A DNA stretch of 33,189 nucleotides from Acidimicrobiales bacterium. GTDB taxonomy: Bacteria; Actinomycetota; Acidimicrobiia; Acidimicrobiales; RAAP-2. A model generated the notes under the pieces. It did no database searches and was not told the origin of the DNA. It saw only the letters and a program-made list of their open reading frames with translations. The stretch spans positions 1 to 33,189 of the forward strand of contig JADMIJ010000047.1 of the NCBI GenBank assembly GCA_015478655.1, read 5' to 3'. Position 1 is the stretch's first letter. The number at the start of each line of letters is the position of its first letter. A program made the translations under genes and the position numbers. This document shows, piece after piece, positions 1 through 33,189 of this stretch.

Positions 1-175
1 TTCCGCGGACGCGCGCTGGTCAGGTCAAATGCCCGCGTGAAGAGGCGGGGTTAGCCAACCACCCAGTCAGCGGCGAGCTATCCGACCGGGGCTGATCGGC
101 ACATCGGCGGGCGGGCAGCCATGTGGCACCGATGTCACGCAGATCTGGCTGGTTGGCAGCGATACCCTGTTCTCA

Positions 176-739
176 GTGAGCTTCTTCGAGCCTCTTCCTC
201 CTCCACCGGAACCTTCCGAGCGTCTCTGGTCTCCACCGGCTTGGGATCGTCCGTCAGAAGGTACGTTGCCGGTCACCTTGGTAGTCGATGCCTTGCTCGA
301 CCAGGGTGAGGACGCCGTCTGGTTCATCCCCACCTTGGATGTGTTCCCCAATGGATTCCGGGTCAACGTGGTGCTCCTGCTAAACCCCCATAAACAGCAA
401 GACATTCAGACGAGAATCCACCGGGGACCGATGGGCATGATGCGGATCGGTGTCCGCTTTGCCGATGGCCGTGTGGGCGGTCAAGGCCTGCACTACGGAC
501 CCCACGGCGTTCCGAAGGATGGTGAGGGTCTCCCGACCGAGCCTTTCGTCGGTTTCGGCGGAGGTGGAGGCGGCTCGGGCGGATGGCATTTCAGTGCGTG
601 GGTCTACCCGTTGCCACCCGATGGACCTTTGGAGATCTTTGTGGCGCTTCCTGCGCCCGCCTCCGGCGAGTTCAGTGCTGTCGTGGATGGATCTGCCGTC
701 CGAACGGCAGCCACAAGGGCCAGGGTCATCTGGACCTGA
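176..739 (+). CDS. Conserved actinobacterial hypothetical protein, Gly/Pro-rich
   Basis: This 187-residue protein starts at a GTG. The N-terminus is proline-rich (MSFFEPLPPPPEP), followed by a W-x-PPAW stretch, hydrophobic beta-like segments, an IGVRFADGR segment near residue 95, a glycine run (FGGGGGGSGGW) near 128-137, and a closing block W-YPLPPDGPLEIFVALPA. From memory, this order of motifs (Pro-rich start, LRFADGR-like segment, poly-Gly, WPLPPxGPL, acidic/Ala tail) recurs in uncharacterised actinobacterial proteins; that is recognition, not a search result. No transmembrane or catalytic motif is visible. The frame stays open upstream of 176 to a stop at 38-40, but it offers no ATG, GTG or TTG start, so 176 is preferred. 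Function unknown. Confidence 0.7.
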   Translation: MSFFEPLPPPPEPSERLWSPPAWDRPSEGTLPVTLVVDALLDQGEDAVWFIPTLDVFPNGFRVNVVLLLNPHKQQDIQTRIHRGPMGMMRIGVRFADGRVGGQGLHYGPHGVPKDGEGLPTEPFVGFGGGGGGSGGWHFSAWVYPLPPDGPLEIFVALPAPASGEFSAVVDGSAVRTAATRARVIWT

Positions 740-833
740 GATTTCTGGGTCCCAACGATCTACGGCAGGCGTGCCCAAGAACGCCCGGTTCGGCAACGCT
801 GACGATCCCTGTCGACGGCTAGCGTTGTTCATC

Positions 834-1088
834 ATGGCCTCTATGCCCAAATGGCCTCCCGATACTTCACGGGAAAGTGAACTTCCGGCTGAATTATCTG
901 CTCGCCTCAATGATGCCGAGGTACCGGGGTTTCGCTCATGTGGATTCACCCGAGATACCGACGGTCTCGTAGCTGAAGTGAAGGTCTTCCCGCTGACTAG
1001 AGCCGTACAAGATCAAGTTGTCCAACTGTGTAAGCCGTTCCGATCCAAAGTCATCCAAGGCTCCGAGAAGCTTCCTCGCCGCTGTTGA
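834..1088 (+). CDS. Possible small hypothetical protein or gene remnant
   Basis: An 84-residue reading frame starts at ATG 834, within a longer open frame that begins near 450. The C-terminal part (PAELSARLNDAEVPGFRSCG, then TDGLVAEVKVFPL) has protein-like composition. Third codon positions are less GC-rich than in neighbouring genes. No convincing ribosome binding site or family is recognised. It could be a short gene of foreign origin, a fragment of a decayed gene, or chance. The surrounding 740-1478 shows no other supportable gene; another open frame at 1131-1358 has some protein-like text but no start signal. Confidence 0.3.
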   Translation: MASMPKWPPDTSRESELPAELSARLNDAEVPGFRSCGFTRDTDGLVAEVKVFPLTRAVQDQVVQLCKPFRSKVIQGSEKLPRRC

Positions 1089-1478
1089 GGTTGGTGCCCA
1101 CGATGGCTCCTGCGGGCGGCCACCTGGTTCATGTCCCCAGTCGCTTCGGTGGTGCGCTGGCTGTGGGCCACGTCTGGGGTGTATGAGGCCTCGCCGAGTC
1201 GGTGGAATAGGCAATGGCCATTGGTCAAAGAGGTGCAAGCCCGGAGCCGGGCGGCGGAACTCGGCTCGACGGACCTGCTCCGCCCATTTGTAGGACGGAT
1301 CCGATTCGTCGAGCGCCGAGTAGTGGGTGTCCGAGAAACACCCATTTCAGTCGAGTAGGCGTCGGAGCCAGGCGACGAGCGAAATACGGCAAGAGAAGCA
1401 AGAGGTTCTGCGATCTGTTGTGGTAACAACGCCCTCCTCAACGGTCTATCCCATTAGAGGGACACGAGCGGGAGCCGA

Positions 1479-1937
1479 GTGATCGACACTCCAGAGGAAG
1501 ACTTTCGCCTGTTCGTGCAGGAATCTGAGCCGCTCCTTCGTAGGGCGTTCGTCGCCGCATACGGCTCGGAACAGGGCCGAGAGGCGACTGCCGAGGCCTT
1601 GGCATACGCATGGGAACACTGGATGCGACTTCGTGGCATGAACAACGTGATCGGCTATCTGTACCGAGTGGGCCAAAGCAGAACTCGCAAGCGAAAGGAT
1701 CGACCACTCTTTGTTCGACCGGATCATCCTGAGCCCTGGTACGAACCGGCTTTGGCCCCGGCGTTGGCCAGCCTGTCCGATGCCCAGCGGACGGCCGTGG
1801 TACTCGTTCATGGGTTCGGTTGGACCCTCCGAGAGGTGGCCGAATGTACGGGGATCAGGGTCACCAGTGTCCAGAACCATCTCGAACGAGGGCTGAAGAA
1901 ACTACGAGTGACCCTGAAGGTGGAAGACCATGCCTGA
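1479..1937 (+). CDS. ECF-type RNA polymerase sigma factor
   Basis: This 152-residue protein is a group IV (ECF) sigma factor that would direct RNA polymerase to a small regulon. Residues about 8-75 match sigma region 2 (FRLFVQESEPLLRRAF, then YAWEHWMRLRGMNNVIGYLYRVGQ with the basic RTRKRKDRP tail). Residues about 95-145 match region 4, with LSDAQRTAVVLVHGFGWTL, then an HTH (REVAECTGIRVTSVQNHLERGLKKLR). The start is GTG, with GGGAG just upstream. The stop overlaps the next gene by 8 nt, so the two are translationally coupled, the usual sigma/anti-sigma arrangement. It lacks a long C-terminal extension. Confidence 0.9.
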   Translation: MIDTPEEDFRLFVQESEPLLRRAFVAAYGSEQGREATAEALAYAWEHWMRLRGMNNVIGYLYRVGQSRTRKRKDRPLFVRPDHPEPWYEPALAPALASLSDAQRTAVVLVHGFGWTLREVAECTGIRVTSVQNHLERGLKKLRVTLKVEDHA

Positions 1938-3438
1938 CCTTGCTGATCAGATCCGTCGACTTGTCGACGGCAGCGCCCCACCGGTCACCCTCGAGGAGAT
2001 CGGGCGGGCACGCCCGGCAATGGCAGATACCACGAGCATTGACCGCAAGGTCAGAAGGGCTCCTGTTCGGCGACCCCGGAAGGTAGCGCTGGTGGCGGCA
2101 GCCGTGTTGATCGTCATTGCAGCCAGTGCCTGGGTGAAGACTTCATTTGGAGATCGGTCAAGCAAGAGCGCATCAGCGCCAAAGGTACAGGTACCCCCAA
2201 GGGCGTGGCAGCTCGCTGCCGATCTGTCCGGCTCTCAGTTCGTGTTGGCTACGGGCAATCCTGCTGCGGTTTTGGGAGTCACCTGTGGTGATACCACGAC
2301 CTGTTTCCTGTCGACCGGGTACGGACTCGACTACTCGGGTGGAGGGGGCATGTTCGTGTCTCATGACGGTGGCCGCACTTGGCAGCCGACGACGCTTCCG
2401 CCAGATACTGCCATCACCACACTGGTTTCCTGCGCCACCTCGACCTGGTGCGCCTCAGGGTCTGGACGGTTGGACCCGACAACTGGAGACCCGGCCGCCA
2501 AGAAGCCGTCACGTGACCCGGAACTCATGGTCACAACAGACGGCGGTGCTACCTGGGCATCCAAACCCGTACCCATTCCGGTGGATGTTCAACAACTTCC
2601 CGCCTACCAGAACCTCCCGGCCGAGACGACCTACTGGCCGGGCCAGATCGATGCGGTTTCGTGCAGTGCTCCCGGAATCTGCAATGTGGTCGGACATACC
2701 CAGGTGGACGCACCAGGCGGCGGTATTGCCGACGAACTCGTCTTCCTTCGCACTACCGATGGCGGTACCCATTGGTCTTCGTCAATCCTTCCCGAACTGA
2801 GCTCTGAGGCATCCTTTCAGGTAGTGGTCCAATCTGGTGATTCGGTGTCAATGGCTTGTCCCACAGCCAACGCCTGCATCGTTGTGGGATCCCTCTTCCC
2901 CGTATTCAACCTCGCTGGAGGAGTAGTCGATGTGTGGCGTACTACCGATGCTGGCAAGGATTGGGAAGAGAATCGTGTACAAAATGTGAACAACATCAGA
3001 TCGGGCGTGACTTGTCCAGATACCGTCAACTGCTGGATGATTCCGCAAGCCATCGCTGATCCTGCGTCCGGCAAGTACTCCGCAGCGAACGACTTGCTGC
3101 ATTCGTCGGATGGCGGCACCAAATGGACTCCTGTGGCAGCTCCGAACTTTGATCCTCCACGTATTCCTCCGGGCGGTGGAACATGGTCGTCGATCAGCTG
3201 TGCGTCACAGAGCGTGTGCTACCTGGGAGGATCGGGGATTGCAGAGACCACCAACGAGGGTTCCAGCTGGCAGAAGGTCTCACTTCCGTCGCAGGTTGGT
3301 GGGGTGCTGGGCATTTCATGCAACCATGAGCGATCATGCGTGGCACTGGCGACACCTGTGACCCAGTCAGGCAACTTTGCCAATGAGGGATCGCTGATCC
3401 TCACCAATAGCGCAACCGCTTCGCCGGGTCAGGACTGA
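1930..3438 (+). CDS. Membrane-anchored Asp-box (BNR) propeller protein, possible sigma regulator/sensor
   Basis: This is a 502-residue type II membrane protein. Residues 1-45 are cytoplasmic and basic, about 50-68 form one transmembrane helix (VALVAAAVLIVIAASAWV), and the remainder is extracytoplasmic. The outer part has about six Asp-box/BNR motifs (SHDGGRTW, TTDGGATW, TTDGGTHW, TTDAGKDW, SSDGGTKW, TTNEGSSW). It also has seven C-x5-C pairs (CGDTTTC, CATSTWC, CSAPGIC, CPTANAC, CPDTVNC, CASQSVC, CNHERSC). Together they suggest a seven-bladed beta-propeller with one disulfide per blade (inference). The gene overlaps the ECF sigma gene by 8 nt, so the short cytoplasmic N-terminus is the natural candidate for sigma binding. 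No zinc anti-sigma HxxxCxxC motif is present. No sialidase RIP motif or catalytic set was identified, so a ligand sensor is more likely than a glycosidase. Confidence 0.85.
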   Translation: MPDLADQIRRLVDGSAPPVTLEEIGRARPAMADTTSIDRKVRRAPVRRPRKVALVAAAVLIVIAASAWVKTSFGDRSSKSASAPKVQVPPRAWQLAADLSGSQFVLATGNPAAVLGVTCGDTTTCFLSTGYGLDYSGGGGMFVSHDGGRTWQPTTLPPDTAITTLVSCATSTWCASGSGRLDPTTGDPAAKKPSRDPELMVTTDGGATWASKPVPIPVDVQQLPAYQNLPAETTYWPGQIDAVSCSAPGICNVVGHTQVDAPGGGIADELVFLRTTDGGTHWSSSILPELSSEASFQVVVQSGDSVSMACPTANACIVVGSLFPVFNLAGGVVDVWRTTDAGKDWEENRVQNVNNIRSGVTCPDTVNCWMIPQAIADPASGKYSAANDLLHSSDGGTKWTPVAAPNFDPPRIPPGGGTWSSISCASQSVCYLGGSGIAETTNEGSSWQKVSLPSQVGGVLGISCNHERSCVALATPVTQSGNFANEGSLILTNSATASPGQD

Positions 3439-3545
3439 GGACAACCATCGGCCCAGGTGACTCGCCATGGGTGCCCCATACCGCCGGGAGAGTGACATCT
3501 GGCCCACCACCCATTCGAAGTGCTGACTACGCTGAGAGGATGACC

Positions 3546-3617
3546 ATGTGGCGTGGCGTGATCGGTGTGCTCGCTCTCTTCGGTTTGGGCTCCTGCCGGG
3601 GTGGGCCAGGCCGGTAG
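3546..3617 (+). CDS. Tiny lipoprotein-like ORF (23 aa)
   Basis: A 23-codon frame (MWRGVIGVLALFGLGSCRGG...) starts at ATG 3546, with GAGAGG 7 nt upstream. It encodes a hydrophobic segment ending in LGSC, which resembles a lipobox, and stops nine codons after it. It may be a minimal lipoprotein, the 5' relic of a truncated lipoprotein gene, or chance. It lies between the propeller gene and a two-helix membrane protein, in the same orientation. Confidence 0.3.
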   Translation: MWRGVIGVLALFGLGSCRGGPGR

Positions 3618-3671
3618 TCGCAGCACTCTCGATTCTTGCGTCGGGCCTTACATCGTGAGGAGTGACAACCA

Positions 3672-3860
3672 TTGATCAGAGCCATCTTGTTTGCCAGCTT
3701 TGTATTTCTCGTCGCTACTTTTCCTGCCACCTGGCTGCTGATGCTCTTCTTCGGCAATGTCGGCCACCCGCTCGGCTACTGGGGAGTCCTGCCTCTTGGC
3801 ATCATCGTCTCCATGCTCTTGAGCGGTTCTAGTTTCAGGGGCCTCATGGGCACAAGGTGA
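3672..3860 (+). CDS. Small two-helix membrane protein
   Basis: A 62-residue protein starts at TTG, with GAGGAG 9-14 nt upstream. It has two hydrophobic segments, about residues 4-26 (ILFASFVFLVATFPATWLLML) and 34-53 (LGYWGVLPLGIIVSMLLSG), and a short basic tail. Family unknown. It is the last supportable gene before a stretch of about 840 bp (3861-4703) in which no gene is convincing on either strand, despite several overlapping open frames caused by high GC. Confidence 0.55.
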   Translation: MIRAILFASFVFLVATFPATWLLMLFFGNVGHPLGYWGVLPLGIIVSMLLSGSSFRGLMGTR

Positions 3861-4738
3861 GAACGGCTGAGGTTCCGAGTTGGAGTGGGCCCTTGGTGGC
3901 GATCCTCAGCGGTCTTTGATCCGCCGATATCGCCCCTGCCCCTGATCACCGGCTCGGGGATCGGTATCTGGTCCGACGCTGGGCCATCTGCTCACTTCAG
4001 CAAGCGGTCCAGATCGCTCCACGTCGCCCGTAGGCCGAACCTGACGTGGGAACGCCGCACGTCAGAGAGATGCCAAAGTGGGGGCGTCCCGCAAGACCCG
4101 CCCGGTGACCTGCCCGGGCAGGGGGCGTTGATCGGACCCGCTCCAAGGCTCCTGTCGGTCCAACAGCGTGGACGGACAGGAGCAGCTAGTCGACCACCGG
4201 CACGGCACTGAAAAGACGATTTGGGTGACATGCTTGCTCCGCCGGTCGGTCCCCGGCGACGTACCACTGACCTTCTGGCGTCCCTGGTCACGGACTTCTT
4301 CGAATTGATTTGTCGCGCAATTCGGGGCATTTCTACCCGTTCTCATGTGTGGGTCTTCTTTTCACGACCTTGGGAATCCGCGCTCCCCTGCCGCATCGGT
4401 GCTCGAACACAGCAGCACCGGTGGCCGAAACCGGCCGAGTTCCCCTGCCCCGGACCTCATGAGGAAGTCGCCATGGACCACTGCCACCACCGACATGAAC
4501 AATTGTCGTCCCGGTTCTGCCGCAGTCACCGGTCCAGAGCCGAAACCCGTCGGCGATCTCGCCGACGAATGACCCGGCCCTCTTGGAATCGGCCAACCTC
4601 GCGGATCGCTCAACGTGGGGTCCGCGAGATAGCAGACGGCAAACGGGCAGGACGGGACCGCAATTGGCGATCGTTGATGGCCCCCGACTGTAGGGGAGGT
4701 GTGGTGAGCGTTCTTCGCCGCCTGATCGGCGGAAGGCG

Positions 4739-5977
4739 ATGAGCGGACGAGGCGCCGGGACGGCATCGAGTGCGGATCGGCTTTCGGACATCGACCATGG
4801 GATCCTCCAACTACTTCAGTCCCATCGGGTGTTGACCACGCCCCAGCTCATCGTCTTGACCTCTCGTCCGGAACGGACCATCGACTACCGCTTGTCCCGT
4901 CTTCGTGCCGGTGGCCTCGTCGATCGGACTCGACCGTATGCCGCATCGGGCTCGGCGCCCTTCTTCTGGTGGCTCACCCGCAACGGTGCTCGCCTCATCG
5001 AGGGAAGCTCCCCCGCTCCTGGTCGACAAGCTCCCAACCCGCTGTTCCTCCGACACACTGCGGCCATCGCCGGCCTCTACGTCGCCCTGGTCGACATCGG
5101 GCAGACTGTCGGGCTCACGATCACCGAGTGGCGGCGAGACGAACAGTCCTGGGAAGACTGGTCGGTCTATGGCCGAACTGGGCGGCTCCGCCCCGACGCC
5201 TACCTGCAAGCCACGACCTCAGTCGACGGCACGCCCGGCACCGTTGGCGCCTTCATCGAGGTGGACTTCGCCACCATGGACCAGGCCCGGCTGCGAGCCA
5301 AGGTGGCCCGTCACCGCCGGTACTGCGCGGACCGGGTCTGGAAGGACCGCCATCCGTGCTGCCCGGCGCTGCTCTTGGCTACGACCTCGGAGGCTCGGGT
5401 GAACCGGTTCCTGGCCGGCGTCGAACGCGACCGGGTCGAACCTTCCCCCTACGCCAGCAAGGACCCGCTGCGGTATACCGAGCTGGTGGCGGCCTGTGCC
5501 ACCGTCCGTGCGCCCGAGGAGGCCGTGTGTGCGCCCGTGTGGCGATCTTCCGTCGGAGATGCGCCGACCACCCTGATCCAGCTACTCGGGCCCGAGGTCC
5601 GCAAGTACCGCGCCGTCGTGGCCAGGGTCTCCGCCCAACGCGCCGCCGTCGAGCGACACGAACAGGTGAGGCTCGTCCATGCTCTGGTGGCAGACCCTGG
5701 CCCCTTGGCCGGGGCACTGGGTGACGAAGAGTGCGCACGTGTCATTCGTCACCTGTTCGACCGCCCCGGACTCCATTCCTCGCACCGAGAGGAGTGGGCC
5801 AGCCACCAACTCGACCTCGTGATCGGCACCCATCGCTGGTGGGTGGACGACGACGGGCGCTCTGGCTGGCCCCCCGCCACCAGCTCCGGTGGTGAGCGGC
5901 TGGAAGGCGGTCTATCGGGCTCTTTGGGCCCAACAGGCCGAGACGCTGCTGTCCAACACCGCCGCCATCGCAGCTGA
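4739..5977 (+). CDS. Replication-relaxation family protein
   Basis: This 412-residue protein matches the Replic_Relax family of actinobacterial plasmids and integrative elements. The N-terminal winged-helix region runs ILQLLQSHRVLTTPQLIVLT, with TIDYRLSRLRAGGLVDR, then FFWWLTRNGARLI. A central nuclease-like region follows, with LRPDAYLQ and TVGAFIEVDFATMDQARLRAKVARHRRYC, where the acidic D/E residues resemble a PD-(D/E)xK-like core (inference). The ATG overlaps the stop of a short upstream frame by ATGA. The last 30 or so residues are low-complexity and overlap the next gene by 89 nt, so the functional C-terminus may be shorter. Proteins of this family are thought to act at plasmid or ICE origins. 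Confidence 0.8.
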   Translation: MSGRGAGTASSADRLSDIDHGILQLLQSHRVLTTPQLIVLTSRPERTIDYRLSRLRAGGLVDRTRPYAASGSAPFFWWLTRNGARLIEGSSPAPGRQAPNPLFLRHTAAIAGLYVALVDIGQTVGLTITEWRRDEQSWEDWSVYGRTGRLRPDAYLQATTSVDGTPGTVGAFIEVDFATMDQARLRAKVARHRRYCADRVWKDRHPCCPALLLATTSEARVNRFLAGVERDRVEPSPYASKDPLRYTELVAACATVRAPEEAVCAPVWRSSVGDAPTTLIQLLGPEVRKYRAVVARVSAQRAAVERHEQVRLVHALVADPGPLAGALGDEECARVIRHLFDRPGLHSSHREEWASHQLDLVIGTHRWWVDDDGRSGWPPATSSGGERLEGGLSGSLGPTGRDAAVQHRRHRS

Positions 5978-6407
5978 GGATCCTCGGCTGTGTCGCCCGG
6001 CAGCCTGCCTCGCTGAGGGCCAGTTGCTCGACGAATGGAAACTGGCCTGGAGGGAGGTCGTCGAACGGGGCACCGCGGAGGCCGAGGGAGCCACCCACTA
6101 CGAGGTCCGACGGGCCGAGGCCGTCGAGAAGAGCCACCGCGGGATGCCCCTCCACCGGCGCATGCGGGTCTCCGCGGACCAGCTCGCCGCCGACTACGAC
6201 GCTGCGCACCTTGTGGTGTGCGAGGACTGCGGGATTCCCCGCCACGATCGGGACGAGGAGTCTCGAGAAACCGATCGCAGTTGCTGCCCGGCGTGCGGCG
6301 GAGCTCTTGTGCCCGAGGTCGACAGTCCAGAGTTGCCGCCGTCGCTCAGCGAGTCGCTCCGTGCCATCGAGGATCGACTGGCTGCCTTTGGGTTCGGTGG
6401 TCGGTGA
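5889..6407 (+). CDS. Zinc-ribbon protein of the recombination island
   Basis: This 172-residue protein has an N-terminal helical half (YRALWAQQAETLLSNTAAIA, EWKLAWREVVERG). A C-terminal zinc ribbon is formed by CEDCG at about 120-124 and CCPACGG at about 143-149. The start is GTG within the end of the preceding gene (89-nt overlap, other frame) with no good ribosome binding site, so translation probably depends on coupling; a different start in this area is possible. The stop overlaps the next GTG by GTGA. No enzyme family is recognised; position suggests a DNA-binding accessory. Confidence 0.65.
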   Translation: MVSGWKAVYRALWAQQAETLLSNTAAIAAEDPRLCRPAACLAEGQLLDEWKLAWREVVERGTAEAEGATHYEVRRAEAVEKSHRGMPLHRRMRVSADQLAADYDAAHLVVCEDCGIPRHDRDEESRETDRSCCPACGGALVPEVDSPELPPSLSESLRAIEDRLAAFGFGGR

Positions 6408-6763
6408 GTCGCACCCAGGGCCCGGCCGACACCGGTGTCGCCGGCCGACGCTGTAGGGACGGACACCAGGCAACACCAGGTACCCCGCGACTCCCCCGCC
6501 ATCCGCGAGCGAAGCAAGCCGTCTGTAACGCGCATCTCCCTCATCCGGGGGACCTGGCTCGAGCACTACCCCACCATCCGCGAGGTACCGGATCGGTCGA
6601 TCCTTCGAGACCCACCCCCGACATCCTCCGCCCCTTGGCCCGGGCCCTGGTGGCCCTGGCCATCGAGGTGGAGCGAGACCGCCTTGCTTTGGCGGCGACA
6701 CGGAGGTCTCATGGACGCTCCGACGAGGATTCTCACCATGGAGGTGCCCAGTGCGTGCCCTGA
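6404..6763 (+). CDS. Small coupled ORF upstream of serine recombinase
   Basis: This 119-codon frame begins at GTG 6404, overlapping the zinc-ribbon stop by 4 nt (GTGA), and ends 13 nt inside the recombinase gene. The N-terminal two thirds is Arg/Pro/His-rich and may be disordered. The end contains a clean amphipathic helix, ILRPLARALVALAIEVERDR, before LALAATRR. The overlaps on both sides argue that it is translated as part of the operon. The composition leaves room for doubt, because the complementary frames are also open. Confidence 0.45.
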   Translation: MSRTQGPADTGVAGRRCRDGHQATPGTPRLPRHPRAKQAVCNAHLPHPGDLARALPHHPRGTGSVDPSRPTPDILRPLARALVALAIEVERDRLALAATRRSHGRSDEDSHHGGAQCVP

Positions 6764-8307
6764 TCTATCTGCGGGTGTCGACGAAAGAACAGGTCGAAAA
6801 GGACCTGACCGACGAGGGGTTCTCCATCGCCGCCCAAAGGGAGGCGTGTGTCCGACATGCGGCCGACCAGAATTGGGAGCTGGTCGACGAGTACGTCGAC
6901 CGGGGCGAGTCGGCTCGGTCGATCGATCGACCCGGGCTGCAGGCCATGCTGGGCCGCATCAGCGAGGACGCCGGCATCGAAGCGATCATCGTCCACAAGA
7001 TCGATCGACTGGCCCGCAACATGGAAGATCACGTCGCCATTCGGGCCCTGCTCCGGCGTCGGGGAGTGACGCTTGTCTCGGTGACCGAGAACCTGGACGA
7101 GACCGCCTCGGGTCGCCTGGTGGAGGGAATCCACGCCCTGATGGCCGAGTTCTACTCGGCCAACCTGGCCAACGAGGTGAAGAAGGGAATGGGCCAAAAG
7201 GCCAAGCTCGGGGGCTACCCCCACAAGGCCCCACTCGGCTACCTGAACGTCCGCGAGCCCATCGGGGGACGCCAGGTCGCCCACATCATTCGGGACCCTG
7301 AGCGCGCTGCACTCGTGCAGACTGCCTTCGAGCTGTACGCCACCGGCGAATGGACGGTTGAACGCCTGGCCCACGAGATGGCCGACCGGGGGCTACGCAA
7401 CCGAGGACGAGCCGACTATGTGGCGAAGGCGCTCACCGTCTCGGGGCTGGCCTCCTTGCTGGCCAACCCGGCCTACACTGGGATTGTCCAATGGGGTGGG
7501 GTGGAGTACCCAGGACTGCACCAGCCATTGGTCGAACGGGTCACCTTCGACAAGGTGCAAGAGCTACTTGTGGCCCGTGCTACTCGCGGGACCCGAGAGC
7601 GACGGCACCACCACTATCTGAAGGGGCTTCTCGTCTGCGGGGTCTGTGGCCGGAGGCTCTCGATTCAACGATCGAAGGGCACCTATACCTACTTCTACTG
7701 TCTCGGCCAGAAGGATCGACGGAACGGCACTGGCTGCCAGGAGCGTTACGTTGCCGCCGATCAGCTCCAAGCCGAGATCGAAGAACTGTACGAACGCATC
7801 GAGGTCCCGAGCGATTGGGCCGAGGGTCTCGAACTGGCCATCGCCAGTGAGGTGGCGAACCACAGTGTGGACACCTCGGCCGAGCGAGACCAACTCGTCC
7901 AACAGCACGAACGAGCAAAGGCTGAGCGATTCAAACTGATGGAGGCCTACTACGCCAATGCCATCGACGTCGTCATGCTCCGTCATGAACAGGGGCGCAT
8001 CGCTACTGAGCTCCAAAGCATCGAGTCACGCATGGCAGGCCTCGATGCGACGCTCGAGGACTGGCAGGAGGTCATGAACACGGCACTTCGCTTCGCCACC
8101 AACTGTGGGCGTGGCTACCGACGGGCCGGCGATCGGACTCGGAAGCTCTTCAACACCGCCGTCTTCGATCGAGTCTTGGTCCGCGACGGTCACGTCACGG
8201 AGATGGCATACAAGGAGCCGTTCGAACTGCTCTTTTCTGTGCCCAAGTTCGAATATGACGATTTGGTGGGCGCTATCGGACTCGAACCGATGACCTGCTG
8301 GTTGTAA
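6751..8307 (+). CDS. Large serine recombinase (site-specific integrase)
   Basis: This 518-residue large serine recombinase catalyses integration and excision. The N-terminal resolvase domain has MRALIYLRVSTKEQ with nucleophile Ser10, the YVDRGESARSIDRPGL segment and HKIDRLARN. The recombinase domain follows, about residues 150-260 (GYLNVREPIGG, then NPAYTGIVQWGG). A zinc ribbon at about 292-330 carries CGVCG and later C residues (YFYCLGQ, GTGCQERY), and a coiled-coil at about 370-440 is rich in ERD/RAKAE. The GTG start is preceded by GGAGG at 6-nt spacing. The last 14 codons, including IGLEPMTCWL, are read from the antisense of the tRNA-Val gene, so the native C-terminus may differ in the excised circle. 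Confidence 0.92.
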   Translation: MRALIYLRVSTKEQVEKDLTDEGFSIAAQREACVRHAADQNWELVDEYVDRGESARSIDRPGLQAMLGRISEDAGIEAIIVHKIDRLARNMEDHVAIRALLRRRGVTLVSVTENLDETASGRLVEGIHALMAEFYSANLANEVKKGMGQKAKLGGYPHKAPLGYLNVREPIGGRQVAHIIRDPERAALVQTAFELYATGEWTVERLAHEMADRGLRNRGRADYVAKALTVSGLASLLANPAYTGIVQWGGVEYPGLHQPLVERVTFDKVQELLVARATRGTRERRHHHYLKGLLVCGVCGRRLSIQRSKGTYTYFYCLGQKDRRNGTGCQERYVAADQLQAEIEELYERIEVPSDWAEGLELAIASEVANHSVDTSAERDQLVQQHERAKAERFKLMEAYYANAIDVVMLRHEQGRIATELQSIESRMAGLDATLEDWQEVMNTALRFATNCGRGYRRAGDRTRKLFNTAVFDRVLVRDGHVTEMAYKEPFELLFSVPKFEYDDLVGAIGLEPMTCWL

Positions 8308-8339
8308 GCCAGCTGCTCTACCAACTGAGCTAAACGCCC
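8264..8339 (-). tRNA. tRNA-Val(TAC)
   Basis: This is a complete cloverleaf on the minus strand. The acceptor stem GGGCGTT pairs with AGCGCCC (one G-T). The D-arm is AGCTCAGTTGGTAGAGC, the anticodon stem is GCTGG/CCAGC with loop CTTACAA (anticodon TAC), and the T-arm contains GGTTCGAGTCC. The 3' CCA is encoded. The 3' half overlaps, in antisense, the end of the serine recombinase gene. Confidence 0.95.
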
Positions 8340-8351
8340 GGAGACGCAACG

Positions 8352-9092
8352 CTACTTTGCCGTCGCCTGACTCAATACCCGGAGAAGATCGGGAGTGGCT
8401 GCAGCCACAGGGGTCCGGCGATCGTTGTGCTCCAGCGTGACCAGATCGCGTCCCTGCGACTCGCCCATCACGGCGCCGGCTTCGGTGCAGATCAGCATGC
8501 CGCCCAGGTAGTCCCAGCTGCCCAGCTGCGAGCCTCCGATGGCTGCATAGCCATCGAGGACCCCTTCCGCCACCGCGCAGAGATCAAGGGCGGCTGCGCC
8601 GAGGCACCGATACTGGGACCATCCCAAGTACCGGGGTGGGTATCCCGAAAAGCCGATGATCGCCTCGTTCAGGGTCTGGCACGTCGAGGGTCGGATCGGA
8701 ACTCCGTCACGTCGGGCTCCCGCACCTCGCACGGCGTCGAAACGCACTCCTGACGCCTGGTTCACCACCACTGCGGCCCGGGGTCCCTCCGAATCCACTC
8801 CGCACAGACTGGTGGCGTACCACGGAATCCCCCTCGAGGCGTTGGTCGACCCATCCACCGGATCGATCACCACGATCACCTCTCGATCCACCCGGTAGGA
8901 CCCTGACTCCTCGGACATCACCCCGAGGCCGGCCTCATCCAGTACGGCCACCGCAGCTGCGTCGGCGACCAGGTCCGATCGGTACTGACCCTCGCGCGTG
9001 CCGGCAAGTCCCCAGTCGGTCAGGTCACCGAGCGCGCCCGCCACAGCCGACGCCGCGGCATAGAGGACCTCCAGCAGCGCGTCGTCGTCCAT
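8352..9092 (-). CDS. Inositol monophosphatase family protein
   Basis: This 246-residue member of the IMPase/FBPase/CysQ superfamily is a Mg-dependent sugar-phosphate or nucleotide phosphatase. The metal-site motifs are present: VMSEESG supplies the first acidic ligand, VIDPVDGSTNASRG is the diagnostic DPVDGST motif, and GSWDYLGGMLICTEAG is the C-terminal WDxxxG motif. The ATG at 9092 begins MDDDALLEVLY, the usual start for this family; a longer frame upstream is open but not family-like. The specific substrate (inositol phosphate, histidinol phosphate or PAP) cannot be decided from sequence alone. Confidence 0.88.
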   Translation of the reverse strand: MDDDALLEVLYAAASAVAGALGDLTDWGLAGTREGQYRSDLVADAAAVAVLDEAGLGVMSEESGSYRVDREVIVVIDPVDGSTNASRGIPWYATSLCGVDSEGPRAAVVVNQASGVRFDAVRGAGARRDGVPIRPSTCQTLNEAIIGFSGYPPRYLGWSQYRCLGAAALDLCAVAEGVLDGYAAIGGSQLGSWDYLGGMLICTEAGAVMGESQGRDLVTLEHNDRRTPVAAATPDLLRVLSQATAK

Positions 9093-9140
9093 GGGCCGAC
9101 GATACCGGAGCAACCCTCGGACCGGTAGGCTGAGGCGCCT

Positions 9141-9698
9141 GTGGCAGTCATCGATGTGGCCGGATACGTGGCCGACCTCAAGGATCATTCGGTCGACCAT
9201 GGCTTCCACGTGCATGACGAGCGTCACTTCGTCGAGACCTACTCCTTGCGCCAGGTCTGGGAGGTCGAGCTCCATCCCGAAGACGGGTGCGGTGGCCCCC
9301 TCGACCTCCACTTGGCGCTCGAGGTGGATCCCAGGACGCTGCTCTCCTTCGAGGACGCCGTCTTCGGTCTGCCCGAGGATCAGGAGCCGCCGGATGACTT
9401 CCACTTTCCGCTGACGTTCACCTGGGCCCTGCCTCCCCTGCCGAACGGACCGGATCTCCTCCGTCTGGCCATTGATCTGGCGGGCGTCGGGGGAATCGAG
9501 CTTCCCCTCGAGGTATCGGCCATCGACTCGTATGCGTCGGCCACCGACGCGGCCGAGCGGAGGCTCAACATCGTGGCCCGTTCTCCCGTGTCCCTGACTC
9601 GTGTACTGGCCGGCGAGGAAATGATGTGCGAGGTCTTCGACCGCTGTCTGGCCGTGAGTCGCTATCTTCTCGACTCGGCCGGCAGCTGGTTGGGGTGA
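9141..9698 (+). CDS. Conserved hypothetical protein
   Basis: A 185-residue protein starts at GTG. It is acidic, with alternating beta-like segments (VWEVELHPEDGCGGPLDLHL, LEVDPRTLLSFEDAVFGLPE) and a helical C-terminus (VFDRCLAVSRYLLDSAGSWL). No known domain is recognised. It is divergent from the phosphatase gene, with 48 bp between the starts. Its stop overlaps the start of the next lipoprotein gene by GTGA, suggesting a two-gene operon. Confidence 0.75.
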   Translation: MAVIDVAGYVADLKDHSVDHGFHVHDERHFVETYSLRQVWEVELHPEDGCGGPLDLHLALEVDPRTLLSFEDAVFGLPEDQEPPDDFHFPLTFTWALPPLPNGPDLLRLAIDLAGVGGIELPLEVSAIDSYASATDAAERRLNIVARSPVSLTRVLAGEEMMCEVFDRCLAVSRYLLDSAGSWLG

Positions 9699-10135
9699 CC
9701 ACCGCTGCCCTTCGTGCGACGCTTGGGCGACTGGCGGCAGGAAGCGTCCTTGCCCTCGGGCTCGGTTGCGCCCTCAGTGCCTGCGGCAGCGGCAACGGCA
9801 CCGCCCTGGCCAAGCAGGCCTGCACCCACGTGGACCGGTCGATCGGTCTCTTGAAGGAGTCTGCACAGCAGAGTGACAAGATCGATGCCGCTCGGCTCAC
9901 GCAGCGCGCGTACATCGAACTCCGCGATGCCCTGCCGATAGCAGCCAAGGCTGCCTATCTCGATGGCCAGTGGCAGGCGCTCATGACCACCGTCTCCGAG
10001 AGCAACCGAGTTCCCGAAACCACGCTCACCACTGCCTTGGCCGCACAGTGCCGGGTGGCCGACAGTTCAACCTTCGACCAGGCCCCACCACCCTCTTCCA
10101 TTCCCCCGCCAGCACCGGTGACGTCCTCTCCCTGA
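9695..10135 (+). CDS. Putative lipoprotein
   Basis: This 146-residue protein starts at GTG 9695, overlapping the previous stop by 4 nt. The signal peptide has basic residues (RATLGR), a hydrophobic core (LAAGSVLALGLGCA) and a lipobox LSAC, so Cys is the predicted lipidated residue at about 29. The mature part is mainly helical (DRSIGLLKESAQQSDKIDAA, YIELRDALPIAAKAAYLDG) and ends in a Pro/Ser-rich tail (PPPSSIPPPAPVTSSP). Function unknown. Confidence 0.75.
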   Translation: MTTAALRATLGRLAAGSVLALGLGCALSACGSGNGTALAKQACTHVDRSIGLLKESAQQSDKIDAARLTQRAYIELRDALPIAAKAAYLDGQWQALMTTVSESNRVPETTLTTALAAQCRVADSSTFDQAPPPSSIPPPAPVTSSP

Positions 10136-10155
10136 CCACCGGAGGCCCGAAACGG

Positions 10156-12486
10156 TCAGGGCACGCTCCGGTTCAGACCCGCGGCAGCCAGTGTCGGCGG
10201 GGGCGTCGAGGACGAGGTGGGCGAGGAAGTCGGTGGCGTCGGCGCCACCAGTTGCCGACCAGCCATCTGGATCCGACCGACACTGATGGCCTCAGGCAGG
10301 AGCTGAGCGTCGAGCCATTGGCCGGCCGCTGCCGTAGGGGCGGTGTGCACCCCGTCGCCGTCACGGATCTGGAGGCCCTTGAGTGATGTCGCGTAGGCGC
10401 CGCCCGGGCAGACCTGGGCATCGAAGTCCTCGATCTTCACCGTGGCCGGGTGCTCAGCGGCCACCTGCCTGACCATGGCGTTGTAAGCCGCCAGGCGGGC
10501 AGCCGAATCCTCCGGCCAGGGCTGGCCGTTGTTCTGTTCTCCCGAGGCAAAGCACGGGGAGGTCAGGAACAGCATGAGCGCACCGGTCGACGTGCCGACC
10601 TGAACGGCCTGCTCCAATGACTGTCTCAGGTCGGCGTCGAAGACGGGATCACCGATGTGCAACCAGCGTCCGTTGATCATTCTGTCGGACACCTCCCACC
10701 GACCGGCGAGCACCATGACAACATTGGGCCGGAACTGCTGGAGGTCCCCCACCCACTGCGCCGGCCACTGCGCCGACTTTGGCGAGGATGTGTTGCACTG
10801 CTGGGTCAACAGTTCGGGAATACCGTGGCCCATGTATTCGCTGCTCCGTAGCAACCCGCAACCGACGATCGACCCGTTGTCGATGCTGACGTCGTAGCTG
10901 TTCTGAGGCTGACTGGCCAACATGGCGAACCCGACCCGCCACGCGACCGAGTCGCCGAACACCAGGACCTTCACCGGCGGTCCGGCGTACTGGGCCCCGA
11001 CCAAGCGCGCGGTGCTCGTTGCTTCCGCAGTGGCGGGCACGGTGGCGGCCACTGTGACTGCTGCCACCCCGAGGAAGGCGCCCGCAGTAAGGGCCCAAGC
11101 CCGCCATTCGGTGAGCGAGCGAACCCTTCTCTGTCTGATCGGTTCCTCGACCAGGTAGAACGAGCCCGTGGCCACGACGAGCGTGGCGACGATGCGGACG
11201 GCGAGCAGCGGATAGCCGTAGAGATGCAGGCGCTCACCGCTCAACAGTCCGAAGAGCGGGAAGTGCCACAGATAAAGGCCGTAGGAGATCTTGCCGACAT
11301 AGCTGAACACCGGGTTGCCCAGGGCCCGTGACAGAGAGGCCCTCTGGGCTGTGATCGTGCAGAAGATGACCAGCGCCACGCCCACAGCGAAGAGGAAGTA
11401 GCCGCCCTCGAACAGAAAGGCCCCGGGCGTCGACTGGTGGGACCACAGGTAGGCACCGGCGGCCACCGCTGACCAACCCAGGATCTGCAGGACCACCCGC
11501 GCCGGCGGTGCGGTGACTTCCCAAGCACTGATCGGCTTGATGCCGGGGCCCAGCCGCCGGCGTCGGTCGCGCCGATGGGGCAAGGGCGGAAACTCGCCGG
11601 CCGTGCCGGCCGCAGGGTGGGATCGCTCCCTCCGGGTCGCGGCCCAACGACCGGACACGCCGGCGGGCAGAGCCTTGCGGTGTTCAGCCCAGATGGCCAT
11701 TCCCACGGCCAGAGCTGCGCCGACGAGAATGTCCTGGCACCGGGTGTCGGTTCCTTCGTACAGGCGCATGACCGATGCTCCGCCCTGGTAAGACCACCGC
11801 ATGTCGAGGGCCGAGGCCACGGCGCCGGCTATGGCCACGGCCAGGATCGGCCACAGGCGTCGGGAGGGCCGGAGCTTGCGTCCCAGATGCAGGAGGACCA
11901 GCGCCAGCGGAGGCCACACGATATAGAACTGCTCCTCGATGGAGAGCGACCACATGTGCTGGAGCGGCGAGGGTTGCGAAGTGAGGTTGAAGTAGCTGCC
12001 GCCCCCGAAGATGAAGTGCCAATTGGAGACGTAGAAGAGAGTCGACAACGAATCGAGGCGCAGGTTGCCAAACGCGCCGGGGGTGGCGAAGACCTTGGCG
12101 TAGACGGCCACGCCCACCAGCATCACCAACAATGCCGGCAACAGCCGACGGGCCCGCCTAGCCCAGAACTGGCCCAGTTGGATGGTCAGGCGCCTCGCCC
12201 ACTCGCCGAGCAGGAGTGAGGTGATCAAGAACCCCGACAGGACAAAGAACACATCGATGCCGAGGAAGCCCCCGCTGACCACCGGGGCGCCTCCGTGATA
12301 CAGCATGACGCCCAACACGGCTACCGCTCGGAGGCCGTCGAGCGCCGGGACGAAGCCGAAGATGATCGGACGGCCGCGCCCTTCTGCATCTGAGACCACT
12401 GGTTGTGGAGGCCGCTTGGTGGCCGCGTGGGCGCCGGGACTCATGGGATTGGGTGCCTCCACACACGGCGCCATGGGGCCGGCCAC
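10156..12486 (-). CDS. OafA/YrhL-type membrane acyltransferase with C-terminal SGNH domain
   Basis: The protein is up to 776 residues; the start is GTG at 12486, and an ATG four codons in is an alternative. The N-terminal acyltransferase-3 domain (about residues 40-460) has FGFVPALDGLRAVAVLGVM with the catalytic YHGG histidine, FLGIDVFFVLSGFLIT, the RRLLPALL segment, HMWSLSIEEQFYIVWP, and a late YGLYLWHFPLFGLL. About ten transmembrane helices are expected. The C-terminal extracytoplasmic SGNH hydrolase-like domain shows the GDS block (VLVFGDSVAWRVG) and GDGVH near the end, which would supply the Asp/His dyad. Such proteins transfer O-acyl groups to cell-surface polysaccharides or glycolipids. 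The tail is a Thr/Pro/Ser linker without a domain. Confidence 0.9.
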   Translation of the reverse strand: MAGPMAPCVEAPNPMSPGAHAATKRPPQPVVSDAEGRGRPIIFGFVPALDGLRAVAVLGVMLYHGGAPVVSGGFLGIDVFFVLSGFLITSLLLGEWARRLTIQLGQFWARRARRLLPALLVMLVGVAVYAKVFATPGAFGNLRLDSLSTLFYVSNWHFIFGGGSYFNLTSQPSPLQHMWSLSIEEQFYIVWPPLALVLLHLGRKLRPSRRLWPILAVAIAGAVASALDMRWSYQGGASVMRLYEGTDTRCQDILVGAALAVGMAIWAEHRKALPAGVSGRWAATRRERSHPAAGTAGEFPPLPHRRDRRRRLGPGIKPISAWEVTAPPARVVLQILGWSAVAAGAYLWSHQSTPGAFLFEGGYFLFAVGVALVIFCTITAQRASLSRALGNPVFSYVGKISYGLYLWHFPLFGLLSGERLHLYGYPLLAVRIVATLVVATGSFYLVEEPIRQRRVRSLTEWRAWALTAGAFLGVAAVTVAATVPATAEATSTARLVGAQYAGPPVKVLVFGDSVAWRVGFAMLASQPQNSYDVSIDNGSIVGCGLLRSSEYMGHGIPELLTQQCNTSSPKSAQWPAQWVGDLQQFRPNVVMVLAGRWEVSDRMINGRWLHIGDPVFDADLRQSLEQAVQVGTSTGALMLFLTSPCFASGEQNNGQPWPEDSAARLAAYNAMVRQVAAEHPATVKIEDFDAQVCPGGAYATSLKGLQIRDGDGVHTAPTAAAGQWLDAQLLPEAISVGRIQMAGRQLVAPTPPTSSPTSSSTPPPTLAAAGLNRSVP

Positions 12487-12564
12487 GTGCCGGACGGCCC
12501 TTCAAGCCCTCCATATTCGCAGATTCCCCTGTCCACCTGGGTTCACCCACTCTCGATCATGGCA

Positions 12565-13968
12565 TCAGAGTCCCGGCGTCCGTCCAGCAATGCCGCCGGA
12601 CACCATCTCGAACAGTCGTCGGGTGTCCTCCTCTAGATGGTTGCGGGCGGCAATGAGCAGTGCACTCCCGATGTAGGCCAGCGGCAGCACGATGAGGAAC
12701 GCCGTGCGCAAGTTGTCGCCATACCGTTGGGAGAAGAATGCAGTGACCAACGGAGCGGCTGCCGTGCCGAACAGCACCGATGCCAGGTTGAACGTCCCGA
12801 AACCGGTCCCCCGCAGCGTCGAGGGCACGGCGTCGGTCAGCGCGGCCCTCAGGGCGGGGATGGCCGAGGTGGCGAAGAAGAACCCGACCAGTTGCAGCGG
12901 CAGGCACACGGGGTAGGGCACGTCGGCCAGTGACGAGATGAACAGCGTGGTCGCCACCATCAACGCCACCCCGGGTAGGACGACGCGGGCCCCGGTGATC
13001 CGCGAGGTGAAGCGGTCCGCCACACGACCGCCGACGATCACGCCGGGTATCCCGCCGACCACGACGAGGACCAGGAAGGTGGCCGTAGCCCCGCCCTGGG
13101 ACAGGCCGAGCTGGCGCTGGTAGAACACCGTCATCCACGATCCCACCGCGGTCAGTACGAACAGCACCGCCGACACGCCGGCCAGGGCGAAGCGAAGTGT
13201 GGGAATGGCCAGGATCAGGGCGAGGTCCTGACGCAGCCCGGTCGACAGGTCCCGGACAAAGCGGCCGATGCCCTGGTCGAACAACGGTGGGTGGACGGCG
13301 TGCCGATCGGTGAACTCGATCTCGTCGACGGCCCCGATACGCACCCGATCGGCCGTACCCCGGCGCGGTTCCCGCAGCCGAAGAACCAGCACGGCCACAG
13401 CCAGACCGGGCAGAGAGACGAGCACCAGTGCCGTCCTCCACCCGAACGCCGGTCCGATGAGCCCGCCGGCCAGGACCCCCAATCCGGTGCCCACAAAGGT
13501 GAGGGACTGCTGGACGGAGAAGGCGCGACCTCGGCGTTCGAGCACGTAGTAGTCGGGCACCAGGCTGGACACTGAAGGGTCGGTCACCCCTTGACCGAAG
13601 CCCAGGGCCCCCCGTAGCACGACCAGGGCACCGAAGCTCGGGGCCAATGAACCGGCAGCCGAGACGGCGGACCAGAGGGCCATGGCCACCGATGCGGCGC
13701 GGGTGCGCACCCATCGATCGGCCAGGTAGCCGGCCGGAAGCGTGACCATCCCATTGACCAGCACGAAGGCAGACATCAGCACGCCGATGGCCAGGTCACC
13801 GACTCCGAATGCCTGCCTGAGCTGCGGAACGAGCCCGCGGACCACGTTCTGATCGACGGCGTCGATCAGGAACGTCCCGCCCAGAACCCACATCGGCCAG
13901 GCCGACACCGACGTGATCGGCTGTGAGCCTCCGCCACGGTCGGGCTCGCCGACGTGATGGTTGCTCAT
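12565..13968 (-). CDS. Major facilitator superfamily transporter
   Basis: This 467-residue, 12-helix MFS permease starts at ATG 13968 (MSNHHVGE). It carries the family A-motif-like loop (GYLADRWVRTRAA) after helix 2, an R-G-x-GFGQG helix 4 segment, and the second-half loop GGRVADRFTSRITGARVV. A cytoplasmic loop of about 50 residues separates the halves (RLREPRRGTADRVRIGAVDE). It lies 40 bp downstream of the aldehyde dehydrogenase in the same direction, and the acyltransferase follows it. The substrate is unknown. Confidence 0.88.
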   Translation of the reverse strand: MSNHHVGEPDRGGGSQPITSVSAWPMWVLGGTFLIDAVDQNVVRGLVPQLRQAFGVGDLAIGVLMSAFVLVNGMVTLPAGYLADRWVRTRAASVAMALWSAVSAAGSLAPSFGALVVLRGALGFGQGVTDPSVSSLVPDYYVLERRGRAFSVQQSLTFVGTGLGVLAGGLIGPAFGWRTALVLVSLPGLAVAVLVLRLREPRRGTADRVRIGAVDEIEFTDRHAVHPPLFDQGIGRFVRDLSTGLRQDLALILAIPTLRFALAGVSAVLFVLTAVGSWMTVFYQRQLGLSQGGATATFLVLVVVGGIPGVIVGGRVADRFTSRITGARVVLPGVALMVATTLFISSLADVPYPVCLPLQLVGFFFATSAIPALRAALTDAVPSTLRGTGFGTFNLASVLFGTAAAPLVTAFFSQRYGDNLRTAFLIVLPLAYIGSALLIAARNHLEEDTRRLFEMVSGGIAGRTPGL

Positions 13969-14008
13969 CCCACCGCTGAGCGCCGACGACCGGAGCCGGC
14001 CCGTCCTC

Positions 14009-15466
14009 TCACACGGTCGGGGAGTACCCGGCCGGGAGATTGATGGTCTTCTTCTCCAGGAACAACTCGAGGCCGTCTTCGCCGAACTCGCGACCAACCC
14101 CTGATGCCTTGTATCCACCGAACGGCGACGAGAAGTCGATGGGAACGTTGGAGTTCACCATGTAGGTGCCGGTCCGAATCTGACGGGCCACGCCGAGCCC
14201 CCGGTCGTTGGAGCCGCTGAAGACCGCTCCGCACAACCCGTAGTCGGAGTCGTTAGCGATGCGGACCGCGTCGGCTTCGTCGTCGTAGGGGATCACCGAC
14301 AGTACCGGCCCGAAGATCTCCTCCTGGGCGATGCGCATGCTGTTGTCGACGTCCACGAACACCGTCGGCTCCACGAACCACCCGGTGTCCATCCCTTCGG
14401 GGCGACCACCGCCCACAGCGACCTTGGCCCCTTCGTCCTGACCGATCCGGATGTAGTTCTCCACCCGGTCCCGCTGGCGCTCGGCCACCAGGGGGCCGAC
14501 CTCGGTGGCTGGATCGAGGGCGTCGCCGACCTTCATGGCCCGCACCTGCTCGACGATGGCCTCGGTCACCTCGGCATAGCGATCGCGAGGAGCCAGGATT
14601 CGGGTCAGAGAGATGCAGGCCTCGCCGTTGTTCATGATGGCGTTGGGCATCATCAAGGGGATCGAGACGTCGAGGTCCGCGTCGTCGAGGAGGATCGCCG
14701 CCGACTTGCCCCCCAACTCGAGGCTGAACCGCTTGAGGTTGGCCCCGCAGGCCGCGCCGATCTTGCGCCCCGCCGCGGACGAGCCGGTGAAGGACACCTT
14801 GTCCACCCCGGGATGGTTGACGAGGTATTCCCCGACCTCGCGCCCCGCCGGAACGACGCTGAGCACTCCCTTGGGCAGGCCGGCGTCGGCAAAGATCTCC
14901 GCCAACACGTTGGCGTCGAGGGGGGTCTCAGGAGCGGGCTTGAACACCACGGTGCTCCCCGACAGAAGGGCCGGAGAGAGCTTGGCGCAGGCCAGGAACA
15001 GGGGCACGTTCCAGGGTGTGATGGCGGCCACCACGCCGATCGGCTCCTTGGACACCATCACCGGGCCCAGCAGCCCGTCCCGCACGGTGTCGAACGCAAA
15101 GGTCGAGGCCATGCCGGCGTAGTAGTCGAGGATCATGGTCGGGGCCAGGACCTGGGCCAGGGTCCCCCACGAGATCGGCGAGCCCATCTCATTGGAGATC
15201 AGCTCGGAGATGCCCTGCATGTCGTTGCGGATGGCGTCGGCGACCTTGGTCAGAATTGCCCCCCGCTCGGCCGGAGTCATTCGTGGCCAGGGTCCATGGT
15301 CGAACGCCTCGCGGGCCACGGCGACGGCGCGGTCGACGTCGGCCACCTGGGCCTCGGGGACCCGGCCGACAAGCTGCTCGGTGGTGGGAGACACCACGTC
15401 GAACACAGAGGAGGACGACGGCTCGACCCACTCTCCTCCGATGAACAGACGATCGTACGACTTCAC
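14009..15466 (-). CDS. Aldehyde dehydrogenase (NAD(P)+)
   Basis: This 485-residue ALDH superfamily enzyme oxidises aldehydes to acids. Hallmarks: ITPWNVPLFLACAKLSPALL and STVVFKPAPETP (cofactor lysine), SFTGSSAAGRKIG (Rossmann turn), LELGGKSAAIL (general-base Glu), NNGEACISLTR (catalytic Cys), and QEEIFGPVLSVIPY. The GTG start at 15466 has GGAGG seven to eleven bases upstream, and the N-terminus MKSYDRLFIGGEWVEP is the normal one for the family. A longer upstream open frame is rejected. It probably forms an operon with the MFS gene. Confidence 0.93.
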   Translation of the reverse strand: MKSYDRLFIGGEWVEPSSSSVFDVVSPTTEQLVGRVPEAQVADVDRAVAVAREAFDHGPWPRMTPAERGAILTKVADAIRNDMQGISELISNEMGSPISWGTLAQVLAPTMILDYYAGMASTFAFDTVRDGLLGPVMVSKEPIGVVAAITPWNVPLFLACAKLSPALLSGSTVVFKPAPETPLDANVLAEIFADAGLPKGVLSVVPAGREVGEYLVNHPGVDKVSFTGSSAAGRKIGAACGANLKRFSLELGGKSAAILLDDADLDVSIPLMMPNAIMNNGEACISLTRILAPRDRYAEVTEAIVEQVRAMKVGDALDPATEVGPLVAERQRDRVENYIRIGQDEGAKVAVGGGRPEGMDTGWFVEPTVFVDVDNSMRIAQEEIFGPVLSVIPYDDEADAVRIANDSDYGLCGAVFSGSNDRGLGVARQIRTGTYMVNSNVPIDFSSPFGGYKASGVGREFGEDGLELFLEKKTINLPAGYSPTV

Positions 15467-15690
15467 GGGCCCTCCCTGGTTGGAACCTGATGTGCTCCGG
15501 TCGGCTGCCGAATCCCCATGTGGCGGGGCGGCGACCGTGCCGGTGATCACAAATTGTAGCCCGGACGATGCCCTGGCGCCCCATCGTCTCGAACCTCGAT
15601 ACGCTCCCTTGGCGATCGCGATACGGGGTGGATTCCGGTAGCGATCCACCCCGCCGACAACCCCACACATCGACACATCGACATTGACAA

Positions 15691-15704
15691 TCCTAAATTT
15701 AGGA
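15691..15704. promoter_or_regulatory. 14-bp perfect palindrome over the ribosome binding site
   Basis: TCCTAAATTTAGGA is a perfect palindrome in the 244-bp divergent region between the aldehyde dehydrogenase and the DUF7064-like gene. Its right arm contains the AGGAG ribosome binding site of the rightward gene. A TTGACA hexamer lies directly before it (15684-15689). It is AT-rich in GC-rich surroundings, which fits a repressor operator or an RNA hairpin hiding the ribosome binding site. Confidence 0.45.
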
Positions 15705-15710
15705 GCGCCC

Positions 15711-16823
15711 GTGCTTTCTCCCCTTGACGACTATCCGGTCCACCAGATCTCGGAGCCGATGCGCTTTGTCGGGACCTCGGACCGAAACTTCTACGACCGC
15801 TACTACTTCAACATCCACGGGACGGGCCAGGTGCACGGGACCGACGAGGAGCTCTTCGCCGTCATCGGTGTCGGCCAGTACCCCAACCTGAGCGTGGCCG
15901 ATGCATTCGTGTCCGTCCTGTGGGGGGGCACCCATCGGGTCGTACGGTCCTCGAAGACCCTCGGAGCGGACCGGATGGACGCATCGGTGGGCCCCATCCG
16001 GGTCGAGGTGCTCAAAGGTCTGGAGCGGGTCCGGGTCATCGTCGAGCCCAACGAATGGGGGATCGAGCTCGACGCCGTCTATGACGGCTTTTCCGAGGCG
16101 CACCTCGAGTCGCGCCACTTCGATCGTCAGTTCACCCGGGTGACATTCGACTCCACCCGATTCGCCCAGGTGGGCTCGTGGACCGGCACCCTCAAGGTCG
16201 GCGACCGCGAGGTCGAGCTGACCCCCGAGCGCTACTGGGGGTCCCGTGACCGCTCGTGGGGGGTGCGCCCGGTCGGCGAGTCCGAGCCCCCGGGCATCCG
16301 CGCCACCGATACCGAGGGTGGGTTCTTCTGGATCTATGCGCCGGTCCGATTCGATGACCATGCCACGGTCACCATCATCCAGGAGCGACCGACCGGCGAG
16401 CGGATCATGCAAGACGCCCACCGCGTCTTCCCCTTGGGCTCCGGAAAGCCGGCCCAGTGGCTCGGACGACCCGAGCACCAGCTGCGGTTCGCCCCGGGAA
16501 GCCGGAGGGTGACCGGCGCCACCCTCACCTACTTCGGCGCCCACGGTCAGAGGACGGCCGAGGTCGAAGTGGAGACGCTGCTCGCCTTTCCCTTGTTGCT
16601 GGGAAGCGGCTATGGGATGGAGCCCGATTGGAAGCACGGCATGTACCAGGGCGACCTGGTGGTACAGGGCCAGGAGAATCCGCCGGTCGATCCTTCCTAC
16701 TTCAACTGGGGCCTGACCGAGTACGCCGCCCGATTCACCTATGACGGTGGGGTGGGGTACGGCATGTTCGAGTGCGCAGTGATGGGCCCCCACCAGCAGT
16801 ACGGGTTCGCCGGCTGGGATTGA
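15711..16823 (+). CDS. DUF7064/7065-like conserved protein
   Basis: This 370-residue protein has GTG 15711 chosen as start because TAGGAG lies 5 nt upstream; a TTG nine codons earlier is also open. It is rich in beta-strand and aromatic residues (DRYYFNIHGTGQVHGTDEEL, ERYWGSRDRSWGVRP, GGFFWIYAPVRFDD, GYGMFECAVMGPHQQYGFAGWD). It resembles uncharacterised actinobacterial proteins annotated with DUF7064/7065, often near lipid or steroid catabolism genes (recognition, not a search). No signal peptide or known catalytic motif. The LLM and SnoaL-like genes nearby fit a small-molecule catabolic neighbourhood. Confidence 0.75.
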   Translation: MLSPLDDYPVHQISEPMRFVGTSDRNFYDRYYFNIHGTGQVHGTDEELFAVIGVGQYPNLSVADAFVSVLWGGTHRVVRSSKTLGADRMDASVGPIRVEVLKGLERVRVIVEPNEWGIELDAVYDGFSEAHLESRHFDRQFTRVTFDSTRFAQVGSWTGTLKVGDREVELTPERYWGSRDRSWGVRPVGESEPPGIRATDTEGGFFWIYAPVRFDDHATVTIIQERPTGERIMQDAHRVFPLGSGKPAQWLGRPEHQLRFAPGSRRVTGATLTYFGAHGQRTAEVEVETLLAFPLLLGSGYGMEPDWKHGMYQGDLVVQGQENPPVDPSYFNWGLTEYAARFTYDGGVGYGMFECAVMGPHQQYGFAGWD

Positions 16824-16856
16824 TCCGGCCGGGACCGGGACCGCCTCGTCTCCGGC

Positions 16857-17252
16857 TCAGGGGACCGCGTGGATGGCGTCGGGCTCCCAATACGCCCGGA
16901 GCGAGGCAATCTTGCCCTCGGGTGAGCGACGGTAGGTGTACACCCCGTCGACTTCGACGGCGGAGCCTCCGGCGAAGGTGATGCGGATCACGCCGACGTT
17001 GGCCGCCTCTTCGCCGCAGAGTATCGACTGGCGGATGGTGAAGGTGATCGACTCATTGGTTGCGATGACGTTGTCGTAGAAGGCGGCAATGGCCTCGAGG
17101 CCACGATGGCCTCGTCCCTCCGGGTCGAAGACGGAGGGACCGATGGGGTCCTCCACTACGGCGTCGTCAGCGAACAGGGCCAGCCACGCTGCCCGGTCGC
17201 CGGCCTCCACCGCGGCCATGGAGGCCTGACCGAGCTCACGCGCCGTTGTCAC
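16857..17252 (-). CDS. SnoaL-like / NTF2-fold protein
   Basis: A 131-residue protein of the nuclear-transport-factor-2 fold. The helical start ARELGQASMAAVEAGDRAAWLALFADDAVVEDP is followed by the cone-forming strands, including GLEAIAAFYDNVIA, ITFTIRQSILCGEEAANVGV and VYTYRRSPEGKIASLRAYWEP. Members are small isomerases, hydratases or ligand-binding proteins. The GTG start overlaps the stop of the LLM gene by GTGA, so the two are coupled. It converges with the DUF7064-like gene, whose stop is 33 bp away. Confidence 0.82.
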   Translation of the reverse strand: MTTARELGQASMAAVEAGDRAAWLALFADDAVVEDPIGPSVFDPEGRGHRGLEAIAAFYDNVIATNESITFTIRQSILCGEEAANVGVIRITFAGGSAVEVDGVYTYRRSPEGKIASLRAYWEPDAIHAVP

Positions 17253-18124
17253 TCCGACACCTTTGCGATGACGTCGTCAGCGAATCGCCGGAGATTGTCG
17301 AGCTTGGTCTGGAGCACTTCGGTGTCCGGGCCCACGGCGTAGGGCCATCGGAACCCGACGATCACGTCGGTGACCCCCTGCGCTTCGAGCCGGCGGATCC
17401 CGTCAGCCGTGTAGGCGTCCAACGAGATCACGTGGATCTCGAAGGGTCGCTCCGATGTCCCTCCGTCTTGCCGCAGCTGGCTAAGGCGCTCCAACAGTCC
17501 GGGCAGGTCTGCCGGTTCCCCCCCGCCATGGAGCCATCCGTCAGACCGGGCTGCTCGGCGCAATGCCGCGGGGGCGTGACCTCCCACCAGGATGGGCAAC
17601 GGCTCGGTCGGAGTGGGGCTGATCTTGACGGACGGCAGGTCGTACACGTCTCCGTGGTATTGGAAGTAGCCACCGGCAGAGAGGCCGCGCACGATGTCCA
17701 CGGCTTCATCCATCCTTCGCCCGCGAGCGTCCCAGGGCACGTCGCACAGTGCATAGTCCTCCGGCCATGGGCTGGACCCGACTCCGAGGACCAAGCGGTT
17801 GTTGGTCATCACCGCCACCGACGTGGCTTGCTTGGCCACCAGCAGCGGATGGCGCATGGGGAGCTTGAGCACGAAGGTGATGAACCGCAGCCGCTCCGTC
17901 ACGGCCCCCATGGCCGGGATCAGAGAGAACGGCTCGATAAAGGGCTTGTCCTCGAGGAACTCACGCGAGTGATCGGGTGAAAAGGGGTATGTCGAGTCAG
18001 AGTCCTGGGGATAGCAGAGGCTGTCGGGCACGACCATCCCGTGATAGCCCGCCTCCTCGGCCGCCTGGGCCAGCGGGAGGTAGAACGTCGGATCGACCAT
18101 CGATTCGGCATACGAGAATCGCAC
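17249..18124 (-). CDS. LLM class flavin-dependent oxidoreductase
   Basis: A 291-residue luciferase-like monooxygenase (F420- or FMN-dependent TIM barrel). Indicators are EEAGYHGMVVPDSL near the N-terminus, ERLRFITFVLKLPMRHPLLVAKQATSVAVMTNNRLVLGVGSS, GYFQYHGDVYDLPSVKISPTP, LPILVGGHAPAALRRAAR, and GVTDVIVGFRWPY at the end. The GTG start is 3 bp after the stop of the upstream hypothetical gene, and the stop overlaps the SnoaL-like gene. Cofactor and substrate cannot be fixed. Confidence 0.9.
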   Translation of the reverse strand: MRFSYAESMVDPTFYLPLAQAAEEAGYHGMVVPDSLCYPQDSDSTYPFSPDHSREFLEDKPFIEPFSLIPAMGAVTERLRFITFVLKLPMRHPLLVAKQATSVAVMTNNRLVLGVGSSPWPEDYALCDVPWDARGRRMDEAVDIVRGLSAGGYFQYHGDVYDLPSVKISPTPTEPLPILVGGHAPAALRRAARSDGWLHGGGEPADLPGLLERLSQLRQDGGTSERPFEIHVISLDAYTADGIRRLEAQGVTDVIVGFRWPYAVGPDTEVLQTKLDNLRRFADDVIAKVSE

Positions 18125-18127
18125 CGC

Positions 18128-18487
18128 TCAGTCCCGCCACACCACGTGCGCCCGAATGGAGCCGTCGTCGCCAATCCAACCATTGGCCGCGGCACCGTCG
18201 AGCATGGACATGAAGTCCGCTTCCCACTCCGAGTCGAGCAGTTGGCCCTCCGCGTTCGCGGCGTCGGCGGCCATCCGCCTGACGACGTCGGCGGGAACGA
18301 AGACGTCGCCACCAGGGTCGACCGTACCGACGTCGTGGAGGCTCAGCGCCGCCGCCAGGGCGCCGAGAGCGCCGTTGCCCGCGTCGTCGCCTGGCTGGTG
18401 CGGGAGTGCGAGGACTGAGAACCGCTTTGCATCATCTCGCCCACGGAGCACGACGGATGCCGTCGAGAGATCCGCCACCAGTTCCAT
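18128..18487 (-). CDS. Hypothetical protein, first gene of the LLM operon
   Basis: A 119-residue protein starts at ATG 18487 with AGGAG upstream (CAAGGAGTGCTTTGA). It contains VLRGRDDAKRFSVLALPHQP and an acidic C-terminal part (LLDSEWEADFMSMLDGAAA). Family not recognised. It sits 3 bp upstream of the LLM gene, so all three genes are probably one transcript. Confidence 0.7.
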   Translation of the reverse strand: MELVADLSTASVVLRGRDDAKRFSVLALPHQPGDDAGNGALGALAAALSLHDVGTVDPGGDVFVPADVVRRMAADAANAEGQLLDSEWEADFMSMLDGAAANGWIGDDGSIRAHVVWRD

Positions 18488-18583
18488 TCAAAGCACTCCT
18501 TGTCCGGTCTCTGTCCGGTCCCTTGCCGATGGGACCCTACTGTGCCTTCTGGGGCCCACCGCATACGACCCGGTCGTCGGCGT

Positions 18584-18955
18584 TCAGGTCGGCGGGGCCG
18601 CGGCCGGCACTCCATTTTCGCGAAGGCGCTCGGCCACCCAGGAGATCCCGTCGGGCTGGGTCATCTGCTGAGGCCATCCGGAGAGAATGTCCTCGACGCC
18701 CTCGAGTGTGGGGATGTGCCCCACGACCATCACCAGCACCCGGTCGACAGGAAGATTCTCGACCTCGATGTCACCAAACGGCGTGAACGAGTCGGCCTCG
18801 GGGATGAGCTCGAGCATGGTGTAGAGCTCGCCGGTGTCCTCGACCCAGCTGAGCTCGTACCGATTCCCCTTGGCGTCGAACCAGTTGGTGCCCAGTTCAA
18901 CCTCAGCTGACTGCCGACGGCGCTCGTCAGTGCTGTAGAACTCCTCGATGTCCAT
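18584..18955 (-). CDS. Hypothetical protein
   Basis: A 123-residue acidic soluble protein, starting MDIEEFYSTDERRRQSAEVE, with WFDAKGNRYELSWVEDTGEL, a hydrophobic VDRVLVMVVGHIPTLEGVED segment and an ISWVAERLRENG helix at the end. It is probably an uncharacterised actinobacterial family. It is separated from the LLM operon by about 96 bp and is the last chromosomal gene before the tRNA. Confidence 0.7.
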   Translation of the reverse strand: MDIEEFYSTDERRRQSAEVELGTNWFDAKGNRYELSWVEDTGELYTMLELIPEADSFTPFGDIEVENLPVDRVLVMVVGHIPTLEGVEDILSGWPQQMTQPDGISWVAERLRENGVPAAAPPT

Positions 18956-19055
18956 GACGCTCCTGTCTCGCTCGTGCCGGTCCTGTCCTTGTCGACCAGG
19001 TCGGCTTCCGTCACTGCCTTCGGTGCGGGTCGGAGGGCCGATGGGCTGGTGGGGC

Positions 19056-19131
19056 TGGTGGGGCAGGCAGGGATCGAACCTGCGACCGAGGGATTATGAG
19101 TCCCCTGCTCTGACCACTGAGCTACTGCCCC
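19056..19131 (-). tRNA. tRNA with CAT anticodon, probably tRNA-Ile2
   Basis: This is a complete 76-nt gene including encoded CCA. The acceptor GGGGCAG pairs perfectly with CTGCCCC. The D-arm is AGCTCAGTGGTCAGAGC, the anticodon stem is GGGGA/TCCCT with loop CTCATAA, and the T-arm is GCAGGTTCGATCCCTGC. The G1-C72 pair excludes initiator tRNA. The AGCTCAGTGGT-AGAGCAGG-GACTCATAATC-CT pattern closely resembles E. coli minor tRNA-Ile (lysidine-modified CAT), so Ile2 is more likely than elongator Met; a TilS-recognition test would decide. Its 5' half is the attachment core of the integrated element. Confidence 0.9.
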
Positions 19132-19132
19132 C
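19092..19132. repeat. attL: 41-bp core repeat in tRNA 5' half
   Basis: The core starts GATTATGAGTCCCC and ends CTACTGCCCCC, spanning the tRNA from its anticodon loop to its 5' end plus one flanking base. It is identical to 32488-32528. The sequences outside differ at once on both sides, which sets the repeat boundary. Confidence 0.93.
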
Positions 19133-19142
19133 GACCAGGGAT

Positions 19143-19185
19143 GCTATACTTTTCCATGAGGGTCCATCCCAACAGAATCCCAACA
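19143..19185. promoter_or_regulatory. Candidate overlapping promoters for integrase and tRNA, with integrase arm-type repeats
   Basis: A TATA core serves both strands. On plus it reads TATACT (19145-19150), the probable -10 for int with a weak -35 near 19122. On minus it reads TATAGC (19143-19148), with TTGGGA 18 bp upstream, and points at the tRNA 5' end. Two direct copies of ATCCCAACA (19166-19174 and 19177-19185) lie here; the same word recurs near the right end of the element, as expected for integrase arm sites. Confidence 0.45.
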
Positions 19186-19200
19186 AAGCGAGGGCACGTC

Positions 19201-20367
19201 ATGGATCGGTTCGACGTCATCACGGTTGAGAAGGGTATCCGACAGGTCGGTCCCCATCGGTGGGAGGTCCGGGTCTATGCCGGCCGCAACCCGGAGACGG
19301 GCGCGATCCGCCACGTCAGCCGCGGCACTACCAAAGGGATCAAGGATGCCCGCGCCATTAAGGCGCGGCTCGCCACGGAGGTTGCCGCCGGCAAGCATGG
19401 CAGCCGGTCGGGCACGTTCGGCGAGCTGCTCGACGCGTGGCTTCGCGACGGCAAGCAAGGTCGGTCGCCTAGCACGCTCGCCGGCTACCGAATCAAAATC
19501 GAAACCGCCATTCGCCCGGCCCTCGGCTCGGTGCTTCTGGAAAAACTGACCGCCCGCGACCTCGACCGGTGGTATGCGCGCCTACTGGCTGGCGGAACGT
19601 CCCCGGCGATGGTCATGCACTACCACCGGGTGATCTCGGCGGCACTGCGCCAAGCCGAGAAATGGCAAATGGTGCCCGTCAGCGTCGCCAGGAATGCGAG
19701 CCCGCCGACCGTGCCCGCCCCGGTTACCGTCACTCCCCCACCCGATCGGGTGCGCACACTGATCGACCTAGCCGGCACGACCCGGAATCCCGAGTTTGCC
19801 ACCGTGCTATTCGTCGCGGCGCTAACAGGAATGCGCCGAGGCGAGCTGGCCGGCCTGCGGTGGTCCGATATCGACTGGCAGGGGTCGGCCCTGACCGTCA
19901 CCCGGTCGATCTGGCAGACGGCGGGCGGATGGGGGCCAAAGGATCCAAAGACTCACCAGGTGCGCCGGCTAGACATCGGACCGGCCACTCTGGCTGCCCT
20001 CCGTGGCCGATGGGAGCGTGCGACCAGCGCCGCCCAGCTCGCCGAGGTCGAACTTGTGGCCGACGCGTACGTGTTCAGCCCCGACCTAACCGGCGACCGG
20101 CCCACCATGCCTGACGCCATGACGCAGGCGTTCCGACGCCTGTGCGACACGATGGCCGAGAAAACGGGCGATCCCTGGCCCTACCGTTTACACGACCTCC
20201 GCCACTACTCGGCTACGGAGCTGGTCGCCGCCGGTCACTCGATGGTCACCGTGTCGAAACGGCTCGGCCACGCAAAAGTGTCGACCACCTCGGACATTTA
20301 CGCCCATGACACGAACGATCAGGCGGTCGCCGCTGCAGCGTCCCTTGAGGCTGGGTTAGCTGGCTAG
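19201..20367 (+). CDS. int: Tyrosine recombinase (phage-type integrase)
   Basis: A 388-residue tyrosine site-specific recombinase. The N-terminal arm-binding-like region (about residues 1-60) is rich in beta-strand (WEVRVYAGRNPETG). The SAM-like core-binding domain (about 70-165) includes TFGELLDAWLRDGK. The catalytic domain has the active-site Arg in TGMRRGELAGLRW (about 212), Lys in KTHQVRRLDI (about 250), the HDLRH box (331-335), RLGHAK (His 357) and Tyr 367 in TSDIYAH. ATG 19201 is preferred over the open ATG at 19141 because GAGGG lies 9 nt upstream and the earlier start would sit in the -10 region. It would recombine attP with the tRNA. Confidence 0.95.
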   Translation: MDRFDVITVEKGIRQVGPHRWEVRVYAGRNPETGAIRHVSRGTTKGIKDARAIKARLATEVAAGKHGSRSGTFGELLDAWLRDGKQGRSPSTLAGYRIKIETAIRPALGSVLLEKLTARDLDRWYARLLAGGTSPAMVMHYHRVISAALRQAEKWQMVPVSVARNASPPTVPAPVTVTPPPDRVRTLIDLAGTTRNPEFATVLFVAALTGMRRGELAGLRWSDIDWQGSALTVTRSIWQTAGGWGPKDPKTHQVRRLDIGPATLAALRGRWERATSAAQLAEVELVADAYVFSPDLTGDRPTMPDAMTQAFRRLCDTMAEKTGDPWPYRLHDLRHYSATELVAAGHSMVTVSKRLGHAKVSTTSDIYAHDTNDQAVAAAASLEAGLAG

Positions 20368-20415
20368 GACGCCCGCTCCGCAAGCTGGGACATTTTCCCC
20401 ACTATCCGCAGACAC

Positions 20416-20445
20416 TTTTCCACAGTTACACATGTGTAATCCACA
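20416..20445. promoter_or_regulatory. DnaA-box-like pair flanking a 14-bp palindrome
   Basis: TTTTCCACA (20416-20424) and TAATCCACA (20437-20445) resemble the DnaA box TTATCCACA. Between them is the perfect palindrome TTACACATGTGTAA (20426-20439), overlapping the second box. It lies just after the integrase gene in AT-richer sequence. It may be a replication-initiation or excision control site; this is inference from motif likeness only. Confidence 0.4.
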
Positions 20446-20493
20446 AGAAGCGGGTCTACCACTACACAGGGGTTTTATGGCAGCGTCAAAGGT

Positions 20494-20583
20494 GGAGCAG
20501 TGCGAGAGCGGCCGAATCGGCGCCCTTGAAACCGGCGTGAGGAGTAACTACCTCCGAGGGTTCGAATCCCTCCTGCTCCGCCA
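20494..20583 (+). tRNA. Atypical element-borne tRNA-Ser-like gene (anticodon ambiguous, TGA/GAA)
   Basis: A 90-nt class II tRNA. The acceptor GGAGCAG/CTGCTCC is perfect, with discriminator G and encoded CCA. The D-stem is CGA/TCG, the long variable arm contains GAGG/CCTC, and the T-arm GAGGG/CCCTC is perfect. Long arm plus G73 indicate seryl identity. The anticodon stem CGCC/GGCG closes on a C-C mismatch, giving a 9-nt loop CTTGAAACC. Counting strictly with a 7-nt loop gives anticodon GAA; by analogy to tRNA-Ser(TGA), which has CTTGAAA, it would be TGA. The intact remainder argues against random decay. Confidence 0.75.
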
Positions 20584-20592
20584 AGGCGCGCA

Positions 20593-20623
20593 AAGGGCAC
20601 CGGTGAAACCTTCCGGTGCCCTT
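20593..20623 (+). terminator. Strong hairpin after the tRNA-Ser-like gene
   Basis: An 11-bp perfect stem, AAGGGCACCGG/CCGGTGCCCTT, with a 9-nt loop lies 9 bp after the tRNA 3' end. The T-tract is short, as is common in actinobacteria. It is a probable transcription terminator or tRNA 3' processing signal. Confidence 0.65.
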
Positions 20624-20698
20624 GCTAAGCCTTTCCGCTACTCCGGTCACTATCCGGCTATCGCGGGGGCCTCTGCCTTAGAACTTGGCACTGCCATT

Positions 20699-20714
20699 GT
20701 AACGCTAACGTTAC
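20699..20714. repeat. Inverted repeat GTAACG-N4-CGTTAC
   Basis: A 6-bp inverted repeat with a CTAA spacer, including the internal palindrome TAACGTTA. It is one of three AT-rich palindromes (with 20426-20439 and 21009-21023) between the integrase and the HTH switch gene, all built from TTAC/GTAA ends. It could be a regulator site. Confidence 0.35.
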
Positions 20715-20733
20715 GAGTCTCCAACCGGGCTGA

Positions 20734-20752
20734 CCTGGGATTATGTCCCAGG
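20734..20752 (-). terminator. Hairpin directly after the small leftward gene
   Basis: CCTGGGA/TCCCAGG forms a 7-bp stem with loop TTATG, ending one base from the stop codon of the leftward gene at 20754. It is probably the terminator of leftward transcription, facing the tRNA/integrase unit. Confidence 0.4.
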
Positions 20753-20753
20753 C

Positions 20754-20924
20754 CTAGAGTCCAAACCCCCGCAGCCCCTTGCCGAGACTTCTACTGACCG
20801 TCCGGTAGACGTTCCTCCGCAGCACCCGCTTGCTGTAGCTGGCCGGACCCCTGCGAGCTGCCTGCACGTTGCCGAGAGTGCGGGCCAGGCGGTAACTCTG
20901 TCGGCGCATTTCGCTGATCGTCAT
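20754..20924 (-). CDS. Small basic protein (56 aa)
   Basis: A 56-codon gene starts at ATG 20924, with AGGAGAA 4 nt upstream. The product is very basic and helical: MTISEMRRQSYRLARTLGNV, then QAARRGPASYSKRVLRRNVY and RTVSRSLGKGL. Similar tiny basic proteins with an R-T-LGNVQAARRGP...KRVxRRxVYR pattern occur in actinophages and phage-like elements (recognition, not a search). It probably binds nucleic acid. No neighbour is coupled to it. Confidence 0.65.
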   Translation of the reverse strand: MTISEMRRQSYRLARTLGNVQAARRGPASYSKRVLRRNVYRTVSRSLGKGLRGFGL

Positions 20925-21008
20925 CGGTTCTCCTATCGGCGTTGTTCGGAGGAATCTTTAATAGCTCGCCAGTAATCGAACAAATAGCCCGACCTAGGAT
21001 CGTACTTA

Positions 21009-21023
21009 TTACGTACTACGTAA
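21009..21023. promoter_or_regulatory. 15-bp inverted repeat upstream of a leaderless small gene
   Basis: TTACGTACTACGTAA is a perfect 7-bp inverted repeat with a central C. It lies about 25 bp upstream of the TTGACA hexamer of the next gene and is followed by the motif TGACCAGGG (21031-21039). It is a candidate operator. Confidence 0.4.
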
Positions 21024-21047
21024 GGCGTCCTGACCAGGGACTATGCC

Positions 21048-21077
21048 TTGACACGCCCGGCCGGTATGGTTCACAAT
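21048..21077 (+). promoter_or_regulatory. Promoter for a leaderless small gene
   Basis: TTGACA (21048-21053) is a perfect -35, followed by an 18-bp spacer and CACAAT (21072-21077) as -10. The predicted start of transcription falls at or next to ATG 21084, where no ribosome binding site is present. This fits leaderless translation, which is common in actinobacteria. Confidence 0.5.
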
Positions 21078-21083
21078 AACGCC

Positions 21084-21257
21084 ATGAACGACGATGAAGG
21101 CAGGGCAAACCTAGAGGAAGCTCTCGAACAGTGTCGGATCCGAGCCCTTGAGCTGAGGTGGGACGACCGGTTGGGCGAAGCGGCCGAGCTTGATGCCTAT
21201 GTGTCGAGCACCGAGGCATATTTTGCCGGCTACGACGCGGGCAGGGCGGCGGGCTGA
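21084..21257 (+). CDS. Small acidic helical protein (57 aa)
   Basis: A 57-residue protein (MNDDEGRANLEEALEQCRIR, then WDDRLGEAAELDAYVSSTEA). It is acidic and mostly helical, with a Gly/Ala tail (YFAGYDAGRAAG). ATG 21084 is favoured over an in-frame TTG at 21048, because that TTG is part of the -35 hexamer. Function unknown; its promoter-proximal position with a possible operator suggests a regulatory or anti-repressor role (speculative). Confidence 0.5.
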   Translation: MNDDEGRANLEEALEQCRIRALELRWDDRLGEAAELDAYVSSTEAYFAGYDAGRAAG

Positions 21258-21335
21258 CTCTCAGGCTGCCAGAACGCCACCATTCCGCACAGGACTGCCC
21301 AGGTTCCCCGCAAATCCGGTCCGTGGGGTTGGGGG

Positions 21336-21353
21336 TGCGGGGAAATGCCCGCA
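21336..21353. promoter_or_regulatory. Operator copy 1, TGCGGGGAAATGCCCGCA
   Basis: An imperfect 18-bp inverted repeat (TGCGGG-N6-CCCGCA) located 5 bp beyond the HTH stop codon. It shares the TGCGGGGAAAT core with copies at 21591 and 21625. Confidence 0.55.
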
Positions 21354-21357
21354 GAGC

Positions 21358-21558
21358 CTACAGACGACCCGTCATCCTGGCCCACTTCTCGACCTCAGGC
21401 CATGCCCATACCCGGATCGACCCGAGCTTCGCCGCCGGCTCAGGAAAGCCGATGTCCCGCCTGATCCAGTCGTGAACGAGGGATGCCTTCTTGAGCTTCA
21501 GACGTTCGGCGACCTGCTCTGCCCCCACTAGGTCGTCGACGTCGATTCTCCGGCCCAT
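21358..21558 (-). CDS. AlpA/MerR-like HTH DNA-binding protein (Xis or switch regulator)
   Basis: A 66-residue protein with one helix-turn-helix: LVGAEQVAERLKLKKASLVH, then DWIRRDIGFPEPAAKLGSIR and VWAWPEVEKWARMTG. The winged form with G-F-P-x-P...VW...V-E-W-A matches AlpA-like excisionases and phage regulators. The three 18-bp operator copies around this gene are its most likely targets: two in the divergent region with the 21661 gene and one after its own stop. It may act as excisionase, as repressor, or both. Confidence 0.8.
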   Translation of the reverse strand: MGRRIDVDDLVGAEQVAERLKLKKASLVHDWIRRDIGFPEPAAKLGSIRVWAWPEVEKWARMTGRL

Positions 21559-21589
21559 GGCGTACAGCCTACGTCATGCAGATCGACCC

Positions 21590-21642
21590 TTGCGGGGAAA
21601 TCCCCACAGGCGTACCATGGGTGATGCGGGGAAATACCCGCA
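21590..21642 (+). promoter_or_regulatory. Promoter with operator copies 2 and 3
   Basis: TTGCGG (21590-21595), a 17-bp spacer and TACCAT (21613-21618) form a plausible promoter for the 21661 gene. Operator copy 2 (TGCGGGGAAATCCCCACA, 21591-21608) covers the -35 and spacer. Copy 3 (TGCGGGGAAATACCCGCA, 21625-21642) covers the likely start of transcription. Binding at both would block the promoter. Confidence 0.55.
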
Positions 21643-21660
21643 GTCCGAAAGGGGCAGGAC

Positions 21661-21867
21661 ATGACCGCACTCGCCGCATTTCTGATCTGGCTGGAGTGGG
21701 CCAGTCATCACGTTTGGCTCGCATGGGCGCCGGACTCCACCGGGCTCGGGAATCACGTTGTCTACGGCGGGAACGTCCTCGACTGCATTCGGGTCGCCGC
21801 CCATCAGGCGCCGTTGCACGTCGTACCCGGATCCGCTCCGTACCCCGGCTGCACGCTCGGCGGCTAA
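21661..21867 (+). CDS. Small hypothetical protein under operator control (68 aa)
   Basis: A 68-residue ORF with AAAGGGG 8 nt before its ATG. The N-terminal helix is aromatic and hydrophobic (MTALAAFLIWLEWASHHVWL) and might associate with membranes. The rest is short and irregular and ends PYPGCTLGG. It is divergent from the HTH gene, with the operators between them, and is followed by a terminator-like hairpin. It is the only rightward gene in this part of the element besides 21084. Confidence 0.5.
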   Translation: MTALAAFLIWLEWASHHVWLAWAPDSTGLGNHVVYGGNVLDCIRVAAHQAPLHVVPGSAPYPGCTLGG

Positions 21868-21890
21868 ACCCGACGCAGGTAGGACGACGG

Positions 21891-21910
21891 CCCCCGGTTT
21901 CGGCCGGGGG
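21891..21910. terminator. Hairpin between convergent genes
   Basis: CCCCCGG/CCGGGGG is a 7-bp GC stem with loop TTTCGG. It lies 23 bp after the rightward gene and 18 bp after the end of the leftward virion-protein gene, so it may serve as a bidirectional terminator. Confidence 0.5.
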
Positions 21911-21928
21911 TCGCTTCGCGTCTACGGG

Positions 21929-22507
21929 CTAGATCGGCTGGACGATCAGCCAGCGGTCGAAAAAGGTCGCCGGCCCTGGACCGGCCCCGACCTGATATTT
22001 CGCCTGAAAGGTATGATCGCCGGGAGCGATGCCGGTAACTACGGCGCCACCCATACACGACGCGCTGACGACCGACGCCGGCGTACTCAACTGTGCCGAC
22101 GGGTTACTCTGAACAGTTCCATCGATAGCAACCCACATCTCGGCGGCTCCGCCGCTTGTCGCCTGAATGTTCGCCCCGAGTAAAACGAGCGCACTACCGG
22201 ATGCCCCCACGTGCGCAGTAAGGGTCGGACCGACGGTCGCCAGGTTGGTCGGCGTTCCCGATGACGTTCCCTCGGACGTAAGTATGCTGGCAGACTGAAT
22301 CGGATTCAGCTCAGTAGTGATTCCACTCGGGTCAGTAACGGCGAATCCGTAGTCGCCGTTCGGCAGCTTGCCGCCCTGCGCCCGGATCAGCCCGCTCGCG
22401 TCACGGATCCCGAAGTTCTGTTGCATTTCGAGGGCCGTAAGGCGCTGGCGGATCTCGTCCATAAGGTTCTGGAAGTACAGGTCGTGGGGTTGAGTCACGG
22501 CGGGCAT
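21929..22507 (-). CDS. Candidate virion accessory protein (decoration/spike-like)
   Basis: A 192-residue protein. The N-terminus is helical (LYFQNLMDEIRQRLTALEMQ), then GLIRAQGGKLPNGDYGFAVT, a Ser/Thr/Gly-rich linker, and a beta-rich C-terminal half (LVLLGANIQATSGGAAEMWV, GDHTFQAKYQVGAG). The short coiled N-terminus with a beta-sandwich-like tail resembles phage tail-tip, fibre or capsid-decoration proteins. It is last in the structural block, after the capsid gene and the 48-aa gene (3-bp spacing). No known family is certain. Confidence 0.6.
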   Translation of the reverse strand: MPAVTQPHDLYFQNLMDEIRQRLTALEMQQNFGIRDASGLIRAQGGKLPNGDYGFAVTDPSGITTELNPIQSASILTSEGTSSGTPTNLATVGPTLTAHVGASGSALVLLGANIQATSGGAAEMWVAIDGTVQSNPSAQLSTPASVVSASCMGGAVVTGIAPGDHTFQAKYQVGAGPGPATFFDRWLIVQPI

Positions 22508-22509
22508 AT

Positions 22510-22656
22510 CTAGGCCGCCTTTCGCAGTAGACGGCTAAGCCGGTCGATCGCCTCTCGGTGACGGGGCTCCGGGTGCTCGGGATCGAGGTCGGACAGACCG
22601 ATCGCTTCGAGGGCTTCCCGAAGACGGCTCTTGGAGTAGATGACGGATGCTGCCAT
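22510..22656 (-). CDS. Small helical protein downstream of capsid (48 aa)
   Basis: A 48-codon gene starts at ATG 22656, with AAAGGA 7 nt upstream. The product is MAASVIYSKSRLREALEAIG, then LSDLDPEHPEPRHREAIDRL and SRLLRKAA, i.e. two charged helices. Good ribosome binding site and codon use, and it sits between capsid and the next structural gene. It may be a head-completion or assembly factor, but this is positional inference. Confidence 0.6.
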   Translation of the reverse strand: MAASVIYSKSRLREALEAIGLSDLDPEHPEPRHREAIDRLSRLLRKAA

Positions 22657-22749
22657 GTTGTGATCCTTTCGAGATTCGAGTTCAGCGCCCCGACGGGCCG
22701 GCGGCCCGCAAAAACCGCCGACCGGTCGGAGCGTGGTGCTCGGCGTACG

Positions 22750-22781
22750 GGGGTAGTGGGGAACGAATCCCCGGCTACCCC
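22750..22781 (-). terminator. Hairpin downstream of the capsid gene
   Basis: An interrupted stem: GGGGTAG pairs with CTACCCC, and inside it GGGGA pairs with TTCCCC around a TTCG loop (as read on the minus strand). It lies in the 173-bp gap after the capsid stop. It may attenuate leftward transcription or stabilise the capsid mRNA. Confidence 0.4.
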
Positions 22782-22829
22782 GAGTCGAGCAATCGCCGCG
22801 GCATGGTTGCCTGCCGGGCGAGAACGGGT

Positions 22830-24176
22830 CTAGCTATTCGCCAGAAGCCTCATGGAGTTCGGTACCACAAGGTCACCGGCCACGCGGGCCAGGGCCAGAA
22901 AGCCACGACTTCCGATCGGCCTCATTGTCGCGGCGTCGAACATAACTGGGACCATTTCCACGGTGACGCCTTGCCTGACTGCCAGGTGGTAGCCGGACAG
23001 ATCGCCGACGGCGAGGAAGTTTTCGGCGCCCGTCGTCCCGGTGAAGTCCGGACAATACGAGCTGGTCACGCAGGGCCGGCCGAACAGCGAAGTGCCGGCC
23101 CGATCGACAACCAGGTCGACCTGCGCGGCTGCGCCGGAATCATTCCGGATCTGCGACAGGACGTCCGTGTGGAGGACGAACGTACTGGACCCCTTGAAGC
23201 GCTCCGGCACGGCATTCCAAACTCGCCGCACATCGGCGGCCGAGATCGACCCCGCAGTCGTCACGGTGACGTGAGCGGGCGAGGTCGTCGAGGCTTGCAA
23301 GGCCGTGAAGATGCCCCGCGGTTGCCCGGTCCCGGTTCCCACGGCAACAACGTCGGTCAGCAAGTCGGCGAAGCCACGAGCGATCATCGGCGTGTATTCG
23401 TCGAGAAAGCCGGCGCCTCCGTAATCGGCGAACAGCTCGTCCGATACCGGGATGAACGCCCGCGCCGTCTGAACCGCCAGAGACGGCTGCACGAGGGTCG
23501 GTGTGTTATCGCCGACAACTGCGTTTTCCGCTTGGAATCCCCACCCGGATCCGTCCGAAATGACCGGCTTGTAGACGTTCGTCGAAGTCTGCTTGACCGA
23601 AACGAGCGACGGCAGTGTCGCGAGTTCCTGCGAACTCGGGACGATGCTCGGGTCGATATCGACAGGCAACGCGAGCCCAAACGAGCCACCCTCAGAGGCG
23701 CTCCGCACTTCGTCGTGGTAGCGACGAACCGCGCTCGCTTCCTCCGGCGTGTAGTGCGGATGTTCCTCGCGCAATGACCGCTCGATCGCCGATCGATAGG
23801 CCGGCGCAGTCGTAACGATGGTCCGGATCGCGAGTTCGGTGTCGCCAGCTCGGATTTGTCGGTCGAGGGCGTCGATCTGGAATGATTCCAGACGGTCGGC
23901 GGACCGGATCTCAAGAGCCTTAAGACTTGCGTCTCGGACCTCTGTCGGTTTGGCACTGCGAATGTCGATTGATTCAGGCGACCGATTAAGGAAGGCGTGA
24001 CCCTTCGCTACCGTCTTTTGGTGTTGAAGGTCGGCGTGGCGCCGCTTGGCCGCGTTCAGCTCGGCCAGCGCCGTCCGATAATGGCCGAGGGCCGTCTGCT
24101 CGGCGAGGGTCATGTTCTTTCCCCGAGATTCGATGCGCCGAATGTTCTTGATTATGTCTTCGCTCTGTGTAGCCAT
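22830..24176 (-). CDS. HK97-fold major capsid protein
   Basis: A 448-residue protein. Residues 1 to about 150 form a charged helical N-terminal region (delta/scaffold-like; RGKNMTLAEQTALGHYRTAL and HADLQHQKTVAKG). Residues 160-448 have HK97 capsid features: VYKPVISDGSGWGFQAENAV, ARAFIPVSDELFAD, GTGTGQPRGIFTALQAS (P-loop region), TFVLHTDVLSQIRND, FLAVGDLSGYHLAVRQGVTV and SRGFLALARVAGDLVV at the end. No separate prohead protease gene exists nearby, so the N-terminal region may stay uncleaved or depend on a helper protease. ATG 24176 is the first start. Confidence 0.9.
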   Translation of the reverse strand: MATQSEDIIKNIRRIESRGKNMTLAEQTALGHYRTALAELNAAKRRHADLQHQKTVAKGHAFLNRSPESIDIRSAKPTEVRDASLKALEIRSADRLESFQIDALDRQIRAGDTELAIRTIVTTAPAYRSAIERSLREEHPHYTPEEASAVRRYHDEVRSASEGGSFGLALPVDIDPSIVPSSQELATLPSLVSVKQTSTNVYKPVISDGSGWGFQAENAVVGDNTPTLVQPSLAVQTARAFIPVSDELFADYGGAGFLDEYTPMIARGFADLLTDVVAVGTGTGQPRGIFTALQASTTSPAHVTVTTAGSISAADVRRVWNAVPERFKGSSTFVLHTDVLSQIRNDSGAAAQVDLVVDRAGTSLFGRPCVTSSYCPDFTGTTGAENFLAVGDLSGYHLAVRQGVTVEMVPVMFDAATMRPIGSRGFLALARVAGDLVVPNSMRLLANS

Positions 24177-24292
24177 TTGTGGTACTTCACTTTCCTGTCA
24201 GTGCCGCGGCAAGCGGCGGTGTTGTGTTTGCTGTTGCTGATGCGCCGAAGTGGCGCGGTTACGTTCGCCGGGTGGCGAGCGATCTTGAAAAC

Positions 24293-25813
24293 TCAGTGGT
24301 CGAGGCTCGATAGCGATGGCCCGTAGCTGAAGAAACAGTCCGCCTCGTCATCGGCGTTCATGGCGCCGTAAAGGGCGATGGTGCAAGCCACGAGCGCGCT
24401 CACGTCTGCCTTCCGTCTGCCCCAAGTCCACCGGTCGCCCAGCGGTCGCTTCACGGCGCCGGCTACGGCGGCGGTCAGGACCGCTTCGCCCTTGTGTCGG
24501 AGCCCTTCCTCCATCACCGCGTCGTAGAACGAGCCTGCGGCGGCCGCTATGGCGGAAGTATCCAACGTCGTAAGCGGGATCTCTCGGCGTTCTAGCTCGG
24601 GGATGAGTGATGCGGCAGGGCCATGATCGTCGACGTAGACCGCGCCTCCGTACTCCTCGACCAGTTCGACGAGGCGATCGACCACCCAGCCCGTGCCCTG
24701 GTCCCACTGGACGACCTCGACGTGCGGGAGATCATCGCTCCGCACGCCGGCCACGGCGATACAGGCGGTATCTCGACTGAGCGGGATATCGAAGGCGAAG
24801 ATCTTTCGCCCATCGATGGTCGATTCGGTGTCCCGGCACGACTCCCAGCGGTCCATATCAATGACCGACGGGGTGCTCGTTGCGGTACTGGGCCAATCTC
24901 CTGCCCCCAGTCGCTCCACTGCGAAGGTTCGGGGGTGCACAGACCTGCGCTCGTCCTCGATATGGTCCTCGCTGATGCGAATCCCCAATGCCGGATTGGC
25001 CATCGCCCAACTCTGCGGATCGCTGGCCACCGCGTCGGTGATCTTGTCGAGATCGCCGGGGATACTCCATTCGAAGTAAGCCAACGATGGATCATCTCCG
25101 GCGATGCCTCGCTCGCGCAGCCGGGCCAACACAACACCGTCGGCGTGAACCATTTGGTCGACCGCCGAGCCCGCATAGATCACTTGTGGATTCGGCCGAG
25201 CGCTCAGGGTCGGCAGCAGGGCGCCAAGTGCGGCCTCTTGGAGGAACATTGCCTCGTCGAAGACGACCAGATCCGCCGAAAACCCTCGGCCGCCACCCTT
25301 CGTCCGGGTCCGAAATCGGATCCGCTGGCCACTTTTCAGTTCGATGCCCTCGTCGCCATGCGACCTCGACACCCGCTTGACGCGTCGTTTGAACTCCGGA
25401 GTGCCGTCGATGATGGCGTCGAGCCGGGAGAAATGCTCAAGCGAGGTGCTGAAATCGTGGGCGGAGTGCACGATGAACCGCTCGTCGAACAGGAATAGGC
25501 CGGCCAACTCGCGGGCCAGGAGAATCGCGCCCTTGCCGTTCTGCCGACCGACGACCTGTGCGGCCTCGAAGGCCGCCCACTTGCCGTCGGCACCTTCGGC
25601 GCACAGGTGGGTCAAGACGAACCGTTGCCACTCGTCGAGGTGGAGCCCGGCGCTTGCTGCCAGCTCGATTGCCTCGGCGCCGGAGCTGGACACGGCCGGC
25701 GGCACGCTAAAGATGCGCGGGCGCTGCGATCCGAGCGTCATTCGGTCACCCATTGTCTGTCGTCGCGATCCGGTGGGCCCGGCGACTGGCGAGATCATCG
25801 ATTTGGTCGTCAT
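24293..25813 (-). CDS. Terminase large subunit
   Basis: A 506-residue phage DNA-packaging motor (Terminase_1-like). The ATPase domain has Walker A GRQNGKGA (89-96), Walker B LVVFDEA (182-188) and a SAHDFSTSLEHFSRLD coupling region. The C-terminal RNase-H-like nuclease has FAFDIPLSRDTACIAVAG with Asp 342, AVYVDDHGP and RKADVSALVACTIALYGA with a late Asp. ATG 25813 has a strong AAAGGAGG site, although this start lies 68 nt inside the small-subunit gene. Length and motifs are complete. A 116-bp gap with two small hairpins separates it from the capsid gene, so no portal gene can lie between them. Confidence 0.93.
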   Translation of the reverse strand: MTTKSMISPVAGPTGSRRQTMGDRMTLGSQRPRIFSVPPAVSSSGAEAIELAASAGLHLDEWQRFVLTHLCAEGADGKWAAFEAAQVVGRQNGKGAILLARELAGLFLFDERFIVHSAHDFSTSLEHFSRLDAIIDGTPEFKRRVKRVSRSHGDEGIELKSGQRIRFRTRTKGGGRGFSADLVVFDEAMFLQEAALGALLPTLSARPNPQVIYAGSAVDQMVHADGVVLARLRERGIAGDDPSLAYFEWSIPGDLDKITDAVASDPQSWAMANPALGIRISEDHIEDERRSVHPRTFAVERLGAGDWPSTATSTPSVIDMDRWESCRDTESTIDGRKIFAFDIPLSRDTACIAVAGVRSDDLPHVEVVQWDQGTGWVVDRLVELVEEYGGAVYVDDHGPAASLIPELERREIPLTTLDTSAIAAAAGSFYDAVMEEGLRHKGEAVLTAAVAGAVKRPLGDRWTWGRRKADVSALVACTIALYGAMNADDEADCFFSYGPSLSSLDH

Positions 25814-26066
25814 GGTCCTCCTTTGGCGGGATCTGAGCGGTCAGGCGGGCGAGTGCGTCGACGAGGGCTCGTGAGCACATGGATTTAGCGGTAGCGCTCG
25901 TCCTAGGGGAGTCGATCGACTGGGCCAGGGCCAGGGCCATAGCGGCCAGGCCGCCGGTAGCGAGGTTCGGGGATGTCTCGGCGATGGCGTCGAGGTCGCG
26001 TTGGACGGCTCGGCCGACATCACCAGTCGGGCGAGCGATAACTTTGCTGACTGGCTTGCGTGGCAC
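25746..26066 (-). CDS. Terminase small subunit
   Basis: A 106-residue protein starts at GTG 26066 (MPRKPVSKVIARPTG). The core DLDAIAETSPNLATGGLAAM, then ALALAQSIDSPRTSATAKSM and CSRALVDALARL, matches actinobacteriophage small terminases, which bind pac/cos DNA. It overlaps the HNH gene by 47 nt and the large subunit by 68 nt, in different frames. A longer open frame upstream is not family-like. Confidence 0.85.
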   Translation of the reverse strand: MPRKPVSKVIARPTGDVGRAVQRDLDAIAETSPNLATGGLAAMALALAQSIDSPRTSATAKSMCSRALVDALARLTAQIPPKEDHDDQIDDLASRRAHRIATTDNG

Positions 26067-26424
26067 GTGTGATCCTCTCTTTGGTCCGGCCGGACGTCGC
26101 CCTATTGCAGGCAGCGTGCTCGGGGCCCGTGTATCGGGTGCGGTCGTTGTCGTCGTGGCCGAGATCCCATGCGGCGCCCGGCTCGATCGGCACGCCGCAG
26201 CGGGCACAGGCGACAGTGCCCGCGGCCACTGCCGGCGCCCACCGTTCTCGCAGTCGACGATGGACTGAGCCATAGCCCCTAGCCGTCGTAGAGGGCCTAA
26301 GACGGGTATCAGGGGTCCTGTTCCGGCGCCTCGCACCCGTCGGTGGCTGCCGGCAGGACTCACAGAGCCGGCGCCGGCGCGACAGGGTTGGGCCACCACA
26401 ACTGCGGCAGGGTCGTGAAAGCAT
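26020..26424 (-). CDS. HNH endonuclease (packaging-associated)
   Basis: A 134-residue protein with an N-terminal zinc knuckle (CRSCGG...CESC, residues 6-24), the RGYGSVHRRLRERW helix (49-62), and an HNH/GH-type nuclease centre. This centre is CARCG (73-77), WDLGHDDND (His 90, Asp 91/92), YTGPEH (His 103) and CNRATSG (Asn 107). HNH genes next to terminase act in cos cleavage and packaging in many HK97-type phages. ATG 26424 has GGAGG about 9 nt upstream. Confidence 0.9.
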   Translation of the reverse strand: MLSRPCRSCGGPTLSRRRRLCESCRQPPTGARRRNRTPDTRLRPSTTARGYGSVHRRLRERWAPAVAAGTVACARCGVPIEPGAAWDLGHDDNDRTRYTGPEHAACNRATSGRTKERITRATQASQQSYRSPDW

Positions 26425-26770
26425 TGAGAATCGCCTCCAAACGGGCGAAATGGGGCCAAAATGAGCGATAGGGAAGATTTGAGAATGGTTCGCTATTTGC
26501 CCTGGTCGGGGGGCGTTCGCCGGATTTCGACCATCGGGGAGAGGATTTTTTCGACTCCCGGGTCTCTGACCAGGTGTTTTACCCGTTGACTACCCTACCC
26601 CCATGGGGTATAGCCGGAGGAGCCGCCGCGACTACACGACTACCGGCAGGGCAGGGCAGGCCGGTCGATTCGACTTCGACTTGCTTGCTGCACCACGCCA
26701 CACGACGCGACGACGACACGACCACGGTGCGCACGTACACGATGGCGACTCGCGTCGTCACCACTCACCA
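26425..26770. other. 346-bp non-coding gap between early and late leftward blocks
   Basis: No gene is supported here. It contains two copies of the motif YGACCAGG (minus at 26500-26508, plus at 26567-26574), a CCCCATGGGG palindrome near 26600 and an AT-rich patch near 26440-26500. It is a likely site of the promoter for the HNH-terminase-capsid block, although no good -35/-10 pair was found. Confidence 0.4.
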
Positions 26771-26941
26771 TCACCAATCGTCGCCACCTTCGTCGGGCGG
26801 TCGGTCGACGAGCAGGGATGTGGCGAAGCCGCATCGCTGACACCACAAGATGGGCGTCGGCGTCTGGCCCATTCCCATCATCATCGTTCCTCCGCAGCGG
26901 CACTCGTTCCACTTTCGCTCGGCGCCGTCGTTGCGTCTCAT
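26771..26941 (-). CDS. Small zinc-ribbon protein (56 aa)
   Basis: A 56-codon gene starts at ATG 26941 (MRRNDGAERKWNECRCGGTM), overlapping the upstream stop by ATGA. Two cysteine pairs, CRCGG and CQRCGF, form a zinc ribbon, and the tail is acidic (PPDEGGDDW). A longer open frame upstream was rejected because the preceding 57-aa gene occupies it in another frame. Function unknown; it is the last gene of the early leftward chain. Confidence 0.65.
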   Translation of the reverse strand: MRRNDGAERKWNECRCGGTMMMGMGQTPTPILWCQRCGFATSLLVDRPPDEGGDDW

Positions 26942-27111
26942 TGACTCACTCTCTCTATCCGGTCGACGATCTTCGAGGTCGCGTGGTGCCGGCCACACTG
27001 CAGTCCGATCGACAGCGAGTCCGGTCGGTCGGTCATCCTCGTCTCCTTGACCACACGCAAGGTGGAACCGCAGTGGCATGTCTCGACGTAACTCCAAGGC
27101 CAGCGCTTCAT
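26938..27111 (-). CDS. Small zinc-binding protein (57 aa)
   Basis: A 57-codon gene: MKRWPWSYVETCHCGSTLRV, then VKETRMTDRPDSLSIGLQCG and RHHATSKIVDRIERVSQ. CHC and CGRHH could bind zinc. Both ends are coupled: its ATG overlaps the stop of the 27392 gene, and its stop overlaps the start of the next zinc-ribbon gene, each by ATGA. That double coupling is the main evidence that it is real. Confidence 0.65.
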   Translation of the reverse strand: MKRWPWSYVETCHCGSTLRVVKETRMTDRPDSLSIGLQCGRHHATSKIVDRIERVSQ

Positions 27112-27392
27112 CGCTTCGACTCCATTTCCATTCGTGTCGCTACATCGACCGGACCGAACTCGATTTGCCGGAACCGAGTCGCCAGCTCTCGCAACGCCGG
27201 CTCGTCATCGCCAGCGGTGAGCAGCTCGTCGACAACCGCCTCGCCTTCGTCTGTCGTCAGGAAAACGTGGCCGTACCCTTCGGACCGGTGCAGCTTGAAT
27301 CGGACGGTGAAAATACCGACCGGGTGCTCGTGAACGGTTAGCTCGCCGTCGACCAGGGGCGTTTCATACCGAACTTGTGGCGCGTCAATCAA
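27108..27392 (-). CDS. Hypothetical protein of the early operon
   Basis: A 94-residue protein starts at TTG 27392, with GGAAGG about 10 nt upstream. Text: MIDAPQVRYETPLVDGELTV, then HEHPVGIFTVRFKLHRSEGY, with an acidic C-terminal helix (EPALRELATRFRQIEF). It is a soluble alpha/beta protein of unknown family. Its stop overlaps the following start (ATGA). Confidence 0.6.
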   Translation of the reverse strand: MIDAPQVRYETPLVDGELTVHEHPVGIFTVRFKLHRSEGYGHVFLTTDEGEAVVDELLTAGDDEPALRELATRFRQIEFGPVDVATRMEMESKR

Positions 27393-27425
27393 TGGTGTCT
27401 GCCTTCCGTTTGGGGAAATGAGAAC

Positions 27426-27806
27426 CTACCGGTCGGCGTCGACATCGGCGGGCGCGTCCACCTTCGCCCACTGATCGACTGCCGGCGGCGCCGTCGGCGT
27501 TGCTTCAGGGTCGACCAATGCAGCTCGTGCAGCTCGCCGTGCGGTCGAGCGGGCCCGGTCCCTGGCATCGGACATCTGGCAATCGGCGAAGATCAGCGCC
27601 CTCCATGCTCGCTGATCCTGCGATGCCAGGGTCGACAGCTCAGCCTCAAGTACGGCGATCTCGGCCAGGACGACGTTCTTGGCATCCCGCGCCTTGTCGA
27701 ACTGCTCGCCGGCACGGGCATAGGCCGCCTCGGTCTTTGCTACGTCCGCTGCGGCGCTCTCGGCCGCCTCGATCAAGGTCGTTGCTACGTCTGCGTCGTC
27801 AATCAT
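27426..27806 (-). CDS. Coiled-coil hypothetical protein
   Basis: A 126-residue protein starts at ATG 27806, overlapping the upstream stop by ATGA, with GGAGA upstream. Residues about 10-75 form an Ala/Glu-rich coiled coil (TLIEAAESAAADVAKTEAAY, EQFDKARDAKNVVLAEIAVL). The C-terminal tail is Pro/Asp-rich (PEATPTAPPAVDQWAKVDAP). Function unknown. Confidence 0.6.
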   Translation of the reverse strand: MIDDADVATTLIEAAESAAADVAKTEAAYARAGEQFDKARDAKNVVLAEIAVLEAELSTLASQDQRAWRALIFADCQMSDARDRARSTARRAARAALVDPEATPTAPPAVDQWAKVDAPADVDADR

Positions 27807-28030
27807 TTCGGTCTCCTCACGCTCCAACGGATGACTAGATCGCCGTCAGAGCTAACGATTGGGTGCCAGTCGGCGATGCGCAGCGCAGACCGATCAATAT
27901 CTGCCGGTGCGATTCCCTCTCGACGCGCCGTTAGGTGGGCGTCGGAACGGTCGATCACGGCTGCTGCGAGGAAGGCTCTAAGCCAGTTGTCGAGGTCGTC
28001 GTCGGTCACGGCTCTGACCAGGGCAAACAA
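27803..28030 (-). CDS. Small hypothetical protein next to the origin (up to 75 aa)
   Basis: The start is either TTG 28030 or GTG 28009 (MTDDDLDNWLRAFLAAAVID...). It ends in a basic stretch (LVIRWSVRRPK). Its stop overlaps the next ATG by ATGA. The TTG start lies at the edge of an iteron and inside a 32-bp sequence duplicated 60 bp upstream; the duplicated copy soon meets a stop. Expression could therefore be affected by Rep binding to the origin. Confidence 0.5.
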   Translation of the reverse strand: MFALVRAVTDDDLDNWLRAFLAAAVIDRSDAHLTARREGIAPADIDRSALRIADWHPIVSSDGDLVIRWSVRRPK

Positions 28031-28285
28031 CCCGTCCCACTCGTCGACCAGGGTTTATGCGGCGGGGACGGCTCTGACCAGGGCAAACAACCCGTCCCAA
28101 AACAACCCGTCCCTATACCCTCCGGACCGGGACGGGTTGCACCCGCCCGGCCCGTCGGCGAGTAGAGGCGATTCAAGTCGTCCCAACAACTCGTCCCAAC
28201 AAATGGGACGGGTTCTTTCGGCAGGTCAGAATGCATTTTCCGACCCCTCGTCGCCCCAACCCGTCCCGTTTGAATGGGACGGGTT
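28008..28285. repeat. Iteron array: putative replication origin of the element
   Basis: AACCCGTCCC occurs perfectly seven times in about 260 bp: forward at 28029, 28089, 28104 and 28258, and inverted at 28129-28138, 28205-28214 and 28276-28285. Variant copies start at 28188 (one mismatch) and 28175 (two). The last two perfect copies form a 10-bp inverted pair with an 8-bp spacer, inside the 3' end of the RepA-like gene. A 32-bp unit is repeated exactly 60 bp apart (28008-28039, 28068-28099). Clustered iterons beside a Rep ATPase are the classic layout of iteron-controlled origins. Confidence 0.75.
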
Positions 28286-29740
28286 GAAAGCCGGCCCCCA
28301 TAACTCGCGCTTTTTCGTGGTTCCGGCCTCTGTACTGCCGAGCCTGTCGTGTCGGATCTCCCCATCCTGGGCCATCTCATCGAAGCAGCGAAAGAACATA
28401 TCGGCGTTGCCGCCGACGATCGTCCGAATCTTCGCTTTGGTCAGTTCGAACGGGTGATCGGTTACCGTGTCCGAGATCCGTCGGCGCATTTCATACTCTT
28501 TCTCGGACCGCTTGTCGTTCTTCGACTTCGCCCCGTTAGACCTGTTCAGGTCCCACGTGATCTCGCCGTCATGTGACCCAGTGTCCTGGTCGAACCGGCC
28601 GATCGATATATCGAGATCCCACGACGTACCGCCCCACTGCCTCGAACCGACCTCAAACGTCAGCCGGAACACGCCGCCGTCGACGTCCGGCTGCTCTCGG
28701 TGAGCGATCAGAACCCACGAGTCAGCCCATTCTCCGGAGCCGGCCATCGTGATCCGTTTCAGCCCCGCGCCCGATCCGGTCTGGTTGTAGTGGTTGACGA
28801 CGGCCAGGCTGGCCCCAACGTCCATGCACGGCCCCGAAAGCTGATTGAGCAGCGATCCCTCTTGGTGAAGGTCAGCGGCCCGCGTGTCGGTCCCGTGGTA
28901 GGTGTAGAGAGGATCGAGCGTCACGAGGCCAGGATTCAGCTCGTCGAGGTCGCGCCGTAGCGAGTCCTGAAACGTGAGGCTCGAAATCGGCGCCACGTCG
29001 AACGACGGGTGAAGGTCGATATCTGCCGGCGTCGTGCCCATCGCCGAGCAGATCCGACGCATACGCCTTGTCCAGAGTCGCCGACCGCCCTCGCCGACGT
29101 AGGCCACGACGGGTCGCTGTGCTGGCGGGGCAAAATGCCCGAAGATGGGCAATCCGGCGGCGATGCCGACCTCTATGAACCCGGTGACGTAGCTCTTTAG
29201 AGTCTTCATCTCACCGGCGATCTGTCCGTAGGTGGGATCGGCGAATAGGCCGGCGGCGAGCCACTCGAACTCGCACGGCTCAGCCAGTAGCTCGGCCATC
29301 GTCCACCGCTTGAACATGGCTTGCTCGCGCTGGATCCGTTCCTGCTCTACTGTCGTCCGGTTGCGGTGGGCCTCTACGTGCGGCCTGAATGCCTTAGCAC
29401 GCGACTCGGGTGTCATTCCGAGGACGAGGGCCGCTACGCCCTTTTCGTCGCCCCCGAACTCTCTGACGAGGGCGGCCCGGAGCCAGGGGTCGGTACGAAG
29501 AAGTCCGTTCCACGGGTCTTCAGCGCCATTGTCTGCGTAAGTAGCGACATCGGTTACCGATGAGTGCAGAATGACCCCGCTCGTGCTCGTGGAGCCCGCA
29601 GACTGTTCCCGTTCGTCGCGCTGGCGCTTGAACTCAGCGCCAACTGCGGCGATACGTTTGGAATCGCCTTGTCGTTCGGCCACCTTGAGCGCTTCCGCCA
29701 GTTGCGGACCGCTCATCGCCTTCAGGTCGGCGGCGCTCAT
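28226..29740 (-). CDS. RepA-like AAA ATPase, replicative helicase/initiator
   Basis: A 504-residue protein. Residues 1-150 are helical and charged. Residues 155-400 form a RecA/AAA_25-like ATPase with the variant Walker A AGEMKTLKS (175-183, the GxxKxxKS form), VVAYVGEGG (211-219), Walker B LVTLDPL (272-278) and a sensor-like SLAVVNHYNQTGSGAG (311-326). The C-terminus (about 420-480) includes a winged-helix-like segment (RRRISDTVTDHPFELTKAKI). ATG 29740 overlaps the SSB-like stop by ATGA; a longer open frame is rejected. Related proteins are helicases of plasmids and satellites. The iterons begin inside its own 3' end. Confidence 0.85.
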   Translation of the reverse strand: MSAADLKAMSGPQLAEALKVAERQGDSKRIAAVGAEFKRQRDEREQSAGSTSTSGVILHSSVTDVATYADNGAEDPWNGLLRTDPWLRAALVREFGGDEKGVAALVLGMTPESRAKAFRPHVEAHRNRTTVEQERIQREQAMFKRWTMAELLAEPCEFEWLAAGLFADPTYGQIAGEMKTLKSYVTGFIEVGIAAGLPIFGHFAPPAQRPVVAYVGEGGRRLWTRRMRRICSAMGTTPADIDLHPSFDVAPISSLTFQDSLRRDLDELNPGLVTLDPLYTYHGTDTRAADLHQEGSLLNQLSGPCMDVGASLAVVNHYNQTGSGAGLKRITMAGSGEWADSWVLIAHREQPDVDGGVFRLTFEVGSRQWGGTSWDLDISIGRFDQDTGSHDGEITWDLNRSNGAKSKNDKRSEKEYEMRRRISDTVTDHPFELTKAKIRTIVGGNADMFFRCFDEMAQDGEIRHDRLGSTEAGTTKKRELWGPAFNPSHSNGTGWGDEGSENAF

Positions 29741-30021
29741 TGGTCCGCCTCCGCCGTCTCGAAGGCGATTTGACGGGCGACGAGCGTGAGCCGGCCGCCC
29801 CTGGTCTGCCGGAGGTGGCCCCCTACATGACAGAGCGTGCCGTCCCGGACGATCTTTTCGCCCGACGAAGCCACGGCGCCGTAGGCATTGATCCGGACCA
29901 CGGTGGCGTCGCCGCGGGCGCTGAACTCGGTCAGGTCGAAGTTGAAATATCGGCCGCCGCCGTTGGGGAGATCGCCGGCAGCGAGGTCCGATGCCGTCCC
30001 TGAGAAAAAGCTTGCGTTCAT
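29737..30021 (-). CDS. SSB-like OB-fold protein
   Basis: A 94-residue protein with GGRYFNFDLTEFSARGDATV, then VRINAYGAVASSGEKIVRDG and TLCHVGGHLRQTRGGRLTLV. The strand pattern (R-Y-F-N-F-D, V-V-R-I-N-A-Y-G, G-x-L-R...L-x-L-V-A) resembles single-stranded DNA-binding OB folds. It precedes the RepA-like gene with an ATGA overlap and starts at ATG 30021, which itself overlaps the stop of the long zinc-finger frame. A role in coating DNA during element replication is likely. Confidence 0.65.
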   Translation of the reverse strand: MNASFFSGTASDLAAGDLPNGGGRYFNFDLTEFSARGDATVVRINAYGAVASSGEKIVRDGTLCHVGGHLRQTRGGRLTLVARQIAFETAEADQ

Positions 30022-31238
30022 CGTGTGTGCCTCTCGTTAAGTCGCCGGGCCCCACCGGGGCCCTGGGTTAGATGATCGGGTGACGGGCTAGGAACGCCTC
30101 GTAGGAGCCGCGGCGTATCCGGATGCAACGGGGTCCGAGGTGGTAGGAGTCGAGCTGTCCACTGGCCAGCCACCGGCGAACGGTCCTCTCGGTGCGCCCG
30201 GTCTGCCGAACGATTGTGGTCACGTCGAGATCGTCTGGGTGGTAGTCCATCTGTCTCCCTGTCTTTTGTCATGACTGCTTCCGGCAAATAAAGATTCGGT
30301 TGACTTTCGCCGACACTTCCATTATATTTCATCGTGGTAGAAAGTCCCTGGTCACAGGCACTTTGACCCCCTACCACTGGCACCTTTCTCGCGTTCGGCA
30401 ACGTCTTGTCGACCTCGCCGAGCGAGAGCGCCAACTTGCCTCGTCGCCGTCGAAGGAACGCGTCGTATCGATCGTCCCATGGCTTGCCGGAGCGCTGCCA
30501 GGCCCGCTCGCAGAATCGACAAACCTGGTCCTGACGGAAGTTGTCGGGGTTCTCCCGGAGGCACACGAGGCAGCGGAGGAACACGCCGTGATCGTCGTCC
30601 TCCGGGTGTATGCGCCTCGGGTCAAGGCGCCGGTTGTAGGCGCTCGCTCCGTTAACCGTCGGCAGTTGCGCCGATCGGGTTTGCCACGGATAGCGGGCTC
30701 GCTCCGTCCGCCCTCGGATAATCCACGACGGCGTTTTGCGCATAGGCGGCTCGTAATAGTCGCCGATGGCCTTGCTAATGCCCTCCCGGTCTTTCAGGGC
30801 ATCCCACTTGCCAAGCAGCTCGGCAGGGCCCCGTGGTCGATGCCACGGACTCCTATTCGTTTCCGCTGGCATCCTGTCTGTCCGGCCGCACTCGTCGCAC
30901 TCGTAGCGAGCGCTGATGGGGCCGCTTCCACCGCACCAGATGCACCCATCGGGATACCTGCCAGCAGCGGCGGGCTTAGGACTCCGGTCGATGTCGACGG
31001 AGGCGTACGGCCACAGGTCGACCACGGGGTCTTCCCAGTTTCGCGGTTCGCAGTCCCCGCACCGCGGCCAGTCCGGCCACTCTGGCGTTTTGAAAGGTTG
31101 CCCGCATGCCGTGCACGATCGGACATGCATCCGTCGCGGGACGGTCATCCGCCATGCGGTGATCTGTTGCCGTGTCGGCGTGTCGTCGGTGTCGTCTGGC
31201 GAGTTGCCCGGTAGCCGGGTTTGCCCCACATCGTTCAT
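30018..31238 (-). CDS. Multi-zinc-ribbon protein with unusual overlapping C-terminal frame
   Basis: A 406-codon frame from ATG 31238. The first 275 or so residues look genuine and carry three cysteine modules: CTACGQPF...CGDC, CIWCGG...CDECG and CLVCLRE...CRFCERAW. The last 130 residues pass through a promoter-like AT-rich stretch and then the whole HTH gene in another phase, where they become Arg/Pro-rich. Yet the stop overlaps the SSB-like start by ATGA, as in the neighbouring gene pairs. Either the long product is real and the region codes twice, or the native stop was lost. Function unknown; zinc ribbons suggest DNA or protein binding. Confidence 0.6.
   Translation of the reverse strand: MNDVGQTRLPGNSPDDTDDTPTRQQITAWRMTVPRRMHVRSCTACGQPFKTPEWPDWPRCGDCEPRNWEDPVVDLWPYASVDIDRSPKPAAAGRYPDGCIWCGGSGPISARYECDECGRTDRMPAETNRSPWHRPRGPAELLGKWDALKDREGISKAIGDYYEPPMRKTPSWIIRGRTERARYPWQTRSAQLPTVNGASAYNRRLDPRRIHPEDDDHGVFLRCLVCLRENPDNFRQDQVCRFCERAWQRSGKPWDDRYDAFLRRRRGKLALSLGEVDKTLPNARKVPVVGGQSACDQGLSTTMKYNGSVGESQPNLYLPEAVMTKDRETDGLPPRRSRRDHNRSADRAHREDRSPVAGQWTARLLPPRTPLHPDTPRLLRGVPSPSPDHLTQGPGGARRLNERHTR
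30068..30250 (-). CDS. Small HTH DNA-binding protein (60 aa)
   Basis: A 60-residue protein: MDYHPDDLDVTTIVRQTGRT, then ERTVRRWLASGQLDSYHLGP and RCIRIRRGSYEAFLARHPI. This is a MerR/HTH_17-type fold as in excisionases and small regulators. ATG 30250 has GGGAG 5 nt upstream. It lies wholly inside a larger open frame in another phase (30018-31238). The perfect -10 TATAAT at 30321-30326 points to it. Confidence 0.8.
   Translation of the reverse strand: MDYHPDDLDVTTIVRQTGRTERTVRRWLASGQLDSYHLGPRCIRIRRGSYEAFLARHPII
30300..30354. promoter_or_regulatory. Overlapping opposed promoters plus TGACCAGGG motif
   Basis: On plus: TTGACT (30300-30305), a 17-bp spacer, TATATT (30323-30328). On minus: a perfect -10 TATAAT (30321-30326) without a good -35; instead TGACCAGGG (30354-30346) covers the -35 position. 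The minus promoter would drive the HTH-SSB-RepA genes, perhaps with an activator. The plus promoter would make RNA antisense to the zinc-finger gene. Confidence 0.5.
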
Positions 31239-31315
31239 CGGTCATCCCTGCGTTGCCGCTTCTGATTGCTACGCGGACCCGTCATGGGCCGCGTGTTTGG
31301 GTTGTCGGGTGGGCC

Positions 31316-31846
31316 CTAATGAGCGCTGTTAGGCGTACCGGGATGAGACGCTTCGGGCGCCACGCCGTCGTCGCCGTGGACGAACGTTCTATCGAACAGC
31401 TCGGCGATGGTGGCCGGCTCGCGTGCGTTCGTCGGCGGCGCTTTCTGCCCGGACAGGTGTTCGTCGAATAGGGCAGTCGTCGAGTCGAGGTCCGCCCGCA
31501 GGTCACCTATTGCTTGATCTAGCCGGCGCTTCAAACCGTCGATCTCGGCGACACGCCCGTTCAGCGCCTCCAACGTCGAGCCAAATAATAGTTGCCTACC
31601 CTTGCGGCGCAGGAGGGCGTCGACGCCTTCCGGCCGAACCGTGTGCGTGAGGATTCCGAAATCGGCCAGGGCCGCGTGCATCCGGATTTGAGCATCGCTA
31701 AGTCGATCGCTCCCGCGCTTTAGTTCGAGGGCGTATCCCTGCTGCCCTCCGGGCGTGAACACAAGGAAATCAGGCCAACCGTTTCGGAGAACCGTGCATC
31801 CTCGTCTCACAAGGGCATCGTGAACCGATTGCTCGAAGGCGTTCAT
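31316..31846 (-). CDS. VRR-NUC-like PD-(D/E)xK nuclease
   Basis: A 176-residue protein. The N-terminal 75 residues carry the nuclease signature: GWPDFLVFTPGG (PD), ALELKRGSDRLSDAQ (ExK) and IRMHAALADFGILTHTV, fitting the VRR-NUC fold. Residues about 95-125 form a coiled coil (LNGRVAEIDGLKRRLDQAIG) and the tail is low-complexity. ATG 31846 overlaps the stop of the terminal HTH gene by ATGA. Such nucleases in phages are linked to DNA repair or branched-DNA processing. Confidence 0.75.
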   Translation of the reverse strand: MNAFEQSVHDALVRRGCTVLRNGWPDFLVFTPGGQQGYALELKRGSDRLSDAQIRMHAALADFGILTHTVRPEGVDALLRRKGRQLLFGSTLEALNGRVAEIDGLKRRLDQAIGDLRADLDSTTALFDEHLSGQKAPPTNAREPATIAELFDRTFVHGDDGVAPEASHPGTPNSAH

Positions 31847-32064
31847 GCCGCGTCGCCGGTCTGTGCTGGCAACTCCCCCAGCATCCGGCGTAGCGGTGCC
31901 ACGGGGACGACAAGACGCGCGCCGAGGGCAATGGTAGGGATCTGGCCGGACGAAGCGGCCGAGTAGGCGCTATTGCGGCACAGGCCGAGAATGGCCCCGG
32001 CTACCGGGACGGTGACGGTGGTTTGGGACCGCCAGTCGGCGGGGATTGAGTCAAGGGACGGCAT
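31843..32064 (-). CDS. Xis-like HTH protein at the right end
   Basis: A 73-residue protein with TVTVPVAGAILGLCRNSAYS, then AASSGQIPTIALGARLVVPV and APLRRMLGELPAQ. The pattern A-x-x-LG-x-x-RNSAY-x-AAxxGxIPTIxLGxRxxVP is that of actinobacterial HTH_17 excisionase-like proteins. It is the first gene of the leftward operon, next to attR, and may be Xis or the early regulator. The 423 bp to its right (32065-32487) hold no supported gene. Confidence 0.8.
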   Translation of the reverse strand: MPSLDSIPADWRSQTTVTVPVAGAILGLCRNSAYSAASSGQIPTIALGARLVVPVAPLRRMLGELPAQTGDAA

Positions 32065-32343
32065 CGGAGTGTGGACCTCTCGGAGTCAGGGTGCCCCAAA
32101 TGAAGGCACGGTTTCTGAACTCCGGGTGGTCATTTTCGCGAACCGCGCGCTCGGCGACATTGCGCCTCGCACGCGAGCGATCCTCCCGGCCGTATCACGA
32201 CGGAGTGATGATCCCTCACCACCAAGCCCGGATTCTGTACTCGGCCACTGTCCGATCAGGTTCGGTTCGTCAGCGCCTATATGGGTCCGGGTGCCGTACT
32301 GCAAAATCCAACCTACCGTCGGCCGCGGCGGTAGGCAAGCAGG

Positions 32344-32383
32344 TTGGGTCACATTGGGTCACATCCCAACACACAACCCAACA
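32344..32383. repeat. Integrase arm-type repeats near attR
   Basis: Two tandem copies of TTGGGTCACA (32344-32353, 32354-32363) are followed by ATCCCAACA (32363-32371) and AACCCAACA (32375-32383). ATCCCAACA also occurs twice next to attL (19166, 19177). A repeated word at both element ends, about 35-55 bp and 105-145 bp from the cores, fits arm sites of a lambda-type integrase. Confidence 0.55.
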
Positions 32384-32487
32384 ACGCTCCCGGTCGGTTT
32401 GGTTCGGAATGAACTCAACCCCTGGCCAACGTCTATACGGTGGTTTGGGATGGTATTGGATAGTCCCAGGTCAGACGTGTACGCCGC

Positions 32488-32528
32488 GATTATGAGTCCC
32501 CTGCTCTGACCACTGAGCTACTGCCCCC
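32488..32528. repeat. attR: 41-bp remnant of tRNA 5' half
   Basis: Identical to 19092-19132. Only the 5' half of the tRNA is here (D-arm to anticodon loop); the left neighbour is element sequence, so this copy cannot make a tRNA. It marks the right element boundary. Confidence 0.93.
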
Positions 32529-32962
32529 TGGTTGGTGGTGTTCACCTCGTGCCTATTGTCTTTGCGTTGCTGCTGCCTGCTCTTGACCCAGGAGACAGGA
32601 GTGGCCATCACGACCAGCCGACATGAGGTCGGCGGGTGTCGTCGCGGTCACCACGAGGTGCGAGCGTACAACTCCGCCACCGGCGGCGGGCCACCGTGGC
32701 TTGGCGACGTCCCGATGTGGGGCCGCGCTGGGCATCAGGAGGACCCGCCCACGGTCTCACGGGGTACCCGGATCCTATCGACATCCCTCGTCCGTGCCTT
32801 GGGACCGGAGCCGGTGCAGCAGGTTCTGTACTGGAGACCGCCTCCGTAAGTGACAATCTCGTCGACCCATTCAGACAGATGAAGACGAGGGTGGCGACCG
32901 GGTCGTAGGTGGGCTGACCGGTCGTGGCGGCGACGGTGGTGGGCCGATCCGGAGCGCTCCAC
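32529..32962. other. 434-bp chromosomal flank without supported gene
   Basis: In the uninterrupted chromosome this sequence would lie directly upstream of the tRNA and should contain its original promoter. On the minus strand only a weak GACAAT-like -10 is seen about 30 bp from the tRNA half. Open frames on both strands here have no convincing start or family. Confidence 0.4.
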
Positions 32963-33124
32963 TCAGACGTGGTGGGGCGGCCGCTCCCGGTTCTGACGTT
33001 CGGACCAGCAACGGTCGCAGGCTTCGCAGAAGGGCATCCCGCCCGAGCCAGAGGGGTCCGTGGGTGCATGCGATCCCGGATGACCACAGCGGGCACAGCC
33101 AGTCGATGGCGTCGTGGTTGCCAT
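32963..33124 (-). CDS. Small zinc-ribbon protein (53 aa)
   Basis: A 53-codon gene starts at ATG 33124, with AGGAGG 7 nt upstream. The product MATTTPSTGCARCGHPGSHA... has CARCG (10-14) and CEACDRC (33-39), a zinc ribbon, and ends ERPPHHV. It is chromosomal, outside the element. Family unknown. Confidence 0.65.
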   Translation of the reverse strand: MATTTPSTGCARCGHPGSHAPTDPSGSGGMPFCEACDRCWSERQNRERPPHHV

Positions 33125-33189
33125 ACTGACTCCTCCTAGGTGGCTGGTGTCTTATGGGGTGAAGGTTCCGCTGACCAGCGGCTGAGGAG

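Follow-up and report, generated by a model that had tools for sequence, protein, structure and literature searches.

A probable phage satellite with its own capsid and terminase genes and no recognised portal in an Acidimicrobiia bacterium

Introduction

cf-PICIs are integrase-bearing elements. According to the account of them in PMC10690885, they encode a portal, a head maturation protease and head-tail connectors. The same account covers two Streptomyces satellites, MulchRoom and MiniFlayer, which have their own capsid and terminase, and attributes short tail fibres to MiniFlayer. Candidate PICIs of Mycobacterium, phiRv1/phiRv2-like ones included, are presented in PMC10654092 as small elements with an integrase and a major capsid protein (MCP); some of them lie in tRNA genes and some include terminase and helicase genes. 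The main text of that article does not use the word 'portal'.

A different use of a capsid gene is described for SaPIbov5 in the text of PMC8569155 drawn on here. Its protein Ccm is a capsid-protein homologue that assembles with the helper capsid protein and has its delta domain removed, and procapsids containing Ccm also contain the portal, from which head assembly is generally assumed to start. The authors assumed that Ccm is trimmed by the helper protease, leaving another protease possible. Ccm was the sole satellite protein detected in the SaPIbov5 particle and, by the same account, does not make capsids by itself (PMC8569155).

Here we analysed a 33,189-nt stretch of DNA (the window) that contains an integrated element of 13,437 bp (19092-32528).

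Results

Boundaries and gene content of the element

A perfect 41-bp direct repeat was present at both ends of the element (19092-19132 and 32488-32528) and nowhere else among the 347 contigs of the draft genome that it comes from. Its left copy corresponds to the 5' half of a tRNA-Met, anticodon included. The exact repeat thus confirmed an element inside a tRNA gene, as the initial annotation had proposed, and with its integrase and attachment repeats the element is discrete and integrated. A promoter scan found no element-borne promoter for the tRNA-Met. The features are as follows.

19092..19132, no strand: attL, perfect 41-bp repeat, 5' half of tRNA-Met (tRNA 19056-19131, minus strand)
19201..20367, plus: tyrosine integrase, 388 aa from the chosen ATG (ORF opens at 19141); phrog_1 3e-68, PF00589 3.1e-18
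20494..20583, plus: element-carried tRNA, probably Ser(TGA) by our own anticodon reading, which differs from the ARAGORN call of Phe(gaa)
21336..21643, no strand: three alike sites of about 19 bp (21336, 21591, 21625) flanking the HTH gene on both sides; repeat families D2/D8
21358..21558, minus: DNA-binding/excisionase-like (HTH) protein, 66 aa; phrog_597 2.9e-6
21929..22507, minus: putative fibre protein, 192 aa, predicted N-terminal helix and then strands; phrog_7565 3.3e-12
22510..22656, minus: 48-aa ORF, no match in PHROG or Pfam
22830..24176, minus: HK97-fold MCP, 448 aa; PF05065 2.7e-33
24293..25813, minus: terminase large subunit (TerL), 506 aa; phrog_9 2.8e-77, 58% identity to locus L011
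25746..26063, minus: terminase small subunit (TerS), start uncertain; 45-57% to the ORF preceding TerL in phage loci
26020..26424, minus: HNH endonuclease of the packaging cassette; phrog_1808 1.3e-17
26425..27107, no strand: about 680 bp with no called gene, adjoining the terminase cassette
27108..27392, 27426..27827 and 27803..28030, minus: three small ORFs, no meaningful match in PHROG or Pfam (the last searched against PHROG at E<=1 only)
28030..28284, no strand: iteron array with seven copies of ACCCGTCCC, distributed over both strands; motif count compared with shuffles
28226..29740, minus: RepA-like AAA_25 ATPase (Rep), 504 aa; PF13481 5.9e-16
29737..30021, minus: 94-aa ORF; PF01336 (OB-fold) E=0.067, a very weak match under the cut-off
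30068..30250, minus: HTH/excisionase-like protein, 60 aa; HTH_17 1.7e-4, under the curated cut-off, and phrog_66 1.9e-4
30251..31238, minus: ORF rich in cysteine, its CxxC pairs read off the sequence; no significant family
31316..31846, minus: VRR-NUC nuclease; PF08774 9e-6, phrog_93 4.2e-8
31843..32064, minus: HTH_17 protein; 6.7e-4, under the curated cut-off, and 60% identity to part of locus L097 across 58 aa
32488..32528, no strand: attR, second copy of the 41-bp repeat

The PHROG and Pfam matches and the iteron count agree with the integrase, RepA-like ATPase with iterons, HNH, TerL and HK97 capsid protein listed initially. TerS was likewise borne out, by homology to the phage ORFs and with no convincing PHROG or Pfam match. 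The size of 13.4 kb also stood; the statement that very little sequence is unused was somewhat strong, because called genes span only about 79%.

The seven iteron copies all lie inside 28030-28284, against 0.72 on average and at most 4 in 100 shuffles, and the array is probably the origin of replication. HNH, TerS and TerL are in the usual phage order, and 26425..27107 is, from its position alone, a candidate cos/pac region. The sites around the HTH gene at 21358..21558 are possible operators. Motif words of the integrase and TerL were located in the sequence; we take them to be the catalytic words of the integrase and to have their usual role in TerL.

The carried tRNA showed 72-78% identity to four other places in its own genome, and Rfam at the gathering score gave no tRNA match at 20494..20583. 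The frame of the cysteine-rich ORF is open down to 30018, overlapping the HTH gene at 30068..30250, and 30018-31238 is the sole large ORF left unassigned. A defence-family scan of six element proteins gave nothing convincing, with one weak match of the VRR-NUC protein (E 0.008); among four proteins from relatives, the scan gave one RTasDnaG-like match, in L109.

Search for portal, protease, connector and tail genes

PHROG and Pfam searches recovered an incomplete virion gene set. No portal, protease or connector was recognised by 20 PHROG queries over the 19 called protein ORFs (E<=0.1, then E<=1), a search in which small divergent connectors could escape, and 17 Pfam queries over 16 called ORFs found no portal. 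The PHROG searches took called ORFs only, whereas our own portal profile, built from 77 ORFs, was run against every open frame of at least 60 aa, also with no match. Our own protease profile gave no match on the element, and ORFs of at least 60 aa contained no match to partial portal or protease remnants. The initial observation that no portal, prohead protease or connector is seen was upheld. The draft genome of the host had no match to the portal families PF04860 and PF05133 and hence revealed no resident helper carrying either type.

The claim that tail genes are also absent was slightly overstated, because the 192-aa ORF matches a minor tail profile. This protein, encoded beside the MCP gene, aligns to the last 125 residues of the 882-residue profile phrog_7565 and resembles the C-terminus of a mycobacteriophage minor tail protein. 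It matched 69 phage records, all of Mycobacterium, with 30-32% identity in the best 20 of the 69, and had no relatives in viral contigs. Its structural model was of low confidence (pLDDT 44), too poor for a structure search.

Major capsid protein

The AlphaFold2 model of the MCP (mean pLDDT 75) predicts the HK97 fold with a helical, delta-like N-terminal domain of about 160 aa. Foldseek gave a mycobacteriophage head, that of Mycofy1 (9lw6; phmmer 3.2e-33), as the best match, and the capsid of the cf-PICI EcCI2 (9gyi) was also among the matches. The single MCP sequence retrieved no relatives from genome contigs or viral contigs. TerL and MCP scores did not rise together over 68 loci carrying both genes (rho -0.21, p 0.08), from which the head module looks mosaic.

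Related loci

We collected 80 related TerL loci, 76 of which had at least 1.5 kb of downstream sequence. A portal was present in 75 of these 76. The sole exception, L011, has a TerL that groups as sister to that of the window (support 100/98, 58% identity). A second locus, L220, shares Rep (60%) and integrase (42-43%) with the element and carries TerS, TerL, HNH and an MCP of another PHROG, this MCP being barely over the Pfam cut-off (24.8 vs 24.2 bits); no portal or protease was recognised in it, and a tRNA-Lys adjoins its integrase. Both L011 and L220 are incomplete contigs. The comparison of related elements yielded other relatives with no recognised portal. L136 was withdrawn as a portal-less locus, its contig ending at upstream ORFs that match head protease, virion and ADP-ribosyltransferase families.

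Rep had relatives in L108 and L220 (60%), L216 (61%), L217 (49%), and L107 and L110 (about 33%). TerL is carried with four of five Rep homologues (those of the window, L220, L216, L217 and L110), the TerLs of L216 and L217 resting on PHROGs, as our own TerL profile missed both; the fifth is on a 4.3-kb contig with no TerL match. No close relative was found, the best identities being 61% for Rep, 58-60% for TerL, 41% for MCP, 44% for integrase and 68% over 75 columns for HNH.

At the same tRNA, a related integrase was present in two of the ten same-genus genomes examined. Within the 20-kb stretches read next to this tRNA, five profiles matched no head gene, and no close full prophage was seen there in same-genus stretches of 1.6-20 kb. 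The 192-aa ORF aside, neither a portal or tail gene in the element nor, in these stretches, a larger prophage at the same place came to light. In the empty-site comparison the flanks diverged, with 46 bp on the right side matching at 80% in one genome.

Discussion

We read the element as a probable integrated phage satellite, in an Acidimicrobiia bacterium, for whose heads a helper would supply the portal, protease, connectors and tail. We favour a satellite because a bounded element holds an integrase, a replication ATPase, a terminase and an MCP. The portal is the docking place of the terminase. The element has its own capsid and packaging motor but no recognisable portal, so the portal ring, protease and tail are most likely borrowed from a helper. 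The initial annotation had read it as a satellite needing a helper's portal and tail; this fits the sequence evidence, and the protease is missing besides. It may also, as proposed initially, enclose its DNA in a shell of its own.

In the proposed mechanism, the element would excise when a helper phage is present and replicate from the iterons. The HNH, TerS and TerL of the satellite would cut and select its own DNA, and the motor would dock onto a portal supplied by the helper. Around that portal a small head would form from satellite MCP, either by itself or together with helper MCP; the helper protease would trim the delta domain, and helper connectors and tail would finish the particle. 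The fibre-like 192-aa protein may sit on the head as a decoration or modify the tip of the tail. SaPIbov5 Ccm, as described in PMC8569155, supports the satellite model as a mechanistic precedent.

That precedent also suggests an alternative, which we consider unlikely, in which the MCP joins the helper capsid protein and redirects it into small heads on the helper portal with no shell of its own. Ccm is trimmed and said to be unable to form capsids alone (PMC8569155), and the window has no recognisable protease or portal. However, the N-terminal helical region of the window MCP, predicted at about 160 aa, is longer than that of Ccm (87) or the phi12 capsid protein (128) in PMC8569155, so the window MCP looks like a full capsid protein, and an own TerL and HNH exceed the needs of redirection.

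It is still less probable that a larger phage lost its portal, protease, connector, tail and lysis genes and left this remnant. The structural genes are of phage type, all five TerL relatives found within the class, none of them traced to this tRNA, have portals, and L217, whose TerL is short (377 aa) and which gave no MCP match, suggests that some relatives may be decayed. On the other hand, the principal genes have open frames, the two att copies are identical, and only 116 bp lie between TerL and MCP, which adjoin cleanly; the best TerL match and the best MCP match are in different loci, and the same-genus stretches examined had no phage head gene match beside this tRNA. The TerL sister L011 and the Rep relative L220 also have no recognised portal, which makes the simple decay of one prophage less likely and portal loss look persistent.

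Satellites commonly interfere with helper phages, and a role outside the virion, with the terminase cutting or hampering helper DNA, the MCP disturbing helper assembly and transfer by other means, would leave interference to these genes, since no convincing defence family was found in the six scanned proteins; we regard it as very unlikely, as HNH, TerS and TerL keep the phage order and a terminase and an MCP, of another family, occur together again in L220.

Beyond the satellite reading, we suggest tentatively, and at somewhat less than even confidence, a long-lived 'split-head' satellite lineage in Actinomycetota with its own motor and shell and no portal or protease, forming chimeric heads around a stolen portal vertex. 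If so, selection would act on the terminase and MCP of the satellites to match helper portals. A bolder version, which we hold very improbable, has the fibre-like protein helping a tail-poor particle to ride on a helper, as MiniFlayer does. A shell and motor kept without the ring between them would show the extent to which mobile elements share head parts, and portal-terminase and portal-capsid compatibility would become directly testable. Portal-less capsid-bearing satellites would be extended to Acidimicrobiia, and the replication ATPase and the TerL sub-lineage are two markers that can be searched.

Comparison with known systems

By the description in PMC10690885, the element resembles cf-PICIs in its own MCP and HNH/TerS/TerL, TerS being assigned here by homology, and in taking the tail from a helper, as we propose for the element. 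It differs in having no recognised portal, prohead protease or head-tail connectors. The initial view that a missing portal sets it apart from cf-PICIs holds against that description; the trait is not unique, as other elements with integrase and MCP and no recognised portal were found. MulchRoom and MiniFlayer are likewise Actinomycetota satellites with capsid and terminase; unlike the window, they have genes for portal, scaffold and head-to-tail adapter, and the same account gives them no recognisable primases or replicases (PMC10690885). Tailed actinophages such as Rhodococcus phage Shagrat have a homologous TerL and capsid fold; in Shagrat the genes for TerL, portal, an MCP-protease fusion, adaptor and tail follow one another in order.

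SaPIbov5 Ccm, which takes the place of the helper capsid protein at pentamers, is, as we propose for the window MCP, a satellite HK97-type homologue of capsid proteins that works together with capsid parts of the helper (PMC8569155). The Charybdis marine elements, considered as close kin, were rejected, having no HK97 capsid, terminase or portal as presented in PMC12324425.

The element combines integration machinery with an MCP gene, as in the working definition given in PMC10654092, in a host that is not a mycobacterium. Loci L153, L158 and L200, assigned to the mycobacterial candidate PICI kind from flanking ORFs alone, carry integrase, protease and MCP genes, and our own profiles matched neither a portal nor a TerL in them; L153 and L158 also carry a tape-measure protein. 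Whereas these have the protease before the MCP and no TerL, the window has HNH/TerS/TerL and no protease match. A literature search, mostly of open literature and with the original cf-PICI paper outside it, turned up no account of a capsid satellite that has a terminase and no portal. Integrase and capsid elements with no recognised portal that resemble the published mycobacterial candidate PICIs were also found here; the novelty appears to lie in a complete terminase combined with no portal or protease, and in its occurrence in Acidimicrobiia.

Ends of the element and its target tRNA

The element is 13,437 bp long and is bounded by a perfect 41-bp repeat, no further copy of which was found anywhere in its own draft genome. 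The features discussed here lie in the window as follows.

19056–19131, minus strand, tRNA-Met at the left end
19092–32528, element
20494–20583, carried tRNA with a long variable arm, called Phe(gaa) by ARAGORN
21336–21643, three similar palindrome-like sites of ~19 bp, flanking a small HTH gene on both sides
30018–31238, cysteine-rich ORF, open for 230 bp into the HTH gene at 30068–30250 in a different frame

The left repeat copy, at 19092–19131 within the tRNA, corresponds to the 5′ half of tRNA-Met, up to the anticodon; in the rebuilt tRNA, this half thus derives from the element. A scan found no promoter-like site by which the element would drive the tRNA. Forty of the 41 repeat bases recur in ten same-genus genomes, at 11 places and with 97.5–100% conservation, as judged from 17 loci that were picked for matching this tRNA and include six overlapping copies.

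A related integrase adjoins this tRNA-Met in two of the ten genomes. In G566 (contigs C63 and C137), the integrase is split across two ORFs, a half-copy of the tRNA sits on a separate contig, and the genes after the integrase matched no portal, MCP (major capsid protein) or protease. In G562 (contig C408), an integrase 44% identical to that of the element has three very large ORFs (964–1762 aa) after it, and portal, MCP, protease and TerL (terminase large subunit) were all without a match within 20 kb. The initial annotation would have yielded to a full prophage inserted at the same place; none was seen beside this tRNA in the same-genus stretches examined, and the comparison gave no clean empty site.

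Gene content and missing head genes

From attL, the integrase gene (plus strand), the carried tRNA, small ORFs and a gene for an HTH protein are followed by minus-strand genes for a fibre-like protein of 192 aa, an ORF of 48 aa, MCP, TerL, TerS and HNH, so that transcription of the packaging genes runs HNH-TerS-TerL-MCP. TerS had no convincing family match and owes its name to homology with the ORF that precedes TerL in phage loci. Beyond HNH lie small ORFs, an iteron array, the AAA_25 replication protein (Rep), a 94-aa ORF and an HTH protein, and the right end holds the cysteine-rich ORF, a VRR-NUC nuclease and the last HTH protein. Called genes occupy about 79% of the element. The carried tRNA resembles four other places in the genome (72–78%) and, from its anticodon loop CTTGAAA, we read it as a probable Ser(TGA). 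The three ~19-bp sites are possible repressor operators.

For the 19 called ORFs, PHROGs gave no match to any portal, protease or connector family, which bears out the earlier view in which these parts were not seen. Our own portal and protease profiles, which recognise 77 portal and 67 protease ORFs among the first loci, also had no match in the window. The annotated comparison phages carry the portal gene directly after TerL or separated from it by no more than one small gene, and ahead of protease and MCP; the TerL-MCP gap in the window is only 116 bp.

The AlphaFold2 model of the MCP (28 rows, mean pLDDT 75) has ~160 mostly helical residues followed by an HK97 fold. Its best solved Foldseek matches were the head of phage Mycofy1, capsids of gene transfer agents and that of EcCI2, a capsid-forming PICI (cf-PICI), with encapsulins lower down the list. 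The only convincing phmmer match was 9lw6.

Relatives of the terminase, replication and capsid proteins

Viral contigs gave 100 TerL loci, of which the best 80, near-copies of one another included, were compared. Our portal profile matched 71; four had <1.5 kb after TerL and five had no match, four of which (L042, L064, L071 and L084) carry a portal of another PHROG family. A portal is therefore present in 75 of the 76 loci with enough downstream sequence. The exception, viral contig L011 (1–7740), has HNH, TerS, TerL and protease, with neither an MCP nor a portal match in its 7.7 kb. We read secreted-type ORFs after these genes. The window and L011 were sister rows (support 100/98) nested in phage terminases in a 73-row TerL tree, which left out the TerLs of L220, L216 and L217 and has long branches elsewhere (L100, L095 and L226). 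In the class, 6 of 395 genomes matched TerL at E ≤ 1e-40, own genome included, and the five other loci all carry a portal.

Five Rep homologues (window, L220, L216, L217 and L110; L216 and L110 are incomplete) gave a TerL in four, an MCP in two and a portal match in none. L220 (= L108; Rep 60%, integrase 42–43%) has primase, TerS, TerL and HNH; its MCP belongs to another PHROG (phrog_617, 2.7e-6; Pfam score barely over the cut-off), and no portal or protease was recognised. Its integrase is adjoined by tRNA-Lys, with tRNA-His and tRNA-Arg farther out; as the left end is cut, the element measures about 13.2 kb or more. L216, from an Actinomycetes MAG, has integrase, Rep (61%) and TerL; an ORF after TerL, close to the contig end, appears transposase-like to us. 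L217, on the same contig as L109 in an Acidimicrobiia MAG, has integrase, Rep (49%) and a TerL of 377 aa; neither an MCP nor a portal was matched. The 4.3-kb contig of L107/L110 has a weak Rep match (about 33%), and none of our profiles matched it.

Of 358 viral MCP loci, the best 80 were compared: 66 had a portal by our profile, eight were too short upstream and six had no match (L136, L152, L153, L158, L186 and L200; other portal families were checked for some only). The satellite-type integrase profile matched none of the 66 within their 4–21 kb. L152, L153, L158 and L200 combine an integrase match with protease and MCP, and L186 (7.5 kb) has no integrase match. L136 was set aside and not counted as portal-less; upstream of its protease and MCP genes it has two ORFs (260–3009) with matches to PHROGs of the ADP-ribosyltransferase and head-protease types. 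A tape-measure protein of ~1340 aa (phrog_2337) was seen in L153 (9454–13503, 2e-136) and L158 (9027–13037, 9.7e-173), mycobacterial-looking elements that join it to protease and MCP but gave no portal match, an odd mix of head and tail parts; L200 has an ORF of similar size.

In cellular genomes, two MCP searches matched seven other members of the class (296 genomes searched) and seven of the order (347 searched); together these are 11 different genomes. A portal was present in four (L091, L095, L111 and L112), an integrase without a portal match in three (L092, L097 and L113), and the other four (L093, L094, L096 and L103) had no portal but were cut or ambiguous. In L097, an imperfect repeat of 33 bp (82%) has copies 9.0 kb apart, and the L113 integrase is adjoined by tRNA-Val; L092 and L113 both run into a contig end close to the MCP. 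L113, a small integrase-plus-MCP element, has a glycosyltransferase-like gene (9250–9987; phrog_13126, 9.4e-17) immediately before the MCP.

Origin of the head genes

Across 68 loci with both genes, near-copies included, similarity to the window in TerL showed no positive correlation with that in MCP (Spearman −0.21, p 0.08). Sixteen of the best 18 TerL loci had no MCP by tblastn (E ≤ 1e-4); nine of these have one by profile, and none was detected in the other seven. The best MCP loci that also carry TerL share 39–41% in MCP and only 44–48% in TerL. These comparisons favour, without proving, an origin of the head genes in different phages rather than the decay of a single prophage.

Proposed function and comparison with known systems

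The element is best read as a satellite whose heads would be completed by parts from a helper. The helper would supply the missing head parts, whose identity we judge from what is absent in the element. PMC8569155 describes a satellite capsid protein, SaPIbov5 Ccm, that is able to undergo trimming and to co-assemble with components of a helper; the window MCP may form the entire shell or just a portion.

The missing portal had been expected to set the element apart from cf-PICIs, and it does: portal, protease and connectors are three of their features, as given in PMC10690885, and none was recognised in the element. L152, L153, L158 and L200 look like the candidate PICIs published for mycobacteria. 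Those candidates are loosely defined in PMC10654092 by integrase plus MCP, a working definition that takes in the element, whose head gene set and probable Acidimicrobiia host differ from theirs.
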